From assembly GCF_040448685.1 (NCBI RefSeq), contig NZ_CP159290.1:868001-932000 (forward strand): a stretch of DNA of 64,000 bases, written 5' to 3'. Both the position numbers and the translations under genes were made by a program. Below the pieces are notes generated by a model. The model was not told the DNA's origin and made no database searches. It was given only the letters and a program-made list of their open reading frames with translations. The number at the start of each line of letters is the position of its first letter. Position 1 is the stretch's first letter. This stretch comes from Cellulosimicrobium sp. ES-005. Lineage in GTDB: Bacteria; Actinomycetota; Actinomycetes; Actinomycetales; Cellulomonadaceae. This document shows, in pieces, positions 1-64,000 of the stretch.

Positions 1-418
1 TCGACACCCCGACGTGGCGGACCAGCCCGCGCTCGCGGCACTCGACCAGCGCCTCGTACGCCTCGACGTACTTCCCGACGCGCGGGTTCGGCCAGTGGAT
101 CAGGTACAGGTCGATCCGGTCGAGACCGGTCCGGAACAGCGACTCCTCGACGGTGCGGACGGCGTCGTCGTGGGCCTGGTGGCGGCCGGGGAGCTTGGAC
201 GTGACGAGCACGTCGTCGCGCGGGACGTCCGCGCGTCGCACCGCGGCGCCGACCGCGCCCTCGTTCTCGTAGCTGAACGCCGAGTCGATCAGCCGGTAGC
301 CCGCGTCGATCGCGCGGGCGATCGAGTCCGCACCCTCCTCGCCGCCCAGCCTGTAGGTGCCGAAGCCGATCGCGGGGATCGTCGTGCCGTCCGGGGCGCT
401 GAGGGTGGGGATCGTCAT
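1..418 (-). CDS. Aldo/keto reductase, N-terminal part (cut by window edge)
   Basis: NADPH-dependent aldo/keto reductase of the 2,5-diketo-gluconate reductase type, substrate unknown. The ATG is at 418 and the gene reads leftwards off the window after about 139 codons, so the C-terminal half is missing. The visible part has the family tetrad: Asp and Tyr in LIDSAFSYENE, Lys in VTSKLPG and His in LIHWPNP, plus the opening strand motif IPAIGFGTYRLGG. It lies downstream of msrA on the same strand, separated by a hairpin at 499-530, so it probably has its own transcript. A second, unlinked aldo/keto reductase lies at 36276-37079. Confidence 0.88.
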   Translation of the reverse strand, partial: MTIPTLSAPDGTTIPAIGFGTYRLGGEEGADSIARAIDAGYRLIDSAFSYENEGAVGAAVRRADVPRDDVLVTSKLPGRHQAHDDAVRTVEESLFRTGLDRIDLYLIHWPNPRVGKYVEAYEALVECRERGLVRHVGVS

Positions 419-498
419 GGGCCCATCCTGCGTCGGGCCGGGCGCGGCACGCACCCCGACGGGACCGGGCGCCGGGGCCCTCGGGCGAGAAGCGAGAA

Positions 499-530
499 GT
501 GGCCCCGATCCACGGGGGATCAGGGGCCAC
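499..530 (-). terminator. Hairpin terminator of msrA, GAAGTGGCCCC family
   Basis: An 8-bp stem GTGGCCCC/GGGGCCAC continues, after one bulged base, as GATCC/GGATC with a 5-nt loop. It lies between the msrA stop and the next start on the same strand. The left flank GCGAGAAGTGGCCCC and the right flank GACTC match the larger palindrome at 6301-6342, so the two look related. Confidence 0.7.
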
Positions 531-550
531 GACTCACCTCTCGGCGGGCG

Positions 551-1231
551 CTACGCGGCGCTCGGGAACGGGACGCCCGTGGTCGCGTGGCAGCGGTAGC
601 CGTTCGGGTTCTTGGCGGGGCTCAAGTACTGCTGGTGGTAGTCCTCGGCGTAGTAGAACGGGCCGGCCTCGGCCGCGGGGCGCATCTCGGTCGTCACCGG
701 GTCGTAGCCCTTGGCCTCGAGCACCGCGGAGTAGCGCGCCGCGGTGTCGCGGACCGCCTGCTCCTGCTCCGGCGTCGTCCAGTACACGGCGGACCGGTAC
801 TGGGTGCCGACGTCGTTGCCCTGGCGGTAGCCCTGCGTCGGGTCGTGGCGCTCCCAGAAGATCTTGAGGAGCTCCTCCTCGGAGACCTTCGTCGGGTCGT
901 ACGCGACGAGCGCCGTCTCGGTGTGGCCCGTGCGCGCGGTGCACGCCTCCTCGTAGGTCGGGTTCGGCGTCGTGCCGCCCATGTAGCCGACGGCGGTGCT
1001 CACCACCCCCGGGACCTGCCAGAAGATCTCCTCGGCGCCCCAGAAGCAGCCCATCGCCAGGTAGAGCACGCGCGTGCCCTCCGGCCACGGGCCGGTGATC
1101 GAGGTGCCGAGCACGGTGTGGGGACGCGGTGCCTGCAGCACGGGCGACTGGCGCCCGGGCAGCGCGTCCTCGGGGGCGACCATCGTCGTCTTGCCGGACG
1201 AGCCGAAGATCGCGTCGAAGATCGAGTTCAT
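551..1231 (-). CDS. msrA: Peptide methionine-S-sulfoxide reductase MsrA
   Basis: Reduces methionine-S-sulfoxide in oxidised proteins. The 226-residue protein has the catalytic GCFWG motif (Cys62), followed by the MsrA signatures [21 protein letters not shown] and [11 protein letters not shown]. An N-terminal extension of about 50 residues precedes the catalytic fold, a form common in actinobacteria. The ATG at 1231 follows a near-perfect Shine-Dalgarno sequence, AGGAGGTAAGCG. The gene stands alone, with a hairpin terminator at 499-530. A C-terminal cysteine in the motif [10 protein letters not shown] may act in recycling, as in other MsrA proteins (inference). Confidence 0.97.
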
Positions 1232-1376
1232 CGCTTACCTCCTGAAGGACCCGGACGACCGGGGCGCTGGCCCACGACGCATCGTCCTGGCACGGGGTAG
1301 AACGCCGTGGGGGCGGCGGGTGTTCCGGGCCGACGCCGGCCCGTCGCGAGCCGGGCGGGCGCACCGCACGAGCCTC

Positions 1377-2171
1377 TCACGGGACGATCGAGTCGATGTA
1401 GCCGCCGTCGACGCGCACCGCCGCGCCGGTCGTCGCCGACGCCAGCGGCGACGCGAGGTAGGCGACCAGGTGCGCGATCTCCTCCGGCTCGATGAGGCGC
1501 TGGAGCAGCGACTGCGGGCGGTGCTCGCGCATGAACACGCGCTGCGCCTCGTCCCAGGGCAGGTCGTCGCCGACGAGCTCGCGCGCGAACGCCTCGACCC
1601 CGCCCGTGTGCGTGGGGCCGGCGAGCACGCTGTTCACCGTGACGCCCGTGCCGGCCGCCGCCTTGGCGAACCCGCGCGAGACGCCGAGCAGCGCCGTCTT
1701 GCTCACGCCGTAGTGGATCATCTCGGCCGGGATCACGACCGCCGAGTCGCTGCCCACGAACTGCACGCGGCCCCACCCGCGCTCGATCATCCCGGGCAGG
1801 TAGGTGCGCGTGAGCCGCACGCCCGCGAGGACGTTCACCTCGAAGTAGCGGCGCCACGTCGCGTCGTCGATCGCGAGCGGGTCCTCGCTCGAGAAGATCC
1901 CGAGGTTGTTCACCAGGACGTCGACGTGCGGCACGGCGTCGAGCACCGCGGCCGTGCCCTCGTCGGTCGCGAGGTCGGCCGCGACGCCGAGCACGTCCGC
2001 GCCCGGGACGTGCGTGCGCACGTCGTCGGCCGCGCGGGACGAGGTCTCCTCCGAGCGTCCGTTGACGACGACGGCCGCCCCGCACTCCGCGAGGGCGCGC
2101 GCGATCGCGAGGCCGATGCCCTGCGCCGAGCCGGTGACGAGCGCCCTGCGCCCGCCGAGGTCGATCTCCAT
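1377..2171 (-). CDS. SDR family NAD(P)-dependent oxidoreductase
   Basis: Short-chain dehydrogenase of 264 residues with the Rossmann motif TGSAQGIG (residues 13-20), the NNLG motif and the catalytic YxxxK as YGVSK (about Tyr153, Lys157). The open frame extends further upstream, but the ATG at 2171 is preferred: it follows GGAGGGAGCACGC and begins directly with the first beta strand. The insertion after the YxxxK helix, with the motif EHRPQSLLQRLIEPEEIA, is seen in SDRs annotated as oxidoreductases of unknown substrate. It is transcribed divergently from the neighbouring gamma-synthase gene. Confidence 0.9.
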   Translation of the reverse strand: MEIDLGGRRALVTGSAQGIGLAIARALAECGAAVVVNGRSEETSSRAADDVRTHVPGADVLGVAADLATDEGTAAVLDAVPHVDVLVNNLGIFSSEDPLAIDDATWRRYFEVNVLAGVRLTRTYLPGMIERGWGRVQFVGSDSAVVIPAEMIHYGVSKTALLGVSRGFAKAAAGTGVTVNSVLAGPTHTGGVEAFARELVGDDLPWDEAQRVFMREHRPQSLLQRLIEPEEIAHLVAYLASPLASATTGAAVRVDGGYIDSIVP

Positions 2172-2356
2172 GCGTGCTCCCTCCGCGCCCGGGCGACGCG
2201 CGCCGCCCCACCCACCGTCCCGCGCGACGACGCCGGTCGCCACCGCGGCGCTCCCGGCGGGCCGAGCAGGCGCTCTCGGCAGGCCGAGCAGGCGGTCCCG
2301 GTTCGTCCGGGCAGCGGGACGGACCACGACCACCTGCTCGGCGCAGGGCGGCGCCG

Positions 2357-2362
2357 TAGGGT
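2357..2362 (+). promoter_or_regulatory. -10 box TAGGGT, leaderless start
   Basis: TAGGGT ends 6 nt before the GTG at 2369, so transcription should begin at or next to the start codon. There is no Shine-Dalgarno sequence in the gap. Confidence 0.6.
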
Positions 2363-2368
2363 GGGTCC

Positions 2369-3610
2369 GTGAGCACCTCGAGCGAGCACCCCGACTGGAC
2401 CACCACCGGCTTCTCCACGCGGGCGATCCACGCGGGGCAGGACCCGGACGCGACCACCGGCGCCGTCGTGCCGCCGATCCACCAGGTCTCGACGTACAAG
2501 CAGGACGGCGTCGGCGGGCTGCGCGGCGGCTACGAGTACTCGCGCTCCGCGAACCCCACGCGCACCGCCCTGGAGGAGGCGCTCGCGGCCGCGGAGTCCG
2601 GCGGCCTCGGCCCGACGGCGGACGGGTCGCCCGCCGCGCGCGGGTTCGCGTTCGCGTCCGGCCTGGCCGCGGAGGACACGCTGCTGCGCGCCGTCGTGCG
2701 CCCCGGGGACCACGTGATCGTGCCCGACGACGCGTACGGCGGCACGTACCGGCTCATCGCCCGGGTGTTCGGGCCGTGGGGCGTGGAGCACACGCCCGTC
2801 GACCTCACGGACGTCGAGGCGGTCCGGGCCGCGGTGCGCCCCGAGACGCGCGTCGTGTGGGTCGAGACCCCGACGAACCCGCTGCTCGGGGTGTCCGACA
2901 TCGCGGCGCTCGCGGGCGTCGCGCACGACGCCGGGGCGCTGCTCGTCGTCGACAACACCTTCGCGACCCCCTACCTGCAGCAGCCGCTCGCGCTCGGCGC
3001 GGACGTCGTCGTGCACTCGACGACCAAGTACGTCGGGGGCCACAGCGACGTCGTCGGGGGAGCGCTCGTCGTCGCGACGGGTGCCCAGCTCCCCGGCGGG
3101 CTCGCGTCGCCCGCGGGCGGGAGCGACGTCGCCGGGGCGGTCGGCTTCCACCAGAACGCGTCCGGCGCCGTCGCCGGGCCGTTCGACGCGTGGCTCACGC
3201 TGCGCGGCCTCAAGACCCTCGCGGTGCGCATGGACCGCCACCAGGCGAACGCCGCCGCCGTCGCCGACTTCCTCGCCGCCCACCCCGCGGTCACCGAGGT
3301 GATCTACCCCGGCCTCGCGTCGCACCCCGGGCACGAGCTCGCGGCGCGCCAGATGCGCGGGTTCGGCGGCATGGTGTCGTTCCGCCTCGGCAGCGAGGCG
3401 AAGGCGCTCGACGTGTGCGCGCGGACCCAGGTCTTCACGCTCGCGGAGTCGCTGGGCGGCGTCGAGTCGCTCATCGAGCACCCGGGCCGCATGACCCACG
3501 GCTCCGTCGCCGGGACGGCGCTCGAGGTCCCGGACGACCTCGTCCGCCTCTCCGTGGGCATCGAGGACGTCGAGGACCTCGTCGCGGACCTCACCCGGGC
3601 GCTCGGGTAG
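2369..3610 (+). CDS. metB: Cystathionine gamma-synthase family PLP enzyme
   Basis: PLP-dependent Cys/Met metabolism enzyme of 413 residues. It probably condenses an O-acylhomoserine with cysteine (gamma-synthase) or cleaves cystathionine (gamma-lyase); sequence alone does not separate these. Seen: N-terminal TRAIHAGQDPD, YEYSRSANPTR, the PLP-binding Asp in LLVVDNTFATPYLQ and the Schiff-base lysine in HSTTKYVGGHSD (Lys220), then TLAESLGGVESLIEHP near the C-terminus. The GTG start is fixed by the leaderless -10 box. The next two genes, an AI-2E-type membrane protein and threonine deaminase, face the same way; threonine deaminase makes this an amino-acid-metabolism neighbourhood. Confidence 0.92.
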   Translation: MSTSSEHPDWTTTGFSTRAIHAGQDPDATTGAVVPPIHQVSTYKQDGVGGLRGGYEYSRSANPTRTALEEALAAAESGGLGPTADGSPAARGFAFASGLAAEDTLLRAVVRPGDHVIVPDDAYGGTYRLIARVFGPWGVEHTPVDLTDVEAVRAAVRPETRVVWVETPTNPLLGVSDIAALAGVAHDAGALLVVDNTFATPYLQQPLALGADVVVHSTTKYVGGHSDVVGGALVVATGAQLPGGLASPAGGSDVAGAVGFHQNASGAVAGPFDAWLTLRGLKTLAVRMDRHQANAAAVADFLAAHPAVTEVIYPGLASHPGHELAARQMRGFGGMVSFRLGSEAKALDVCARTQVFTLAESLGGVESLIEHPGRMTHGSVAGTALEVPDDLVRLSVGIEDVEDLVADLTRALG

Positions 3611-3628
3611 GCCGGGGCCGACCCGGCC

Positions 3629-3683
3629 GGGAGATCCCGCGCGCACCGGGCGCGGTGGGGAGATCCTGCGCACACCGGGCGCG
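3629..3683. repeat. Two 26-bp direct repeats, 29-bp period
   Basis: Two copies (3629-3654 and 3658-3683) of a unit beginning GGGAGATCC and ending CACCGGGCGCG differ at two positions. They fill the spacer between the gamma-synthase stop and the next promoter. Each copy could fold a short GC hairpin (CGCGC/GCGCG). No function is evident; a terminator or a protein-binding site is possible. Confidence 0.6.
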
Positions 3684-3722
3684 TCGCGGGTCTTCGGCGC
3701 CGCGAGCGGAGGGGCGCTCACC

Positions 3723-3728
3723 TAGGGT
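3723..3728 (+). promoter_or_regulatory. -10 box TAGGGT, leaderless start
   Basis: TAGGGT ends exactly 6 nt before the GTG at 3735, the same arrangement as at 2357. It supports that start and a leaderless mRNA for the AI-2E/ilvA pair. Confidence 0.6.
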
Positions 3729-3734
3729 GGCGCT

Positions 3735-5030
3735 GTGAGCGCGCAGACGGACCAGCACAGGACCCCCGACCCGCTTCCCCCCGGGCGCCCCGGCGCGGCG
3801 GCGGTGCCCGACTCGGTGCGATCGGCCGCCGCCTGGTCGTGGCGGCTGCTGCTCATCGGCCTGACGATCGCGGCGGGCCTGTGGCTCGTCACGCAGCTCA
3901 AGGTGATCGTCGTCCCCATCGCGGTGGCGCTCCTGCTCACGGTGCTGCTCACGCCCGTCCAGCGGTTCTTCCGCCGTCACCTGCGCATGTCGCGCGGGCT
4001 CGCGTCCGGCGCGGCGCTCATCGCGCTCATCGTCGTCGTCGCGGGGCTCGTGGCCATCGCGGGGCAGCAGATCGTCAGCGGCTTCCAGGACCTGCGCGAC
4101 CAGGCGGTCGAGGGGTTCGAGCAGTTCACCGAGTGGCTCGCGGACGGCCCGCTCGGCCTCGACTCGACGACGATCTCGCACTGGCTCGACCAGGCCGGGA
4201 CCGCGGTCTCGGAGAACCAGGACTCGATCGTCTCCGGCGCGCTCGGCGCGGCCACGACGATCGGCCACGTGGTCGCCGGCGCCCTCATCGCGCTGTTCTG
4301 CACGTTCTTCTTCCTCCTCGACGGGCGCACGATCTGGTCGTGGGTCGTGGGGCTGCTGCCCCTGCGCGCGCGCGACGACGTCCACCAGGCGGGCCGCCGC
4401 GGCATCGTCACGCTCGCCGCGTACACGCGCACGCAGATCCTCGTCGCGGCGGTCGACGCGGTCGGCATCGGGATCGGTGCGGCGTTCTTCGTCCCGTCCC
4501 TCGCGCTGCCGCTGGGCATCCTCGTGTTCGTCGGGTCCTTCATCCCGATCGTCGGTGCGATCGTCACCGGGTCGATCGCGGTGCTCGTGGTGCTCGTCGC
4601 GCAGGGCTGGGTGCAGGCGCTCGTGATGCTCGGCATCGTGCTGCTCGTGCAGCAGATCGAGGGCCACATCCTCCAGCCGTTCCTCATGGGCCACGCCGTC
4701 TCGCTGCACCCGGTCGCCGTGCTGCTCGTCGTCGCGGCGGGCAGCTTCGCCGCGGGGATCGTGGGCGCGCTGTTCGCGGTCCCGATCGCGGCGGTCCTCA
4801 ACACCGTGGTGCTGTACCTTCACGGGCACGACAAGTTCCCCGAGCTCGGCACGGACGACCGCGTCGTGGTGCGCGGGAGCCCGCAGCCGCCGGTCATCGC
4901 GCGCGCGGAGGCCGACCTCGAGGACGTGGCCGCGCGCCGTCGGACCCGCGAGGGCGCCGGCGAGGACTCCGCCGTCGTCGGGCCGCAGGACGCCGGACCC
5001 GTGGAGGACGCTCCCGGGGAGGTGCGGTGA
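3735..5030 (+). CDS. AI-2E family transporter (permease PerM/TqsA-like)
   Basis: Integral membrane protein of 431 residues of the AI-2E transporter family, whose real substrates are mostly unknown. Seen: a 30-residue hydrophilic N-terminus, a helix pair at about 35-90 with the motif LLLTVLLTPVQRFFRR, a soluble stretch with QDLRDQAVEGFEQF, then several membrane helices with the family-typical LVQQIEGHILQPFLMG and FAAGIVGALFAVPIAA. The last 60 residues are charged and disordered-looking. Its stop codon overlaps the start of the threonine deaminase gene by 4 nt, so the two are co-translated. The pairing may be positional only. Confidence 0.9.
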   Translation: MSAQTDQHRTPDPLPPGRPGAAAVPDSVRSAAAWSWRLLLIGLTIAAGLWLVTQLKVIVVPIAVALLLTVLLTPVQRFFRRHLRMSRGLASGAALIALIVVVAGLVAIAGQQIVSGFQDLRDQAVEGFEQFTEWLADGPLGLDSTTISHWLDQAGTAVSENQDSIVSGALGAATTIGHVVAGALIALFCTFFFLLDGRTIWSWVVGLLPLRARDDVHQAGRRGIVTLAAYTRTQILVAAVDAVGIGIGAAFFVPSLALPLGILVFVGSFIPIVGAIVTGSIAVLVVLVAQGWVQALVMLGIVLLVQQIEGHILQPFLMGHAVSLHPVAVLLVVAAGSFAAGIVGALFAVPIAAVLNTVVLYLHGHDKFPELGTDDRVVVRGSPQPPVIARAEADLEDVAARRRTREGAGEDSAVVGPQDAGPVEDAPGEVR

Positions 5031-6292
5031 CCTCCGGGCCGGTCCCGGTCACGCTCGACGACGTCCGCGACGCGGCCCGCCTGCTCGACGGCGTCGCGTA
5101 CCGCACCCCGGTCCAGACGACGCGCGCGATCAGCGAGGCCGCCGGCGTCCGCGTGCTGCTCAAGTGCGAGAACCTGCAGCGCGCCGGGTCGTTCAAGGTG
5201 CGCGGCGCGTACGTGCGCATGGCGCGCCTGAGCGCCGAGGAGAAGACCCGCGGCGTCGTCGCGGCGAGCGCGGGCAACCACGCGCAGGGCGTCGCGTTCG
5301 CCGCGGGCCTGCTCGGCATCCGGGCCGTCGTGTACATGCCGGTCGACGCCGCGCTGCCCAAGGTCGCGGCGACGCGCCAGTACGGCGCCGAGGTCCGGCT
5401 CGTCGGCGCGGACGTGGACGAGACGCTCGCCGCCGCGCGTGCCGAGGCCGACCGGACGGGCGCCGTGTTCATCCACCCGTTCGACCACCCCGACGTCGTG
5501 GCCGGCCAGGCGACGATCGCGCTGGAGATCCTCGAGCAGGTGCCCGACGTCCGGACCGTGATCGCGCCGCTCGGCGGCGGGGGGCTCGTCGCGGGCCTCG
5601 CCGCGGCGTTCGCGCAGACGGCGCCGCACGTGCGCGTGATCGGGGTGCAGGCGGAGCGCGCCGCCGCCTACCCGGGCTCGCTGGTCGCCGGGACGCCGAC
5701 GACGGCGCGGCTCGCCGCGACGATGGCCGACGGCATCGCGGTCGGGACGCCCGGGCACGTGCCGTTCGGGATCCTGGCCCAGCACGGCGTCGAGGTCCGC
5801 ACGGTGACCGAGGAGGAGATCTCCCGGTCGCTGCTCATGGTCGCCGAGCGCGCGAAGCTGCTCGTCGAGCCCGCGGGGGCTACCGGCGTTGCGGCGCTCC
5901 TCTCGGGGACGGCCGCGGTCGACGCGGGCGCGGCGGACCCGGTCGAGGGGCCCGTCGTCGTCGTGCTGTCCGGGGGGAACATCGACCCGCTCGTGCTGCT
6001 GCGGGTCGTGCGGCACGGCCTCGCGGCGGCCGGCCGGTACATCCAGCTCCAGGTGCTGCTCGACGACCGCCCCGGCGCCCTCGCGCGCCTGCTCGAGGTC
6101 ATCGCGACCACGCGCGGCAACATCATGCACATCGACCACGACCGCACCGACGTCGGCCTCGCGATCGGCGAGGCCTGGGTGCGCATGCAGGTCGAGACCA
6201 AGGGCCCGGAGCACTGCGACGAGCTCGTCGCGCACCTGCGCTCCGAGGGCTACCGCGTCGAGCGCAGCGACGGCGGCTCGCCCGGCCTCTGA
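5027..6292 (+). CDS. ilvA: Threonine ammonia-lyase with C-terminal ACT domain
   Basis: Converts threonine to 2-oxobutanoate and ammonia, the first committed step to isoleucine. The 421-residue protein has the PLP lysine in GSFKVRGAY (Lys57), SAGNHAQGVAFAA, the glycine-rich phosphate loop LGGGGLVAGLA and VLSGGNID. One ACT domain follows from about residue 338 (IQLQVLLDDRPGALARLLEV). A single ACT domain and this length resemble the IlvA type common in actinobacteria rather than the two-ACT E. coli form. The GTG start overlaps the preceding TGA in a GTGA junction, and the gene ends at the 6301-6342 palindrome. Confidence 0.95.
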   Translation: MTSGPVPVTLDDVRDAARLLDGVAYRTPVQTTRAISEAAGVRVLLKCENLQRAGSFKVRGAYVRMARLSAEEKTRGVVAASAGNHAQGVAFAAGLLGIRAVVYMPVDAALPKVAATRQYGAEVRLVGADVDETLAAARAEADRTGAVFIHPFDHPDVVAGQATIALEILEQVPDVRTVIAPLGGGGLVAGLAAAFAQTAPHVRVIGVQAERAAAYPGSLVAGTPTTARLAATMADGIAVGTPGHVPFGILAQHGVEVRTVTEEEISRSLLMVAERAKLLVEPAGATGVAALLSGTAAVDAGAADPVEGPVVVVLSGGNIDPLVLLRVVRHGLAAAGRYIQLQVLLDDRPGALARLLEVIATTRGNIMHIDHDRTDVGLAIGEAWVRMQVETKGPEHCDELVAHLRSEGYRVERSDGGSPGL

Positions 6293-6300
6293 CGAGACGC

Positions 6301-6342
6301 GAGAAGTGGCCCCTCCGAGACGTCTCGGAGGGGCCACTTCTC
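6301..6342. terminator. Perfect 42-nt palindrome, bidirectional terminator
   Basis: Two 21-nt arms are exact reverse complements with no loop bases, starting GAGAAGTGGCCCC and ending GGGGCCACTTCTC. It lies between the convergent ilvA and greA genes, so it can serve both strands. There is no U tract, as is usual for actinobacterial terminators. It shares its outer sequence with the hairpin at 499-530. Confidence 0.88.
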
Positions 6343-6376
6343 ACGACTCGCCGGCGGCGTGGCCGCCGGTGGCGCG

Positions 6377-6859
6377 TCAGCCCTCGAAGGGCTTCGCGGC
6401 GACGATCTTCACGGCGATCTCGTTGCCGTTGGGCGCGGTGTAGCTCGTCTCGTCGCCGACGGTCTTGCCGTCGATCGCGGCACCGAGCGGCGACGTCGGC
6501 GAGTACACGTCGAGGTCGGTCGTGCCGGCGATCTCGCGCGAGCCGAGGAGGAACGTCATCTCGTCGCCCGCGACGACCGCGGTGACGACCATGCCGGCCT
6601 CGACCATGCCGTCGTCCGGCGGGGTCCCGACCTGCACGTTGCGCAGCTTCTCGGTGAGCTCGCGGATGCGGGCCTCGTTCTTGGCCTGCTCCTCACGCGC
6701 GGCGTGGTAGCCGCCGTTCTCCTTGAGGTCGCCCTCGTCGCGCGCGGCGGCGATGCGCTCCGCGATCTCGGTACGGCCCTCGCCGGACAGGTGGGCGAGC
6801 TCGGCCTGCAGCCTGTCGTACGCCTCCTGGGTCAGCCAGGTGACGGTGGTGTCGGTCAC
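6377..6859 (-). CDS. greA: Transcription elongation factor GreA
   Basis: Rescues backtracked RNA polymerase by stimulating transcript cleavage. The 160-residue protein has the N-terminal coiled coil with the acidic tip (ARDEGDLKENGGYHAAREEQ, tip residues Asp and Glu) and the C-terminal FKBP-like domain (VYSPTSPLGAAIDGKTVGDE). The GTG at 6859 is chosen over the upstream ATG because it sits 8 nt after AAGGAG and matches usual GreA length. It is convergent with ilvA. Its place beside DUF4307 and mca is the same order as Rv1080c-Rv1082 in M. tuberculosis. Confidence 0.96.
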   Translation of the reverse strand: MTDTTVTWLTQEAYDRLQAELAHLSGEGRTEIAERIAAARDEGDLKENGGYHAAREEQAKNEARIRELTEKLRNVQVGTPPDDGMVEAGMVVTAVVAGDEMTFLLGSREIAGTTDLDVYSPTSPLGAAIDGKTVGDETSYTAPNGNEIAVKIVAAKPFEG

Positions 6860-7092
6860 GGTTCGCTCCTTCCTTTCCATGGTCGACGGCCGGGTCGGTC
6901 GCACGGCCGTGCGGGTACGGGCAGCCGGGGCGCGTGCGTTCGCGGTGCGCCTGCCTGCCCGGGTCGGTGACGCTGGCCGGGTGGCAGCGCGTAGGACTGG
7001 TCTCCCGCCGGGAACCGGGGCGCCCGGCGGACGGCGTGCTTGTCACCGGCACGCAGTCTCGGGCTCCACACGGTCGGGTGCGGGAATCCCTC

Positions 7093-7098
7093 AGGATA
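7093..7098 (-). promoter_or_regulatory. Possible -10 box (TATCCT) of greA with long leader
   Basis: The 299-nt spacer 6860-7158 has no convincing gene. On the minus strand TATCCT is the best -10 candidate and would give a leader of roughly 225 nt. No good -35 is visible and I see no known riboswitch. Confidence 0.3.
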
Positions 7099-7158
7099 GC
7101 AAAGCACCGGGCACCGACAGCGACGTCGCAGGTCAGCCGGCGCGCGGACCGGGGGGCC

Positions 7159-7593
7159 TCACGGCGCGACGCGGCAGGACTGGACGATGCCCGTCGTGGC
7201 GAGCTCGGAGGTCGCGACGCTCACCGTGTACCGGGACTCGGCGACCTCGACCGGCCCGACCGTCACGTCGACGGTCCCGACCTGGGCGAAGCTCTCCGCG
7301 AGGGCGTCGAGCGTGCACGTCGCCGTCGTCCCCGGGTCCATGTAGACCTCGAACGTCACGTCGACGCGCTCCGGGCTCACGACCGTGTACCCGAAGTCCT
7401 TGAACCGCACCGGCTCGTTCGCGTACCGCAGCCCGATGACGAGCGTGATCGCGAGCCCGACGATCGCGACGAGGACGATGCCGACGACGGCCAGGCGCCG
7501 ACGTCGCTCGGTCGGCTCGGGTCCGTAGCGGCCCGCCGGCGGTCGCAGGGGTGCGCCCGGGCTCGGCTGCGGGGCGGTGGTCTCGTTCGTCAT
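7159..7593 (-). CDS. DUF4307 family single-pass membrane protein
   Basis: Function unknown. The 144-residue protein has a proline-rich cytoplasmic start, one membrane helix at about residues 34-56 (LAVVGIVLVAIVGLAITLVIG) and an extracytoplasmic C-terminal domain with the motif FKDFGYTVVSPERVDVTFEV and two cysteines (in ATCTLD and QSCRVAP) that could form a disulfide. This matches DUF4307, the family of Rv1081c, which also lies between greA and mca. The ATG at 7593 is the only sensible start before the hydrophilic N-terminus. It is divergent from mca. Confidence 0.85.
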   Translation of the reverse strand: MTNETTAPQPSPGAPLRPPAGRYGPEPTERRRRLAVVGIVLVAIVGLAITLVIGLRYANEPVRFKDFGYTVVSPERVDVTFEVYMDPGTTATCTLDALAESFAQVGTVDVTVGPVEVAESRYTVSVATSELATTGIVQSCRVAP

Positions 7594-7789
7594 GGTGCGG
7601 TCCCGTGGTCGGTGCCGCCGCGCCCGGTCGCGGGCCCGGCGTCGCGCCGGTGGTTCCCGGCGGTTCGTCAGGTGTGGGCGCGGTGGGGGATCATGTCCTC
7701 GACCCATCTTCGCAGAGCCCGGGCGCTCGTCGTGCACCCACGACAGGTCCGGGCGTGCGAGGAGACGTACGACGCACCCGGGAGGACCA

Positions 7790-8731
7790 GTGGCCGAACC
7801 CGCGGCCGGATCGACCACCCACCGCGAGCAGCCGGAGACGCTCCGTCTCCTGGCCGTGCACGCCCACCCCGACGACGAGTCGAGCAAGGGCGCCGCGACG
7901 GCCGCCCGCTACGCGGCCGAGGGCGTCGACGTGCTCGTCGCGACGTGCACGGGCGGTGAGCGCGGCGACATCCTCAACCCGAGCTTCGGCGAGGGGCCCG
8001 ACGACATCGAGGGCATGCGCGCCCTGCGCCGCGTCGAGATGGCCGCCGCGGCGCGCGCGCTCGGCGTCCGGCAGCAGTGGCTGGGGTTCGTCGACTCGGG
8101 GCTGCCCGAGGGGGACCCCCTGCCCCCGCTGCCCGAGGGGTCGTTCGGCCTGGTGCCGCTCGAGGAGGCCGCCGCGCCGCTGGTCGAGCTCGTGCGCGAG
8201 TTCCGTCCGCACGTCGTCACGACGTACGACCCGTCGGGCGGCTACCCCCACCCCGACCACGTCATGTGCCACCGCGTCGCGTTCGAGGCGTTCCACGCCG
8301 CGGGCGACCCCGAGCGCTACCGGCGCGAGGGCGGGGCGGCGCCCTGGGCGCCGCTCAAGCTCTACTACAACCACGACTTCTCGATGAACCGCATCCGCAC
8401 GCTGCACGAGGCGATGCAGGGCGCGGGCCTGGAGTCACCGTTCGGCGACTGGGTCGAGTCGCGGTCCGCGCGGGAGATCCCGGAGCGCGAGGTCACGACG
8501 CGCGTCCACGTCGCGCGCTACTACGCGCAGCGCGACGCGGCGCTCATCGCGCACGCGTCGCAGATCGACCCCGAGGGCTTCTTCTTCGCGATCCCGCGCG
8601 ACCTCGAGGTCGACGTGTGGCCGTTCGAGGAGTTCGAGCTCGCCGAGTCGCGCGTCCCCACGCAGCTCCCCGAGGACGACCTGTTCGCGGGCGTCCGTGA
8701 GCTCGTCGCGAGCGAGGAGGCGGCCTCGTGA
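7790..8731 (+). CDS. mca: Mycothiol S-conjugate amidase Mca
   Basis: Cleaves mycothiol S-conjugates to a mercapturic acid and GlcN-inositol, detoxifying electrophiles in the cytoplasm. The 313-residue protein is of the LmbE/PIG-L zinc deacetylase family: AHPDDE (residues 25-30) and HPDH in GGYPHPDHVMCHR supply the zinc ligands, and YYNHDFSMNRI and YYAQRDAALIAHASQIDP are typical of Mca and distinguish it from MshB. The GTG at 7790 follows GGGAGG. It implies a mycothiol-using actinobacterium. Its stop overlaps the next gene start by 4 nt. Confidence 0.93.
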   Translation: MAEPAAGSTTHREQPETLRLLAVHAHPDDESSKGAATAARYAAEGVDVLVATCTGGERGDILNPSFGEGPDDIEGMRALRRVEMAAAARALGVRQQWLGFVDSGLPEGDPLPPLPEGSFGLVPLEEAAAPLVELVREFRPHVVTTYDPSGGYPHPDHVMCHRVAFEAFHAAGDPERYRREGGAAPWAPLKLYYNHDFSMNRIRTLHEAMQGAGLESPFGDWVESRSAREIPEREVTTRVHVARYYAQRDAALIAHASQIDPEGFFFAIPRDLEVDVWPFEEFELAESRVPTQLPEDDLFAGVRELVASEEAAS

Positions 8732-9120
8732 CCACGACGACGTCCCTCGTGGACTCTCTCGCGCCGACCGTCGCGGGCGGTCCGGGCTGGGCGGCCGACG
8801 TCGTCGCCGAGACCGCGACGCCGAGCCCTTCCGACGACCCGCTGCGCAAGGACCTCGACCCGAACGACGTGTCGCCGGGCCTCGTCGGCTTCCTCGCGAT
8901 CTTCGCGGTGGCGCTCGCGACCGTGGGCCTCTTCTTCGCCCTGTCCCGCCAGCTCCGGCGCATGCGGCACAACGCCGAGGTGCAGGGCATCGGCGCGGAC
9001 GGTCCGCTGGAGACGGGCGCCGACGGCGCGGCTCCCGGAGCCGAGAGCCCGGACGGGACGACGTCCGACGGCGGCGCTCCCGACGGTGCGCCCGGCGGCG
9101 GTCCCGCCCGGCAGGGCTGA
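8728..9120 (+). CDS. Small single-pass membrane protein, Rv1083-like
   Basis: Function unknown. The 130-residue protein has an N-terminal soluble segment with the motif LRKDLDPNDVSPGLVGFLA, one membrane helix at about residues 51-70, a basic cytoplasmic stop (RQLRRMRHNAE) and a Gly/Ala/Asp-rich disordered tail of about 45 residues. Its GTG overlaps the mca stop (GTGA), so it is translationally coupled to mca. Rv1083 holds the same position after mca in M. tuberculosis, which suggests a conserved but uncharacterised link to Mca. Confidence 0.8.
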   Translation: MTTTTSLVDSLAPTVAGGPGWAADVVAETATPSPSDDPLRKDLDPNDVSPGLVGFLAIFAVALATVGLFFALSRQLRRMRHNAEVQGIGADGPLETGADGAAPGAESPDGTTSDGGAPDGAPGGGPARQG

Positions 9121-9122
9121 CC

Positions 9123-9929
9123 GTGGCCGCCGGGGCGCGCGTCACGATCGGCCAGATCGAGGTCTCCGCCGACCATGCGGCGAACCTCGTGACGGTCGGT
9201 GCCGCGTTCCGGGAGGCGGGGCGCGTGCACGCGGACCTGCTCGTGCTGCCCGAGTACGCGGCGGGCTTCGACCCCCGGGGCACGGGCGTCGAGCACGCCG
9301 AGCCGCTCGACGGGCCGTTCGTGACCACCCTGCGCCGGCTCGCGCGCGAGCACGGGGTCGCCGCGATCGCGGGGACCCTCGTGCCGGGCGGCGCCGCGGG
9401 ACGCGCGGTGAACGTCGTCGTCGCGGTGGACGCGTCGGGCGAGCTCGTGGGCACGTACCGCAAGGTGCACCTCTACGACGCGTTCGGGCACCGCGAGTCC
9501 GACCGGCTCGACGCCGGCGACCCGGCGGCGCCGCCGCTGGTCGTGCGCCTCGGTGACCTGACGTTCGGCGTCATGACGTGCTACGACCTGCGGTTCCCCG
9601 AGAGCGCGCGGCGGCTCGTCGACGCCGGCGCGGACGTGCTCGTCGTGCCCGCGGCGTGGGCGGCGGGCGACCTCAAGGCGGACCAGTGGCGCACCCTCGC
9701 GCGGGCGCGGGCGATCGAGAACACCGCCGTCGTGCTCGCGGTCGGGCAGGCGGGCAGGGGCGTGACCGGCCGCTCGCTCCTCGTCGGCCCGGACGGCCAG
9801 GTCGGCCTGGAGCTCGGCGAGCGCGCCGAGCTGCGCAGCGCCGACCTCGACCCCGCGGCCCTGGCGAGCGTGCGCGAGCGCAACCCGTCGCTCGCCAACC
9901 GCCGGTACGCCGTCGTCCCTCGGGACTGA
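9123..9929 (+). CDS. Carbon-nitrogen hydrolase (Nit2-like amidase)
   Basis: Nitrilase-superfamily amidase of 268 residues with a complete Glu-Lys-Cys triad: Glu in LLVLPEYAAGF, Lys in GTYRKVHLYDAF and Cys in VMTCYDLRFPE. The YRKVHLYDAFGHRESD context is that of Nit/omega-amidase and deaminated-glutathione amidase enzymes, so a metabolite-repair role is plausible; the substrate is not determined. The GTG lies 2 nt after the stop of the preceding gene, so it is probably part of the mca transcript. This position is occupied by a thioredoxin-domain gene in the M. tuberculosis locus, as I recall it. Confidence 0.9.
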   Translation: MAAGARVTIGQIEVSADHAANLVTVGAAFREAGRVHADLLVLPEYAAGFDPRGTGVEHAEPLDGPFVTTLRRLAREHGVAAIAGTLVPGGAAGRAVNVVVAVDASGELVGTYRKVHLYDAFGHRESDRLDAGDPAAPPLVVRLGDLTFGVMTCYDLRFPESARRLVDAGADVLVVPAAWAAGDLKADQWRTLARARAIENTAVVLAVGQAGRGVTGRSLLVGPDGQVGLELGERAELRSADLDPAALASVRERNPSLANRRYAVVPRD

Positions 9930-9942
9930 GCTCGCGGCGCGC

Positions 9943-10716
9943 TCAGCGGGCCGCGACCGCCGCCAGCATGATCGCGATGTAGTGGCACGTGAAGCCGACG
10001 ACGGTGAGCACGTGGAAGATCTCGTGGAAGCCGAACCAGCGGGGGCTGGGGTTCGGCTTCTTGATGCCGTAGACGACGGCGCCGAGCGTGTAGGCGAGGC
10101 CGCCCGCGGCGACGAGCCAGACGATCGCCGGCCCGTTCGTCGTGGTCCAGAACTGCGGCATGTAGCCGACGGCGACCCAGCCGAGGGCGACGTAGATCGG
10201 CACGTAGACCCAGCGCGGGGCGTCGAGCCACAGGATCCGGGCGAGGAGGCCGAGGACGGCGCCGCCCCAGACGATCGCGAGCAGGATCGTCGCGGTCCGC
10301 TGGGGGAGCAGGAGCACCGCGAGGGGTGTGTAGGTGCCCGCGATGATGAGGAAGATGTTCGAGTGGTCGGCGCGGCGGAGCACCCCGGCGACGCGTGGCG
10401 ACCACGTACCGCGGTGGTAGACGGCGCTCGTGCCGAAGAGGAGGCACGCGCTGAGCCCGAAGATCGCGCACGACACCTTGCCCGCGACGGGCGGGGCGAC
10501 GACGACGAGGACGATGCTCGCGACGAGCACGACGGGGAACGTCCCCGCGTGGATCCAGCCCCGCAGGCGCGGCTTGACCGCCTCGGCGACCTTCTCGACC
10601 GCGTCGCCCACGCTCTCGCGGACGTCCTTCACGGGGTCGGCACCCGGCAGGCGCGCGCGTCCGGTGTCGGTGGCGGGCGCGCTCGGGGTGGGGTCGCTGT
10701 CGTGCGGTCGGTCCAC
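9943..10716 (-). CDS. trhA: TrhA/hemolysin III family membrane protein
   Basis: Seven-helix membrane protein of the PAQR/hemolysin III family (257 residues); despite the name it is probably not a toxin and some members act in membrane-fluidity homeostasis. Seen: SAVYHRGTWSP and GFHEIFHVLTVVGFTCHYIAI carrying the conserved His residues of the metal site, and RADHSNIFLIIAGTYTPLAVL with conserved Ser, Asp and His. The GTG at 10716 follows GAGGAG; an upstream start would add 24 low-complexity residues. It ends 13 nt from the convergent nitrilase gene. A composite inverted repeat upstream (10804-10840) may control it. Confidence 0.9.
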   Translation of the reverse strand: MDRPHDSDPTPSAPATDTGRARLPGADPVKDVRESVGDAVEKVAEAVKPRLRGWIHAGTFPVVLVASIVLVVVAPPVAGKVSCAIFGLSACLLFGTSAVYHRGTWSPRVAGVLRRADHSNIFLIIAGTYTPLAVLLLPQRTATILLAIVWGGAVLGLLARILWLDAPRWVYVPIYVALGWVAVGYMPQFWTTTNGPAIVWLVAAGGLAYTLGAVVYGIKKPNPSPRWFGFHEIFHVLTVVGFTCHYIAIMLAAVAAR

Positions 10717-10803
10717 GGCGTCTCCTCGGGGTCGGGCCGGGTCGGGCGGTGGTCTGCCGGTGGTCGGGTGGGTCGGGCGGACGCGCACGCGGCGTCGTCC
10801 GTC

Positions 10804-10840
10804 GAACCTACGCCATCGTAAGTTACGCGAGCGTAGGTTC
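10804..10840. promoter_or_regulatory. Nested inverted-repeat operator
   Basis: Outer arms GAACCTACGC and GCGTAGGTTC flank a perfect inner repeat CGTAAGTTACG (10817-10827), giving four TACG/CGTA half-sites in 37 bp. The spacing resembles paired TetR-type operators. It lies in the divergent trhA/uppS spacer (298 bp, otherwise without a gene). No TetR gene is in the window, so the regulator would act in trans. Confidence 0.6.
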
Positions 10841-11014
10841 GCGAGCCCTCGTCGCGCCGCGGGTGTGAAGATCCTGGGCAGGGCCGTGCGCGGTCGCGGG
10901 CGCCCTGCCGTCCGGACGCTCCGGAGCGGTAGCGTGTGCGGGTTCGGCCCGCGCGTCCCGACCAGGGACCAGCCCGCCGGGCGACACCCGTCCTTCCACC
11001 GTCGAGGAACCGTC

Positions 11015-11776
11015 GTGCGCCTGCCCCGCCCCGTCTACGGACTCTACGAGCGTCGCCTCGCCGCGACCCTCTCGCACGAGAGCGTGCCCCGCCACGTGGG
11101 CGTCATCCTCGACGGCAACCGGCGCTGGGCGCGCTCGTTCGGCGAGTCGACGGCGACCGGGCACCGTCGCGGTGCCGACAAGATCGCGGAGTTCCTCGGC
11201 TGGAGCGAGGACCAGGGCGTCGAGGTCGTCACGCTGTGGATGCTCTCGACCGACAACCTCTCGCGCTCCCAGGAGGAGCTCTCCGCGCTGCTCGACATCA
11301 TCGAGGACGCGGTGCGCGACCTCGCCGACTCGGGCCGCTGGCGCTTGCGGGTCATGGGCCGCCTCGACCTGCTCCCCGAGCGCCTCGCCGGCGCGCTGCG
11401 CGAGGCGCAGCAGCGCACGGCCTCGGTCGACGGGCTCCAGGTGAACGTGGCGATCGGCTACGGCGGGCGGCACGAGATCGCCGACGCGGTGCGCTCCTAT
11501 CTCCGCGAGCAGGCGGCCGCGGGCGCGCGGCTCCAGGACCTCGCGGAGAACCTCGACGTCGAGCACATCGAGGAGCACCTGTACACCAAGGGCCAGCCGG
11601 ACCCGGAGCTCGTCATCCGTACGTCGGGCGAGCAGCGCCTCGGCGGCTTCCTGCTGTGGCAGAGCGCCCACTCCGAGTTCTACTTCTGCGAGGCGTACTG
11701 GCCGGACTTCCGGCGCGTCGACTACCTGCGCGCGCTGCGCGCCTACTCCCAGCGCGAGCGTCGCCTCGGCCGCTGA
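11015..11776 (+). CDS. uppS: Short-chain cis-prenyltransferase (isoprenyl transferase)
   Basis: Adds isopentenyl diphosphate to allylic primers in cis for undecaprenyl phosphate synthesis. The 253-residue protein has the catalytic motif VGVILDGNRRWAR (Asp33), GHRRGADKI, LWMLSTDNLSRS and the C-terminal ELVIRTSGEQRLGGFLLWQSAHSE region. Its place after a hemolysin III gene matches Rv1086, the short-chain Z,E-farnesyl diphosphate synthase, so that activity is favoured over full-length UppS; this is inference from order. The GTG at 11015 follows GAGGA. A possible -10, TAGCGT, lies at 10930-10935. Confidence 0.92.
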   Translation: MRLPRPVYGLYERRLAATLSHESVPRHVGVILDGNRRWARSFGESTATGHRRGADKIAEFLGWSEDQGVEVVTLWMLSTDNLSRSQEELSALLDIIEDAVRDLADSGRWRLRVMGRLDLLPERLAGALREAQQRTASVDGLQVNVAIGYGGRHEIADAVRSYLREQAAAGARLQDLAENLDVEHIEEHLYTKGQPDPELVIRTSGEQRLGGFLLWQSAHSEFYFCEAYWPDFRRVDYLRALRAYSQRERRLGR

Positions 11777-11793
11777 GCCCGCCCCCGACCCGG

Positions 11794-11815
11794 TAAGGTC
11801 GATGCGAACGCATCG
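11794..11815 (+). promoter_or_regulatory. marR promoter with overlapping 16-bp operator
   Basis: A -10 box TAAGGT (11794-11799) runs directly into a perfect inverted repeat, CGATGCG-AA-CGCATCG (11800-11815), placed over the expected transcription start. That position fits autorepression by the MarR protein encoded 22 nt downstream. Confidence 0.55.
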
Positions 11816-11836
11816 ATCGAGCCGTCCGGGGGTGTC

Positions 11837-12382
11837 ATGGTCGAGCAGGGCCGGCGCGAGGACGAGCCCGTCACGGCGCCTGGTCACGGGAGCCCGCGGC
11901 TCGCCGTGGAGACCTGGGAGTCGCTCTTCCGGGCGCAGGTCACCGTCATGCGCCGGCTGCAGGCCGACCCGGTCTGGGACGGCCTCACCCTGCGCGAGTA
12001 CGACGTGCTCTTCTCGCTCACCAAGGGCCCGGACGAGGGGATGCGCCTGCGCGACCTCAACGTCTACATCCTGCTCAGCCAGCCGTCGCTGAGCCGCATG
12101 GTCGACCGGCTCGCGACGCGCGGCCTCGTCGAGCGGACGTCCGCGCCCGACGACGCGCGCGGCACGCTCGTCCGGCTCACGCGGGCGGGCCGGGACCTCC
12201 AGCGGGCGACCGGGCGCGCGCACGCGCGGGCCATCGCGACCTACGTGGGCGGGGCGCTCGACGACGACGATCTCGCGACCCTCGGCGAGCTCCTCGAGCG
12301 GTTGCGCGCGGCCCAGCGGACGATCCCCGACGTGGTGCGCGAGGCCGTCCCCGAGCCACCGGCGGACGGGCGGCGTCCGTGA
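11837..12382 (+). CDS. MarR family transcriptional regulator
   Basis: Dimeric winged-helix regulator of 181 residues. The core spans about residues 25-150: LREYDVLFSLTKGPDEGMRLRDLN, the recognition helix LLSQPSLSRMVDRLATRGLVERT and the wing APDDARGTLVRLTRAGRDL. No ligand-binding residues can be assigned. The ATG follows a GGGGG-type ribosome site in a 30-nt leader. The next gene, a glycerate kinase, has its own -10 box, so co-transcription is not required; the target may be the gene itself via the palindrome at its promoter. Confidence 0.9.
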   Translation: MVEQGRREDEPVTAPGHGSPRLAVETWESLFRAQVTVMRRLQADPVWDGLTLREYDVLFSLTKGPDEGMRLRDLNVYILLSQPSLSRMVDRLATRGLVERTSAPDDARGTLVRLTRAGRDLQRATGRAHARAIATYVGGALDDDDLATLGELLERLRAAQRTIPDVVREAVPEPPADGRRP

Positions 12383-12403
12383 GCGCTGTGGCGGGGAACA
12401 CGT

Positions 12404-12431
12404 CCGGTCCGTCCGTTCCCGGGCGGACCGG
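12404..12431 (+). terminator. Short hairpin after marR
   Basis: Arms CCGGTCCG and CGGACCGG with a 12-nt loop lie between the MarR stop and the glycerate kinase -10 box. It could end the marR transcript; since it overlaps the expected -35 of the next gene, an operator is the alternative. Confidence 0.35.
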
Positions 12432-12447
12432 GAGGTCCCGCGCTGCC

Positions 12448-12453
12448 TAGGAT
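12448..12453 (+). promoter_or_regulatory. -10 box TAGGAT deciding the glycerate kinase start
   Basis: TAGGAT ends 7 nt before the GTG at 12461 and overlaps the in-frame ATG at 12452. The ATG therefore cannot be within the transcript, and the GTG is the likely leaderless start. Confidence 0.6.
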
Positions 12454-12460
12454 GCGAAGC

Positions 12461-13660
12461 GTGTCCTCAACGCCGAGCACCATCCAGACCGCTTCCCCGA
12501 AGCGCCCCGACGGCCCGCTGCGCGTCGTCGTCGCGCCCGACTCGTTCAAGGGCAGCCTGAGCGCCGCGGACGTCGCGCACGCCGTCGCCGCCGGGGTGCG
12601 CGGCGTCGTCCCCGACGCCGAGGTCGTCGAGCTGCCCATGGCCGACGGCGGCGAGGGCACCCTCGACGCGCTCCTCGCCGTGTGGGGCGTACCGGCGCGC
12701 GAGGTCGCGACCGTCGACGCGATCGGGCGTCCGCGCACCGCGCGGTACGGGGTCTCCGCCGACGGGCGGCTGGGCGTCGTGGAGCTCGCGGAGGCGAGCG
12801 GCCTGCCGCAGGTGAGCGACGTCGCGCTGCAGCCCCTGCACGCGCACACGCTCGGCACCGGCGCGGCGGCCGCGGCCGTGCTCGACGCGGGCGTGGACGA
12901 GGTGATCGTGTGCCTCGGCGGGTCGGCGTCGACCGACGGCGGCGCGGGCATCCTCACCGGCCTCGGCGCGCGGCTCCTGGACGCCGCCGGGGACCAGGTG
13001 CCCGACGGCGGCGAGGGGCTCGCGCGGGTCGCGCGCCTCGACCTGTCCGGGCTGCACCCGCGCGCCCGCGACGTGCGCTGGCGCCTCGCGGTCGACGTGA
13101 CCAACCCGCTGCACGGCGAGCGCGGCGCGGCGCACGTGTTCGGCCCGCAGAAGGGCGCCCAGGAGGCCGACGTCGCGTTCCTGGACGACGCGCTACGCCG
13201 CTGGGCAGGGGTGCTGGTCGAGGAGGCCGGGTTCGACGTGTCCGAGCTCGCGGGGGCGGGCGCGGCGGGCGGCGTGCCCGCGGCGATGGTCGGCGTCCTC
13301 GGCGCGGAGCTCGAGCCCGGCGCGCGCCTCGTCGCCGAGGCCGTCGGGCTGCCGGACGCGATCCGCCGTGCGGACCTGGTCGTCACGGGCGAGGGGTCGT
13401 TCGACTCGCAGTCGGTCAACGGCAAGGTCGCCGACGCGATGGGCGCGCTCGCCGCCGAGGCACCGCACCGTCCGCCGGTCGTCGTCCTCGCGGGGCGCGT
13501 GCTGCTACCGGCGCACCAGGCGCGCGACGCCGGCATCGCCGCGGCGTTCAGCATCGCCCCCGGCCCCATCGAGCTCGACGAGCTGCTCGACCGGACGGCC
13601 TCCCGGCTGACCGACCTCGCCGCGACGGTCACGAGCCTCCACGTCGCCTCGCGGCGCTGA
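12461..13660 (+). CDS. glxK: Glycerate 2-kinase, GarK/GlxK family
   Basis: Phosphorylates D-glycerate, feeding glyoxylate or glucarate breakdown into glycolysis. The 399-residue protein shows the family signatures VVVAPDSFKGSLSAADVA, PMADGGEGTLDALL, VCLGGSASTDGGAGILTGLGA, NPLHGERGAAHVFGPQKGA and TGEGSFDSQSVNGKV. Length is normal for the family (about 375-400). The GTG start is preferred on the leaderless pattern; an ATG three codons earlier overlaps the -10 box. No other glyoxylate genes are adjacent, so the upstream pathway is unknown. It converges on the AAA ATPase gene. Confidence 0.93.
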   Translation: MSSTPSTIQTASPKRPDGPLRVVVAPDSFKGSLSAADVAHAVAAGVRGVVPDAEVVELPMADGGEGTLDALLAVWGVPAREVATVDAIGRPRTARYGVSADGRLGVVELAEASGLPQVSDVALQPLHAHTLGTGAAAAAVLDAGVDEVIVCLGGSASTDGGAGILTGLGARLLDAAGDQVPDGGEGLARVARLDLSGLHPRARDVRWRLAVDVTNPLHGERGAAHVFGPQKGAQEADVAFLDDALRRWAGVLVEEAGFDVSELAGAGAAGGVPAAMVGVLGAELEPGARLVAEAVGLPDAIRRADLVVTGEGSFDSQSVNGKVADAMGALAAEAPHRPPVVVLAGRVLLPAHQARDAGIAAAFSIAPGPIELDELLDRTASRLTDLAATVTSLHVASRR

Positions 13661-13707
13661 CCGCCGCCCCGGGGCGGGGCTCGAGCCCGAGGTCCGCGCC
13701 GCCGGCG

Positions 13708-14919
13708 TCACCGCCGGGGCCAGGTCCACGGCGGCTGGTCGAGCAGGCCCTCGCGCCCGGCGACCGTCGTCTCGCCGAACGGTGAGCGGACGAGCTCGAC
13801 CTCGAGGAGCTCGTCGGAGCCCGGCAGGTCGGCCGTGCCCGACGCCGTCGCGTCCCGCAGCGCCTCGACGAGCGGCGTCGCGTGGGTCACCACGACGACC
13901 TGCGTCTCCCGGGCCGCGGCGTGCGCGAGCGTGCCGAGCGCGGGCAGCAGGTCCGGGTGCAGGCTCGTCTCGGGCTCGTTGAGCACGAGGAGCTCGGGCG
14001 GGCGCGGCGAGAGCAGCGCGGCGACGAGGAACAGGTACCGCAGCGTGCCGTCGCTCAGCTCGGCGCCCGTGAGGGGCCGCAGCAGCCCGTGCTGGTGGAG
14101 GGCGATCTCGAACCGTCCGTCGTCGGCGTGCACCGCGAGCCGGCTCCCGGGGAACGCGCGGGACACGGCGGCGTCGAGCTCGTCGCCGCGGCCGAGGTCG
14201 CGGACGGTCTCGAGCGCGGCGGCGAGGTCCGCGCCGTCGTGCGCGAGGACCGGCGTGCGGGTGCCGACCTGCGGCGCGCGCGCCGGGGCGCCGGCGTCGG
14301 TGCGGAGCTGGTCGTAGAACCGCCACGAGCGCAGCGTTTCCCGCACCGCGACGACCTCCGGCGCGCCCACCGGGTCGACGAGCTCGGTGAGCACGCTGTC
14401 GAACGACCGGAGCCGGGCGGGGGTGGAGACCCAGCGTCCGGCGTCGTCCCGCACGCGGACCGCGGGCCCGCGCCGCTCGACCTGGAGCGTCGCGGGACGC
14501 GGGGAGGGACCGGACCAGACCGTCTCGACCTTGATCTCGGGGTCGAGCCCGAACGCCGACCCGGGGTGCTGCGGGAGCCCCAGGTCGACGGCGTAGCCGA
14601 GGTCGCCCAGTGCGCCGCCCGCGAACCCCAGCCGCAGCGCGACGGGCGCGGTCCGCCGCGTGCCCTGCACCGGGCCACCGTCACGCAGCGCGCGGCTGCC
14701 GCCCTGCTCCGGCCCGGCCCACAGCGTCGAGCGCAGCCCGCCCTCGCGCGCGACCGCCCCCACCGCGCCCCCGAGCGCGCACTCCGCGAGCAGGCGGAGC
14801 GCGCGGTACAGGCTCGACTTCCCGGTCCCGTTGGCCCCGGTCACGACCGTCAGCCGGTCGAGCGGCAGCACGAGGCTGCGCAGGGAGCGGTACCCCTCCA
14901 CGGCGATCGTCGCGAGCAT
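13708..14919 (-). CDS. AAA family ATPase (RecF/OLD-like, AAA_21 type)
   Basis: Function unknown. The 403-residue ABC/SMC-type ATPase without a coiled-coil arm has Walker A GANGTGKSSLYRAL (about residues 28-37), a signature-like ELSDGTLRYLFLVAALLSP, Walker B LLVLNEPETSLHPDLLPAL and the switch His in VVVVTHATPLVEAL. The Leu-Asn-Glu-Pro-Glu Walker B is usual for the AAA_21/15 group found in overcoming-lysogenisation and related ATPases. No nuclease, TOPRIM or partner gene is beside it, so a defence role is not supported. The ATG follows GGAGG; the open frame upstream is read-through. Confidence 0.85.
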   Translation of the reverse strand: MLATIAVEGYRSLRSLVLPLDRLTVVTGANGTGKSSLYRALRLLAECALGGAVGAVAREGGLRSTLWAGPEQGGSRALRDGGPVQGTRRTAPVALRLGFAGGALGDLGYAVDLGLPQHPGSAFGLDPEIKVETVWSGPSPRPATLQVERRGPAVRVRDDAGRWVSTPARLRSFDSVLTELVDPVGAPEVVAVRETLRSWRFYDQLRTDAGAPARAPQVGTRTPVLAHDGADLAAALETVRDLGRGDELDAAVSRAFPGSRLAVHADDGRFEIALHQHGLLRPLTGAELSDGTLRYLFLVAALLSPRPPELLVLNEPETSLHPDLLPALGTLAHAAARETQVVVVTHATPLVEALRDATASGTADLPGSDELLEVELVRSPFGETTVAGREGLLDQPPWTWPRR

Positions 14920-15007
14920 CGTCACCTCCGCCGCGCACGCTACGCGTGGCCTCCCACGCGGGCGTGGCCGGGCGCCGCGGACGCCCGTACCCGAGGTTGC
15001 GGGCACC

Positions 15008-15073
15008 CGCATCCAGGAATGCGGGAATGCGCGTCCGGGAATGCCGGAATCCACGTCCGGAAATGCCGAGACC
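15008..15073. repeat. Three degenerate 22-bp tandem repeats upstream of mntP
   Basis: Units at 15008-15029, 15030-15051 and 15052-15073 share a CRYRTCC-GG-AATGC core. They lie 44 bp before the mntP -10 box in the 211-bp divergent spacer. Their placement suggests regulator binding. If the mRNA is leaderless, they are not transcribed and cannot be a riboswitch. Confidence 0.6.
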
Positions 15074-15116
15074 AGCGTCACCACGACGCACCTGGACGCA
15101 TTCCTCGGGCGCTTTC

Positions 15117-15122
15117 TAGGCT
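15117..15122 (+). promoter_or_regulatory. -10 box TAGGCT, probable leaderless start of mntP
   Basis: TAGGCT ends 8 nt before the GTG at 15131, with no Shine-Dalgarno sequence between (the gap is pyrimidine-rich). Confidence 0.5.
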
Positions 15123-15130
15123 GCTTTCTC

Positions 15131-15787
15131 GTGGGAATTCTCGAGCTCGCGGTCGTCGCGGTCGCGCTCGCGGCGGACGCGTTCGCCGTGGCGCTCGCGC
15201 AGGGCACCCGGATGCGCCGCCCGACGTGGTGCGAGACCGCGCGCGTCGCGGTCCTCTTCGGCCTCTTCCAGGCGCTCATGCCGCTCGCCGGCTGGGCGCT
15301 GTCCACGTGGTTCGCCGACGCGGTCTCCGGCGTCGCGCCGTGGATCGCCCTCGGGATGCTCGCGTTCGTGGGCGCGCACATGGTCAAGGAGGGCCTCCAG
15401 GACGAGGCCGAGCACGCCGTCGAGCACGTGGAGGGGCCTGCGGACGAGCGGGCCGCCGGCGGGGAAGCCGGGACGCCCGGCGAGCCGGCCGCCGTCGCGA
15501 CGCTCGCGCTACCCGTCACCCGCCCCCGCGTGGCCTACCGGGTGCTGCTCCCGCTGGCGATCGCGACGTCGATCGACGCCGCGGCGTCCGGCGTCACGTT
15601 CGCGGTGCTCGGCGTGCCGATCCTGCCCGCGGTCGTCCTGGTGGGCGCCGTGACGCTCGTGCTGTCCGCCCTCGGGGTGCGGATCGGCGCCCGTGCGGGC
15701 GAGCGCCTGGGCCGCTGGGCGACGGTCGCGGGCGGCGCCGTGCTCGTCCTGCTGGGCGTGCGCATCCTGCTCGCACACCTCCTCTGA
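15131..15787 (+). CDS. mntP: Manganese efflux pump MntP
   Basis: Exports Mn2+ across the cytoplasmic membrane. The 218-residue protein has six predicted helices in two repeats, each with the family Asp motif: DAFAVALAQG (about residues 16-25) and ATSIDAAASGV (about 147-157). A central charged loop of about 45 residues (EDEAEH-type, Glu/Ala/Gly-rich) separates the halves and is longer than in E. coli MntP. The start is set by the TAGGCT box. Typical MntP regulation is by MntR or a yybP-ykoY riboswitch; I could not fit the latter here. Confidence 0.92.
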   Translation: MGILELAVVAVALAADAFAVALAQGTRMRRPTWCETARVAVLFGLFQALMPLAGWALSTWFADAVSGVAPWIALGMLAFVGAHMVKEGLQDEAEHAVEHVEGPADERAAGGEAGTPGEPAAVATLALPVTRPRVAYRVLLPLAIATSIDAAASGVTFAVLGVPILPAVVLVGAVTLVLSALGVRIGARAGERLGRWATVAGGAVLVLLGVRILLAHLL

Positions 15788-15811
15788 CCCGCCCACAGCG
15801 CGGGGCGGGGA

Positions 15812-16219
15812 TCAGTCCGTGATCGCGAAGGCGTCGATCTCGACGAGCATCTCCTCGCGCGGCAGGCCCGTGAAGACCGTGGTGCGGCTGGGGAGCACGC
15901 CCTTCGTGGTGTGCTGCGCGACGAACGCGCCGTAGGCGTCGTTCATGATCGGGAAGTCCTCGCGCTTCGTGAGGTAGACGCGCAGCATGACGACGTCGTC
16001 GAACGTCGCGCCGGAGGCCTCGACGATCGCGCGCACGTTCTCGAGCGTGCGCGTGGTCTGCGCGGCGACGTCACCGGGGTACAGGTACTCGTTCGTCGCG
16101 GGGTCGACGGGGCCCTGGCCGGAGACCTGGACGAACGGGCCCTTGCGCACGCCCTGGTGGAACGTGTGGGCGGGCGCCGGGGCGTCGGGGGTCGAGATCG
16201 CGGTCTTCTCGCTGGTCAT
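15812..16219 (-). CDS. ridA: RidA family protein (enamine/imine deaminase)
   Basis: Hydrolyses reactive enamines and imines released by PLP enzymes. The 135-residue protein has the fold-typical GPFVQVSGQGPVDPATNEYLYPGDVAAQTTRTLENVRAI-type region and DDVVMLRVYLTKREDFPIMNDAY near the trimer interface. It lacks a clear canonical catalytic Arg of RidA in the usual C-terminal position (GLPREEMLVEIDAFA has Arg one helix earlier), so it may belong to a Rid1-3 subgroup. The ATG follows GAGAGGA. As the last gene of the operon with a PLP deaminase, it would remove 2-aminoacrylate-type by-products (inference). Confidence 0.9.
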   Translation of the reverse strand: MTSEKTAISTPDAPAPAHTFHQGVRKGPFVQVSGQGPVDPATNEYLYPGDVAAQTTRTLENVRAIVEASGATFDDVVMLRVYLTKREDFPIMNDAYGAFVAQHTTKGVLPSRTTVFTGLPREEMLVEIDAFAITD

Positions 16220-16275
16220 GGTGTCCTCTCGGTCGTTCGGGGGTCGCGGGGGGTGAGCGTGGTCTCGGGCGATGG

Positions 16276-17649
16276 TCAGAGGTCGACGGTCGCGAGGTCG
16301 ACGACCTCGTCGCCGCGCACGACCGCCGCCACGCGCCAGCGGTCGAACGTCGTGCACGGGTGGGAGATGCCGAACCCGACGACGTCGCCCGGGCGGACCT
16401 GGGCGGTCGCGGGGCCGGTCACGTGGCTGGCCCCGGCCTCGCCGGCGTCGAGCGCGAGGTAGAGGTGCTGGTCGTTGAGCGCGGTGACGCGCGTCCCGGC
16501 GAGCTCGCGCGCGGGCAGCCAGCCGTCGTCGGACTGCGTGCGCAGCCACAGCGCGACGGGCAGGTCGATGTCGAACGACACGTCGCGGCGCCCGATGCCG
16601 CAGATCGCGAGACCCGGCTCCGGGACGGACAGCACCTGGCCCCAGACCGTCGCGGCGCTCCGGAGCGGCTCTGCGCCGGGGATGCGGCTCCACGGGTCGG
16701 TGCGCGAGTAGAAGCCGTGGTCGTGCGTGACGTACGCACCCGAGCGGACGACGACGCGGACCTCGACCTCGCGGCCGTCGGCGCCGACGACCGGCCCGGG
16801 CAGCTCGGCGAGCACGACGTCGAGGAACGAGCTGCCGCCCGCCGACAGGACGAGCGGCTCGTCGACGCCCGCGAGGCCCTCGCGCACGAACGTCGCGCCG
16901 AGGTCGCGCAGCCCGTCGCACCACGCGGCGACGGCGGCGAGCTCGTCGTCGGTCGTGCCGCCCGCGACCGAGCCCTCGTACCCGGTGACGCCCAGCAGCC
17001 TCAGACCCGACGCCCGCACCGCGCGCGCGAGGTCGAGCGCGGCCGCGGTGCTGCGCACGCCCGTGCGCCCGCCCGGGACGCCGAGCTCGACGAGCACGCC
17101 GACGCGCGCCCGGACGGCGGCCGGAGCGTCGGCGAGCCCGCGCGCGAGGAGGTCGACGCCGTGCGGCGAGTCCACGCACAGCCACACCTCGTCGGGGGAG
17201 CCGTCGACCACACCGGTCAGGTCGTCGCGCAGCCAGGCGATCTCGCGCGGGTCGAGCAGCTCGTTCGCGAGCAGCACGCGCGGCACGCCCCAGTCCCGCA
17301 CGGTGCGCAGCTGCGACGGCGTCGCGACCGTCGCCCCCCACGCGCCCGCCGTGGCCTGGCGCGCGTAGAGCGCGCGCGACATCGTCGTCTTCACGTGCGG
17401 CGCGTGCTCGACGCCGCGCTCCGCGCACACGCGCGCGACGACGCCGACGTTGTGATCGAGCGTCGCGTCGTCGAGCGTGAGCAGCGGCCAGGAGAACGCG
17501 CCGTCCGTGACGCGCGGCGAGCCCGCGAGCACGTCCGCGACGGTCGCCCGGGCGTCGAGCCGCAACCCCTTGGTCCGGGGCCCGACGACGTCGCCCGCCC
17601 AGGGTCGGTCGGGTGCGGGACGCGCGGCGTCGTCCGTCGTGCCGGTCAT
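16276..17649 (-). CDS. D-serine deaminase/D-threonine aldolase-like PLP enzyme
   Basis: Fold-type III PLP enzyme of 457 residues with an alanine-racemase N-terminal barrel and a D-serine-dehydratase-like C-terminal domain. The Schiff-base lysine is in EHAPHVKTTMSRALY and a metal-binding His-x-Cys is in GFGISHPCTTFDRW, as in the zinc-dependent D-serine dehydratases. Likely role: deaminate or cleave D-amino acids freed by the upstream deacylase. The ATG follows GAGGAGGATCAC. It sits between the deacylase and RidA on the same strand with about 55-nt spacers. Exact substrate undetermined. Confidence 0.88.
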   Translation of the reverse strand: MTGTTDDAARPAPDRPWAGDVVGPRTKGLRLDARATVADVLAGSPRVTDGAFSWPLLTLDDATLDHNVGVVARVCAERGVEHAPHVKTTMSRALYARQATAGAWGATVATPSQLRTVRDWGVPRVLLANELLDPREIAWLRDDLTGVVDGSPDEVWLCVDSPHGVDLLARGLADAPAAVRARVGVLVELGVPGGRTGVRSTAAALDLARAVRASGLRLLGVTGYEGSVAGGTTDDELAAVAAWCDGLRDLGATFVREGLAGVDEPLVLSAGGSSFLDVVLAELPGPVVGADGREVEVRVVVRSGAYVTHDHGFYSRTDPWSRIPGAEPLRSAATVWGQVLSVPEPGLAICGIGRRDVSFDIDLPVALWLRTQSDDGWLPARELAGTRVTALNDQHLYLALDAGEAGASHVTGPATAQVRPGDVVGFGISHPCTTFDRWRVAAVVRGDEVVDLATVDL

Positions 17650-17702
17650 GTGATCCTCCTCGGGGAGTGGGGCTCTCGTGCTGGACGGGGCGGGCAGGCG
17701 GG

Positions 17703-19415
17703 TCACGCCGACCGCACGCCGGTGCCCGGACGCAGCGGCCGGCCCGGCAGGGCGGTAGTGAGCCTGCCGTCGCGCAGGACGGGCACGCCCGCCACGAGCA
17801 CGTCGTCCACGCCGGACGCCGGGCGGCGCGGGTCCTCGTACGTCGCTTCGTCGCGGACCTGGTCGGGGTCGACGAGCGCGAGGTCTGCGACCGCGCCGGG
17901 CACCACCGTGCCGCGCCCGGCGAGGGCGAACCGTGCGGCGGGCCGCGTGGACAGGTGCGTGACGGCGTCGTGCCAGGTCCAGTCCCCGAGCGTACGCACG
18001 TGCTCGGCGAGGAAGCGCGCGAACGCGCCCCACCCGCGCGGGTGGGGTCGGCCGCCGCCTGCGACGGGCGCGTAGATCGCGTCGGACCCGCCGACGTGCG
18101 CGCGGTGGCGTAGCAGGGCACGCACGGAGTCGGGTGAGTTGGTCGGGGGTTGGGCGAACACGCACGAGGCGCGCAGGCGGGTCGCGACGAGCAGGTGCAC
18201 CGCGGTCTGGGCGGGGGTCAGGCCCAGGTGGGCGGCGACGTCGGGCAGGGTCATGCCCTCGGTCCAGGTCAGGTCCTCGGCGGGTCGGGCGTCGGGGGCT
18301 CCGGCGGCGGTGCCGGTGGGGACCGCGGCCATGGTGATGCGGGGCCACAGGTCGGTCAGGGTGGGGAAGTGCTCGCGGTGCAGGCGGTCCAGGACGGCGG
18401 GGTCGGTCAGGGCGGTCACGGTCGCGTCGACGTCGGCGACGGGCAGCCAGGTGGGTAGGGACACCATGGACAGGATGGAGCAGCCGCGCAGGTAGGGGTA
18501 GGAGTCGAAGGTGACGTCCAGGCCCTGGGCGTGGGCGTCCTCGACGTACCCGAGCAGCTCGGCGGCGGGGCCGTGGTAGTGCGAGACGTGGGTCGCGACG
18601 CCCGTCGCGCGCGCGAGGCGCACGAGCTCGGCGAACGCGGGCCCGGCTTTGTCTTCGTAGCCGCGCATGTGCGACACGTGGGGGAGGCCGCGGGCGGCGA
18701 GGATGCTGGTGAGGGCGACGAGCTCGGTCTCGTCGGCGTACGTGGCCGGGACGTACTCCAGGCCGGTCGACATCCCGAGGGCGCCGTCGTCGAGCGCGGT
18801 GGTGAGCAGGGCGCGCATGCGGTCGGTCTCGGCGGGCGTCGCGGGGCGGGCCGCGGGGCCCAGGACCGCGTAGCGGATCGTGCCGTGCGGGGCGAGGTAG
18901 CCGACGTTGACCCGGGTCGTGCGGTCGTAGGTCGCGAGGAGGTCGGCGACGGACCCGCCGCGGAAGGTGGGGTGGGTGCCGTTGATCGCGGCGAAGTACC
19001 CGCTCGCCCAGGCCGCGGCGTCGTGCAGGCCCGACGCCGTCTCGGCGCCCGGGCCGCGTGCCTGGCCCGGGCCGCGTGCCTCGCCCGGGCCGCGGGCCTG
19101 GCCCGGGGCGGGCGAGGGCGCGTAGGACACCCCGTCCTGCCCGACCACGACGCTCGTCACGCCCTGACGCAGCATCGCGAGCTGCACGTCCTCGTCCAGG
19201 ACCGCGGCCTCGCCGTGCACGTGCGCGTCCACGAACCCCGGCAGCACCAGCCGCCCGCCCGCATCGACGATCGCCACGTCCTCGGGCAACGCCCGCGCCC
19301 CGGCCGCAGGGCCGACGCTCTCGACCCGGCCCCCACGGACCGTCACGTCCACGGGGGAGGAGGCCCCGCCGTCGGGTCCGACGAGCCGGGCGCCACGGAC
19401 CACGAGCGCGCTCAC
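17703..19415 (-). CDS. N-acyl-D-amino-acid deacylase (D-aminoacylase family)
   Basis: Zinc amidohydrolase of 570 residues that should free D-amino acids from N-acyl-D-amino acids. Seen: LVLPGFVDAHVHGEA (metal-binding HxH), GVTSVVVGQDG, VGYLAPHGTIRYAVLG, the GMSTGLEYVPA motif typical of D-aminoacylases, LPHVSHMRGYEDKA, VATHVSHYHG and GSDAIY near the C-terminus. An 18-bp triple repeat (19048-19101) inserts an Arg-Gly-Pro-Gly repeat near residue 110. The GTG start overlaps the GH20 stop by 4 nt, so the two are co-translated. Confidence 0.92.
   Translation of the reverse strand: MSALVVRGARLVGPDGGASSPVDVTVRGGRVESVGPAAGARALPEDVAIVDAGGRLVLPGFVDAHVHGEAAVLDEDVQLAMLRQGVTSVVVGQDGVSYAPSPAPGQARGPGEARGPGQARGPGAETASGLHDAAAWASGYFAAINGTHPTFRGGSVADLLATYDRTTRVNVGYLAPHGTIRYAVLGPAARPATPAETDRMRALLTTALDDGALGMSTGLEYVPATYADETELVALTSILAARGLPHVSHMRGYEDKAGPAFAELVRLARATGVATHVSHYHGPAAELLGYVEDAHAQGLDVTFDSYPYLRGCSILSMVSLPTWLPVADVDATVTALTDPAVLDRLHREHFPTLTDLWPRITMAAVPTGTAAGAPDARPAEDLTWTEGMTLPDVAAHLGLTPAQTAVHLLVATRLRASCVFAQPPTNSPDSVRALLRHRAHVGGSDAIYAPVAGGGRPHPRGWGAFARFLAEHVRTLGDWTWHDAVTHLSTRPAARFALAGRGTVVPGAVADLALVDPDQVRDEATYEDPRRPASGVDDVLVAGVPVLRDGRLTTALPGRPLRPGTGVRSA
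19048..19101. repeat. 18-bp triple repeat inside the deacylase gene
   Basis: Three near-identical 18-bp units (19048-19065, 19066-19083, 19084-19101), each starting CCCGGGCCGCG, encode a six-residue QARGPG-type repeat in a surface loop. In-frame copy-number change would be tolerated, so this is a likely length-variable site. Confidence 0.85.
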
Positions 19416-21244
19416 GCGGGGCCTCCCTCGTCCTCGTCGCGGCCCTCGACCCAGCCGCCCACACCGCGCAGGCCGCCCGCGGCGAGCTCGGCCGCGCGGT
19501 CGCGCGGCCAGCCTGCGACGCCCGGGCGAGTCTGCCACGGGTGCGGCCCGTCGAGCGGGCGGTACTCCACGCCGGCCGCGTCGAGGCGTGGCAGGTGATG
19601 CGTCACCAGTCGCTCGCGGAACGCGCGCGACGCGGGCGAGCCGGGGGACCGGTCGGCCTCGGGTGACCACATGACCTCCGCGAACGCCGCGAGGCGCGGG
19701 AACGCGGCGTAGTCGACCCGGCGGGCGGAGTCGAGGTGCTCGGACCAGAGCTCGGCCTGGCCGCCGAGCAGGACGCCCGGCCGGTCGCCGCTCCCGTGGG
19801 GCTCCGAGTCCGCTCGCGAGCCGGCGAGCTCCGACGGCAGCGGCTCGAACGCGTACACGTCGTCGAGGGTCGTGAGGAAGCCGACGGGCACCGGCTCGTC
19901 GGGGGTGTCGCCGCCGCGGTGGTCGAGGTAGACGACCTGCTCCGGGGCCATGACGACGTCGTGGCCCGCGGCGAGCGCGTCCGCCCCGACCGCCCAGCCG
20001 CGCCACGACGTCACGACCACGTCGCGCGGGAGCGCGGGGCCGAACGCCTCGTCCCACACGACCGCGCGGCGCCCGCGCGACGCGACGTGCTCCGCGAGCC
20101 GTGCGAGGAACCAGCCGTGCAGCCCGCCGACGTCGTCGAGGCCGAGCGCCTCGGCGCGCGCCACGATCGTGGGGTTCTCGCGCCACAGCGTCGTCGGCAC
20201 CTCGTCGCCGCCGATCGCGACGAACGGGGCGTCGAACACCTCGAGCACCTCGTCGAGCACGTGCCGGAAGAACGTCAGCGACTCCTCGGACGGGTCGAGC
20301 ACCTCTGTGCTCACCCCCCACGTGGTGCGGACCTCGTGCGGCTGCTTGCGCGTGCCGAGCTCCGGGTACGCCGCCACGGCGGCCTCGACGTGACCCGGGG
20401 CGTCGATCTCCGGCACGACGGTCACGCCGCGCTCGCGCGCGTACGCGACGATCTCGCGCAGGTCGTCCTGCGTGTAGAAGCCGCCGTGCGGGCGGCCGTC
20501 GAAGACGCCGGCGCGCCACGTGCCGACGCCCGACTCGCTGCGCCACGCCCCGACCTCGGTGAGCCGGGGGTAGCGCGCGATCTCCATGCGCCAGCCCTGG
20601 TCGTCGGTGAGGTGGAGCTGCAGCACGTTGAGCCGGTGCGCGGCGGCGAGGTCGACGAACCGCAGGACGTCGGCCTTGGGCAGGAAGTGGCGCGCGACGT
20701 CGAGCAGCACGCCGCGCCAGGCGAACCGGGGGTGGTCGGTGATCGTGACGTGCGGGAGGGCGAGCGTCGGCGTGGCGGCGGCGTCGGCCGGGGCGCGGCG
20801 GAACGCGCCCGGGCCGGCGAGCTGGCGGAGCGTCTGCGCGGCGGCGTGGGCGCCGTCGAGGTCGCCGGCGTCGACGCGGACCCCGGCGGCGTCGACCGTG
20901 AGGCGGTAGCCCGACGGCGGCAGGTCGCCGTCGAGCCCGAACCTCACCACGGGAGGGGCGTCGGAGGGCGCTGGTGCCGTGCGGTCGACCGGGAGCGGGG
21001 TCGGGGGCCCGACGGGGAGAGGGGTCGAGGGACCGGCCGGCACGAGATCGAGGCCGAAGGCGTCCTCGGTCGTCCGGCGCCACCAGCGGGCGGCGGCGCG
21101 CAGCGCCGGGTCCGCGACGACCCGCGTCCCGTCGAGGATCGCCGTCGTCCCTGCGCCGGGCGTCAGCGCCACCGGAGCAGGGAGGATCCCGAAGGGGTCC
21201 GTGATGGGCTCGGGGCGTGGCGCGGGCACCTTTTGAAAGGACAC
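19412..21244 (-). CDS. Beta-N-acetylhexosaminidase, GH20
   Basis: Removes terminal N-acetyl-glucosamine (or galactosamine) from chitin oligomers, muropeptides or glycans. The 610-residue protein has a GH20b-type N-terminal domain (about 20-150) and the barrel: RFAWRGVLLDVARHF, LNVLQLHLTDDQGWRMEI, PEIDAPGH and the catalytic Asp-Glu pair in FVAIGGDEVPTT. There is no signal peptide, so it probably acts in the cytoplasm on imported sugars. It is the first gene of the operon with the deacylase, the PLP enzyme and RidA. The GTG start follows a TAGGCT box by 6 nt. Confidence 0.94.
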   Translation of the reverse strand: MSFQKVPAPRPEPITDPFGILPAPVALTPGAGTTAILDGTRVVADPALRAAARWWRRTTEDAFGLDLVPAGPSTPLPVGPPTPLPVDRTAPAPSDAPPVVRFGLDGDLPPSGYRLTVDAAGVRVDAGDLDGAHAAAQTLRQLAGPGAFRRAPADAAATPTLALPHVTITDHPRFAWRGVLLDVARHFLPKADVLRFVDLAAAHRLNVLQLHLTDDQGWRMEIARYPRLTEVGAWRSESGVGTWRAGVFDGRPHGGFYTQDDLREIVAYARERGVTVVPEIDAPGHVEAAVAAYPELGTRKQPHEVRTTWGVSTEVLDPSEESLTFFRHVLDEVLEVFDAPFVAIGGDEVPTTLWRENPTIVARAEALGLDDVGGLHGWFLARLAEHVASRGRRAVVWDEAFGPALPRDVVVTSWRGWAVGADALAAGHDVVMAPEQVVYLDHRGGDTPDEPVPVGFLTTLDDVYAFEPLPSELAGSRADSEPHGSGDRPGVLLGGQAELWSEHLDSARRVDYAAFPRLAAFAEVMWSPEADRSPGSPASRAFRERLVTHHLPRLDAAGVEYRPLDGPHPWQTRPGVAGWPRDRAAELAAGGLRGVGGWVEGRDEDEGGPA

Positions 21245-21250
21245 CGAACG

Positions 21251-21256
21251 AGCCTA
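21251..21256 (-). promoter_or_regulatory. -10 box TAGGCT, leaderless start of the salvage operon
   Basis: On the minus strand TAGGCT ends 6 nt before the GTG at 21244. It defines the start of the GH20-deacylase-deaminase-ridA transcript. Confidence 0.6.
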
Positions 21257-21348
21257 GCCGCAACCCCCGCCGACTCCCCACCCCCCCCACTCCCCCACCC
21301 GCGCCGCCCCCACCCCCGTCCGGCCCCGACCACGCCCCGACCCCGCGC

Positions 21349-21403
21349 CGAGCACGACATGGCGGTCGGTATGAGCGCCAGAACGACCGTCATGTCGTGT
21401 TCG
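21349..21403. repeat. Palindromic element, copy 1 (55 nt)
   Basis: Arms of 21 nt around a 13-nt loop; left arm starts CGAGCACGACATG, right arm ends CATGTCGTGTTCG. One terminal mismatch and two G-T pairs. It lies in the spacer between divergently transcribed genes (GH20 and LacI), so it cannot be a terminator for either. See copies at 28465 and 31820. Confidence 0.85.
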
Positions 21404-21445
21404 GCAGAGGCGGGGGGCGGCGCGGAGCCGCGCGAACCGTCTTGA

Positions 21446-21490
21446 CGCAAGCGTGCGTTCGGGTGGGCCGGAATCACGCAAGCGGCTTGC
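21446..21490. promoter_or_regulatory. Putative LacI operators: CGCAAGCG repeats and a 13-bp palindrome
   Basis: CGCAAGCG occurs at 21446-21453 and 21477-21484, 31 bp apart (about three helix turns). The second is part of a perfect palindrome GCAAGC-G-GCTTGC (21478-21490), 10 bp before the -10 box of the LacI gene. The same half-site recurs at 22736-22743 before the GH13 gene. Confidence 0.5.
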
Positions 21491-21499
21491 AATGGCGCG

Positions 21500-21505
21500 T
21501 ATAGT
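21500..21505 (+). promoter_or_regulatory. -10 box TATAGT, leaderless start of LacI gene
   Basis: TATAGT ends 7 nt before the ATG at 21513. It excludes the longer upstream reading frame beginning at 21453. Confidence 0.6.
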
Positions 21506-21512
21506 CGACGGC

Positions 21513-22544
21513 ATGTCGAGACGTCTGGCGGAGGTCGCCACCAAGGTCGGTGTCAGCGAGGCCACGGTGAGCCGCGTGCTCAACGGGAAGCCCGGCGTGT
21601 CGCAGGCGACGCGCGACGCGGTGCTCACCGCGCTCGACGTGCTCGGCTACGAGCGGCCGACCAAGCTGCGCGGCGAGCGCGGGCGCCTCGTGGGGCTCGT
21701 GCTCCCCGAGCTCGTCAACCCGATCTTCCCGGCGTTCGCCGAGGTCATCGGCGGCGCGCTCGCGCAGCAGGGCTTCACGCCGGTGCTGTGCACGCGGACC
21801 GCGGGCGGCGTGACGGAGGCCGAGTACATCGACCTGCTCCTGGGGCAGCACGTGTCGGGCGTGATCTTCGCGGGCGGCTTCTACGCCGAGCGCCTGGCCG
21901 ACCACGCGCACTTCCGCCGCCTCGAGAAGCTCGGCCTGCCGGTGGTGCTCATGAACGCCTCGATCGAGGACCTCGACTTCCCCCGCGTCTCGTGCGACGA
22001 CCTCGTCGCGATGAACCAGGCGCTCGGCCACGTGCTCTCGCTCGGCCACGAGAAGGTCGGCCTGCTGCTCGGGCCGGCGGACCACGTGCCGTCCGAGCGC
22101 AAGCTCGCCGCGGCGCAGGCGTTCGCCGAGCGGCAGGGCCACGTGCTCGACCCGGCGCTCGTCGTGCACAGCCAGTACTCGCTCGAGAGCGGGCAGGCCG
22201 CGGCGAACCGGCTGCTCGAGGCCGGCGCGACGGCGATCGTCTGCGCGAGCGACCCGCTCGCCCTGGGCGCCGTCCGCGCGGTGCGGCGTGCCGGTCTCGA
22301 CGTGCCGAGCGACGTCTCCGTCGTCGGCTACGACGACTCGAACCTCATGAACTCCACCGACCCGGCGCTGACGACGGTCCGCCAGCCCATCGAGCCGATG
22401 GGCCGGGCCGCCGTCGACCTGCTCGCGAGCATGATCGCCGGCGCCGACGTCTCGCGCGACGAGCTCCTGTTCGAGCCCGAGCTCGTCGTGCGCGGCTCGA
22501 CCGCCGCCGCGCACGCCGCCGGCCGCGAGGCCACCTCCTCCTAG
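21513..22544 (+). CDS. LacI family regulator, probably of the alpha-glucoside operon
   Basis: DNA-binding repressor of 343 residues: N-terminal HTH (LAEVATKVGVSEATVSRVLNGKPGVS), hinge helix, then a periplasmic-binding-protein-like core (LVGLVLPELVNPIFPAFAEVIGGAL, SVVGYDDSNLMNSTDPALTTVRQPIEPMGRAAVDLL). It is followed on the same strand by the GH13 alpha-glucosidase and a sugar ABC transporter, so maltose, trehalose or related alpha-glucosides are the likely effectors. Shared CGCAAGCG half-sites before this gene and before the GH13 gene support control of both. Target assignment is inference. Confidence 0.92.
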   Translation: MSRRLAEVATKVGVSEATVSRVLNGKPGVSQATRDAVLTALDVLGYERPTKLRGERGRLVGLVLPELVNPIFPAFAEVIGGALAQQGFTPVLCTRTAGGVTEAEYIDLLLGQHVSGVIFAGGFYAERLADHAHFRRLEKLGLPVVLMNASIEDLDFPRVSCDDLVAMNQALGHVLSLGHEKVGLLLGPADHVPSERKLAAAQAFAERQGHVLDPALVVHSQYSLESGQAAANRLLEAGATAIVCASDPLALGAVRAVRRAGLDVPSDVSVVGYDDSNLMNSTDPALTTVRQPIEPMGRAAVDLLASMIAGADVSRDELLFEPELVVRGSTAAAHAAGREATSS

Positions 22545-22628
22545 CCTGCACCCCACCCCTCCAGGGCCTCGGCCCGGCCGCTCGCGCGCCGGCCCGGGGC
22601 CCTCGTCGTCGTGCCCTCGCGTCGACGT

Positions 22629-22684
22629 CGAACCCGGGATCTCTCCTGACCCGTGCTCGTGCGTGGGGAGAGAGCCCGGGTTCG
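22629..22684. repeat. Palindromic element, copy 2 (56 nt)
   Basis: Arms of 18 nt around a 20-nt loop; left arm starts CGAACCCGGGATC, right arm ends GCCCGGGTTCG. The only arm mismatch is A-G at position 11 from the left end (left A opposite right G). It lies between the LacI stop and the GH13 promoter. Confidence 0.85.
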
Positions 22685-22731
22685 GCGCCGGCGGGACGCG
22701 TCGTCGGCGCGGGCGGGCTCCCGCGAGGAGG

Positions 22732-22784
22732 GCTTCGCAAGCGGGCGTAGGTCTCTCGACGTCGAGAGATAGCGTTTCGATAAC
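22732..22784. promoter_or_regulatory. Operator cluster upstream of the GH13 promoter
   Basis: Three symmetric sites: GCTT-CGC-AAGC (22732-22742, containing the CGCAAGCG half-site shared with the LacI promoter), a perfect 18-bp palindrome TCTCTCGACGTCGAGAGA (22752-22769), and CGTT-N5-AACG (22772-22784). All lie just upstream of the -35 box. Which protein binds each is unknown; one is probably the adjacent LacI. Confidence 0.5.
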
Positions 22785-22799
22785 GGTGCTGTCGGATTC

Positions 22800-22828
22800 T
22801 TGCGCGCATCCTGTCGTCTAGTTACAGT
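22800..22828 (+). promoter_or_regulatory. Sigma-70-type promoter of the alpha-glucoside operon
   Basis: -35 TTGCGC (22800-22805), 17-bp spacer, -10 TACAGT (22823-22828). The transcript would start near 22835, leaving a leader of about 135 nt before the GTG at 22970. The 425-bp spacer 22545-22969 otherwise holds only palindromic element copy 2 and the operators. Confidence 0.6.
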
Positions 22829-22969
22829 CGTCCACGACGGCGCGGTCGGGCACCCGGTGCACGACGGCCGTCCCGGGGACCCACCCGGTCGGAACGGACG
22901 CAGTGCGCAGCAGCAGGCGAGGCACGGACCCACGGACGTGCAGCCCACGAACTCACGGAAGAGGACGCG

Positions 22970-24730
22970 GTGAGCAACGATCACCCCCGAGTCGCCGACG
23001 GCGAACCCACCCCCGACGCGACCCTCGCGCAGGCGGTGCGGGAGCCGGGGGCGGCGTCGCCCGACTGGTGGCGCAGCGCCGTGATCTACCAGGTGTACGT
23101 GCGCAGCTTCGCGGACGGGAACGGCGACGGCACGGGCGACCTCGCGGGCGTTCGCCAGCACCTCACCTACCTGCGCGACCTCGGCGTCGACGCGATCTGG
23201 TTCACCCCCTGGTACGTGTCGCCGCTCGCCGACGGCGGCTACGACGTCGCGGACTACCGCGCGATCGACCCCCAGTTCGGATCGCTCGCCGAGGCGGAGC
23301 AGCTCATCGCGGAGGCGCGCGAGCTCGGCATCCGCACGATCATCGACGTCGTCCCCAACCACGTCTCGTCCGAGCACGAGTGGTTCAAGGCCGCCCTCGC
23401 CGCCGGCCCCGGGTCGCCCGAGCGCGAGCGCTTCTGGTTCCACCCGGGCAAGGGCGAGGACGGGTCCCAGATCCCGACGCGCTGGGTCTCGGAGTTCCAG
23501 GGCAGCACGTGGACGCGCACGACGAACCCCGACGGCACGCCCGGCGAGTGGTACCTGCACGTGTTCGCTCCCGAGCAGCCGGACCTCAACTGGAACCACC
23601 CCGACGTGCGCCGCGAGCACGAGGACATCCTGCGGTTCTGGTTCGACCGCGGCGCCGCGGGCATCCGCATCGACTCGGCGGCCCAGCTCGTCAAGGACCC
23701 GGCGCTGCCCGAGGTCCCGGCCCACCCCGGCCCGGGCGAGCACCCGCACGTCGACCGCGACGAGCTCCACGACATCTACCGCGGCTGGCGCGCCGTCGCG
23801 GACTCCTACGAGGAGCCCCGCGTGCTCGTGGGCGAGGTGTGGCTCGCGGACCGTGCCCGGTTCGCCCAGTACCTGCGCCCGGACGAGATGCACACGGCGT
23901 TCAACTTCGACTTCATGGCGCGCCCGTGGGACGCGAAGGCGCTGCGCGAGTCCGTGCAGACGACGCTCGACGCGCACGCCCCGGTCGCGGCGCCCGCGAC
24001 GTGGGTGCTCTCGAACCACGACGTCACGCGCCCGGTGACGCGGTACGGCCGCGAGGACAGCTCGTTCGCGTTCGCGACCAAGCGCTTCGGCACGCCGACG
24101 GACCTGGAGACCGGGCGCCGTCGGGCCCGCGCCGCCGCGCTGCTCTCCGCCGCGCTGCCCGGCTCGCTCTACCTCTACCAGGGCGACGAGCTGGGGCTTC
24201 CCGAGGTCGAGGACCTGCCGCTCGACGCGATCCAGGACCCCATGCACTTCCGCTCCGACGGCGTCGACCCCGGCCGCGACGGCTGCCGCGTCCCGCTCCC
24301 GTGGACGCGTGGCGGCACGAGCAACGGGTTCGGGCCCGACGGCGGCGCGCGGCCCTGGCTGCCCCAGCCCGCGGGCTGGGGGGAGCTCTCGGTCGAGGCG
24401 CAGGCCGACGACGAGACGTCGATGCTCGCGCTCTACCGCCGCGTCCTCGCGACGCGGCGCGCCGAGCCCGCGCTGCACGGCGAGGCGTTCCGCTGGCTCG
24501 ACTCCCTGGGAGGGGTCGCGCTCGGCGACGACGTGCTCGCGTTCGTCCGCGAGGACACCCGCGGCGACGACGACCGCGCGGTCACGTGCGTCGTCAACCT
24601 CGGGGCCGAGGACGTGCCGCTGCCCGCGGACGCCGAGGTCCTCCTCCACAGCGGCACCTCGCACGGGGCGGACGTGTCGGAGCCACCGACGCGCCTCGCC
24701 CCCGACACCGCGGTCTGGCTGCGCGCATGA
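22970..24730 (+). CDS. GH13 alpha-glucosidase (oligo-1,6/maltase type)
   Basis: Hydrolyses alpha-glucosides to glucose inside the cell. The 586-residue protein shows the GH13 conserved regions: DVVPNHVSSEH, GIRIDSAAQ (nucleophile Asp), VLVGEVWL (acid/base Glu) and WVLSNHDVTR. The QVYVRSFADGNGDGTGDLAG start and the absence of a signal peptide fit cytoplasmic alpha-glucosidases (GH13_30/31-like). A C-terminal beta domain ends the protein. The GTG follows GAGG. As the first gene of the transporter operon, it would process the imported sugar. Confidence 0.94.
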   Translation: MSNDHPRVADGEPTPDATLAQAVREPGAASPDWWRSAVIYQVYVRSFADGNGDGTGDLAGVRQHLTYLRDLGVDAIWFTPWYVSPLADGGYDVADYRAIDPQFGSLAEAEQLIAEARELGIRTIIDVVPNHVSSEHEWFKAALAAGPGSPERERFWFHPGKGEDGSQIPTRWVSEFQGSTWTRTTNPDGTPGEWYLHVFAPEQPDLNWNHPDVRREHEDILRFWFDRGAAGIRIDSAAQLVKDPALPEVPAHPGPGEHPHVDRDELHDIYRGWRAVADSYEEPRVLVGEVWLADRARFAQYLRPDEMHTAFNFDFMARPWDAKALRESVQTTLDAHAPVAAPATWVLSNHDVTRPVTRYGREDSSFAFATKRFGTPTDLETGRRRARAAALLSAALPGSLYLYQGDELGLPEVEDLPLDAIQDPMHFRSDGVDPGRDGCRVPLPWTRGGTSNGFGPDGGARPWLPQPAGWGELSVEAQADDETSMLALYRRVLATRRAEPALHGEAFRWLDSLGGVALGDDVLAFVREDTRGDDDRAVTCVVNLGAEDVPLPADAEVLLHSGTSHGADVSEPPTRLAPDTAVWLRA

Positions 24731-24853
24731 CACCGCGCACGGGCCGGCACGCGGCCTGACCGCCACCAGTCCCCGGGCCGCGAGCCGGTCGGCCCGGACA
24801 CCCAGCACCCACCCAGCACACCCAACCAGCACCACCGGAACACAGGAGTGACG

Positions 24854-26254
24854 ATGAAGTCCACACGTCAGGCGATCGCCTTCACCCTCGCGGGGGCGCT
24901 CGCGATCAGCACGCTCGCCGCGTGCTCGAGCGGCGGCTCGGGCAGCGACGACGAGAGCAGCGGCTCGGACGGCGACGGGAAGGTCACCCTCAAGGTGGTC
25001 TCCCTCCTCCCGGGCTCCGAGCAGGAGGCGATCGACGCCTTCAACGCGCAGGTCGAGGAGTTCGAGGCCGCGAACCCGGACATCGACATCGTGCCGGAGG
25101 AGTACGAGTGGAAGGCGACGACGTTCGCCCCCCAGCTCGCCGGCGGCACGCTGCCCGACGTCTTCGAGATCCCGTTCACCGACGCGAAGACGCTCGTCGA
25201 GAACGGCCAGCTCGCCGACCTCGACGAGCAGTTCCGCACCCTGCCCTACGCCGACAAGTTCAACCCGGCGATCATCGAGGCCGGGACGGGCGCCGACGGC
25301 CACGTCTACGCGATCCCCGCGAAGAACGTCTACGGCGTCGGCCTGCACTACAACCGCGCGCTCTTCGAGTCGGCCGGGCTCGACCCCGACCAGCCGCCGA
25401 CCACGTGGGACGAGGTCCGCGAGGACGCGAAGAAGATCGCGGACGCCAACCCCGGCGTCGCGGGCTACATGCAGATGTCGCAGAACAACACGGGCGGCTG
25501 GCAGCTCACGGTCAACACGTTCGCGCGCGGCGGCCGCACGCAGGAGGTCGCGGAGGACGGGACCGCCACCTCCACGCTCACCAACGACGGCACCAAGGAA
25601 GCGCTCGAGTGGCTCAAGGCCATGCGCTGGGAGGACAACTCCCTCGGGAGCAACTTCCTCCTCGACTGGGGCACCATGAACCAGGCGTTCGCCGCCGGCC
25701 AGGTCGCGATGTACACGTCGGGCTCCGACGTCTTCACGTCGCTCGTCCAGACGAACGCGGTCGACCCCGCCACCTACGGCCTCGCGGCGCTCCCGCTCGA
25801 GGGCGACGACGCGGGCGTCCTCACGGGCGGCACGCTCGCCGCGATGCCGGCCAACGTGGACGAGTCCAAGAAGGAGGCCGCCATCAAGTGGATCGACTTC
25901 TTCTACCTCGCCAAGCTCGTCGACGAGAAGCGCGCGGTCGCCGACGCCGAGACGCTCGTCGCGAACGACCAGCCCGTGGGCACCCCGGTCCTGCCGATGT
26001 TCTCCCAGGAGCAGTACGAGCAGAACCAGGAGTGGATCAAGGACTACATCAACGTCCCGCTCGACCAGATGACGAGCTACACGGACACGATGTTCGACCT
26101 GCCGCTCGTCGGTGAGCCGTCGCAGAAGACGCAGGAGATCTACGCGCTGCTCGACCCGGTCGTCCAGGCCGTCCTGACGGACGAGAACGCCGACGTGGAC
26201 GCGCTGCTGGAGCAGGCGAACACCGAGGCGCAGGCCCTGCTCGACCAGGGCTGA
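24854..26254 (+). CDS. Sugar ABC transporter substrate-binding lipoprotein
   Basis: Extracytoplasmic binding protein of 466 residues for the alpha-glucoside importer. The N-terminus has Lys/Arg, a hydrophobic helix and the lipobox LAAC (cysteine at about residue 24), then a Ser/Gly/Asp-rich linker. The mature part is family 1 (PLPGSEQEAIDAFNAQVEEFEAANPDIDI; FAAGQVAMYTSGS). The ATG at 24854, 5 nt after AGGAG, is preferred to the GTG two codons earlier, which overlaps the ribosome site. It is followed by strong hairpins before the permease genes. Confidence 0.94.
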   Translation: MKSTRQAIAFTLAGALAISTLAACSSGGSGSDDESSGSDGDGKVTLKVVSLLPGSEQEAIDAFNAQVEEFEAANPDIDIVPEEYEWKATTFAPQLAGGTLPDVFEIPFTDAKTLVENGQLADLDEQFRTLPYADKFNPAIIEAGTGADGHVYAIPAKNVYGVGLHYNRALFESAGLDPDQPPTTWDEVREDAKKIADANPGVAGYMQMSQNNTGGWQLTVNTFARGGRTQEVAEDGTATSTLTNDGTKEALEWLKAMRWEDNSLGSNFLLDWGTMNQAFAAGQVAMYTSGSDVFTSLVQTNAVDPATYGLAALPLEGDDAGVLTGGTLAAMPANVDESKKEAAIKWIDFFYLAKLVDEKRAVADAETLVANDQPVGTPVLPMFSQEQYEQNQEWIKDYINVPLDQMTSYTDTMFDLPLVGEPSQKTQEIYALLDPVVQAVLTDENADVDALLEQANTEAQALLDQG

Positions 26255-26300
26255 CGCCCCGCGGTCGCGCGGTCCGTACGGGCTGCGCGACCCGCAGACC

Positions 26301-26336
26301 CGGGTCGGCCGGCAGCGCCCCCTGCCGGCCGACCCG
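26301..26336 (+). terminator. Intercistronic hairpin after the binding-protein gene
   Basis: A perfect 15-bp stem (CGGGTCGGCCGGCAG and its complement) with a 6-nt loop. A second imperfect hairpin follows at 26347-26384 (arms GTGCCCGAC/GTCGGGCAC). In ABC importer operons such hairpins usually protect the binding-protein mRNA or partly terminate, giving more binding protein than permease. Confidence 0.7.
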
Positions 26337-26413
26337 AACCCCGCCGGTGCCCGACGGCGCGACGCACCTCGCGTCGTCGGGCACCTCCCCACCGCACCGA
26401 AGGACGTTCGCCC

Positions 26414-27379
26414 GTGACCGCCACCACCGCCCCGCCGCGACGGGGACCCGCCTCCCACGCGCGGGCCGACCGCGACGGCCGACGCCGCAGCCCCGTGACG
26501 TGGTTCCGTGGCGGCGGCCTGAGCAACCTCGTCTTCCTGCTGCCGCTCATCCTGATCTTCGGCGTCTTCTCGTGGTTCCCCATCGTGCGCGCGGTGATCA
26601 TGAGCTTCCAGGAGACGAACCTCGTGAGCGACCCGACGTTCGTCGGGCTCGACAACTTCCGGCAGGTGCTGAACGACCCGCTCCTGTGGAAGGCCGTGAA
26701 GAACACGCTGTACTTCGCGTTCCTCGCGCTCCTGTTCGGGTACCCGATCCCGCTGATCGCGGCCGTCCTCATGCGCGAGGTCCGCCGGGCGCGCGGGCTG
26801 TACTCCGCGCTCGCCTACCTGCCGGTCGTCGTGCCGCCGGTCGTCGCCGTGCTGCTGTGGAAGTTCTTCTACAACGGCAGCCCGACGGGCGTGTTCAACA
26901 CGATCCTCGGCTGGGTCGGCCTCGGCCCGTACCCGTGGCTCCAGGACGCCTCGACGGCCATGCCGTCGCTCGTGCTCGCCGCCACGTGGGCCGGCGCGGG
27001 AGGGACGATCATCATCTACCTCGCCGCCCTGACGAGCGTGCCGCCCGAGCTCTACGACGCCTCCGAGGTGGACGGCGCGGGGCTGTGGCGCAAGATCTGG
27101 CACGTCACGCTCCCGGCCCTGCGCGGCGTCCTGTTCATCACGCTGATCCTCCAGGTCATCGGGACCGCGCAGGTGTTCCTCGAGCCCTACCTGTTCACGG
27201 GCGGCGGGCCGAACAACGCGACCCTGACGATCCTGCTGCTCATCTACCGCTACGCCTTCCAGAACAGCCTCGGCGGCGACTACGGGGCGGCGACCGCGCT
27301 GTCGATCATGCTCGCGGCCGTCCTCGCGGTCTTCTCGATCCTCTACTTCCGGCTCACCCGGTCCTGGAGCACGTCATGA
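26414..27379 (+). CDS. Sugar ABC transporter permease, MalF/UgpA type
   Basis: Inner-membrane subunit of 321 residues with a basic N-terminus and six predicted helices. The EAA-loop motif for contact with the ATPase is EVDGAGLWRKIWHVTLPALRG (about residues 217-237). The fragment ALVTSVPPELYDASEVDGA-like region is standard for this family. No ATPase gene is in the cluster; a shared MsiK/MalK-type ATPase elsewhere probably energises it, as in streptomycetes. The TGA overlaps the ATG of the next permease (ATGA). Confidence 0.93.
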   Translation: MTATTAPPRRGPASHARADRDGRRRSPVTWFRGGGLSNLVFLLPLILIFGVFSWFPIVRAVIMSFQETNLVSDPTFVGLDNFRQVLNDPLLWKAVKNTLYFAFLALLFGYPIPLIAAVLMREVRRARGLYSALAYLPVVVPPVVAVLLWKFFYNGSPTGVFNTILGWVGLGPYPWLQDASTAMPSLVLAATWAGAGGTIIIYLAALTSVPPELYDASEVDGAGLWRKIWHVTLPALRGVLFITLILQVIGTAQVFLEPYLFTGGGPNNATLTILLLIYRYAFQNSLGGDYGAATALSIMLAAVLAVFSILYFRLTRSWSTS

Positions 27380-28449
27380 CTCTCTCGCCCACCGACAACC
27401 CGAGCGAGATCGGCGTCGTCTCGCAGGACTCCGCGGCGACGGCCGACAGCACGCCGGCGGTCCCGACGGACGGCACGGGCACGGCCCGACGCGCCGCCGA
27501 GGCGAGCCGCTCCCGGCGCGAGTCCGAGCGCCGCAGGGTGCGCGCCCGCCGTCGCAAGGCGCTCGACGGCGTCGAGGACCGTGGCGCGCTCTCCGAGGCG
27601 GACTGGCGCCGCCCGTCGATCCGGTGGGGGATGGGCAGCACGCACGTGCTGCTGCTCGTGATCCTCGTGGTCGCCGGGCTCGGCCCGATGCTGCTGCTCG
27701 CCAAGTACGCCGTCACGCCGACCCAGGACATCCTGCGCACCCCGATGGCGATCTTCCCGAACGGCATCGCGTGGGACAACCTCGACAAGGCGTGGAACGA
27801 CGTCCAGGTCAGCCGGTACTTCCTCAACACGATCTGGCTCGCGGTCGGGTCGTGGGCGTCGCAGATCCTCGTCGCGACGACGGGCGGCTACGCGCTGTCC
27901 GTCCTGCGGCCGAAGTACGGGAAGGTCGTCCAGGCACTCGTCCTGTCGACCATGTTCGTCCCCGCGATCGTGCTGCTCGTCCCGCTGTACCTGACGATCC
28001 TCGACCCGCCACTGCTGGGCCGGTCGCTCATCAACAGCTTCTGGGCCGTGTGGCTCCCGGCGGGTGCGAGCGCGTTCAACGTGCTGCTGGTCCAGCGGTT
28101 CTTCGACAGCCTCCCGCGCGAGGTGTTCGAGGCCGCCCGCATGGACGGCGCCGGGCCGTACCGGCTGTTCTGGTCGATCGTGCTGCCGATGTCCAAGCCG
28201 ATCATCGGCGTGGTCTCGGTCTTCGCGGTCATCGCGGCGTGGAAGGACTTCCTCTGGCCGCTGCTGGTCCTCAAGGACCCGGCGATCCAGCCGCTGTCCG
28301 TGCGCCTGCCGTCCATCGAGGCGTCGACCGACCTCGGCGTGTTCCTCGCGGCCCTCGCGATCTCGACGCTCATCCCGGTGGGCCTGTTCCTCGTCTTCCA
28401 GCGCATGTTCCTCCAGGGCGCCGGCCTGGGCGGAGCGGTCAAGGGCTGA
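27376..28449 (+). CDS. Sugar ABC transporter permease, MalG/UgpE type
   Basis: Second permease subunit, 357 residues. It has an unusually long Arg-rich cytoplasmic N-terminus (about 85 residues, with SRRESERRRVRARRRK) before the first helix; this is roughly 60 residues longer than typical family members. The EAA loop is ARMDGAGPYRLFWSIVLPMSK. It is translationally coupled to the first permease. Its 3' end overlaps the convergent DUF2804 gene by 11 nt, an overlap apparently created by palindromic element copy 3. Confidence 0.93.
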   Translation: MTLSPTDNPSEIGVVSQDSAATADSTPAVPTDGTGTARRAAEASRSRRESERRRVRARRRKALDGVEDRGALSEADWRRPSIRWGMGSTHVLLLVILVVAGLGPMLLLAKYAVTPTQDILRTPMAIFPNGIAWDNLDKAWNDVQVSRYFLNTIWLAVGSWASQILVATTGGYALSVLRPKYGKVVQALVLSTMFVPAIVLLVPLYLTILDPPLLGRSLINSFWAVWLPAGASAFNVLLVQRFFDSLPREVFEAARMDGAGPYRLFWSIVLPMSKPIIGVVSVFAVIAAWKDFLWPLLVLKDPAIQPLSVRLPSIEASTDLGVFLAALAISTLIPVGLFLVFQRMFLQGAGLGGAVKG

Positions 28450-29596
28450 CCTTCGGCCCGCTGCCGAACACGACTTCGGTGTCGTCGTCCGAGGGATAAC
28501 GACACCGAAGTCGTTCTCGACCGAGAGCAGGGTCGTCGGGGGAGCGGGGCCCGACGGCGGGTTGCCACCAGCGGTTGTGGACCTCCTCGGCCCAGCCGAC
28601 GAGGCCGTCGAACCGCACCGGCTCCGGTGCGGCGTCGCCGTCGGTCCCCGCGGCGGGTGGCGTGAACGTGCCGGACCAGTGGCCGAAGCACTGGTCGGTC
28701 GACGACGACACGACGCCGAGGTGCGTCCGCGTGACCTTCGTGTGGAAGGGCTCGAACGTCGCGTCGAGCCCGCCGCCGGTGACCCGCCACGGCCGGTGCG
28801 GGTCGGCGAGGTCGTAGTCCCACGCGAGCTCGTCGGGGAGGTGGTGGATCCGCCCGTCGAGGGAGATCGCGTTCTCGGTCGAGCCCGTGCCGACCGTCCA
28901 CCGTCCGCCCACCTGGATCCCGACGACCCGCCCGTGGCTCTCGCCCGAGCCCGCGCCCCAGTTCCACCGGACGTCGTAGGGCCAGCGCCCGCGGCCGTGG
29001 TCGAGGACGGCCCACGACGACCCGGCGGGAACGTCGACCGTCCGTCCGTCGACCCACAGCGTGCCGTGCGCCGGGCGGGCGACGTCCTTGACCGTGTACT
29101 GGAAGCGCGAGTCGCTCCACGGCACGACGACGGCGAGCCGCTCGTGCCCGGGCGGCAGCTCGGCGACGACGTCGAACGAGACGTCGCGGGTCCGCGCCCG
29201 CAGGCGCGTCCCGCCGTCGACCTCGTCGAGGTCGATCGCGAGGTTCTTCGCCCGTGCGCGGGCGGGACCGTCGCCGAGCGAGCCGGGCAGCTCGACGCCG
29301 CGCGCGGGCACGACGGTCGCGTCCGCGCCCCACGTGCGACCCGACTCCCGGTCGAGCACCCACACCTCGTGCACGGCCGCGTAGTCGAGGGACGACACCG
29401 TCAGCGCGAGGACGTGGGTCGGGGTGACGACGCCCCAGTACTCCCAGCGCTTGTTCCGGCCCGCATGGCGGCGGCCGTCCCGCGCGACGCCGGACGTGTT
29501 GACGAGCGGCTGGCGCGCCCAGCCGATCGAGCGGCGGTCGAGCAGGCCGTCGGGCAGGGTGAGCGGCACGCGCTCGGTGATCTCCGGGAGCGGCAC
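28439..29596 (-). CDS. DUF2804 domain-containing protein
   Basis: Function unknown; 385 residues, soluble, no signal peptide. Family features seen: LLDRRSIGWARQPLVNTS near the start, NKRWEYWGVVTPTHVLALTVSSLDY, WNWGAGSGESHGRVVGIQVGGRWT and FGHWSGTF near the end. The GTG at 29596 follows a strong GGAGG sequence. The last 26 or so codons (from about residue 360) are encoded by palindromic element copy 3 and the sequence beyond it, so the native C-terminus was probably replaced or extended. It runs 11 nt into the permease gene. Confidence 0.85.
   Translation of the reverse strand: MPLPEITERVPLTLPDGLLDRRSIGWARQPLVNTSGVARDGRRHAGRNKRWEYWGVVTPTHVLALTVSSLDYAAVHEVWVLDRESGRTWGADATVVPARGVELPGSLGDGPARARAKNLAIDLDEVDGGTRLRARTRDVSFDVVAELPPGHERLAVVVPWSDSRFQYTVKDVARPAHGTLWVDGRTVDVPAGSSWAVLDHGRGRWPYDVRWNWGAGSGESHGRVVGIQVGGRWTVGTGSTENAISLDGRIHHLPDELAWDYDLADPHRPWRVTGGGLDATFEPFHTKVTRTHLGVVSSSTDQCFGHWSGTFTPPAAGTDGDAAPEPVRFDGLVGWAEEVHNRWWQPAVGPRSPDDPALGRERLRCRYPSDDDTEVVFGSGPKVSP
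28465..28519. repeat. Palindromic element, copy 3 (55 nt)
   Basis: Arms of 21 nt with a 13-nt loop; left arm starts CGAACACGACTTCGG, right arm ends CCGAAGTCGTTCTCG. Two mismatches lie at positions 4-5. The stem centre (CTTCGGTG) differs from copies 1 and 4 with both arms changed together. It lies inside the DUF2804 reading frame at a convergent junction. Confidence 0.85.
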
Positions 29597-29787
29597 CGCT
29601 CCACCTCCACGTGGTCCGGCTCGGGCGGTCCTGCGCGGCGGGCGACGGTGCCCGGTGCCCGGCCCGAGGAGCGAGCGAGGCCGAGTCTAGGGGGCCGGGC
29701 GAGGTGACCGGACGAGGTGACACTCTGTCCCGTCAATGTCACGTCCCTCCGGTCCGCTTCCGGGCGGGCGGGGGTCGGAGCAGGTGC

Positions 29788-29793
29788 CATGAT
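29788..29793 (+). promoter_or_regulatory. Possible -10 box CATGAT deciding the cpfC start
   Basis: CATGAT ends 7 nt before the ATG at 29801. It overlaps the upstream in-frame ATG at 29789, which is therefore less likely to be used. Confidence 0.4.
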
Positions 29794-29800
29794 CGGGAGC

Positions 29801-31030
29801 ATGCCCCCGTTCTCCCCCCAGGACGTCGCTGCCGACACGGGCCGGGCCGCCGCGCCCGCTGCGTCCGCCAGCGCCCCCACGAGCGACGTCGACCCCGGTC
29901 CCACCCCCGACCTGCGCCCCTACGACGCCCTGCTGCTCTACTCGTTCGGCGGGCCCAACAAGCCCGAGGACGTCGTGCCGTTCCTGCGCAACGTCACCGC
30001 GGGCAAGGGCATCCCGGACTCGCGCCTCGAGGAGGTCGGCGAGCACTACTACGGCTTCGGCGGCAAGAGCCCGATCAACGAGCAGAACCTCGCGCTCAAG
30101 GCGGCGCTCGAGGCCGAGCTCGCGCGCCGCGGCGTCGACCTGCCGGTCGTGTGGGGCAACCGCAACTGGGAGCCGTACACCACCGACGCGATCGACGAGC
30201 TCGAGGCGCTGGGCGCGAAGAACGCGGTCGCGCTCGTGACGTCGGCGTACTCGTCGTACTCCGGGTGCCGTCAGTACCGCGAGGACCTCGCGGTCGTGCT
30301 CGACGGGCGCGGCCAGCTCGGCCCCGACGGCTCGACGGGCGTGCAGTTCGACAAGGTGCGCTCCTACTTCAACCACCCCGGCTTCGCGCAGGCGAACGTC
30401 GACGCCGTCCTCGACGGCTACGCGGCGCTCGCGGCCAAGGGCGGCGACGGCGCCGCCGCGCGCCTCGTGTTCGTCACGCACTCCATCCCGGACACGATGG
30501 AGGCCGCGTCGCGCGTCTCGCACGCGACGTACTCGGAGCAGCACCTCGACCTCGCGCGCGTGATCGCCGCCGAGGTGTCGGCGCGCCTCGGACACGACGT
30601 CGCGTGGGACCTCGCGTACTGCTCGCGCTCGGGGCCGCCGAGCCAGCCGTGGCTCGAGCCCGACGTCAACGACCACCTGGAGGCCCTCGCGCAGGACGGC
30701 GTCCGCGACGTCGTGCTCTCGCCGATCGGCTTCGTGTCGGACCACATGGAGGTCGCGTACGACCTCGACACCGAGGCGATGGAGACGGCGACCGGGCTCG
30801 GGATGACCGCGGTCCGTGCCGGGACCGTCGGCACGCGCGAGCCGTTCGTGCGCGGGCTGGTCGACCTGCTCGTCGAGCGCGCGGCCCTCGCGCGCGGCGA
30901 GGACGTCGAGGAGGCCACCGTCGGCGACCTCCCGGCGTTCCGGTCGGTGTGCGCGCCGGGCTGCTGCCTGCGTCGCGACGGCGAGCCGAGCGGCGTCCCC
31001 GCGCTGTGCAGCACCGACATCCACAGCTGA
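29801..31030 (+). CDS. cpfC: Coproporphyrin III ferrochelatase
   Basis: Inserts iron into coproporphyrin III in the actinobacterial/firmicute haem pathway (often annotated hemH). The 409-residue protein has an N-terminal Ala/Pro-rich extension of about 38 residues, then [39 protein letters not shown] with the catalytic His, and [20 protein letters not shown]. Cysteines in SGCRQY and the C-terminal VCAPGCC match the [2Fe-2S] cluster ligands seen in actinobacterial enzymes. The next gene, 43 nt away, is chdC, which uses its product. Confidence 0.94.
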
Positions 31031-31073
31031 GCCACCGCGGCGAAGATCCCGCACCGACCAGGGAGGAACCCCG

Positions 31074-31808
31074 ATGAACGACGCCGCGCGCGTCCCCGCG
31101 GACCACGAGCAGATCAACACCACCATCCGCTACGCGATGTGGTCCGTCTTCGCGACGGCGGCGCCCCTGCCCGCCGACGCCGACGAGCGGGCGGGCCTCG
31201 TGGCCGACGCGCTGACCGCCGTCGGCGGCGGTGACGACCCGTCCGCGACGGACGGCGACCTCGTCGTGCGCGGCTGGTACGACGTCGCGGGCCTCCGCTC
31301 GGACGCCGACCTCATGGTGTGGTGGCACGGCCCGACGATCGAGTCCGTCCAGGGTGCCTACCAGCGCCTGCGCGCGAGCGGCCTCGGGGCGCACCTGGAG
31401 CCGGTGTGGTCGAACGCGGCGCTGCACCGCCCGGCCGAGTTCAACCGCGGCCACGTGCCCGCGTTCCTCGCGGGGGAGGCGCCGCGCGACTACCTCAGCG
31501 TGTACCCGTTCGTGCGCTCCTACGACTGGTACCTCCTGCCCGACGCCGAGCGCCGCACCATGCTGCGCGACCACGGCCTCGCGGCGAAGGACTACCCGGA
31601 CGTGCGCGCCAACACGGTCGCGTCGTTCGCGCTCGGCGACTACGAGTGGATCCTCGCGTTCGAGGCCGACGAGCTGCACCGGATCGTCGACCTCATGCGC
31701 GAGCTGCGCGCCACGGAGGCCCGCCGCCACGTGCGCGAGGAGGTCCCGTTCTTCACGGGCCCGCGCACGACGCTCACGGCGTGGGCGGACCGCCAGCCCT
31801 TGTCCTGA
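31074..31808 (+). CDS. chdC: Coproheme decarboxylase
   Basis: Final step of the coproporphyrin-dependent haem pathway: oxidative decarboxylation of coproheme to haem b (also hemQ; chlorite-dismutase fold). The 244-residue protein has the reactive-tyrosine motif [13 protein letters not shown], the [20 protein letters not shown] strand and the C-terminal [23 protein letters not shown], which carries the haem-proximal His in this family. The ATG follows GGGAGGAACCCCG. Directly downstream of cpfC, so substrate and product enzymes are co-expressed. Confidence 0.94.
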
Positions 31809-31819
31809 CCCCACGGCGC

Positions 31820-31874
31820 CGAGCACGACATGAGGGTCGTTATCCCGTGGATGACGACCCTCATGTCGTGCTCG
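31820..31874. repeat. Palindromic element, copy 4 (55 nt, perfect arms)
   Basis: Two 21-nt arms are exact reverse complements around a 13-nt loop; left arm starts CGAGCACGACATGAGGG. It lies between the convergent chdC and M48 peptidase genes and could also act as a terminator there. Confidence 0.9.
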
Positions 31875-31929
31875 ACGGCGCGTAGTGTCGTTCTCGGCGT
31901 GGCCGCGGGGCGCAGGTCGAACCTTTGGG

Positions 31930-33807
31930 TCAGCCCGCGGGGACGGTGTTCGGCTCGCCCTCGCGGACGTACGGCGCGACGTGCGCGACGAGCGCCTCGT
32001 CGCTGTCCTTGGTGAGCCGCTCGCCCGACCACGTCTCGTGGAGCGTGAGGGTCGTGCCGTCGTGCAGCGCGAGGTCGACGCGCGCGGGCGTGACCTTGCG
32101 GATCGCGGCCGCGGCGATCTGCTCGTACGGCACGTACCGGTACCGCGCGGCGAGGTCGGCGACGGGCGCCGAGCGCAGGAGCTCCACGAGGCGTGCCTTG
32201 CCGCCCTCCGTCTTCTTGGGGCAGGGCGCCAGGATCAGACCTACGTCCAGCACCAGGACGTCGTGGTACGTCCCGTCCACCTTGACGTTCGCGAGTCCGC
32301 CGACGACGTCGCCGCCGTGCGCGGTCGCCTGCGCGGTCTGCTGGACCGCGCCCGCGACGTCGATGCCGAGGGCGTCGAGCCGGGCGCGGGCCTCCGCGGT
32401 GGTCGCGGGGTCGGCCGCGAGGCGCGCGACCTCCGCCAGGTCCAGGACGGTGCCGTCGGGTGTCTCGAGCGTCGCCGGTCCCGTCCACGACGCGCGCCAC
32501 CGGGCCGCGCCGGACCGGACGGCCGCCGCCGCGAGGGCCGAGGAGATCGCCCCCGTGATCGCGTCCCGGGCCTCCTCGGCGGGGGCGCCGGGGACGAGGT
32601 CGCGCGCGATCGCGTCGAGGCGGCCGGTGCCCAGCAGGTCGAGCAGGGTCGCCAGGTCACCCTGCGGGCGACCGGCCGCGCGACCCACCGCGCGGTAGAG
32701 CGTGTCCGCGGTGCGCTGGTCGTGGATCGGCATGGCCGCCGCGACGAGGGCGTCCCACGGGAGCTGCGCGCGCGTCCCGAACGCGACCTCCTCGACCGCG
32801 ACGCGCTCGGCCCACGTCGGGAAGCCCGGGACGAGGGCGGTGGCGCGCCGCTCGTCCGTGGCGACCGTGCCGCCGTCGGGCATGGTGTCCATCGCGGCGA
32901 CGCGCCGCGCGATCGACGGGTGCGTGTCCCACGCGGACTGCTCGGCGGGCGCGTCGTCGGACCGGAGCTCGGCGAGGTCGCCGGCCCGGCCGCGCAGGAG
33001 CTCGTCGAAACCGCCGAAGACGCCCGCCGGTGTCGGGGCGAGGCCGTGCTCCCAGCCGAGCCCGACGTACTGGCTGGTGTAGAAGCCCCACGCGGCGTCG
33101 ATCACCGGGACCTCGCGCAGCGCCGCCTGGGCGGTCGCGCGGCCCGCGACGCGCACGGACAGCTCGTCGGCCTCGAGCTCCTGGCGGCGGCTGACCGCTG
33201 CCGACACGAGGACGTAGAGCTTCGCGTACTGCTTGAGCAGCCAGCCGACGACGTTCCCCTGGAGCTGCCCGACCGTCGCCATGATCGCCTCACGGCCCCG
33301 GTAGGCGAGCGGGCCGAGGCGCGTGTGCGAGCGGGAGTAGTGGCCGAGCTCGTGCGCGAGGACCGAGCGGAGCTGCGCGGCGGTCAGGCCCTGCAGCAGC
33401 GGGACGCCCAGGTACAGGCGGCGCGTCCCGCCGACGAGACCGAGCAGGCGCGTGTCCTCGCTGACGGCGGCGTTGACGTCGGCGACGAGCCGGATCTCGT
33501 CGGGGGTGCGCGTGTCCGCGACCTGCGCGAGCTCGCGGACGGCGGCCCAGAGCTCGGGCGCATCGCGCTCGGCGAGCGGCACCCCGCCCGGCCCCTGCTT
33601 CTCCGCCCTGGCGACGCGCACGAGCGCGACGACGAGGCCTGCCGCGACGACGATCGTGAAGAACCCGAGCTTCGCGGCACCACCGCTCGCGTGCTCCGAG
33701 AACGCCCACACGGTCGCCGCGCCGAGGCCGACGACGGCGCCGAGCGCGAGGACGTAGAACCCGACGAGGAGGAGGACCGACAGCGCGGCGCGCAGGGTCG
33801 TGGTCAT
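31930..33807 (-). CDS. M48 family membrane metallopeptidase
   Basis: Zinc endopeptidase of the HtpX/Ste24 family, likely membrane-protein quality control. The 625-residue protein has two N-terminal helices (about 8-35 and 48-68), the zinc motif VLAHELGHYSRSH (about residue 170) and the third ligand Glu in SRRQELEADELSV, followed by WDTHPSIARRVAAM as in other M48 proteins. The last 300 residues form a large soluble extension of unknown function (with APCPKKTEGGKARLVELLRS). The ATG at 33807 is chosen because it directly precedes the first helix. Confidence 0.9.
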   Translation of the reverse strand: MTTTLRAALSVLLLVGFYVLALGAVVGLGAATVWAFSEHASGGAAKLGFFTIVVAAGLVVALVRVARAEKQGPGGVPLAERDAPELWAAVRELAQVADTRTPDEIRLVADVNAAVSEDTRLLGLVGGTRRLYLGVPLLQGLTAAQLRSVLAHELGHYSRSHTRLGPLAYRGREAIMATVGQLQGNVVGWLLKQYAKLYVLVSAAVSRRQELEADELSVRVAGRATAQAALREVPVIDAAWGFYTSQYVGLGWEHGLAPTPAGVFGGFDELLRGRAGDLAELRSDDAPAEQSAWDTHPSIARRVAAMDTMPDGGTVATDERRATALVPGFPTWAERVAVEEVAFGTRAQLPWDALVAAAMPIHDQRTADTLYRAVGRAAGRPQGDLATLLDLLGTGRLDAIARDLVPGAPAEEARDAITGAISSALAAAAVRSGAARWRASWTGPATLETPDGTVLDLAEVARLAADPATTAEARARLDALGIDVAGAVQQTAQATAHGGDVVGGLANVKVDGTYHDVLVLDVGLILAPCPKKTEGGKARLVELLRSAPVADLAARYRYVPYEQIAAAAIRKVTPARVDLALHDGTTLTLHETWSGERLTKDSDEALVAHVAPYVREGEPNTVPAG

Positions 33808-33945
33808 GGGCGTGCCTCTCACGATGCGCCGCACCCGCGCGGCGGTCTGGCGCCGGAGCATAGTGGCCCGTGTGCCCGGGGCACCAGTTCCGTCCGCCGG
33901 CCCCTCCCCGGATGCTCAGCATGCTGATCGATGCGACGGTGGAGC

Positions 33946-34776
33946 ATGACCACCGCAGCCGTCCCGGCGGGCGCCGTCCCCGCGCCCGCGCCCTCCGACC
34001 GCGTCCGTCAGGTCGTCGTCCTCGTCGGCTCGCTCGTCGCCGCCGGTGCCGCGGCCTACGGCGCGGGCGCGTTCGGCGGCACGGCCGTCGAGCAGACCGC
34101 CGGAGGCGCGCTGTCCTCGACCGCGACGCCCGTGGCGCCCGACAACCCGGCGTTCCGCATCTGGTCCGTGATCTACCTCGGGCTCTTCGCGTTCGCGGTC
34201 TACCAGGCGCTGCCGCGGCACGCGACCAGCCCGCGGCTGCGCGCGACGGCGTGGTGGGTCCTCGTCTCCATGGTCCTCAACGCCGCGTGGATCGGCGTCG
34301 TGCAGGCCGGGTGGATCCCGTTCAGCGTCGTCGTCATCGCGGCGCTGCTCGCGGTCGACGCGGTGGTCGTCGTGCGGCTCGTGCGCCGGCGGCCCGAGTC
34401 GACCGCGCAGGCCGTCGTGCTCGACGGGACGACGGGCCTGTACACCGGCTGGGTGAGCGTCGCGACGCTCGCGAACGTCGCCGCGGCGCTCGCGGACGCG
34501 GGCGTCGGCGAGCTCGGCCTCGGCGCGACGGGCTGGTCCGTCGTGCTCGTCGTCCTCGCCGCGGCGCTGTCGGTCGCGTGGGCGGCGTTCGCCGCCGGGC
34601 GCCGCGCGGTCGCCCTCGGCATCGGCCTCGCGATGTCGTGGGGTCTCGCGTGGATCGCCGTCGGGCGCTTCCAGGGCGAGCTCGTGGACACCGCCGTGGC
34701 CTGGGCGGCCGTCGGCGCGTCCGCGGTCGCGCTCGTCGCCGCGGTCGTCGCGGCGACCCGCCCGGCGCGCGCCTGA
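33946..34776 (+). CDS. TspO/MBR-like tryptophan-rich membrane protein
   Basis: Polytopic membrane protein of 276 residues with seven or so predicted helices. The fragments FRIWSVIYLGLFAFAVYQALP and WWVLVSMVLNAAWIGVVQ resemble the TspO/MBR tryptophan-rich family, which binds porphyrins and related ligands; similarity here is to the motif pattern only. A role near haem genes is tempting but the gene is separated from cpfC/chdC by the peptidase. Start: ATG at 33946 preceded by GGTGGAG very close to it; the in-frame ATG at 33931 is the alternative. Confidence 0.65.
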   Translation: MTTAAVPAGAVPAPAPSDRVRQVVVLVGSLVAAGAAAYGAGAFGGTAVEQTAGGALSSTATPVAPDNPAFRIWSVIYLGLFAFAVYQALPRHATSPRLRATAWWVLVSMVLNAAWIGVVQAGWIPFSVVVIAALLAVDAVVVVRLVRRRPESTAQAVVLDGTTGLYTGWVSVATLANVAAALADAGVGELGLGATGWSVVLVVLAAALSVAWAAFAAGRRAVALGIGLAMSWGLAWIAVGRFQGELVDTAVAWAAVGASAVALVAAVVAATRPARA

Positions 34777-34784
34777 TCACCCGC

Positions 34785-34840
34785 CGAGCACGGGATCCGC
34801 GACCGGATCGAGCCCAGGACGGTCGCGGAGCCCGTGCTCG
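34785..34840. repeat. Palindromic element, copy 5 (56 nt)
   Basis: Arms of 20 nt with a 16-nt loop; left arm starts CGAGCACGGGATC, right arm ends GCCCGTGCTCG. The only mismatch is again the left A at position 11 (opposite G). It lies between the convergent TspO-like and glutamate dehydrogenase genes. Confidence 0.88.
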
Positions 34841-34860
34841 GCGGGGCCGAGCGTCGCGGG

Positions 34861-36189
34861 TCAGGGGTAGAGGCCGCGGATCTGGTGCGCCTCCGCCACA
34901 CGCTGGACGCCGATGACGAGCGCGGCGTCCCGCAGGCTCAGCTCCTCGCGGCGTGCGAGGGTCGCGACCTCCTCGTACGCGTGGAGCATGCGGTGCTCGA
35001 GCTTCTCGCCGATCTCCTCCGCGGTCCACCAGTACGCCTGGTTGGCCTGCACCCACTCGAAGTAGGACACGACGACGCCGCCCGCGTTCGCGAGCACGTC
35101 CGGCACGACCGTCACGCCGTTCTTGGTGAGGACGCGGTCGCCCTCCGCGGTCGTCGGACCGTTCGCGCCCTCGACGACCCACCGGGCGCGCACGGTGCGC
35201 GCGGTGTCACCGTCGAGCACGCCCTCGACCGCGGCCGGGACGAGCACGTCGACGTCGAGCGCGAGCAGCGCGTCGTTGTCGACCGGGTCGGCGCGGTCGA
35301 ACCCCACCACGCTGCCGGTCGCGGCGACGTGCTCGAGCAGCCCGCGCACGTCCAGCCCGTCCGGGTCGTGCACGCCCCCGTACTGGTCGGACACCGCGAC
35401 GACGCGCGCCCCGCGGGCCGCGAAGATCGCGGCGGCGTGCGACCCGACCTTGCCGAAGCCCTGGATCGCGACGGTCACGTCGGACAGCGGCACGCCCGCC
35501 TCGTCGAGCGCCGCGGCGGTGACGTGCACGACGCCCGCGCTGGTCGCCGTCGTGCGGCCGAGCGACCCGCCCACGGTGATCGGCTTGCCGGTCACGACGG
35601 CCGGGATCGTGTAGCCCTGGTTCACCGAGTAGGTGTCCATGACCCAGGCCATGGTCTGCTCGCTCGTGCCCATGTCGGGCGCCATGATGTCCCGCTCCGG
35701 GCCGATGACCGGCATGATCTCCGACGTGTAGCGGCGCGTGACGCGCTCGAGCTCGGCCTCGGAGTAGCAGCGCGGGTCGATCGCGACGCCGCCCTTCGCC
35801 CCGCCGTACGGCAGGTCGACGAGGGCGCACTTCCACGTCATCCACATGGCGAGCGCGCGCACCTCGTCGATGTCGACGCTCGGGGAGTAGCGCAGCCCGC
35901 CCTTGCCGGGGCCGCGCGAGACGTTGTGCTGCACGCGGTAGCCGTGGAAGAGGACGGTACGGCCGTCGTCGCGCCGCAGCGGGACGGCGACGTTCACCTC
36001 GCGCCGCGGCGTCGCGAGCATCTCGTGCAGACCCTCGTCGTAGCCGAGGAACCCGACCGCGCCGGCGAGCTGCGCGTGCGCGGTGTCGAGGGCGGACGCG
36101 AGGGCGTGCTGCGGGGTCGTGCGGGGGGTGGGGTCGTGCGGGGTGGGTTCGCCGCTCGTGAGGGTGGGCGGCACGGACGTCGTCGTCAC
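34861..36189 (-). CDS. Glu/Leu/Phe/Val dehydrogenase (glutamate dehydrogenase)
   Basis: Reversible oxidative deamination of glutamate to 2-oxoglutarate. The 442-residue protein has HNVSRGPGKGGLRYSPSVD, the catalytic lysine in VDLPYGGAKGGVAIDP, the Rossmann motif AIQGFGKVGSHAA and AAVEGVLDGDTA. Length and the PGKGGLRY motif favour the NAD-type hexameric GDH; coenzyme specificity is not certain. The GTG follows GGAGGAACC. It flanks PutA by 2 kb, which would supply glutamate from proline; a joint proline-to-2-oxoglutarate route is inference. Confidence 0.93.
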   Translation of the reverse strand: MTTTSVPPTLTSGEPTPHDPTPRTTPQHALASALDTAHAQLAGAVGFLGYDEGLHEMLATPRREVNVAVPLRRDDGRTVLFHGYRVQHNVSRGPGKGGLRYSPSVDIDEVRALAMWMTWKCALVDLPYGGAKGGVAIDPRCYSEAELERVTRRYTSEIMPVIGPERDIMAPDMGTSEQTMAWVMDTYSVNQGYTIPAVVTGKPITVGGSLGRTTATSAGVVHVTAAALDEAGVPLSDVTVAIQGFGKVGSHAAAIFAARGARVVAVSDQYGGVHDPDGLDVRGLLEHVAATGSVVGFDRADPVDNDALLALDVDVLVPAAVEGVLDGDTARTVRARWVVEGANGPTTAEGDRVLTKNGVTVVPDVLANAGGVVVSYFEWVQANQAYWWTAEEIGEKLEHRMLHAYEEVATLARREELSLRDAALVIGVQRVAEAHQIRGLYP

Positions 36190-36275
36190 GGTTCCTCCGG
36201 TTCGAGGTTCTCCTCGGTGCCGCGGGGGTGTGCGGCACCGAGGGTCACGCTACCCCCGGCGCGGGCGCTCGCCGC

Positions 36276-37079
36276 TCACGCGCCCCGGTGGTGGCCCAGC
36301 GCGTCGATCGCCGCGAGCTCGTCCGCCGTGAGCCTGAACCCGGTCACCTGGAAGTTCGCCTCGATGCGCTCCGGCGTCACCGACTTGGGGATGACGACGA
36401 ACCCGTGGTCGAGGTGCCAGCGCAGCACGACCTGCGTGGGCGTGACGCCGTGCGCCGCGGCCACCTCCGCGAGGACCGGCGCGTCGAGGTCGGTGCGCTT
36501 GAACGGGCTGTACCCCTCGAGCACGACGCCGCGCTGCGCGAGCTCGTGCGCGAGGCGGTGGTCGTAGTCGGCGGGGCTCCAGGGGATCTGGTCGACGGCG
36601 GGTGCCTCACCGACCTGCTCCGAGACGACGTCGACCTGCTCGACCGAGTAGTTGCTCACCCCGATCGATCGGGCCTTGCCCTCGTTCCGCAGCTCGACGA
36701 ACCGCTCCCACACCCATGGCGACGCCTCGCCCGCCGGCGGCCAGTGGATGAGCCACAGGTCCACGTGGTCCGTGCCGAGGTCGCGCAGCGACGCCTCGAG
36801 CGTCTCGCGCTCGCGCCCCGCGGCGTCCGGCGGGAGCTTGGTCGTGACGAACACGTCGTCGCGGTCCACGGCCGAGTCGGCGAGCGCGCGCCCGACCTGT
36901 GCCTCGTTGCCGTAGCCCGTCGCGGTGTCGACGTGCCGGTAGCCCACGTCGAGCGCGTGGCGCACGGCGCGGTACGCGTCGTCGCCCTCGGACTGCCACG
37001 TCCCGAGCCCGAGCAGCGGCATCGCCCCGCCGGGCAGGTCGACGGTCGGGACGGCGTGCGAGGAGTCTGCGGAGGTCAT
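36276..37079 (-). CDS. Aldo/keto reductase (2,5-diketo-gluconate reductase type)
   Basis: NADPH-dependent reductase of 267 residues with the full tetrad: Asp and Tyr in HVDTATGYGNE, Lys in FVTTKLPP, His in LWLIHWPPA; the coenzyme-binding VIPKSVTPERIEANFQV is present near the C-terminus. Substrate not predictable. The ATG at 37079 is preferred because it directly precedes the VDLPGGAMPLLGLGTW strand; the longer frame is read-through. It is separated from the upstream AraC gene (same strand) by palindromic element copy 6. Confidence 0.92.
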   Translation of the reverse strand: MTSADSSHAVPTVDLPGGAMPLLGLGTWQSEGDDAYRAVRHALDVGYRHVDTATGYGNEAQVGRALADSAVDRDDVFVTTKLPPDAAGRERETLEASLRDLGTDHVDLWLIHWPPAGEASPWVWERFVELRNEGKARSIGVSNYSVEQVDVVSEQVGEAPAVDQIPWSPADYDHRLAHELAQRGVVLEGYSPFKRTDLDAPVLAEVAAAHGVTPTQVVLRWHLDHGFVVIPKSVTPERIEANFQVTGFRLTADELAAIDALGHHRGA

Positions 37080-37141
37080 GCCGCCAGTCTCCGTGCCCGA
37101 CGCCGCCGCGCGCCACCGCGCGACCCCCACCCGGTCCTCGC

Positions 37142-37197
37142 CGAGCCCTGGATCTCTCCCCAGGACTGGCAGACGGTGAGGAGAGAACCAGGGTTCG
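37142..37197. repeat. Palindromic element, copy 6 (56 nt)
   Basis: Arms of 18 nt with a 20-nt loop; left arm starts CGAGCCCTGGATC, right arm ends CCAGGGTTCG. Compared with copy 2, CCCGGG has become CCCTGG on one arm and CCAGGG on the other, a compensated change. Position 11 is once more mismatched (A-A). It lies in a tandem spacer (AraC to aldo/keto reductase). Confidence 0.87.
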
Positions 37198-37215
37198 GCG
37201 GCAGGGCGCGGGCGG

Positions 37216-37965
37216 TCAGCGACGCGAGCGGCGGCGGTACTGGGCCGGGGTCTCGCCTGCCAGGCGCGCGAACGTGCGGGTGAACGACGGCTGGTCGTAG
37301 AAGCCGCTCTCGGCCGCGACCTCACCGATCGAGACCGTGGTCCCCGCGAGCAGGCGCGTCGCGTGGTCGACCCGGGTGCGCAGCACGAGCTGGCGCGGCG
37401 TCACGCCGTAGACGCGTCGCACCCGCCGGTCGAGCACCGCGGGCGTGCACCCGGCCGCCTCGGCGAGCCGCGCCGTCGTCCAGCGCGCCCCGAGGTCCGC
37501 CTCGACCGCGGCGACGAGCGCGGCGAGGGAGCCCATCGTCGCGTCGTCCGCCGCGCCCGCGCGCAGGTCGTGCGAGACCGAGACGATCCCCACGAGGTGA
37601 CCGGCGTCGTCGTGCACGGGGAGCTTGGACGTGAGGAACCAGCCCGACGTGCCGCCGAGCCGCCGGATGCGCTCGAGCTCGCCGCGCAGCGCGCGCCCGC
37701 GCAGCACCTCGGCGTCCTGCTGCTCGTAGCGCTCGGCGAGCTGCGCGACGAACAGGTCGCGCGCGCGTCGGCCCAGCACCGCGCGGCGCGAGCGCTCGTT
37801 CGTCCGCGCGACGAACACCGGGTTGACCGCGACGTACCGGCCCGTGACGTCCTTGGCGCAGAACATCGTGTCCGGCAGCTCGTCCATGAGCGCGACCATG
37901 GCGGGGCTGAGCGCTCGGAGCAGCGCCGCGCCCTCGGGCCACGGTTTGTCGCGGACGGGTGCCAT
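37216..37965 (-). CDS. AraC family regulator with N-terminal PAS-like domain
   Basis: Transcription regulator of 249 residues. An N-terminal PAS-fold (about 20-140: DELPDTMFCAKDVTGRYVAVNPVFVART ... GWFLTSKLPVHDDAGHLVGIVSVSHDL) precedes two HTH units (TTARLAEAAGCTPAVLDRRVRRVYGVTPRQLVLRTRVDHA; VSIGEVAAESGFYDQPSFTRTFARLAGETPAQYRR). It is divergent from putA with only 53 bp between the two starts, so control of putA is plausible. A possible -10, TACGAT, lies at 37976-37981 on its strand. Confidence 0.9.
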   Translation of the reverse strand: MAPVRDKPWPEGAALLRALSPAMVALMDELPDTMFCAKDVTGRYVAVNPVFVARTNERSRRAVLGRRARDLFVAQLAERYEQQDAEVLRGRALRGELERIRRLGGTSGWFLTSKLPVHDDAGHLVGIVSVSHDLRAGAADDATMGSLAALVAAVEADLGARWTTARLAEAAGCTPAVLDRRVRRVYGVTPRQLVLRTRVDHATRLLAGTTVSIGEVAAESGFYDQPSFTRTFARLAGETPAQYRRRSRR

Positions 37966-38018
37966 GTCGCCCCGGATCGTACAAGACGAGTCACCGCGAC
38001 CCGAGGCACCCTGGAGGG

Positions 38019-41000
38019 ATGAGCAACGACGCGCCTGCCCGGCCGCTCCCCACCCCCGGAGCCGTCGGCGACACGACCCTCACCTCCCCGGACGACCTCG
38101 TCGAGGAGGCCGTCGCGCTGGCCCGCCGCTGGCTCGCCGCGAGCGAGGGAGCGGGCGACGCGCGCGCCCGCCGGACCGCCGAGCGGCTCGGTGCGCTCGT
38201 CTCCGACCCCGCGGGCCTCGAGCTCGCGGTCCGGTTCGTCGACGACGTCGCGCGCCCCCAGGACGTGCACGTCGCCGCGCGGGCGCTGGCCCGCCTCGGC
38301 GAGCTCGCGGGCAGCGCGGGGTCGTTCCTCGGGCCGGTCGACCGGTCCCTCCTGCGCGTCGGGGCGGGCGTCGCGCCGGTGCTGCCGCGCGTCGTCGTCC
38401 CGGCCGCGCGGGTGCGCCTGCGCCAGCTCGTGGGCCACCTCGTGGCCGACGCCGGCCGCGGCCTCGGCCCGCACCTCGCCCGGACCCGCGCGGAGGGCTA
38501 CGCGCTCAACGTCAACCTCCTCGGCGAGGCCGTGCTCGGCGAGGCCGAGGCGGACGCGCGCCTCGAGCGCACGCTCGCGCTCGTGCGGCGCCCCGACGTC
38601 GACTACGTGTCGGTCAAGGTGTCGTCCGTCGCGTCGCAGCTCGTCACGTGGGACCTCGACGGGTCGTGCGCGCGTGTCGTCGAGCGGCTGCTGCCGCTGT
38701 ACCGGGCGGCGCGCGACCACGGCGTCTTCCTCAACCTCGACATGGAGGAGTACAAGGACCTCGCGCTCACGACCGCGGTCTTCCGCGAGATCCTCGCGCA
38801 CGACGACCTGCATGACCTCGAGGCCGGGATCGTGCTCCAGGCGTACCTGCCCGACGCGCTCGGCGCGCTCGACGGGCTCACCCGGTTCGCGACCGAGCGC
38901 GTCGCCGCCAGCGGCGCGCCGATCAAGGTCCGCCTCGTCAAGGGCGCGAACCTCGCGATGGAGGCCGTCGAGGCCGAGCTCCACGGCTGGCCGCAGGCGC
39001 CGTACCCGACCAAGCCCGACGTCGACGCGAACTACGTCCGCCTGCTCGACCACGCGCTGCGCGAGCCCCGCACGGACGCGGTCCGGATCGGCGTCGCGAG
39101 CCACAACCTGTTCCACGTCGCGCTCGCCGTGCTCCTCGGCCGCGCCCGCGGCGTGAGCCACGCGCTCGACGTCGAGATGCTCCAGGGCATGGCCCCCGGC
39201 GAGGCGCGCGCCGTGCGCGACGAGGTCGCGGCCGACCGCGTCGAGTCCGGCCCGCACGCGGGGCATGGTGGGCGCGTCGTGCTGTACACGCCCGTCGTGC
39301 GCGACGAGGACTTCGACGTCGCGATCTCCTACCTCGTGCGCCGCCTCGAGGAGAACGCCGCCGAGCAGAACTTCCTCCACGCCATGTTCGCGCCCGACGG
39401 GTCGCCTGCGGGCAGCCCCATGGAGCGCCAGGAGGCCGCGTTCCGCGCGTCCGTGCGCCACGGGGTCCACTACGCGGAGGCCGACGTGACGCCGCGCCGC
39501 CGCCCGCGTGCGGACGCCCCGACCGCCGTCGGTCCGCACCAGCCCGTCGAACCCGGGACTACCGGCCACGACGGCGCCGAACCCACCCGCAACCCCGGGT
39601 TCGGCGGGGGCGGCTTCGCGAACGCCCCCGACACCGACCCCGCCGTCGCCGCCTCGCGCGACTGGGCCCGCCACGTCACCGGGACCGGCTCCGGGTACGT
39701 CCCCGTCCGCACGCCCGAGCTCACCACGACCGCCCAGGTGGACGACGCCGTCGCGACCGCCGTGCGCGCGACCGCCGCGTGGTCGCAGGTCGCCCCGGCG
39801 GCCCGCGCCGCCGCCCTGCGCGCCGTCGCCCGGCGCCTGGAGGAGGCGCGCACCGACCTCGTCGCCGCGATGGTGCACGAGCCCGGCAAGACCGTCGCCG
39901 AGGCCGACCCCGAGGTGAGCGAGGCCGTCGACTTCGCGAACTACTACGCGCGGTCCGCCGAGGACCTGGACCACGTGCCCGGCGCCCGCTTCACGCCCGA
40001 CGGCGTCACGCTCGTCACCCCGCCCTGGAACTTCCCCGTCGCGATCCCCGTCGGCGGGGTGCTCGCGGCGCTCGCGGCCGGGTCGGCGGTGCTCGCCAAG
40101 CCCGCTCCGCCCACGCCGCGCTGCCTCGAGGTCGCCGTCGAGGCAATCCACGCGGGCCTGCGCGACGCCGTCGCAGCCGCGCCGGGGGACTTCGCCGGGC
40201 TGGACGCAGGCTCGGTCACCGAGGTCGTGCAGTACGTCCGCGTTCCCGACGACGAGCTCGGCACGCGCCTCGTCACGCACGACGACGTCGCACGCGTCGT
40301 GCTCACGGGCTCGATCGAGACCGCGCAGCTCTTCGCGCGGTGGAAGCCGTCGCGCCCGGTCCTCGCCGAGACGTCGGGCAAGAACGCGCTCGTCGTCACG
40401 CCGTCGGCGGACCTCGACCTCGCGGTCGCGGACCTCGTGCGGTCGGCGTTCGGGCACGCGGGGCAGAAGTGCTCGGCCGCGTCGCTCGCGATCCTCGTCG
40501 GCTCGGCGGGCGACCCGCGGACCGAGACGGGGCGCCGCGTGCGGCGCCAGCTCGTGGACGCGGTGCGCTCGCTCGCCGTCGGTCCGGCGACCGACGTCGC
40601 GACGACCGTGGGCCCGCTCACCGAGCCCGCGTCGGGCAAGCTCTTGCACGCGCTGACGACGCTGGAGCCGGGGGAGTCCTGGCTCGTGCGGCCGCGGCTG
40701 CTGGACGGCGGCCCCGACCTGGAGGGCCGCCTCTGGACGCCGGGTCTCAAGGAGGGTGTCGCGCCCGGCTCGCCGTTCCACCTCACCGAGTACTTCGGGC
40801 CGGTCCTCGGGATCATGACGGCCGCGACCCTCGACGAGGCGATCGCGCTGCAGAACGCGGTCCCGTTCGGTCTCACGGGCGGCATCCACAGCCTCGACGA
40901 CGCCGAGGTCGAGCGCTGGCTCGACGCCGTCCAGGTGGGCAACGCCTACGTCAACCGGCACATCACCGGCGCGATCGTGCAGCGGCAGTCGTTCGGCGGC

Positions 41001-41654
41001 TGGAAGCAGTCGGCTGTCGGACCGGGCGCCAAGGCGGGCGGCCCGAACTACGTCGCGCAGCTCGGCCGCTGGGCCGACGCGACGGGCGGGGCCGCGGACG
41101 AGGGCGCGGGCACGTCGTCGGGCACCACGGCGCCCGGGCGGGCCGCGCCCGCCGACGCCGCACCGCCCGCCCGCGACGCCGCGCCCGAGGCGTGGCTCAC
41201 CTGGGCGCAGGCCGACGACACGCGGTGGTGGGAGCAGGAGTTCTCCGTGGCGCACGACGCCTCGGGCCTGCGCGCCGAGTCGAACGTCTTCCGCTACCGG
41301 CCGGTCGACGTCCTCACCGTGCGCCCCGGAGCGGACGCGCTCCCCGTCGAGGTCGAGCGGGTCCTGCACGCCGCCCGCACGGCGGGCGTGCCGGCGGTCG
41401 TCGTGCCGAGCACGGGCGACGCCGCGGTGAGCGACGAGGAGTTCGCGCGCCGCGTCGCGTCGGGCGCGGTCCGGGGTCGCGTCCGCGTCGTCGGGTCGGC
41501 ACCCGGGCTGCACGAGGCCGCCGCCGAGCGCGTCGGCGAGGTCACGGTCCTGGACCACCCCGTCGTCGCGAGCGGTCGTCGCGAGCTGCTCACGGTCCTG
41601 CACGAGCAGGCCGTCAGCCGCACCACGCACCGCTACGGCCACGTGAAGCGCTGA
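38019..41654 (+). CDS. putA: Bifunctional proline dehydrogenase/P5C dehydrogenase PutA
   Basis: Oxidises proline to glutamate. The 1211-residue protein lacks a DNA-binding N-terminus. The FAD proline dehydrogenase barrel spans about 80-480 (YVSVKVSSVASQL, GIVLQAYLPDAL, VRLVKGANLAMEA, NLFHVALAV). The aldehyde dehydrogenase part runs from about 545 to 1030, with TPPWNFPVAIP and the catalytic Cys in GHAGQKCSAAS. A C-terminal extension of about 175 residues follows. The linker at residues 510-529 is encoded by palindromic element copy 7. CACCCT ends 6 nt before the ATG, perhaps a weak leaderless -10; GGAGGG is too close to act as a normal ribosome site. Confidence 0.94.
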   Translation: MSNDAPARPLPTPGAVGDTTLTSPDDLVEEAVALARRWLAASEGAGDARARRTAERLGALVSDPAGLELAVRFVDDVARPQDVHVAARALARLGELAGSAGSFLGPVDRSLLRVGAGVAPVLPRVVVPAARVRLRQLVGHLVADAGRGLGPHLARTRAEGYALNVNLLGEAVLGEAEADARLERTLALVRRPDVDYVSVKVSSVASQLVTWDLDGSCARVVERLLPLYRAARDHGVFLNLDMEEYKDLALTTAVFREILAHDDLHDLEAGIVLQAYLPDALGALDGLTRFATERVAASGAPIKVRLVKGANLAMEAVEAELHGWPQAPYPTKPDVDANYVRLLDHALREPRTDAVRIGVASHNLFHVALAVLLGRARGVSHALDVEMLQGMAPGEARAVRDEVAADRVESGPHAGHGGRVVLYTPVVRDEDFDVAISYLVRRLEENAAEQNFLHAMFAPDGSPAGSPMERQEAAFRASVRHGVHYAEADVTPRRRPRADAPTAVGPHQPVEPGTTGHDGAEPTRNPGFGGGGFANAPDTDPAVAASRDWARHVTGTGSGYVPVRTPELTTTAQVDDAVATAVRATAAWSQVAPAARAAALRAVARRLEEARTDLVAAMVHEPGKTVAEADPEVSEAVDFANYYARSAEDLDHVPGARFTPDGVTLVTPPWNFPVAIPVGGVLAALAAGSAVLAKPAPPTPRCLEVAVEAIHAGLRDAVAAAPGDFAGLDAGSVTEVVQYVRVPDDELGTRLVTHDDVARVVLTGSIETAQLFARWKPSRPVLAETSGKNALVVTPSADLDLAVADLVRSAFGHAGQKCSAASLAILVGSAGDPRTETGRRVRRQLVDAVRSLAVGPATDVATTVGPLTEPASGKLLHALTTLEPGESWLVRPRLLDGGPDLEGRLWTPGLKEGVAPGSPFHLTEYFGPVLGIMTAATLDEAIALQNAVPFGLTGGIHSLDDAEVERWLDAVQVGNAYVNRHITGAIVQRQSFGGWKQSAVGPGAKAGGPNYVAQLGRWADATGGAADEGAGTSSGTTAPGRAAPADAAPPARDAAPEAWLTWAQADDTRWWEQEFSVAHDASGLRAESNVFRYRPVDVLTVRPGADALPVEVERVLHAARTAGVPAVVVPSTGDAAVSDEEFARRVASGAVRGRVRVVGSAPGLHEAAAERVGEVTVLDHPVVASGRRELLTVLHEQAVSRTTHRYGHVKR
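39548..39603. repeat. Palindromic element, copy 7 (56 nt), inside putA
   Basis: The left end CGAACCCGGG-A and right end CCCGGGTTCG match copy 2 exactly over 10 nt, the spacing is exactly 56 nt, and position 11 is again a mismatched A (opposite C). Inner arms pair only partly. It is read in frame as a Pro/Gly-rich linker between the two catalytic halves of PutA. Confidence 0.8.
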
Positions 41655-41677
41655 TCCCGCGACCTCGTGGGTGCCGT

Positions 41678-42874
41678 CTACGCCGACGAGACGGTGACGG
41701 AGGCCGCGTCGCGGAACGCGCGCAGGCGCTCCGCCTGCTCGGCCACGGCGTCGGTGAGCCCGGCGTCCCACGGGACCCAGGGGTCGGTGAGGACCGAGAG
41801 CCGTCGCCCTGACGCGCGGGGCCGCCAGGTCCCGACGACCTCGCCGCCGGCGAGCACGGCTCCCGGCCGGCCCAGGACACGCCACAGGTCCTTGGCGCGG
41901 GCCGCGTCCGGGACGAGCGTCGGGCGGTCGCGGAGCTGGAGGTACAGGTCGTACGGCCCCACGAGCCGGACGACGGGAGCGCCGTCCCCGGGCTGGGCGT
42001 CGCGGACGCGCGCCGTGGCGCCCGCGAGGTGCTCGACGTCGTCGGCCAGGACCCAGCGCTCGACCGGGCGCGCGCCCGGGTCCGCGTCGGCGACCTCGAC
42101 GCGCACCGCGTCGTCGGGCCAGTGGGCCCGGACGTCCTTGACCGGCGCCTCGAGGAACCCGGCGACGTCCTGGACGCTCGCGGCGGGGAAGAAGCGCAGG
42201 TACCCGCGCACGACGTCGAGGCGCGGCACCGCCTCGGCCCCGAGCCGTCCGTACAGCGACGGCTCGAGGTCGGGGACCCGTCGCAGGACCGGCGGCGACG
42301 TGCCGGGCTCGAGCTCGAGCCCGGCCTGGAGCGCGGCGAGCCGGAACGTCTGCTCGTAGCTGTGGGTCGCGCCGCACGACCGGCACCAGCGCAGGTACGG
42401 CTCCGGGAGGTGCTGCGTCAGCCGCGTCGACAGGTCGCCCTTGACGGTGGGCTCGACGACCAGCTCGCGCTCCCACCGCGCCTCGGTGCGCAGCGCGTCG
42501 AGCACGGCGACGCCCGCCGCGCGCAGCGGCGCGCTCGCGTCGAAGACCCGCTTGGCGGCGTCGGCCTCCGAGAGCGGGGCGGTGGCGACCGCGACGTCGG
42601 CGAGGTCGGCGCCACGGTAGACGTGCGGGGCGCCGCGCAGGGTCCAGGCGAGAGCGAGGGTCGGCGGCAGGCTGCCCGGCCGCACGCCCGGGGCGCCGCG
42701 CACCGCGAGGGCCCAGGCCGCGCCGTCGGGCCCGGTGTCCTGCACCCCCAGGTCGAGCACCGCGACCTCGTCGGGCGCGGCGGCCGTGCCCGGTGCCCGG
42801 TCGAGCTGCTGGGCGTGCCAGCGTGCCGCGAGGACGTCGGCGCGGGGGAGCGTCATGACAGGTCGTGAGGTCAC
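41678..42874 (-). CDS. Winged-helix DNA-binding protein, HTH_42/AlkZ-like
   Basis: 398-residue protein of the HTH_42 family (tandem winged helices), which includes the AlkZ/YcaQ DNA glycosylases acting on alkylated or crosslinked DNA. Seen: VLAARWHAQQLDR at the start, QDTGPDGAAWALAVRG, WTLRGAPHVYRGADL and, near the end, LVGPYDLYLQLRDRPTLVPD and VVGTWRPR. The QLD/QDT-type segments overlap the family active-site region, but glycosylase activity is inference. The GTG at 42874 is preferred over the ATG at 42856 because of the TAGCCT box 6 nt upstream. Confidence 0.85.
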   Translation of the reverse strand: MTSRPVMTLPRADVLAARWHAQQLDRAPGTAAAPDEVAVLDLGVQDTGPDGAAWALAVRGAPGVRPGSLPPTLALAWTLRGAPHVYRGADLADVAVATAPLSEADAAKRVFDASAPLRAAGVAVLDALRTEARWERELVVEPTVKGDLSTRLTQHLPEPYLRWCRSCGATHSYEQTFRLAALQAGLELEPGTSPPVLRRVPDLEPSLYGRLGAEAVPRLDVVRGYLRFFPAASVQDVAGFLEAPVKDVRAHWPDDAVRVEVADADPGARPVERWVLADDVEHLAGATARVRDAQPGDGAPVVRLVGPYDLYLQLRDRPTLVPDAARAKDLWRVLGRPGAVLAGGEVVGTWRPRASGRRLSVLTDPWVPWDAGLTDAVAEQAERLRAFRDAASVTVSSA

Positions 42875-42880
42875 GGGCCC

Positions 42881-42886
42881 AGGCTA
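42881..42886 (-). promoter_or_regulatory. -10 box TAGCCT deciding the HTH_42 start
   Basis: On the minus strand TAGCCT ends 6 nt before the GTG at 42874, supporting a leaderless start six codons upstream of the first ATG. Confidence 0.55.
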
Positions 42887-42953
42887 CGAGCGACCACCCA
42901 CCCGGCGGCCGGGCCGCCGCGGCACCCGACGCACGCGCCGCCGCCCGACCGCG

Positions 42954-43970
42954 TCAGACCGAGTCGCGCTCGACGAGCTCGGGAGCGAGGACCTGCGACG
43001 CGATCTCGCCCCCACGCCCGCCGACGAGGTCGAGCAGGAGGTCGGTCGCACCGCGCACCATCTCGACCATGGGGTTCTGGACCGTGGTGAGGGGCGGGAC
43101 CGTCGAGGCCGCGGTCGCGAGGTTGTCGAACCCCACGACCGACACGTCGCGCGGCACGTCGCGCCCGTGCGCCGCGAGGACGCGCAGCGCACCCTCCGCC
43201 ATGAGGTCCGAGGCGACGAACAGCCCGTCGACGTCGGGGTGCGCGGCGAGGATGCGCTCCATCGCGGCGGCCCCGCCCGCGACGGCGAAGTCGCCGATCT
43301 CGACCGCGTCGTCGGGCAGGCCGGCGCCCTGCAGCACCTCGCGCCAGCCCGTGAGCCGGTCGACGCCGGCGGTCATGTCCTGCGGTCCCGCGATCGTCGC
43401 GATGCGGCGGCGCCCCGCCTCGACGAGCCGGCGCGCCGCGAGGCGGCCGCCCTCGACGTTGTCGACGTCGACGTAGAGGAGGTCGGGCGTCGGGCGGAAC
43501 GGCCGCCCGACGAACACGGCGGGCAGCCGGGCCGCGAGCAACGCCTCCTCGAGCTCGTCGTCGCGGTGGTGCGACGCGACGATCGCGCCGTCCACGTGCC
43601 CGCTGCTCAGGTACCGCACGATGCGGCCCGGCTGCTCGTCGGGCCGCGCGAAGAGCAGGACGAGCTGCAGGTCCGTGCCGCCGAGCGCCGCGCTCACGCC
43701 GCGCATCGTGCCCGCGAGGAACGGGTCGGTGAGGATGCGCTCGTCCGGCTCGGGGACCACGAGGGCGATCGAGTCGGTGCGGCGCGTCACGAGGGAGCGG
43801 GCGGCGCGGTTGGGCGTGTAGCCGAGCTGGGCGACGGCGGCGTCGACCGCCGCCTGGGCCTCGGGCGACACGCGCAGGCCGCCGTTGATCGCGCGCGACG
43901 CGGTCGAGCGCGAGACGCCCGCCGTCTGGGCCACCTCGTCCAGGGTCGGCGCGGAGCGCAGGCTGTTCAT
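42954..43970 (-). CDS. cebR: LacI family repressor, CebR/CelR-like
   Basis: Cellobiose-responsive repressor by context and operator type. The 338-residue protein has the HTH PTLDEVAQTAGVSRSTASRAINGGLRVS, hinge NRAARSLVTRRTDSIALVVPEPDERILTDPFLAGTMRGV and a sugar-binding core ending PPLTTVQNPMVEM. It is the last gene of the cebE-cebF-cebG-bglC-cebR series on one strand but has its own leaderless -10 box. Three copies of a TGGNNGCGCTNCCA site, the 14-bp box bound by CelR/CebR in Thermobifida and Streptomyces, lie upstream of cebE. Confidence 0.9.
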   Translation of the reverse strand: MNSLRSAPTLDEVAQTAGVSRSTASRAINGGLRVSPEAQAAVDAAVAQLGYTPNRAARSLVTRRTDSIALVVPEPDERILTDPFLAGTMRGVSAALGGTDLQLVLLFARPDEQPGRIVRYLSSGHVDGAIVASHHRDDELEEALLAARLPAVFVGRPFRPTPDLLYVDVDNVEGGRLAARRLVEAGRRRIATIAGPQDMTAGVDRLTGWREVLQGAGLPDDAVEIGDFAVAGGAAAMERILAAHPDVDGLFVASDLMAEGALRVLAAHGRDVPRDVSVVGFDNLATAASTVPPLTTVQNPMVEMVRGATDLLLDLVGGRGGEIASQVLAPELVERDSV

Positions 43971-43976
43971 CAGGAC

Positions 43977-43982
43977 AGTATC
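43977..43982 (-). promoter_or_regulatory. -10 box GATACT, leaderless start of cebR
   Basis: On the minus strand GATACT ends 6 nt before the ATG at 43970. It favours this ATG over a longer frame beginning at 44018. Confidence 0.5.
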
Positions 43983-44025
43983 CCGCGCGCGCCCGGCCGA
44001 CCGCACCGCCCCGCTCACCGTGTCG

Positions 44026-45561
44026 TCACTCCCCGACGGTGGCGTCCGCGGCGGACGCGCCGCGCGCGGGCACCGCGTTGTCGCGCGCGACCTGCGCGTA
44101 CCACGCGCCGCTCGCCTTCACCGTGCGCTCCTGCGTCTCGTAGTCGACGCGGACGATGCCGAACCGCTTGGTGTAGCCGAGCGCCCACTCGAAGTTGTCG
44201 AGGAGCGACCACGCGAAGTACCCGCGCACGTCCGCGCCGGCGTCGATCGCGTCGCGCGTGGCGCGCAGGTGCGCGTCGATGAACTCGAGCCGGTCCTGGT
44301 CGTCCACGGAGCCGTCCTCTCCGACCTGGTCGGGGTAGGCCGCGCCGTTCTCCGTGATGTACATCGCCACGCCGCGCGGGCCGGTGAAGTCCCGCTGCAG
44401 GCGCGTGAGCAGGCGCGTCAGCCCCTCGGGCTGCACCTCCCAGCCCATGTCCGTGCGGGGCAGCCCGCGCGAGCGGTCGTGCGCGTCGTCGGCGGCGGGG
44501 AACGGGGACGACGTCGCGCGGACCGGCGCGTCGTCCGCGGGCTCGTCGCGCACGCCCTCGGGGCGCGTCCCGCCGCCGGACTCGGCCGCGGGCAGCGGGT
44601 GCCCCGAGACCGCGCCGCCGTTGTAGTAGTTGACCCCGAGCGTGTCGATCGGGGTCGAGATGATCTCGAGGTCGCCGTCCTTGACGTGGTCGAGCAGCCC
44701 GTAGGGCGCGACGTCCTCCAGGACGTCCGCGGGGTACTCGCCGTGGAAGACGGGGTCGAGGAAGATCCGGTTGAACTGCCCGTCGATGCGGCGCGCGGCG
44801 TCGACGTCGGCCGGGTCCTGCGGGTCGACCGGGTCGGAGACCGTGAAGTTCAGGGTCAGGCCGAGGTTCGCCTCGGGCGCGCGCTCGCGCAGCGCCTGGA
44901 CGGCGAGACCGTGGCCGAGCAGCAGGTGGTGCGCCGCGGCGAGGCCGTCCTCGCGCGACTGACGACCGGGCGCGTGCACGCCCGCGGTGTACCCGAGGAA
45001 CGCCGAGCACCACGGCTCGTTGAGCGTCGTCCACACGCCCACGCGGTCGCCCAGCGCCTCGTGCATCGTCACCGCGTACTCGGCGAAGAGGTACGCCGTG
45101 TCGCGCGACGTCCAGCCGCCCTTCTCCTCGAGCGCCTGCGGCAGGTCCCAGTGGTAGAGCGTGAGCCACGGCAGGATGTCCGCGCCGAGCAGCTCGTCCA
45201 CGAGGTGGTCGTAGAACGCCAGCCCGGCCGGGTTGACGGCGCCCCCGTCGGGACGCACGCGGGCCCACGAGGTCGAGAACCGGTAGGTGCCGAGGTTGAG
45301 GTCGCGCATGAGCGCGACGTCCTCGCGGTACCGGTGGTAGTGGTCGCACGCGACCATGCCGTCGTCGCCGTTCACGACGGCGCCCGGGACGCGGGCGAAC
45401 GCGTCCCACACGGAGTCCGTCCGACCGTCCGTGTGCCCGGCGCCCTCGATCTGGAACGCGGCGGTCGCGGCGCCCCAGAGGAAGCCCGGGGGCATCTCGA
45501 CGCGCCCGGTCGCGGTCGCCGGGTTCGGGAGGAGGGGCGCGGACGGGACGAAGCTGGTCAT
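44026..45561 (-). CDS. bglC: GH1 beta-glucosidase (cellobiase)
   Basis: Hydrolyses cellobiose and short cellodextrins to glucose in the cytoplasm. The 511-residue protein has FLWGAATAAFQIEG, the acid/base Glu in WTTLNEPWCSAFLGY, the nucleophile Glu in VAMYITENGAAYPD and WSLLDNFEWALGYTKRFG near the end. A 40-residue low-complexity Asp/Pro/Gly-rich loop (about 320-360) is an insertion relative to typical GH1 enzymes. No signal peptide. It follows the permease genes; the spacer carries a 36-nt hairpin at 45642-45677. Confidence 0.95.
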   Translation of the reverse strand: MTSFVPSAPLLPNPATATGRVEMPPGFLWGAATAAFQIEGAGHTDGRTDSVWDAFARVPGAVVNGDDGMVACDHYHRYREDVALMRDLNLGTYRFSTSWARVRPDGGAVNPAGLAFYDHLVDELLGADILPWLTLYHWDLPQALEEKGGWTSRDTAYLFAEYAVTMHEALGDRVGVWTTLNEPWCSAFLGYTAGVHAPGRQSREDGLAAAHHLLLGHGLAVQALRERAPEANLGLTLNFTVSDPVDPQDPADVDAARRIDGQFNRIFLDPVFHGEYPADVLEDVAPYGLLDHVKDGDLEIISTPIDTLGVNYYNGGAVSGHPLPAAESGGGTRPEGVRDEPADDAPVRATSSPFPAADDAHDRSRGLPRTDMGWEVQPEGLTRLLTRLQRDFTGPRGVAMYITENGAAYPDQVGEDGSVDDQDRLEFIDAHLRATRDAIDAGADVRGYFAWSLLDNFEWALGYTKRFGIVRVDYETQERTVKASGAWYAQVARDNAVPARGASAADATVGE

Positions 45562-45641
45562 GGGTCGATTGTCCTTCGAGAGGTCGAGGAGTGGCACGCG
45601 GGAGGGCCGGTGGGCTGCCCGCGCGACGGTCGGCCGCACGG

Positions 45642-45677
45642 CCGGTCGCGCGCCACGCCGAGGTGGCGCGCGACCGG
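45642..45677 (-). terminator. Intercistronic hairpin between cebG and bglC
   Basis: A perfect 15-bp stem (arms CCGGTCGCGCGCCAC and its complement) with a 6-nt loop. An overlapping alternative hairpin at 45621-45651 (GCGCGAC/GTCGCGC) cannot form at the same time, so an attenuator is conceivable. Confidence 0.6.
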
Positions 45678-45700
45678 GTGCCGCGCGGTGGCGCCGGGCG

Positions 45701-46621
45701 TCAGCCCTTGACGGCGCCCTGCATGATGCCCGCCACGAGCTGGCGGCCGGTGAAGATGAAGATGACGATCAGTGGCAGGGTCACGAGGAAGATCCCCGCC
45801 ATCACGAGCGAGTAGTCGACGAAGAAGTTCGCCTGGAGGGACCGCACCACCAGCGGCAGCGTCGGGTTGTTCTGGTTGAGCACGATCGAGGGCCAGAAGA
45901 AGTTCGTCCACTGCTGCACGAACGTGAACAGGCCGAGCATCGCGGCGGCGGGTCGCGCCGCGGGGAGCGCGATCGACCAGAACGTGCGGAACATCGACGC
46001 GCCGTCGACGCGGGCCGCCTCGATGAGCTCGTACGGCAGCGCCTCGCCCAGGTACTGCGTCATCCAGAAGACGCCGAACGCGGTGACGAGCGCCGGCACG
46101 ATGACGGCCTGGAGCTTGCCGATCCAGCCGAGGTCCGACATGAGGATGTACATCGGGATGACGCCGAGCTGCGTCGGGACCGCCATCGTCGCGATGACGA
46201 ACACGAGCAGCGGCCCCCGCCCGCGGAACCGGAGCTTGGCGAAGGAGAAGCCAGCGAGCGTCGAGAAGAGCACGACGGACAGCGACGTGAGCACCGCGAC
46301 GACCACCGAGTTCCAGGCGGCCTTCCAGAAGTTGATCGCGTCCGAGTTCATGACCTCGGCGAACCGGTCGAACAGGCTCGCGTCCGGGAGGAGCTGGGGC
46401 AGCGCGCTGCGCGAGATCTCCTCCGGCGTGGAGGAGCCCAGGATCAGCGTGAAGTACAGCGGGAAGATCGAGACGAGCAGGACGACCCCGAGGATCGTGT
46501 ACGTGACCCACCGGGGGCGGCGCTGGGTGCCGCCGACGTTCTTCCCGGCGCGGCGGCGTCGGGCGGCCGCGCGGGCCGCACCCGGCCCGGCGGTCTGGGC
46601 GATGACGGGGACGGAGCTCAT
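45701..46621 (-). CDS. cebG: Cellobiose ABC transporter permease, CebG type
   Basis: Permease subunit of 306 residues with six predicted helices, a basic N-terminus and the EAA loop EAARVDGASMFRTFWSIALP (about 195-214). The ending GRQLVAGIMQGAVKG is typical of CebG/MalG proteins. Its ATG overlaps the stop of the preceding permease by 4 nt. No ATPase gene is in the cluster; a shared MsiK-type ATPase would complete the importer, as in streptomycetes. Confidence 0.93.
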   Translation of the reverse strand: MSSVPVIAQTAGPGAARAAARRRRAGKNVGGTQRRPRWVTYTILGVVLLVSIFPLYFTLILGSSTPEEISRSALPQLLPDASLFDRFAEVMNSDAINFWKAAWNSVVVAVLTSLSVVLFSTLAGFSFAKLRFRGRGPLLVFVIATMAVPTQLGVIPMYILMSDLGWIGKLQAVIVPALVTAFGVFWMTQYLGEALPYELIEAARVDGASMFRTFWSIALPAARPAAAMLGLFTFVQQWTNFFWPSIVLNQNNPTLPLVVRSLQANFFVDYSLVMAGIFLVTLPLIVIFIFTGRQLVAGIMQGAVKG

Positions 46622-47742
46622 CGCTTCCTCCGGTCGGTCGTGCTGGCGGCGGTCGTGTCGGCATCCGTGTCACCCGTGCTCGAGCGCTGCGCCGACATGG
46701 CGCGCTCGGCGCGCAGGCGCTTCTGGGTCTCGCGGCGACGACGGACCCACCGCGGCGGTCGTGGTTGGGCGTTCGACGTCGCGATCCGTCGGGTGACGAG
46801 GAAGTTGACGATCCCGACGAGGATGATGAGGAGGAACAGCAGCCAGGCGACGGCGGCCGCGCGGCCGAAGTTCTTCTGGTTGCCCCAGGCGACGTCGTAG
46901 AGGTAGAGCACGGTCGTCATCCACTGGCGGTCGGCGCCGCCGAGGCCCTGCGCGTCGAACATGCGCGGCTCGTCGAAGATCTGCAGGCCGCCGATCGTCG
47001 ACGTGATGACGACGAAGATGATCGTGGCGCGGATCTGCGGGACGGTCACGGAGAAGAACTGGCGCACGCGACCGGCGCCGTCGATGATCGCGGCCTCGTA
47101 GAGCTCGCGCGGCACGGCCTGCATCGCGGCGAGGAAGATCAGCGCGTTGTAGCCGGTCCAGCGGAAGTTCACCATCGACGCGATGGCGACATGGCTCGCG
47201 AGCGCGTCCGCGTGCCAGCGGATCGGCTCGATGCCGACGACCCCGAGGAGCTCGTTGATGAGGCCGTACTGGTCGGCGAAGAGGCGGCCGAAGATCATCG
47301 AGACCGCGACGGGGGCGACGACGTACGGGAGCAGGACCCCCATGCGCCAGAACGTCGCGGCGCGGAGGTTCTGGTCGAGCAGCGCGGCGATCGCGATGGC
47401 GGCGACCACCTGCGGCACGGACGACAGGACGAAGATCGAGACGGTGTTGCGCAGCGACTTCCAGAACGTCGGCTGCGCGAGCACGTCCGTGTAGTTCTGG
47501 AGGCCGACGAAGTCGCCCTGGCCGCCGAGCAGGTTCCAGTCGTAGACCGACACCACGGCCGTGTACACGAGCGGGAAGAGACCCGTGATCGCGAACAGGA
47601 TGAAGAAGGGCGAGATGTAGAGGTAGGGCGAGACCTTGACGTCCCAGCGGCTCAGGCGCTGGGAGAAGCCGACGCGGCGCGGCGTGCGCGGCGTCGGCCC
47701 GCTGAGCCCCGGGGAGGGCTGGGTGGGCGAGAGGACGGCCAT
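46618..47742 (-). CDS. cebF: Cellobiose ABC transporter permease, CebF type
   Basis: Permease subunit of 374 residues: basic N-terminus, six predicted helices and the EAA loop EAAIIDGAGRVRQFFSVTVPQ (about 225-245), with FDEPRMFDAQGLGGADRQWMTTVLYLY shortly after, a pattern common in CebF. The C-terminus has an unusual 45-residue Arg/Thr/Asp-rich cytoplasmic tail. It lies between cebE and cebG; the cebE-cebF spacer holds an 18-bp hairpin. Confidence 0.93.
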   Translation of the reverse strand: MAVLSPTQPSPGLSGPTPRTPRRVGFSQRLSRWDVKVSPYLYISPFFILFAITGLFPLVYTAVVSVYDWNLLGGQGDFVGLQNYTDVLAQPTFWKSLRNTVSIFVLSSVPQVVAAIAIAALLDQNLRAATFWRMGVLLPYVVAPVAVSMIFGRLFADQYGLINELLGVVGIEPIRWHADALASHVAIASMVNFRWTGYNALIFLAAMQAVPRELYEAAIIDGAGRVRQFFSVTVPQIRATIIFVVITSTIGGLQIFDEPRMFDAQGLGGADRQWMTTVLYLYDVAWGNQKNFGRAAAVAWLLFLLIILVGIVNFLVTRRIATSNAQPRPPRWVRRRRETQKRLRAERAMSAQRSSTGDTDADTTAASTTDRRKR

Positions 47743-47822
47743 GTGAGGTTCCTGGGCTGCTGGTGACTGCGGGTGGCGGTCGGGCGGCCGCCGGGGCGGC
47801 GGCGCCCGGCGGTGGACGCGAG

Positions 47823-47860
47823 CGGGGCCGGGGCGGCACCGTGGTGCCGCCCCGGCCCCG
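47823..47860 (-). terminator. Hairpin between cebE and cebF
   Basis: A perfect 18-bp GC-rich stem with a 2-nt loop begins 6 nt after the cebE stop. As in the alpha-glucoside operon, it probably stabilises the binding-protein mRNA and lowers read-through into the permeases. Confidence 0.75.
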
Positions 47861-47865
47861 TCAGG

Positions 47866-49200
47866 TCACAGGCCCAGGTCCTGGAAGGACTGGAGCGTCT
47901 TCTGCCACGAGGACGCGGCGTCGTCGGTCTTCTCGACGTCCACGCGCTTGATGCCGTCCTGGACGGTCGTGTGGATCGAGAAGTAGTTGGCGCCCTTGAA
48001 CGGCGCGCTGTCGATCGCGAGCGCACGGTTCACGAAGATCGTGCCGACCGGGGCGTCGTTGAAGAAGTCGTTCGTGAACGACTGCACGGCGTCGGACTCC
48101 TGTGCCTCGATCTGCGACGGGAACGTGCCCGCGTTCTCGAAGGCCGTCGTCTGCTGCGCCGGGTCGGTCAGCCAGGCAGCGAGCTCCTTCGCAGCCTCGG
48201 CGTTCGGGCCGGAGGCCGGGACCGTGAGGAACGAGCCGCCCCAGTTGAGGCCGCCTCCGGGGAAGACGTCGGCGACGTTCCAGCCGGTGACGCCACCCGA
48301 GCGCTCCTCGACCGGGCCGGTCATCCACGCGGGGCAGATCATCGTCGCGAAGCCGTCGTTCTGGAACGCGGCGTCCCAGTCGCCCGACCACTGCTCGAGG
48401 CCTGCGGAGAGCTCGTTCGTCGTCGACTGCTCGAGGACCGTGTCGTAGATGTCGATGATCGGCTGGTTCGTGGCGAGGTCCTTGGGCGTGCCGTCGGACT
48501 CCTCGTACGCGTTGTCGATCTGGTTGACCATCGCCTGCGAGATGGACATCGCGGAGTCGTACCAGGCCGAGTCGCTCGCCGCGACGAAGGTCTTGCCCGC
48601 GGCGAAGTAGTCGTCCCACGTCGCGTCCTCGCCACCGAGGAGCTCCGCCACCTCGGCGGGGTCGGTCGGCAGGCCGGCGGCCTCGAAGAGGTCCTGGCGG
48701 TAGCAGATCGCGCTCGGGCCGATGTCGGTCCCGTAGCCGATGAGCTTGCCGTCCGGCGTCGTCGCCTGCTGGACCTTCCAGTCCACCCAGCGGCCGTCGA
48801 GTGACGAGTCGGTGAGGTCGGTGAAGAGGTCGGGGTACTGCATGAGCTCGGGGAGCCAGTCGACCTCGATGGCCTCGATGTCCGCCAGGCCCTCGCCGCC
48901 GGCGGCGAGCTTGGTGGTGAGGTTGGTGCGCGCGTCCTCGGACTTGGCGGCCTTGGTCTGCTTCACGGTGACGTTCGGGTGCGCCTCCGTGTACGCCGCG
49001 AGGAGCTCGTCGCTGTAGCCGAAGTCGTTGAACGTGGCCACGGTGAGGGTGATCTTCTCGCCGTCGCCGGAACCCGTCTCGTCGTCGTTCGAGCCGGAGC
49101 CGCTCGAGCACGCGGTCAGGGCGAGGGTGATGGCCGCGAGGCCTGCGACGGCGGTGATCGCCTTGCGGGGCCGGCGGGTCGTACGGGTGCTGCTCAGCAC
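47866..49200 (-). CDS. cebE: Cellobiose ABC transporter substrate-binding lipoprotein
   Basis: Extracytoplasmic cellobiose/cellodextrin-binding protein of 444 residues. It has a Lys/Arg-rich N-terminus, hydrophobic stretch and lipobox LTAC (cysteine at about residue 28), then a Ser/Gly/Asp linker and a family 1 binding-protein fold (FNDFGYSDELLAAYTEAHPNVTV; YGTDIGPSAICYRQDLFEAAGLP). The GTG at 49200 follows GGGAG by 5 nt. The promoter and three CebR boxes lie directly upstream. Sugar specificity is inferred from bglC and the operator type. Confidence 0.93.
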   Translation of the reverse strand: MLSSTRTTRRPRKAITAVAGLAAITLALTACSSGSGSNDDETGSGDGEKITLTVATFNDFGYSDELLAAYTEAHPNVTVKQTKAAKSEDARTNLTTKLAAGGEGLADIEAIEVDWLPELMQYPDLFTDLTDSSLDGRWVDWKVQQATTPDGKLIGYGTDIGPSAICYRQDLFEAAGLPTDPAEVAELLGGEDATWDDYFAAGKTFVAASDSAWYDSAMSISQAMVNQIDNAYEESDGTPKDLATNQPIIDIYDTVLEQSTTNELSAGLEQWSGDWDAAFQNDGFATMICPAWMTGPVEERSGGVTGWNVADVFPGGGLNWGGSFLTVPASGPNAEAAKELAAWLTDPAQQTTAFENAGTFPSQIEAQESDAVQSFTNDFFNDAPVGTIFVNRALAIDSAPFKGANYFSIHTTVQDGIKRVDVEKTDDAASSWQKTLQSFQDLGL

Positions 49201-49230
49201 GGTGACTCCCTTGTCGGTGGGGCGGGGTCG

Positions 49231-49244
49231 TGGCAGCGCTCCCA
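49231..49244. promoter_or_regulatory. CebR/CelR operator 1 (TGGCAGCGCTCCCA)
   Basis: One mismatch to the 14-bp box TGGGAGCGCTCCCA known for CelR/CebR. It lies in the cebE leader, 31 bp before the start codon. Confidence 0.8.
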
Positions 49245-49252
49245 CCTCCAAG

Positions 49253-49266
49253 TGGTAGCGCTTCCA
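49253..49266. promoter_or_regulatory. CebR/CelR operator 2 (TGGTAGCGCTTCCA)
   Basis: Two substitutions from the consensus box, with the GCGC core kept. It is centred 22 bp from operator 1, about two helix turns, just downstream of the expected cebE transcription start. Confidence 0.78.
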
Positions 49267-49278
49267 CACAACGGCCTG

Positions 49279-49308
49279 ATCGTGCTTTCCCCGCGGAACC
49301 CGTGTCAA
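49279..49308 (-). promoter_or_regulatory. cebE promoter
   Basis: On the minus strand -35 TTGACA (49308-49303), an 18-bp spacer and -10 CACGAT (49284-49279). Transcription would start near 49272, so a repressor on operators 1 and 2 would block it. Confidence 0.6.
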
Positions 49309-49332
49309 GCGCCGGAAGGTCGTGGCGCAGTG

Positions 49333-49346
49333 TGGTCGCGCTCCCA
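49333..49346. promoter_or_regulatory. CebR/CelR operator 3 (TGGTCGCGCTCCCA)
   Basis: A third copy of the 14-bp box with the same GCGC core, upstream of the -35 box. Distance to operator 2 is 80 bp centre to centre, compatible with looping. The rest of the 262-bp spacer 49201-49462 shows no gene. Confidence 0.65.
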
Positions 49347-49462
49347 CTCACGCATCGTCGCAGGTCAGGGCGTTCTCGTGACCTACCGATCGGTCGGGTT
49401 CGGGGGAAATCGTTACCGGTTCGAGACCGGCTCCGCGGGCGCGTGCGAGTCCGCGAGCGCCC

Positions 49463-49963
49463 TCAGCGGGCGAGCCACTCCCGGCCCGCGGCCTCCTCCG
49501 CCGCCAGGGCGGCCCGGACGGCCTGCGCGGCGGCCTGCTCGATCGCGCCCCCGAACAGCGGCACCGACGCCTTCACCTCGCCCGCGTAGCGCTCGACGGT
49601 TCCCTCGCCGTCCGGGGCGAGGCTCACCGTGCCGGTGAGCCGCACCGGGGCGCCGGTGATCTCGAGCGACACGGTCCCCGACCGCTCGCCGTCGCGCTCC
49701 GGCTCCCACGCCTCGGCCTGCCGGATCTCGAGCTGGCCGCCGACGAAGGACCGGACGTGGGCCGGGATCTGGTCGGTGGGCAGGGTGCGACGGACCGTCA
49801 CGGTGAAGCCCTCGGCGGCGCTGCCGGTGACGTCGACCTGCTCGACGTGGGCCCCGTCGCCGCCGGAGCGCGCGGCGCGCCAGCGCACGAACTCCTCGTC
49901 GGCGAGCATCGCGCCGACCACGGGGACGGCGGCGGGGTAGCGGAGCTCGACGCTCAGGTGCAC
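49463..49963 (-). CDS. DUF2505 family protein (SRPBCC-like)
   Basis: Function unknown; 166 residues. The pattern VHLSVELRYPAAVPVVGAMLADEEFVRWRA followed by EGFTVTVRRTLPTDQIPAHVRSFVGGQLEIRQAEAWE matches actinobacterial DUF2505, a START/SRPBCC-like fold that may bind a hydrophobic ligand. The last third (FGGAIEQAAAQAVRAALAAEE) is an amphipathic helix as expected for that fold. The GTG at 49963 follows GAGGAGG. It is divergent from the sensor kinase gene. Confidence 0.8.
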   Translation of the reverse strand: MHLSVELRYPAAVPVVGAMLADEEFVRWRAARSGGDGAHVEQVDVTGSAAEGFTVTVRRTLPTDQIPAHVRSFVGGQLEIRQAEAWEPERDGERSGTVSLEITGAPVRLTGTVSLAPDGEGTVERYAGEVKASVPLFGGAIEQAAAQAVRAALAAEEAAGREWLAR

Positions 49964-50096
49964 GGGACCTCCTCGGGCCCTGGGTCGACCTGCCGCCGGC
50001 CCGGGCGGGTCGGCCACGGGTCGGTCGCAGGTCGGTCGACGGGTTCGGGCGACCGCGCGCGCGGGCGCTGAGGGGACTCTACCTGTCCGACCCCTC

Positions 50097-50102
50097 TACG
50101 CT
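50097..50102 (+). promoter_or_regulatory. -10 box TACGCT, leaderless start of pdtaS
   Basis: TACGCT ends 7 nt before the GTG at 50110. The same hexamer starts the transcript at 52254. Confidence 0.55.
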
Positions 50103-50109
50103 GGGGTCC

Positions 50110-51600
50110 GTGTCTGCCATGAGTGACCTCATCTCCCGCCACGCCGACCTCAGCCCGGCGGACAACGAGTGGTTGCACCTGCTCGTGGGCGACTGGCAGG
50201 TGATCTCCGACCTCGCGTTCGCCGACCTCGTGCTCTGGCTGCCCACGACCGACGGCAACTTCGTCGCGGTCTCGCAGTGCCGCCCGTCGACCGGCGCGAC
50301 CGTCCACTACGACGACATCGTCGGCTCGTTCGCGCCGGAGGGTCAGCGACCGCAGCTCGAGCGCGCGCTCACCGAGGTGCGCTCGCAGCGCTCGCGCGAG
50401 CCGCGCTGGTTCGGCGCGTACGCCGTGCGCGAGGAGGCCATCCCGGTCGTGCACGACGGTCGCGCGATCGCCGTCGTCGCGCGGCAGACCAACCTCGGCA
50501 GCGGGCGCACGCCCAGCCGCCTCGAGCTCAACTACGTCGAGGCCGCGGACGATCTCGTCGCGATGATCTCGCGCGGCGAGTTCCCCTTCCCGAACGCCGC
50601 GACCGGCCCGCGCCGGGGCGCGCCCCGCGTCGGCGACGGCCTCATCCGGCTGAACTCCGAGGGCGAGGTCCTCTACGCCAGCCCCAACGCGCTGAGCTGC
50701 TTCCACCGCCTGGGCGTCATCGGCCCGCTCGTCGGGCGGTCGCTCGCCGAGGTGACGGCCGACCTCATCGAGCACCAGACCCCCGTCGACGAGTCGCTGC
50801 CGCTCGTGGTCATGGGCCGGGCGCCGTGGCGCACGGAGATCGAGGCGCAGCGCGTCGCCCTGTCGCTGCGCGCGCTGCCGCTCACCGAGTCGGGCCAGCG
50901 CATCGGCGCCGTCCTGCTGTGCCGCGACGTGTCGGAGCTGCGCCGCCGGGAACGCGAGCTCATCACCAAGGACGCGACGATCCGCGAGATCCACCACCGC
51001 GTGAAGAACAACCTCCAGACGGTCGCCGCGCTCCTGCGGCTGCAGGCCCGGCGCATGGACGTGCCCGAGGCCCGTGCCGCGCTCGAGGAGGCCATGCGCC
51101 GCGTCGCGACGATCGCGCTCGTGCACGAGAGCCTGTCGCAGACGCTCGACGAGGAGGTCGAGTTCGACGACATGGTGGGCCGGGCCCTGCGCCTCGCCGC
51201 CGACGTCGCGTCCGCGGACACGAGCGTGCGCACGGTCCGGACCGGGAGCTTCGGCCTCGTGCCCGCGGAGGACGCGACGCCGCTCGCGCTCATCCTCACC
51301 GAGCTCGTCACCAACGCCGTCGAGCACGGGCTCGCGAAGCAGGACACGGGGACCGTCGAGGTCGCGGTCGAGCGCGAGGGCTCGGCCCTGCGCATCGTGG
51401 TCGCGGACGACGGCGTCGGCATGCCCGACGGCGACGTCGCCCGGGCGGGCAAGGCCGCGAAGAGCGGGCTGGGCACGCAGATCGTGCGCACGCTCGTGAC
51501 GAACGAGCTCGGCGGCACCATCGAGTGGTCGCCGCGTCCCGGCGGGGGCACGCAGGTCGTGCTCGCCCTCGTCCTGCGCGACGGCAACCGCCAGGCCTGA
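50110..51600 (+). CDS. pdtaS: Sensor histidine kinase PdtaS-like
   Basis: Cytosolic histidine kinase of 496 residues related to Rv3220c PdtaS, which phosphorylates an ANTAR antiterminator (PdtaR). N-terminal GAF-type kinase-N domain (about 10-155), PAS (about 175-285), then the HisKA_2 dimerisation motif EIHHRVKNNLQTVAALLRLQ (phosphorylated His at about 296) and an HWE/HATPase domain (LILTELVTNAVEHG; VADDGVGMPDG; GLGTQIVRTLV). No membrane helix. It converges on whiB1, as Rv3220c and Rv3219 do. No pdtaR gene is seen here. Confidence 0.93.
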   Translation: MSAMSDLISRHADLSPADNEWLHLLVGDWQVISDLAFADLVLWLPTTDGNFVAVSQCRPSTGATVHYDDIVGSFAPEGQRPQLERALTEVRSQRSREPRWFGAYAVREEAIPVVHDGRAIAVVARQTNLGSGRTPSRLELNYVEAADDLVAMISRGEFPFPNAATGPRRGAPRVGDGLIRLNSEGEVLYASPNALSCFHRLGVIGPLVGRSLAEVTADLIEHQTPVDESLPLVVMGRAPWRTEIEAQRVALSLRALPLTESGQRIGAVLLCRDVSELRRRERELITKDATIREIHHRVKNNLQTVAALLRLQARRMDVPEARAALEEAMRRVATIALVHESLSQTLDEEVEFDDMVGRALRLAADVASADTSVRTVRTGSFGLVPAEDATPLALILTELVTNAVEHGLAKQDTGTVEVAVEREGSALRIVVADDGVGMPDGDVARAGKAAKSGLGTQIVRTLVTNELGGTIEWSPRPGGGTQVVLALVLRDGNRQA

Positions 51601-51694
51601 GCGCGCGCGTCCCGGCGGGACCGCCTGGCGCGACCGCCTGGTGGGCCGGCCGGCGGGACGGCCCGGTGGCGCCGCGTGGCGCGACCGCCCGGTA

Positions 51695-51736
51695 CGACGA
51701 CGGGCCGTCACCCCGGAGGGTGACGGCCCGTCGTCG
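51695..51736. terminator. 42-nt perfect hairpin, bidirectional terminator
   Basis: A 19-bp perfect stem (left arm starts CGACGACGGGCCG) with a CGGA loop, between the convergent pdtaS and whiB1 genes. It serves both. The 80 bp before it contain loose copies of GCGCGACCGCCYGG. Confidence 0.9.
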
Positions 51737-51782
51737 ACCTGCTGCTCGACGCCCGTGGCGGGCGGAGCGCGGTGAAGCGTTG

Positions 51783-52031
51783 TCAGCCGGCGCGGCGCGC
51801 GCGGGCGGTGCGGCGCTTGAGGGCGCGGCGCTCGTCCTCGGAGAGGCCGCCCCAGACGCCCGCGTCCTGCCCGGACTCGATGGCCCACTTGAGGCACGTG
51901 TCGACGACGTCGCAGCGGCGGCACACGGCCTTCGCCTCCTCGATCTGGAGGAGCGCGGGGCCCGTGTTGCCGATCGGGAAGAAGAGCTCGGGGTCTTCGT
52001 CGAGGCAGGCTGCGCGGTGGCGCCAGTCCAT
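51783..52031 (-). CDS. whiB1: WhiB family iron-sulfur transcription factor WhiB1
   Basis: [4Fe-4S] regulator of 82 residues. Cys9, Cys37, Cys40 and Cys46 take the same positions as in M. tuberculosis WhiB1; WDWRHRAAC-type start, RRCDVVDTCLKWAIE and the GVWGGLSEDERR turn follow, with a basic C-terminus that contacts DNA. WhiB1 works by binding the RNA-polymerase sigma factor and is essential in mycobacteria. The ATG follows AAGGAGACG. The longer upstream frame is not coding: it lacks bias and the WhiB N-terminus matches at Met 52031. Confidence 0.95.
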   Translation of the reverse strand: MDWRHRAACLDEDPELFFPIGNTGPALLQIEEAKAVCRRCDVVDTCLKWAIESGQDAGVWGGLSEDERRALKRRTARARRAG

Positions 52032-52152
52032 GGTCGTCGTCTCCTTGGCAGAGGGGAGCCTGGTCGCGAGGTGATGACTCGTCGCGGTGATGCCCGGCAG
52101 GGGGCTGCCTGGACCAGGGCTCGAGGCGGGGGTGATTGATGCTTGAACCAGG

Positions 52153-52236
52153 TTCACACCTCGTGAAGCGCAGCACAAGGGGTTACGAGAAAGTTTCCGT
52201 CGCATGAATCGTGAGGTCTTCGTCACACGGGTGTGA
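52153..52236. promoter_or_regulatory. Two inverted repeats in the whiB1 upstream region
   Basis: TTCAC-ACCTC-GTGAA (52153-52167) and TCACAC-GG-GTGTGA (52223-52236) share TTCAC/GTGAA half-sites. They lie in the 236-bp divergent spacer between whiB1 and the small membrane protein gene. I could not locate a clear whiB1 -10. Binding protein unknown. Confidence 0.4.
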
Positions 52237-52253
52237 AGCCGCAGGTCGGCGCG

Positions 52254-52259
52254 TACGCT
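52254..52259 (+). promoter_or_regulatory. -10 box TACGCT deciding the 52268 start
   Basis: TACGCT ends 8 nt before the GTG at 52268. The nearer GTG at 52262 would be only 2 nt away and the upstream ATG would precede the promoter. Confidence 0.5.
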
Positions 52260-52267
52260 GGGTGATC

Positions 52268-52729
52268 GTGCCTCCCCGCAAGCCCTCCGGACACCCGCCC
52301 GAGCAGCCCCCGACGACGCCCGACCCGGCGCCCGACGGCGGGGTGCGGCCCCCGGCGCTGACCGCGCTCCTCGTCGGGGTCGGGATCGAGGTCATGGTCC
52401 TCGTCGTCGGCGCCGTCCTCCTCCTCGTGGAGCTCGCGCGCGGCGGGTCGCAGTCGTTCGGGGTGAGCGTGTTCCTCGTCGTCTTCGCGCTGGGCGTCGC
52501 CGCGGTCCTCGCCGCGAGCATGCGCGGCCTGCTGCGGGGGCAGCGCTGGGCGCGGTCGCCCGTCGCGACGTGGCAGATCCTGCAGGGCGTCGTCGCGATC
52601 AGCTCGCTCCAGGTCGGCGTGACGCCGTGGGTCGTCGCGGCGCTCGTGCTCGCGGTCGTGGTCCTGGTCCTGCTCATGCTGCGTCCGGTCGTCGAGGCGA
52701 CGACCCACGACTCCCGGGCCGCCGCCTGA
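52268..52729 (+). CDS. Small polytopic membrane protein
   Basis: Function unknown; 153 residues. A Pro-rich cytoplasmic N-terminus (about 28 residues) precedes four predicted helices (roughly 30-52, 62-85, 95-115, 118-140), with WARSPVATWQILQGVVAISSLQVGVTPW in the third helix-loop. The short charged tail is cytoplasmic. No family recognised with certainty; similar proteins occur beside whiB genes in other actinobacteria, as I recall. It is convergent with the FtsK/EssC-like gene. Confidence 0.7.
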   Translation: MPPRKPSGHPPEQPPTTPDPAPDGGVRPPALTALLVGVGIEVMVLVVGAVLLLVELARGGSQSFGVSVFLVVFALGVAAVLAASMRGLLRGQRWARSPVATWQILQGVVAISSLQVGVTPWVVAALVLAVVVLVLLMLRPVVEATTHDSRAAA

Positions 52730-52743
52730 CCCGTCCCGGCGCG

Positions 52744-55700
52744 TCACGACCGAGGCTCCGACGGCTCGTCCCCGGAGGCCCCTGAGCGTCGAGCGCCCGC
52801 CGGGGGCAGCGCGAGCTGCACCGGGGCGAGCCGGGCGCCCTGGACGAGCACCCCGCGCCCGGGCCGCGGCCGCCCCGGCTCGGCGAGCCACTCCAGGCCG
52901 CGGCCGAACACCTCGGCGCTGCCGCGCTCGGCCGGCGCCAGCACGATGCCGGCGCGGACGCCGCGCAGGTCCGCGAGCGGACCGCGCAGCGCCGACGCCG
53001 CCCCGCCGGTCGTCGCGGACGCGACGAGCACGAGGCCGTCCCGGCACGCCGCCGCGAGCCGCTCGCCCTCGACCACGCAGAGCTGGGCGAGGACGTCCAG
53101 GTCGTCGACCACGACCGCCCCGGGCGGTCCCGGCAGCTCGCCCGTGCGCTCCCACGGGGTCCTGCGGGTGCCCTCGCGCGTGCCGGCGGTGACGGCGTCG
53201 AGGAGCGCACCCACGTCGGCAGGCGCGTAGCGCCGCACGACGGTCGTGCTGGTGCCGGCCTCCGCCGCGAGCGTGTCGTCGCGCGCGACGACCGCCCGGA
53301 GGACGCCCTCGCGCGCCAGGTGCCGCGCGAGGAGGGCGAGCGCGCTCGTGCGCCCCGAGCCGGGCGGTCCGACGACGAGCGCTCCCCGCGACACGTCCAG
53401 CGTGACGGCGCCAGCGGTGTCGCCGCCGCGGCCCACCGGGACCCGGAGCGTCACAGCCCCGGCCGGGCGTGGTCCGGACGTTGCGGGGCGTGGGGCGGGT
53501 GACGCGAGCTCGGCGGTCACGACCCGCTCGGGCACCGGCAGGAGCCGGAACGCGCCCGGCCGCCCCTCTCCGCCTCCAGGACCCGTCCCGGTGCGGCCGG
53601 CCGGGGACGCAGTGCTCCCCGGCGTCGGCCCCGGCGTCGGCCCCGGCGTCGGCCCCGGTGGTGGCTGCGGGGGCAGGGCGACCTGGCACAGGAGCGGCTC
53701 GCCGGGCCCGAGCCACACCGCACGCCCCGCCGGACCTCCCCGCCCCGCGAACGGCGACGGCACGCCCAGCGCGACGTCGTCGTGCCGGTCGCGCGACACC
53801 ATCGCCGCACGCACCGCGACCAGCGACGACAACCCCGCGACCGTCGGGCCGCCGCACCCGACGGCGACGGCGGTGGGGCCGGCGAGCACGTCCGCGAGCG
53901 CGTCCGCGCCGGCCCCGCCCGCCGTCCCCGCGAGCACCGACCGGACGGCGTCGGCGTCGTCCACGAGCAGGAGCGTCCTGTCGGCGCCGTCGATCCCCGC
54001 GGGGCGCTCCTGCCCGTCGTCGTGACCCGCGAGCAGCCGCAGGAGGCGGGCGAGGCGGCGCGGGTCGCGGCGGTCGACGACCGTCCCGGTCCCGGGGTGG
54101 GACGCGAGGTCGGCGAGCCCCTCGCCGACGGCGTGGACCGTCCAGCCGCGCTCGAGGGCCGCCCACCCCACGGTGCGCAGGGCCGTCGTCCGACCCGAGC
54201 GCGCGCGGCCCAGCACCGCGAGGTGCCCGTCGCGCGGGTCCCACCGGACGACCGTCCGGCGCTGGAGGTCCGGCGCGTCGCCGAGCGCGACGGGGAGCGT
54301 CGTGGTCTCGGTGCGCGCCGCACCGTCCACGAGGTCGGCTCGTCCGTCGCCCCGGTGCGCCGGGTCGTCGGGGAGCCCGCCCGGCCCGAGGGCTGCGTCG
54401 TGAGCCGCCGCCGCGGCCGTGCGCGCGACGTCGGCGAGGTCGTCCTGCGCGACCCGGTCCGGCAGGGCGGGCAGCCACGGCGGCGGCGCCGGGCGCAGGC
54501 CGGCGCGCTCCGCGACGTCGCGGGCCGCGGTGACGATCCGGGGAAGCCGGTCGTCCCGGGCTCGGGGCGCTCCTGCGTCGGGAGCGTCGTCGTCGGCCCG
54601 GGAGGTGCGACGGGGGAGCCTGCGTGCGACGGCCCACGGGGGAGCAGCGCGGGCACCCGACGCCGGGACGGGCGACGGCGCCCCGGCGCGGGCGCACTGC
54701 ACCGCGAGCGGCGGTTCGGCGCCCCGGCGCAGGACGAGCCGCCCCGGCACCGAGGCCGGGACGAGCGCCGCGAGCGGCGACTCGACGACGTCGCGCGAGT
54801 CCGCGACGTCGACCACCCGCAGGGCGAGGCGCAGGGTGATGTTGGCCCGCACGTCCGCGCTCACCGCCCCTGCGGGCCGCTGCGTCGCGAGCACCAGGTG
54901 CACGCCGAGCGAGCGACCCTGGGCAGCGACCCGCAGCAGGCCGGGCAGGAGGTCAGGCAGATCGTCGGCGAGCGCGCGGAACTCGTCCACCACGACGACG
55001 AGCCGTGGCAGACGGCCCCGGGGCAGCTCGTCGACGCTCGTCGCCCCCGCGGCCGCGAGCACGCGCTCGCGCCGGTGCAGCTCCGCCCGCAGCCCGGCGA
55101 GCGCGCGCCCGGCGAGCCCCGGGTCCAGGTCGGTGACCGTGCCCACGACGTGGGGCAGCCGGCCGCACGCCCCGAAGCTCGCGCCGCCCTTGAAGTCGAC
55201 GAGCGCGAACGACAGCTCCTCCGGGGAACGGCCGAGCGCGAGCCCCGCGACGAGGGTCTGCAGGAGCTCCGACTTGCCGGCGCCCGTCGTCCCGGCGACG
55301 AGCACGTGCGGGCCGTCGCGGACGAGGTCCACCGTCACCGGTGCGCCCCCGGGCCCGACCCCGAGCACCGCGCACAGCCCGGAGCCGTCGCGTCGCGTCG
55401 CGTCCCGCCAGCGTGCGCCGACCCACGCGGCGAGGTCGTCCGGCGCGTCCGGCAGGCCGAGGAGGTGTCCGAGCGAGACGTCCGGCGGCAGCGAGGGCGC
55501 CGTCGGGTCGCCGGGCTCGTGCCCGTCCGGGTCGGTGCCGACGAGCCGGCCGAGGTGGTCCGCCGCCGCGAGCCGTCGGGCGAGGGCGCAGGCCCACTCC
55601 GCGCTCGCCCCGACGTGCTCGCGCACGGTGCGCGCGTCGTCGGGGCCGGTGACGACGGCGGTCGGGCCGGAGACGTCCACGACCGTCCGGCACCACGCCG

Positions 55701-57168
55701 GGACGCGCGCCGCGTCGTCCAGCACGAGGAGCACGTCGATCGCAGCAGGCGCGAGCCGTTCCCAGGCTCGTGAGAGCTCGCCCGCGGTGGGGGCGCCGTC
55801 GACGACGAGGACGGACGCCGCACCGGGCTCCGGCCGTGCGTCGTCCAGGGACCCGACGACGCCGGCGCGCGGGAGCCAGCGGCACCAGGCCCAGTCGGCC
55901 GCGGCGTGCGACGGGTGCCGGACCGTCGGCACGGCACCCGTCGTCAGGAGCTCCCCGAGCACGGCCCGTGCCGCCGCGAGCGCGGCGGGGCGCGGGCCCA
56001 CGACGGCGACGCACCCGTCGGGCAGCCGCACCGGGAGCGCCGGGGAGCCCGCGGTGCCGTCGCCCGGCCCGGCGGGGAGCGTGGTCGGAGCGGCGCCGAC
56101 CACGGGCGGAGCCGTGGCGCGGGCCGGGACGACGGGGGCGATGCGGGCGACCGTCGCCCAGGTGAGCGCGTCCGCGGGCCGCGGTCGCAGCGGGTCGACG
56201 GGGGTCGCGGCTCGCGAGCGGTCGGCGTCCGACGTCGGCGGGGCGACGGACGCCGGTCCCGGCGCGCCACCGGGCCGTCGGCCCGCGCGGCGTCGGCGGG
56301 CCTCGACGAGGGCGGGGACGAGGAGCGCCAGCGGCCCGGCGAGCGCGAGCAGCGCGTAGAGGGGCTGGCGGAACGCCACGGCGAGGGTGAGCGACGCGAC
56401 CGCGGGCACGGCTGCGGCGGCGAGATGGCTCCCGCTCGGTCGGCCCGGCGACGTGTCCCGTGCGGCGGGGTCGGCGGGGCCGATGCGCGGACCGTGCACG
56501 AGGTCGGGGCGCGGGCGCAGGGCGTAGGCGCCGCGACGCGTCACGAGCGCGTCGCCCTCGCGCCAGCGGACCCCGCGCCACGACGGGACCCGGCGACCGG
56601 CCCGGGCCGGTCGCGCGAGGAGGACGGCCGCGTCGTCGGGGACGCGTCGGGTACCGCGCGGTGCGTGGACGCGGACCCGTGCGCCCCGGCGCGTGCTGCG
56701 CCAGCGGACGCGCAGGTCGTCGACCCGGGCCAGGCCGCGACGCGCCTCGTGGCGGCCCACGGGCACCAGGCGACCGGCGTCGGCGCCGCCGAGCACCGCG
56801 ACGTGCCACGGCGCGGCCAGCACGGCGTCCGGGCGCGCCGCCCCTGCCGGGGTGGCCACGGCACGACCGCGCGGCGCGAGCGCGACCGTCGCCCCGGGGA
56901 GCAGGGGCCGGGTCCCGCAGCGCTGGTCGTCGTCGACGGGGACGCCGTCCACGAGCAGGGCGGCGGTGCGCAGCTCGGGTCGGCACACGAGGTCGGCGAG
57001 GCCGGCGCGCACGTCGCCCAGGCGCGCCCCCGCAGGGAGCAGGACGTCCGTCGCGGGGTGCACCGTGACGCGGAGCCAGGCCTCGCCCGCGGGCGCGGTA
57101 CGCGCCGGCGGGGACGGGGACGCGGCGGGATCGAGGGCGCGCGACGGAGGGGCGAGAGCGGGCGGCAC
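52744..57168 (-). CDS. FtsK/SpoIIIE ATPase with EssC/EccC-like architecture
   Basis: Large membrane ATPase of 1474 residues. In order: an N-terminal beta-rich domain (about 20-90), a degenerate FHA-like domain (about 100-160, WHVAVLGGADAGRL but no SRxH), two membrane helices (about 250-290), then three FtsK-type modules. Module 1 has an intact Walker A AGTTGAGKSE (about 625) and Walker B LVVVVDEF (about 723). Modules 2 (LGRARSGRTT, about 986) and 3 (GPPGSGRTSA, about 1266) have Arg in place of the Walker A lysine. This is the layout of type VII secretion ATPases. No WXG100 gene is nearby. The GTG start is the best available but uncertain. Confidence 0.8.
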   Translation of the reverse strand: MPPALAPPSRALDPAASPSPPARTAPAGEAWLRVTVHPATDVLLPAGARLGDVRAGLADLVCRPELRTAALLVDGVPVDDDQRCGTRPLLPGATVALAPRGRAVATPAGAARPDAVLAAPWHVAVLGGADAGRLVPVGRHEARRGLARVDDLRVRWRSTRRGARVRVHAPRGTRRVPDDAAVLLARPARAGRRVPSWRGVRWREGDALVTRRGAYALRPRPDLVHGPRIGPADPAARDTSPGRPSGSHLAAAAVPAVASLTLAVAFRQPLYALLALAGPLALLVPALVEARRRRAGRRPGGAPGPASVAPPTSDADRSRAATPVDPLRPRPADALTWATVARIAPVVPARATAPPVVGAAPTTLPAGPGDGTAGSPALPVRLPDGCVAVVGPRPAALAAARAVLGELLTTGAVPTVRHPSHAAADWAWCRWLPRAGVVGSLDDARPEPGAASVLVVDGAPTAGELSRAWERLAPAAIDVLLVLDDAARVPAWCRTVVDVSGPTAVVTGPDDARTVREHVGASAEWACALARRLAAADHLGRLVGTDPDGHEPGDPTAPSLPPDVSLGHLLGLPDAPDDLAAWVGARWRDATRRDGSGLCAVLGVGPGGAPVTVDLVRDGPHVLVAGTTGAGKSELLQTLVAGLALGRSPEELSFALVDFKGGASFGACGRLPHVVGTVTDLDPGLAGRALAGLRAELHRRERVLAAAGATSVDELPRGRLPRLVVVVDEFRALADDLPDLLPGLLRVAAQGRSLGVHLVLATQRPAGAVSADVRANITLRLALRVVDVADSRDVVESPLAALVPASVPGRLVLRRGAEPPLAVQCARAGAPSPVPASGARAAPPWAVARRLPRRTSRADDDAPDAGAPRARDDRLPRIVTAARDVAERAGLRPAPPPWLPALPDRVAQDDLADVARTAAAAAHDAALGPGGLPDDPAHRGDGRADLVDGAARTETTTLPVALGDAPDLQRRTVVRWDPRDGHLAVLGRARSGRTTALRTVGWAALERGWTVHAVGEGLADLASHPGTGTVVDRRDPRRLARLLRLLAGHDDGQERPAGIDGADRTLLLVDDADAVRSVLAGTAGGAGADALADVLAGPTAVAVGCGGPTVAGLSSLVAVRAAMVSRDRHDDVALGVPSPFAGRGGPAGRAVWLGPGEPLLCQVALPPQPPPGPTPGPTPGPTPGSTASPAGRTGTGPGGGEGRPGAFRLLPVPERVVTAELASPAPRPATSGPRPAGAVTLRVPVGRGGDTAGAVTLDVSRGALVVGPPGSGRTSALALLARHLAREGVLRAVVARDDTLAAEAGTSTTVVRRYAPADVGALLDAVTAGTREGTRRTPWERTGELPGPPGAVVVDDLDVLAQLCVVEGERLAAACRDGLVLVASATTGGAASALRGPLADLRGVRAGIVLAPAERGSAEVFGRGLEWLAEPGRPRPGRGVLVQGARLAPVQLALPPAGARRSGASGDEPSEPRS
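53621..53658. repeat. 12-bp tandem repeat in the FtsK/EssC-like gene
   Basis: Three copies of GGCGTCGGCCCC plus part of a fourth encode a PTPG repeat (GPTPGPTPGPTPG) in the linker between ATPase modules 2 and 3. A length-variable linker is likely. Confidence 0.85.
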
Positions 57169-57210
57169 CCGGCGAGGGTGCCCGACGGAGCGGCCTCGTG
57201 CCCGGGAACG

Positions 57211-57252
57211 CGCGCGCCCCTGTGGACGGAGGTCCGTCCACAGGGGCGCGCG
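57211..57252 (-). terminator. 42-nt hairpin after the ABC permease gene
   Basis: A perfect 20-bp stem (left arm starts CGCGCGCCCCTGTGG) with a 2-nt loop, 30 bp after the permease stop and before the EssC-like start on the same strand. Confidence 0.9.
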
Positions 57253-57281
57253 TCGGCCGTGAGGCCCGGGCGAGCCGCGGC

Positions 57282-59840
57282 TCAGTCCACGGCGAGCGCC
57301 GCGACGGGCGACGTGCGGGCAGCGGTCCGGCCCGGCACGACGGACGCGACGAGCCCCGCCACGAGGGCGACGACGAGCACGAGCGCGACGTCCCGCCACG
57401 GCACCGCGAGCGACACGTCGCCCATGACGCTCAGCGCCGTCGCCGCGCCCGCCCAGCCGTACAGGACGCCCAGCACGATGCCCAAGACCGCGCCCACGCC
57501 CGCGATGAGCATGCCCTCGATCGCGAGCATCCACCGCAGCTGCGCCCGGCTGAGGCCGATCGCGCGCAGCGTCGCCGACTCGCGTCGTCGCTCGATCACG
57601 GAGAGCGAGAGCGTGTTCGCCACGCCGATGAGGGCGATGACGACGGCGACCGCGAGCAGCCCCACGATGACCCCGAGGATCGTGTCGATGACGCTCTGCA
57701 TGGCCGCACGCTCGACGGCGATGCCGGCCACCTCCACCGGCGTGTCCGACTCGACGATCGCGTCCTGGATCGCGGGCACGACCTGCGTCGCGTCGCCCGT
57801 GTCGTCGAGCCCGACCCACAGCCGGGACACGAGGGCGTCCGGGGCGAGGGTCTTCGCGTCGTCCGCGTCGAGGAGCCAGCCGTCCCCGATGGCCCCGACG
57901 TGGGCCGTCACGTCGAGGGTCGCCCCGTCCGGACCGGTGAGCTCGAGCGTGTCGCCCTCGGCGACGTCCCAGGCCTCCGCGTCGGCCTCGGGGACCATGA
58001 CCGTGCCCGGGGCGAACGCGGCGAGCACGTCGGGCGAGCGCACGACCGCGCGGGCCTGGTCCGGGTCCACCCCGTGCATCGTGATCTCGGCGCCGTCGAG
58101 CAGCGTGACCGTGACCCCGGAGAGCTCGACGACGCGCGAGACGCCCTCGGTCCCCGAGACCGCGCGCACCACGTCGCTCGGCACGGCGTCCTCGGTCGAC
58201 CCGTAGGCGTCCGTCGCGACGAGGACGTCGACCGGGTACTGGTCGTCGAGCGCGGCGTCGAGGGACGTCCGGGCGCTCGCGGCGCCGGTGGACATCATCG
58301 CGACGAGCGTGACGCCGATGAGCAGCGCGGTGCTGGTCGCCGTGGTGCGGCGCGGGTTGCGCAGCGTGTTCGCGGTGGCGAGCCGCGCCGTCGATCCCGT
58401 GCCGGCCAGCAGCCGGCCCACGAACGACACGACCCCGGGCAGCCAGTACACGGCACCGACGAGGACGCCGACGAACGACAGGGCGCCGCCCGCGACCCCC
58501 GCGAGGAGGCCGATCTCGGGGCTGCCGGTGCTGCCCAGCCAGATGCCGCCGCCGAGGACGGCGAGCCCCCCGAGGGTGAGCAGGGTCGCGACCACGAGGC
58601 GCGCGCGCCCACCACCGCGCGCGAGGTTCGGCGCGTCCGAGGGGCGCAGCGCCTCGAGCGGCGCGACGCGCGTGGCGGCGCGCGCCGGGGCGAACGACGC
58701 GACGACCGTGACGAGGGTCCCGACGAGCAGCGGGACGAGGACGACCGCGGGCGTCATCGTGATGGTCGCCGGGACCGGCACGCCGAGGTCGGCGCCGCGG
58801 GCCACGAGGAGCGCGACCTGCGTGAGCAGGCCACCCAGCAGGATGCCGCCGACCGACGCGAGGACGCCGAGGATCGTCGCCTCCGTCAGGACCGACCGGG
58901 CGAGCTGCGACCGGTTCGCGCCGACGGCGCGCAGGAGGGCCAGCGTGCGCGTGCGCTGCGCGACGAGCACCTGGAACGTGTTGGCGATGACGAGCGCGGC
59001 GACGAGCAGGGCCACGGCGGCGAAGCCGAGGATGACGTACGTGAAGACGTCCTGGTCACCCGTCATCTTGCGGGTCTGCGCCTGGGCGTGCTCGTCGGGC
59101 GTCACGGCCTGGGCATCGTCGGGCGACGCCGCGACGAGCGCGGTGCGCGCGGTCTCGAGGTCCGTGCCGGGCGCGAGCCCGACCATCGCCGCCGAGTACA
59201 GGCGCTCCGGGTCGTCGGGGCTCGCCTGCGCGGCCTCCCACGCGGCGACGTCCTCCGCCGTCACGACGACGGCCCCGCCCATCTGGGCGTACGCGCCGTA
59301 CGGGTCGTCGGTCGTGCCGACGACGGTCAGCTCGTCGCGAACCTCCTCGTACGCGCCGCCCTCGGGGGCGGAGGCGTCCCACACGTTGCGCGAGCTCGTG
59401 ACGGCGTCGCCGATCCCGACGCCGAGGCGCTCGGCCACGGCCGTGGGCAGCGAGACCTGTCCCGAGGCGGTGGGCATCGAGCCCTCGACGACCTCGAGCG
59501 CCTCGAAGCGCGGGTCGGAGGGCGCGGGGACGCCGAGCTGGAACACGCGCTTCGAGCCGTGCGACAGGTCGAGGTAGGTGAACTGGACCGCGTCGACCGC
59601 GTCGACGCCGCTCACGGAACGCAGGGCGTCGACGTCGGACGCCGTGAGGTCGCTCGGCGCGGACACGACGAGGTCCGCGTCGGCGAACTGCGCGGCGATC
59701 GAGTCGTTCGTGGTCTGGGTGATGACGTTGCCCGCGATCAGGGTCGCCGTGACGAACGCCGTCCCGATGACGATCGCGACGCCGGCCGCGACGAGGCGGC
59801 CGATGCTGCGGCGCATCTGCGCCAGGGTGAGGCGGAGCAT
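57282..59840 (-). CDS. ABC transporter permease, FtsX/MacB type
   Basis: Membrane subunit of 852 residues with two FtsX domains. An N-terminal helix (about 12-35) is followed by a large extracytoplasmic MacB-like domain (about 40-260), three helices with the FtsX loop QRTRTLALLRAVGANRSQLARSVLTEA, a middle pair, a second extracytoplasmic domain (about 515-715) and three last helices with ERRRESATLRAIGLSRAQLRWMLAIEG. Fused double-FtsX permeases of this type export peptides, lipids or antibiotics. Its ATG overlaps the ATPase stop by 1 nt. Likely regulated by the adjacent two-component system. Confidence 0.93.
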   Translation of the reverse strand: MLRLTLAQMRRSIGRLVAAGVAIVIGTAFVTATLIAGNVITQTTNDSIAAQFADADLVVSAPSDLTASDVDALRSVSGVDAVDAVQFTYLDLSHGSKRVFQLGVPAPSDPRFEALEVVEGSMPTASGQVSLPTAVAERLGVGIGDAVTSSRNVWDASAPEGGAYEEVRDELTVVGTTDDPYGAYAQMGGAVVVTAEDVAAWEAAQASPDDPERLYSAAMVGLAPGTDLETARTALVAASPDDAQAVTPDEHAQAQTRKMTGDQDVFTYVILGFAAVALLVAALVIANTFQVLVAQRTRTLALLRAVGANRSQLARSVLTEATILGVLASVGGILLGGLLTQVALLVARGADLGVPVPATITMTPAVVLVPLLVGTLVTVVASFAPARAATRVAPLEALRPSDAPNLARGGGRARLVVATLLTLGGLAVLGGGIWLGSTGSPEIGLLAGVAGGALSFVGVLVGAVYWLPGVVSFVGRLLAGTGSTARLATANTLRNPRRTTATSTALLIGVTLVAMMSTGAASARTSLDAALDDQYPVDVLVATDAYGSTEDAVPSDVVRAVSGTEGVSRVVELSGVTVTLLDGAEITMHGVDPDQARAVVRSPDVLAAFAPGTVMVPEADAEAWDVAEGDTLELTGPDGATLDVTAHVGAIGDGWLLDADDAKTLAPDALVSRLWVGLDDTGDATQVVPAIQDAIVESDTPVEVAGIAVERAAMQSVIDTILGVIVGLLAVAVVIALIGVANTLSLSVIERRRESATLRAIGLSRAQLRWMLAIEGMLIAGVGAVLGIVLGVLYGWAGAATALSVMGDVSLAVPWRDVALVLVVALVAGLVASVVPGRTAARTSPVAALAVD

Positions 59841-60661
59841 CAGGCGCGCACCGCCTGCGACGCGGGGGCGGAGCCGTCGGCGCCCGGCGCCTCGAGCGTG
59901 CGCAGGGCGTCGAGCCCGGCGAGCACCGACTCGGGCGTCGGGTCGCTGATGTCGCCCGCGATCCGCCCGTCGGCGATGAGCACGACGCGGTCCGCGTACG
60001 CGGCGGCCGTCGGGTCGTGCGTGACCATGATGATGGTGCGGCCGAGCTCGCGGACGGAGCGGCGCAGGAAGCTGAGCACCTCCGCGCCCGAGCGCGAGTC
60101 GAGGTTGCCCGTCGGCTCGTCCGCGAAGACGACCTCCGGACCGGCGATGAGGGCGCGCGCGATGGCGACGCGCTGCTGCTGGCCGCCGGACAGCTCGCTC
60201 GGGCGGTGGCTCAGGCGTGCCTCGAGCCCGAGCGTGCGCACGAGCGTGTCGAACCACGTCCGGTCGACCTTGCCGCCCGCGAGCTCGACGGGCAGCGTGA
60301 TGTTCTGCTCCGCCGTGAACATGGGGAGCAGGTTGAACGACTGGAAGACGAAGCCGACCCGGTCGCGGCGCAGCTGCGTGAGCGCGTTGTCGTTCAGGCC
60401 CGTGACCTCGGTGTCGCCGATGAAGGCGTGGCCGCTCGTCGCGGTGTCGAGCCCCGCGAGAAGGTGCATGAGCGTCGACTTGCCCGAGCCCGACGGCCCC
60501 ATGATGGCCGTGAAGTGGCCGCGCTCGAAGTCCACGTCCACGCCGTCGAGCGCGTGCACCGCTGCCTCGCCCGTGCCGTAGGTCTTGCGCAGCGAGCGGG
60601 CCCGCACCGCGGGCGGGCCGGCAGGGGCGGGGTCGGCGGGTCGGTACACGGTCGTGTCCAC
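59840..60661 (-). CDS. ABC transporter ATP-binding protein (MacB/LolD type)
   Basis: ATPase of 273 residues with Walker A GPSGSGKST, Q-loop VFQSFNLLPMFTAEQN, signature LSGGQQQRVAIARAL, Walker B VVFADEPTGNLDSRSG and switch His in IIMVTHDPTAA. The LSGGQQQR and NLDS motifs place it with the MacB/LolD exporters. The GTG follows AGGAG by about 5 nt. It partners with the double-FtsX permease downstream. The C-terminal 25 residues are Ala/Gly-rich. Confidence 0.95.
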   Translation of the reverse strand: MDTTVYRPADPAPAGPPAVRARSLRKTYGTGEAAVHALDGVDVDFERGHFTAIMGPSGSGKSTLMHLLAGLDTATSGHAFIGDTEVTGLNDNALTQLRRDRVGFVFQSFNLLPMFTAEQNITLPVELAGGKVDRTWFDTLVRTLGLEARLSHRPSELSGGQQQRVAIARALIAGPEVVFADEPTGNLDSRSGAEVLSFLRRSVRELGRTIIMVTHDPTAAAYADRVVLIADGRIAGDISDPTPESVLAGLDALRTLEAPGADGSAPASQAVRA

Positions 60662-60854
60662 GTCATCTCCTGAGTGCGTCGAGTTCGTCGTCGGGCCGTC
60701 GTGCGGCACGCCGGTCCGGTGGTCGGAGGCGTGCGCCGGGGATCGTGGACGACGCTACGGACCCGGCCCGCCCCGCCGCGTCCGGCGAGGGTCGGGTCCT
60801 GCACGCGAGCAGGGTCATCCCGTGGTCGTACCCGACCCGGGCCGAGGGCTGACA

Positions 60855-60896
60855 CGACGGCGCCCCACGGGTCCGGGGACCGGTGGGGCGCCGTCG
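60855..60896 (-). terminator. 42-nt hairpin after the response-regulator gene
   Basis: A 14-bp outer stem (CGACGGCGCCCCAC and complement) plus an inner GGTCC/GGACC stem. It lies just after the NarL-type regulator stop on the same strand and separates it from the ABC exporter. Confidence 0.88.
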
Positions 60897-60909
60897 GGAC
60901 GGTCGGGAG

Positions 60910-61653
60910 TCAGGAGCCCGGGCGGACCAGGCCCGTCTCGTAGGCCGTGACGACGGCCTGGACGCGGTCGCGCGCGCCGAGCTTGGCGAGGATGCGGCCG
61001 ACGTGGGTCTTGACCGTCGCCTCGGCGACGAACAGGTCGCTCGCGATCTCCGTGTTGGACCGGCCGCGCGCCATGAGGACGAGCACCTCGCGCTCGCGCT
61101 CGGTGAGACCCTCGACGGCGGCGTGCGCGGGGGAGTCGTCGGCCTGCTCGGCGGGCAGCGCCGTCACCAGGTGCTCGAGCAGGCGCCGGGTGGACGACGG
61201 GGCGATCACGGCGTCGCCGCGGTGCACCGTGCGGATCGCCGCGAGCATCTCCTCGGGCGGCGCGTCCTTGAGCAGGAACCCGCTCGCGCCGGAGCGGATC
61301 GCCTCGAGCACGTACTCGTCGAGGTCGAACGTCGTGAGCACGATCACCTTGGGCGCGTGCCCGCCGTCGGCCGCGGCGGCGGTGAGCCGGGCCGTCGTCT
61401 GGAGCCCGTCCAGGTGCGGCATGCGGACGTCCATGAGCACGACGTCGACCGGGTGGTCCGCGAGGAGGCGCAGCGCCTGCAGGCCGTCGCCCGCCTCGAC
61501 CGCGACCGTGAGGTCAGGCTGCGAGTCGATCACCATGCGGAAGCCCGCGCGCACGAGCTGCTGGTCGTCGACGAGCGCGATGCGCACGGGCTCGACCGGC
61601 GCGAGCGGGTCGGCGGCGTACGCGCCGCCGGGGTCGGGGAGGGCGTCGGTCAT
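60910..61653 (-). CDS. NarL/FixJ family response regulator
   Basis: Response regulator of 247 residues: receiver domain (about 22-140) with the phosphorylation Asp in VVLMDVRMPHLDG and the conserved Lys in FLLKDAPP, then a LuxR-type HTH (LTEREREVLVLMARGRSNTEIASDLFVAEATVKTHVGRILAKLGARDR). Its start overlaps the stop of the kinase gene by 4 nt (ATGA). The ABC exporter follows after a terminator and is its likely target (inference; typical of cell-envelope-stress systems). Confidence 0.94.
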   Translation of the reverse strand: MTDALPDPGGAYAADPLAPVEPVRIALVDDQQLVRAGFRMVIDSQPDLTVAVEAGDGLQALRLLADHPVDVVLMDVRMPHLDGLQTTARLTAAAADGGHAPKVIVLTTFDLDEYVLEAIRSGASGFLLKDAPPEEMLAAIRTVHRGDAVIAPSSTRRLLEHLVTALPAEQADDSPAHAAVEGLTEREREVLVLMARGRSNTEIASDLFVAEATVKTHVGRILAKLGARDRVQAVVTAYETGLVRPGS

Positions 61654-63209
61654 GGTGTCCTGTCGGTCGGTCGGTCGAGGGCCGGGTGCGGGGGCTCCGC
61701 GTCGACGGCCGGCGGCGGCGGGGCCGTCGCGGCGGCCGGGTGGCCCGGGGCCATCCTGCCCGACGCCGCGGGCGCGGGTGCGGGGACGACCCGACCCGGG
61801 GGTCGGGGGAGGGCGGCCGGTCCGGGGGCCGCGCCGGGCAGGGCGGGCACGGGGATGCGCAGGTGCACGCGGAACCCGCCGCCGGGACGCGGGCCCACCT
61901 GCACGGACCCGCCGAAGAGCGCGGCCCGCTCGCGCATGCCCAGCACGCCGTAACCGCCGGGCCGGGCCTCCTGGTGCGCCGCGGCGGCGGCCGAGGCGCC
62001 GCGCCCGTCGTCCTCGACCTCGAGGTCGAGCGTGGTGGCGCCCCAGCGCACGACGACGGTGACCTCCGGGTCCGGGCCGGCGTGCTTGAGCACGTTGGTC
62101 AGGGCCTCCTGGCACACGCGGTAGACCGTGAGCCCTGCCCCGGGGGGCAGCGGTCGCGCCTGGCCGACGCGGACGAAGGACACGCGCATGCCGCTGTCGC
62201 GCACCTGTGCGACGAGCGTCTCGAGGTCGGCGGTGTCCGGCTGCGGGGCGCGCTCGAGCGCCGCCGTCGCGCCGCTCGCGGGCGCCGGGTGGCCGGGTGC
62301 GGCGGGCCCGTACGGCGAGCCGGCGGGCGGCGCGCCCACCGGCCCCCGTCCCGGCAGCGCGAGGGTGCCCCCGGGCCCGACGGCGGCCCCCGGCGGCGCG
62401 GCGACGCGCGGCTGCTCCGTCCGGAGCACGCCGAGGAGCCGGCGCATGTCCGCCAGGGCCGTGCGGCCCGTCTCGGACACGGTCGCGAGCGCGCGCGTCG
62501 CGGCGTCGGGGTCGTGGGCGGCGGCGTACCGGCCGCCGTCGGCCTGGGCGATGATGACGGAGAGGGAGTGGGCGACGATGTCGTGCATCTCGCGCGCGAT
62601 GCGGGCGCGCTCGGCGGCGGTCGCGATCTGCGCCTGCTGGTCGCGCTCGACCTCGAGGCGTTCCGCGCGGTCGACGAGCGCGGCGATCGTCTCGCGCCGG
62701 GAGCGGCGCACGAGGCCGAACGCCCACACCGCGAGGAACGTCATGCCCCCGAACGCGGACGTGAAGAAGACCATCGTCGCGAGGTCGGTGAGGCGACCGG
62801 ACATCAGGCCGAGCGCCACCCCGAGGACGACCGCGCCCACGAGCGAGGACACGATGGCCGTCCGGTGCGCCCAGCGGGGCCCGTAGACCGTGACCGAGTA
62901 GAGCGCGACCAGCACCGCGAAGTCGGCGGGGAAGATCAGGAAGTAGCCGGCCAGCAGGTGCACCAGCGCGACGGAGTACACGGTGATCGACGACGCGAGC
63001 GGGTTGGACCGGCGCCAGGGCAGCGGGGCGAGCAGGAGGGCCGCCCAGAACGCGGCCCAGCCGCCGCTCGTGCCGACGCCGCTCGCGCCGGCCGAGGAGA
63101 ACGCCGCGGACGCGGGCACGAACACGACGGCGAGGACGAGCGTGACGGTGAGGTCCACACCGAACCGGTGCTCGTCGGACCACTGCCCGAGCCGCTCGTA
63201 CCATCCCAT
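61650..63209 (-). CDS. Sensor histidine kinase (HisKA_3 type)
   Basis: Membrane kinase of 519 residues with about five N-terminal helices (18-165), a HisKA_3 dimerisation helix with the phosphorylated His in AREMHDIVAHSLSVII, and an HATPase domain (YRVCQEALTNVLKHAG; VEDDGRG; GYGVLGMRERAALFGG). Unusual: a 75-residue Pro/Gly/Ala-rich segment (about 265-340) splits the phosphotransfer and ATPase domains, and a 60-residue Pro/Ala-rich tail ends the protein. The ATG at 63209 follows a TAGGCT box by 6 nt. Confidence 0.93.
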   Translation of the reverse strand: MGWYERLGQWSDEHRFGVDLTVTLVLAVVFVPASAAFSSAGASGVGTSGGWAAFWAALLLAPLPWRRSNPLASSITVYSVALVHLLAGYFLIFPADFAVLVALYSVTVYGPRWAHRTAIVSSLVGAVVLGVALGLMSGRLTDLATMVFFTSAFGGMTFLAVWAFGLVRRSRRETIAALVDRAERLEVERDQQAQIATAAERARIAREMHDIVAHSLSVIIAQADGGRYAAAHDPDAATRALATVSETGRTALADMRRLLGVLRTEQPRVAAPPGAAVGPGGTLALPGRGPVGAPPAGSPYGPAAPGHPAPASGATAALERAPQPDTADLETLVAQVRDSGMRVSFVRVGQARPLPPGAGLTVYRVCQEALTNVLKHAGPDPEVTVVVRWGATTLDLEVEDDGRGASAAAAAHQEARPGGYGVLGMRERAALFGGSVQVGPRPGGGFRVHLRIPVPALPGAAPGPAALPRPPGRVVPAPAPAASGRMAPGHPAAATAPPPPAVDAEPPHPALDRPTDRTP

Positions 63210-63215
63210 GCGTCA

Positions 63216-63221
63216 AGCCTA
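63216..63221 (-). promoter_or_regulatory. -10 box TAGGCT of the kinase-regulator operon
   Basis: On the minus strand TAGGCT ends 6 nt before the ATG at 63209, supporting a leaderless transcript. Confidence 0.6.
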
Positions 63222-63301
63222 GGCAGAGGGCGGCGGCGGGGCGTCCGACCAGGGTCGCAGAGTTCACGAGACACGATGGGACCGAAGTCGTACTGATGCC
63301 C

Positions 63302-63307
63302 TAGCAT
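63302..63307 (+). promoter_or_regulatory. -10 box TAGCAT of the OmpR-type regulator
   Basis: TAGCAT ends 6 nt before the ATG at 63314. The first 100 or so bases of this gene are visibly less GC-rich than their surroundings, as is common for leaderless mRNAs. Confidence 0.55.
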
Positions 63308-63313
63308 GAGCGA

Positions 63314-63997
63314 ATGACCCACGTACTGCTAGCGGAGGACGACCCGGCGATTGCCGAACCTTTGGCGCGCGCACTGACACGTGAGGGTTACAACGTCGTC
63401 GTCCAAGGAACTGGTCAAGGAGCGATCGACTCCGCGAGCGGTGCGGACATCGTGGTGCTCGATCTGGGCCTTCCGGACATGGACGGCCTCGACGTCGCGC
63501 GCGAGATCCGGCACAAGGGTCTCACCACCCCGGTGCTCGTGCTCACCGCCCGGGCCGACGAGGTGGACCTCGTCGTCGGCCTGGACGCCGGTGCCGACGA
63601 CTACGTCACGAAGCCGTTCCGGCTCGCCGAGCTGCTCGCCCGGGTGCGGGCGCTCCTGCGCCGCTCGCACGGTGAGCAGGTGGACGAGGAGGAGCTCGCC
63701 GCGCAGGACGTGCGCATCGACGTCTCCGCGCACCGCGCGTTCCAGGGCGAGCGCGAGCTGCACCTGACCACCAAGGAGTTCGAGCTGCTGCGCGTGCTCG
63801 TCGCCAGCGCGGGCTCGGTCGTCGTGCGCGACGCCCTCATGCGCGACGTGTGGGGCTCCGAGCCGGTCGGCTCGACCAAGACGCTCGACATGCACGTGTC
63901 GTGGCTGCGCCGCAAGCTCGGCGACGACGCGAACGCGCCGCGCTACATCTCGACCGTCCGCGGTCTCGGCTTCCGCTTCGAGACCGGCGAGAGCTGA
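63314..63997 (+). CDS. OmpR family response regulator (winged helix)
   Basis: Response regulator of 227 residues. Receiver domain (1-118) with acidic pocket AEDDP, phosphorylation Asp in IVVLDLGLPDMDGLD and Lys in DYVTKPFRLAELLARV; C-terminal winged helix (about 130-225) with LTTKEFELLRVLVASAGSVVVRDALMRDVWG, TLDMHVSWLRRKLGDD and RYISTVRGLGFRFE. The gene ends 3 nt before the window edge, and its sensor kinase presumably lies directly downstream. Target genes are unknown. Confidence 0.94.
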   Translation: MTHVLLAEDDPAIAEPLARALTREGYNVVVQGTGQGAIDSASGADIVVLDLGLPDMDGLDVAREIRHKGLTTPVLVLTARADEVDLVVGLDAGADDYVTKPFRLAELLARVRALLRRSHGEQVDEEELAAQDVRIDVSAHRAFQGERELHLTTKEFELLRVLVASAGSVVVRDALMRDVWGSEPVGSTKTLDMHVSWLRRKLGDDANAPRYISTVRGLGFRFETGES

Positions 63998-64000
63998 CCG

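Follow-up and report, generated by a model that had tools for sequence, protein, structure and literature searches.

Among described systems, the GTAG REPs come closest to the elements reported here. They are described as high-copy palindromes of 20-40 bp, which lie mostly between convergent and unidirectional genes near 3' ends, with some intragenic copies, and which occur in homodimer and heterodimer arrangements (Di Nocera et al. 2013, PMC3733652). The CGTC-tagged REPs, among them the Rickettsia repeats, are described as dispersed and devoid of a dedicated transposase, some of them residing in genes, and combine a tag (CGTC/TGTC/CCTC) with a stem of 8-9 bp (PMC3733652). In addition, untagged REP-like families were noted for M. 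tuberculosis and others, REPs were counted by RepRanger in three Actinomycetota genomes, and stem-loop families are listed for Mycobacterium and Corynebacterium (PMC3733652, PMC12306157, PMC2267715). The main text of PMC3733652 does not contain the word Actinobacteria, and neither 'cellulo' nor 'micrococc' occurs in the accessible text of PMC12306157. Template switching, as in quasipalindrome correction, is described as homogenising arms and inverting spacers; it constitutes a mutational mechanism and not an element family (PMC8604942, PMC8794818).

The elements of Cellulosimicrobium sp. ES-005 were recognised in a window of 64,000 nucleotides (positions 868,001 to 932,000 of contig NZ_CP159290.1), to which all coordinates refer. 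The preliminary description had reported seven hairpins of 55 or 56 nt, which begin with CGARC and end with GTTCG, GCTCG or CTCG, and their coordinates, lengths and ends were all borne out (Table 1). They do not, as had been supposed, form one single family: three related palindrome families, A, B and E, dispersed in the genus Cellulosimicrobium, cover all seven, which split into A (21349, 28465, 31820), B (22629, 37142, 39548) and an E-like element (34785) with 2 mismatches to the E pattern. Six of the seven are largely paired when folded (-34.4 to -50.9 kcal/mol, the latter for the 31820 element, the stem of which is paired throughout), while the element at 39548-39603 retains pairing in its outer 10 bp alone (-22.4 kcal/mol). 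Since better-preserved B elements occupy the same part of putA in 9 congener genomes, the 39548 element is regarded as a decayed member of this family. The 22629 site is shared with 8 other genomes. Two copies had been assigned to coding regions, which holds for 39548 within the PutA linker but only in part for 28465, which spans about residues 359-377 of 385 near the C-terminus of DUF2804 and thus lies beyond most congener protein matches (the match stops before residue 359 in 8 of 10 congener stretches with a match); its location is in effect a convergent gene end.

Table 1. Hairpin elements and tail half-sites in the window.
Feature	Position	Strand	Context
Tail half-site of 2285 element	2261..2270	+	22 nt outside left end, 0/10 mismatches
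Family E hairpin, 56 nt	2285..2340	+	divergent spacer; eighth element, outside the 21349..39603 span
Degenerate tail half-site of 21349 element	21325..21336	+	22 nt outside, 3/12 mismatches
Family A hairpin, 55 nt	21349..21403	+	divergent spacer GH20 gene / LacI-type regulator; oriented by degenerate left tail half-site
Family B hairpin, 56 nt	22629..22684	.	tandem spacer LacI-type regulator / alpha-amylase
Family A hairpin, 55 nt	28465..28519	.	C-terminal part of DUF2804 gene
Family A hairpin, 55 nt	31820..31874	-	convergent spacer hemQ (chlorite dismutase-family) / M48 peptidase, 11 nt past stop
Tail (third half-site) of 31820 element	31887..31898	-	direct repeat of right-hand arm, 22 nt offset, 1/12 mismatch
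E-like (E') hairpin, 56 nt	34785..34840	.	convergent spacer TspO-like gene / glutamate dehydrogenase, 8 nt past stop
Family B hairpin, 56 nt	37142..37197	.	tandem spacer AraC-type regulator / aldo-keto reductase
Decayed family B element	39548..39603	.	putA linker, proline dehydrogenase / aldehyde dehydrogenase domains

In the ES-005 genome, family A (55 nt) yields 63-69 matches (63 forward at up to 3 mismatches) versus 0 in the reversed control, family B (56 nt) 80 forward and 76 reverse matches versus 2 and 3, and family E (56 nt) 23 pattern matches versus 0. About 18 of the latter are hairpins, this set having been retained by eye (18 of 23 places), with four places that resemble coding chance matches and the 34785 element being dropped. 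In general, reversed-pattern controls gave 0-3 matches per genome and strand. Across the genus, A copies range from 6 to 70 per genome and E pattern matches, chance matches counted, from 1 to 45; R1 matches were listed up to 35 per genome, and the R2 training set included the 39548 copy. Within ES-005, 61 pairs of A copies show at most 6 differences over their 55 positions, and the chromosomal spread is uneven, with E concentrated in regions that are poor in A and B (among the matches listed). Hence, the notion that the copies form a dispersed family resembling REPs in kind is upheld by numbers far in excess of the reversed controls, and the comparison proposed for its refutation revealed many further copies in the genome and, at many orthologous sites, family members instead of unrelated hairpins. 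The earlier statement that no family with such a layout was described agrees with a literature search, which returned no description of families A, B or E and nothing on palindromes of Cellulosimicrobium. An Rfam search of the whole window (E<=1) matched no element, so that a known Rfam RNA was rejected, the only match being a sub-threshold miRNA at 14163-14241, away from any element. The ES-005 genome is GC-rich and contains many further hairpins.

All three families share the ends GYCGAR...YTCGRC, that is, CGARC and GYTCG flanked by GY and RC, respectively, and a nearly fixed length. Among hairpins in stretches of relatives, which were not chosen by length, 140 of 308 measure 55 or 56 nt (scan 45-69); a Markov control gave 7 of 71. 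For the A and B copies of ES-005, the fixed-length pattern biases the corresponding count. The fourth base of each arm, the R/Y position of CGARC/GYTCG, varies without compensation. In family A, a tail half-site is located 22 nt outside one end in 47 of 54 copies (<=3/12 mismatches), whereas the opposite side shows at least 6 mismatches in 53 of 54; up to 150 nt, 22 is the only offset that recurs (30 copies at <=1 mismatch, other offsets 1-2), and hairpin plus tail amount to about 81 nt. Family E features the same tail architecture in 11 of 17 copies (<=3/10 mismatches), while family B is devoid of a third half-site. Copies in other genera exhibit the same architecture with a different half-site, and the half-sites change in step between genera.

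Of the two marks of MITEs, terminal inverted repeats and a target-site duplication, the inverted ends are present, and the empty sites of the 34785 element (see below) show no clear duplication. Integron attC sites fold as single-strand hairpins in which the inverted ends are conserved but the interior is not well conserved, and their minimum size is similar, yet their core sites RYYYAAC/GTTRRRY stand against GYCGARC/GYTCGRC in the Cellulosimicrobium elements. Assignment to attC was rejected, as the core letters differ, the fourth core base is G/C and not Y/R, and GAGC/GCTC ends are common. With GTAG REPs as described, the elements have in common the palindromes, high copy number, placement near 3' ends, some intragenic copies, and homodimer and heterodimer arrangements, but they are longer (55-81 nt, stem 26-27 bp), lack the GTAG tag at the hairpin foot and, in the genus genomes searched, a Y1 gene, and possess a single-sided, 22-nt-offset half-site and a nearly fixed length (PMC3733652). 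The CGTC REPs resemble them in dispersal, in the absence of a dedicated transposase and in some genic copies, and differ in size and tag: the elements end in CGARC, have no CGTC tag, and their stem reaches 26 bp within the 55-nt hairpin (PMC3733652). Untagged REP-like and stem-loop families were compared with A, B and E by their published descriptions.

The placement of own A and B copies was assessed in 60 match-holding stretches plus the window (586,579 of 4,855,880 bases), with genes called by a purpose-made codon-based caller instead of annotation; hairpins belonging to neither A nor B, E copies included, were excluded. Of the 110 copies, 87 reside in typed spacers, 22 overlap genes and 1 lies at an edge. 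Per kb of spacer, 6.2 elements occur in convergent, 1.3 in tandem and 0.7 in divergent spacers, densities that are inflated by the choice of stretches for pattern matches and meaningful only as ratios between spacer types. Moreover, 29 of 36 tandem copies are separated from the upstream stop by no more than 39 nt. The elements thus show the extragenic 3'-end location of REPs, apart from the 22/110 copies that overlap called genes. The Rickettsia-like insertion inside genes that had been suggested applies mainly to B (19/55 copies) and hardly to A (3/55). The downstream consensus of the copies is G-rich and shows no T-run such as follows an intrinsic terminator. The overlap of B copies with called genes and the persistence of a B element inside putA accord poorly with a strong terminator.

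At orthologous sites in 160 similar genome pairs, which are non-independent and include a second genome of the own species, 167 double changes were counted versus 33 expected, along with 314 single changes. In 156 of 428 genome pairs, both mid-arms are at most 50% identical, yet a mean of 9.5 of 12 mid pairs is Watson-Crick. In the seed alignments, pairs changed on both sides in A were equalled by 186 of 500 shuffles, and cells with both-side change in B by 38 of 500. Changes on both arms, as proposed before, are clear in the mid-stem of A, but the fourth arm base does not follow them, and some seed covariation measures do not exceed shuffles. Selection for structure, by which these changes had been interpreted, explains the coordination of the arms poorly if it acts on RNA: when 70 tandem elements are read on their transcribed strand, G-U and A-C mismatches are similarly frequent (50 vs 41, p=0.40), and G-U is outnumbered by transversion mismatches (91). 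Among tail-oriented interior mismatches of the tail-5' strand, A-C exceeds G-U by 43:20 in ES-005 and by 33:15 in relatives, an excess which the DNA-level arm-copying model leaves unexplained. Of 12 asymmetric A elements, 7 join two arms known from other copies (about 6% expected for random double changes). One exact loop inversion with identical arms lies inside a 795-bp duplication at 97.4%, and a second occurs at site L097_12501 between ES-005 and G006, where one arm changed too; where the loops are informative (96 genome pairs), orientation is retained in 82 pairs, while 14 are nearer the inverted form, of which only 2 (one event) are exact. The missing G-U bias, the chimeric arms and the loop inversion favour arm copying or exchange at the DNA level over compensation at the RNA level.

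Many element sites are common to species across the genus. One and the same stop codon precedes the element by 3 nt at site L097_15121 in ES-005, G149, G005, G007, G009, G004 and G006, yet the interiors of these seven genomes fall into three or more unrelated types. G002/G011 carry an E-like type at four sites where most other genomes have A; the tail is exchanged together with the hairpin, and in one case the spacer is remodelled and the new element occupies a different position in it, so that re-insertion also fits. Near-clean empty sites of the 34785 element in G001 and G004 read ..CGC|GC.. without a clear duplication; among those listed of the 454 empty-site alignments, most are noise. At the empty sites examined, neither target duplication nor recent clean insertion is evident, and loss fits as well as gain. 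At three convergent-type sites, a hairpin signal (z <= -2.9) appears in only 7 of 18 spacers without an element, and in three of those 7 (L097_716) the hairpin is also present in ES-005 beside its element, hence no replacement. In G015 and G013, a convergent pair lacks any spacer. Unrelated strong hairpins are found where the element is missing in G002/G011 at L097_15121 and in G010 and Oerskovia at tspO/gdh.

The Y1 (RAYT) transposase gene that was to be looked for (PF01797, E<=0.001) was found in none of the 16 genus genomes searched and in 2 of all 59 searched, while the same search found it in 5 of 14 control genomes; a RAYT-driven REP was rejected on these grounds. Phage or plasmid origin was likewise rejected, as viral contigs matched neither A nor B, and plasmids and phages did not match one A copy, each at the sensitivity used. 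Tails point 20 times to plus and 26 times to minus, and a hand count with ori placed at dnaA (GC skew is too weak to place it) and ter opposite gives 15:15 and 5:11 on the two chromosome arms; lacking a clear replication-strand bias, Y1-type lagging-strand insertion was rejected.

Taken together, these data bear on several explanations. That the hairpins are unrelated and alike by appearance only, the null of the preliminary description, is next to impossible: a GC-rich genome rich in other hairpins lends it some plausibility, but dozens of copies versus the few in reversed-pattern controls, and their conservation at orthologous sites, refute it. The strong 3'-end preference, the proximity of tandem copies to stops, the dense occupation of convergent spacers and the unrelated hairpins at element-less sites would suit bidirectional terminators, with a stem selected in RNA and compensated by mutation and selection via G-U intermediates. 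We regard this as unlikely, given the lack of G-U excess, the higher number of transversion mismatches, the wholesale replacement of interiors at one site between related genomes, and the B copies in genes; nor does a terminator need fixed ends, a fixed length or a tail.

Similarly unlikely is a still-active mobile element with a putative enzyme and a strong preference for gene ends, in which exchanged interiors would be re-insertions at the same hot spots. The copy-number range, the closely similar A pairs, the E-like type in G002/G011 and half-sites that differ in step between genera argue for it, whereas the missing Y1 gene in the 16 genus genomes searched, the lack of matches in viral contigs, phages and plasmids at the sensitivity used, the shared start with unrelated interiors in seven genomes at one site, the absence of evident target duplication at the empty sites examined and a tail orientation without clear bias argue against it. 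Sites for a DNA-binding protein (a nucleoid, partition or recombination factor) with three half-sites at set distances of 22 nt and 55/56 nt, which would make the palindrome a by-product, would accord with ends conserved as independent half-sites, their uncompensated R/Y position, the 22-nt offset and the uneven distribution; this is very improbable, since the paired state of the stem in its variable middle and its innermost part, the concentration at 3' ends and the lack of a third half-site in B are left unexplained. It is rather improbable, too, that the sites are fixed chromosomal 'sockets' with exchangeable hairpin cassettes, where a dedicated or co-opted activity would read GYCGAR ends (plus the 22-nt half-site in A and E), keep 55/56 nt and swap interiors in place, so that in a given lineage whole site sets would be renewed in concert.

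Dispersed families of nearly fixed length, genus-wide shared sites, both-arm change and 3'-end placement are established. For their origin, we give about an even chance to REP-like, transposase-less 3'-end hairpins, kept homogeneous through ectopic exchange and template switching, with a putative terminator function and a putative mobiliser. The elements would have been spread long ago by a trans-acting enzyme reading the ends and the 22-nt-offset half-site, which has since been lost or escapes recognition, and copies at gene ends may have been kept as the strong hairpin could serve as a bidirectional transcript end. The arms would stay complementary mainly at the DNA level: by template switching or arm-to-arm copying in an extruded hairpin, one arm may be rewritten from the other and the loop can flip, while ectopic exchange with other copies would bring in whole arms or interiors, the conserved ends and the length surviving. 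Wholesale exchange would have to proceed through ends of 10-13 bp, which is little for homologous recombination of the ordinary kind. The homogenised arms and inverted spacers match what is described for template switching (PMC8604942, PMC8794818), which would here act on copies that are dispersed and apparently trade arms as well.

The elements represent an actinobacterial REP-like superfamily of tight geometry, a 55/56-nt hairpin and a third half-site at 22 nt, without a recognised mobiliser. As shared sites are traceable in 17 genus genomes, selection in RNA and template switching in DNA become testable against each other as sources of compensated stems, and the loop inversion in a recent duplication together with the missing G-U bias points to DNA. 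If an enzyme reads the GYCGAR ends, it would constitute a new kind of small-repeat mobiliser.

In the window, the seven hairpins of the preliminary description were recovered at the positions it had assigned to them, with lengths of 55 or 56 nt as claimed (see table), and no element matched an Rfam family; copy 34785 is E-like. Three related palindromic families share the ends GYCGAR/YTCGRC: A of 55 nt, and B and E of 56 nt. In the source genome (one contig, 4,855,880 bases), of which the window covers 868001-932000, the A pattern CGARCACGAC...GTCGTGYTCG gave 63 forward matches with at most three mismatches, against 0 for the reversed control. A looser A pattern gave 69 matches there and 70 in another genome of the same species; across 15 other genus genomes its counts ranged from 6 to 63, and controls stood at 0. 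For B (CGARCNCNGGATC...), 80 forward matches stood against 2 in the control, and among 59 genomes searched its covariance model matched in 16 of 16 from the genus and in two outside it, from two further genera. E (GYCGAGCAGGNG...) yielded 23 matches against 0, of which 18 were taken as real, judged by eye; its pattern also matches elsewhere in the genus, in some genomes with a count only at control level and in G004 with a CATGCGG version of the half-site. The A model (E<=0.001) matched in 69 of 149 genomes, including all 16 of the genus; matches outside it are often weak and one or few per genome, and in two other genera, g11 and g23, the 55-nt copies read are clear, several with the tail, a third half-site outside one hairpin end, the g23 copies having their own version of the half-site.

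When hairpins bounded by GYCGAR/YTCGRC were scanned over a length range of 45-69 nt, 129 of 270 in the source genome were 55 or 56 nt long (3 of 68 in the Markov control), as were 140 of 308 in relatives (control, 7 of 71). The source stretches had been selected with fixed-length patterns; in them a length of 55 nt was measured for 54 of 55 A copies, and one of 56 nt for 54 of 55 B copies. The tail lies 22 nt outside one end in 47 of 54 A copies (at most 3 of 12 mismatches), the opposite side carrying at least 6 mismatches in 53 of 54; it was present in 11 of 17 E copies (at most 3 of 10 mismatches) and in none of 37 B copies. Base 4 of each arm, R or Y, varies without compensation, while both-arm changes occur among bases 11, 13-16 and 22-26, the pattern to be expected were the ends recognised as half-sites and the interior preserved as a stem. 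For the seed alignments of A and B, the covariation score exceeded 500 of 500 shuffles; other measures did not exceed them all. Two B elements also stand 1 nt apart within a called gene.

The comparison of orthologous spacers proposed in the preliminary description, made on stretches around three anchors from 16 further genus genomes, located elements at shared sites across the genus. Each of three spacers in stretch L052 holds one in the source genome and in 9 of 11 further genomes, the tspO/gdh spacer of element 34785 in the source and 7 of 16, and the putA element, within a hypervariable linker, recurs in 9 other genomes. Seven genomes share a site where the element begins 3 nt past the same stop codon, and the interiors found there are of three or more unrelated types. 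Among 428 genome pairs compared at 15 sites, both mid-arms were at most 50% identical in 156 pairs with pairing retained (9.5 of 12), and in the 160 similar pairs 167 both-arm changes were counted against 33 expected, next to 314 single changes. G002 and G011 hold a tail-less E-like element at four sites where most other genomes hold A; at one of them the element is displaced and the spacer remodelled, and at two it adjoins C-rich tracts, which are possibly repair scars. Such tracts adjoin E-like elements in L124 and L157 (G002) and in L125 and L155 (G011). Some genomes lack the element, with near-clean empty sites for 34785 in G001 and G004; among 18 element-less spacers a strong hairpin was predicted in 7 (z <= -2.9) and not in the other 11, and for three of the 7 the source genome has the same hairpin alongside its element. 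Separately, the element downstream of hemQ adjoins tspO in G007, G006, G010, G002 and G011, with no M48 peptidase gene between. The best named match of the window's M48 peptidase is from Cellulosimicrobium cellulans PW (100% in the best segment), followed by other Cellulosimicrobium and Oerskovia.

As to whether pairing is maintained at the RNA or the DNA level, 70 tandem elements (36 from the source genome, 34 from relatives) showed no sign of G-U tolerance on transcribed strands, with 50 G-U, 41 A-C (p=0.40) and 91 transversion mismatches. In a 795-bp duplication of 97.4% identity, the arms of an A element are identical and its loop is exactly inverted between copies. At orthologous sites, loop orientation is kept in 82 of 96 informative pairs and closer to inverted in 14, exactly so in two (the source genome and G149 versus G006 at site L097_12501), which represent one event with one arm altered as well. 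The 7-nt mid-arms of 54 A copies are identical in 32, differ once in 10 and more often in 12; seven of the last group have both arms in common with other copies, against about 6% expected from random double changes. The mismatch pattern, loop inversions and shared arms bear the marks of copying between arms, flipping of the loop and inter-copy exchange. Against this reading counts a strand asymmetry that it does not account for: when elements are oriented by the tail, the tail-5' strand has more A-C than G-U mismatches (43:20 and 33:15).

Among 110 A and B copies in 586,579 source bases, 37 lie in convergent, 36 in tandem and 14 in divergent spacers, 22 (19 of them B) overlap called genes and one is at an edge; the three spacer types hold 6.2, 1.3 and 0.7 copies per kb of spacer outside the elements, and 29 of the 36 tandem copies lie at most 39 nt from the upstream stop. 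Outside the window, the region 0.95-2.5 Mb, which falls within a single arm of the chromosome as reckoned from dnaA, holds 2 of 51 A, 4 of 55 B and 8 of 18 E among copies listed, E being common where A and B are rare (Fisher p=7e-5). The 586,579 source bases also contain four copies of a further 42-nt hairpin, GAGAAGTGGCCC...GGGCCACTTCTC, and two stretches carry GAGGTAGAG half-site arrays with spacing of about 21 nt and a central palindrome, which separates direct half-sites from inverted ones, a geometry reminiscent of the A/E tail.

Locations of features (L numbers denote DNA stretches compared)
Feature	Location
Window hairpin (start)	window 21349
Window hairpin (start)	window 22629
Window hairpin (start)	window 28465
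Window hairpin (start)	window 31820
Window hairpin (start), E-like	window 34785
Window hairpin (start)	window 37142
Window hairpin (start)	window 39548
hemQ/tspO difference	window 31930-33861
795-bp duplication with A element	L069:2936-3730
795-bp duplication with A element	L083:2936-3728
Tandem B pair	L100:3001-3113
42-nt hairpin	window 6301-6342
42-nt hairpin	L056:3464-3505
42-nt hairpin	L071:490-531
42-nt hairpin	L100:181-222
GAGGTAGAG array	L062:4079-4177
GAGGTAGAG array	L108:4860-4958

The likeness to REP elements drawn in the preliminary description extends to placement, this being the profile reported for REPs in PMC3733652 (section 15). A Y1 transposase gene was found in none of the 16 genus genomes searched for one; on both tag and transposase the elements fall short of membership among the REPs. 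Exact A and B patterns had no match in viral contigs, nor did one A copy with its tail in plasmids and phages. Tail orientation (20 plus and 26 minus among 46 oriented copies) had no clear link to replication direction, with the origin taken at dnaA (2.825 Mb). The sections of the literature on such repeats that were consulted contain no description of this geometry. Taken together, A, B and E form a genuine superfamily that spans the genus; its REP-like elements have no known mobiliser and undergo turnover in place.
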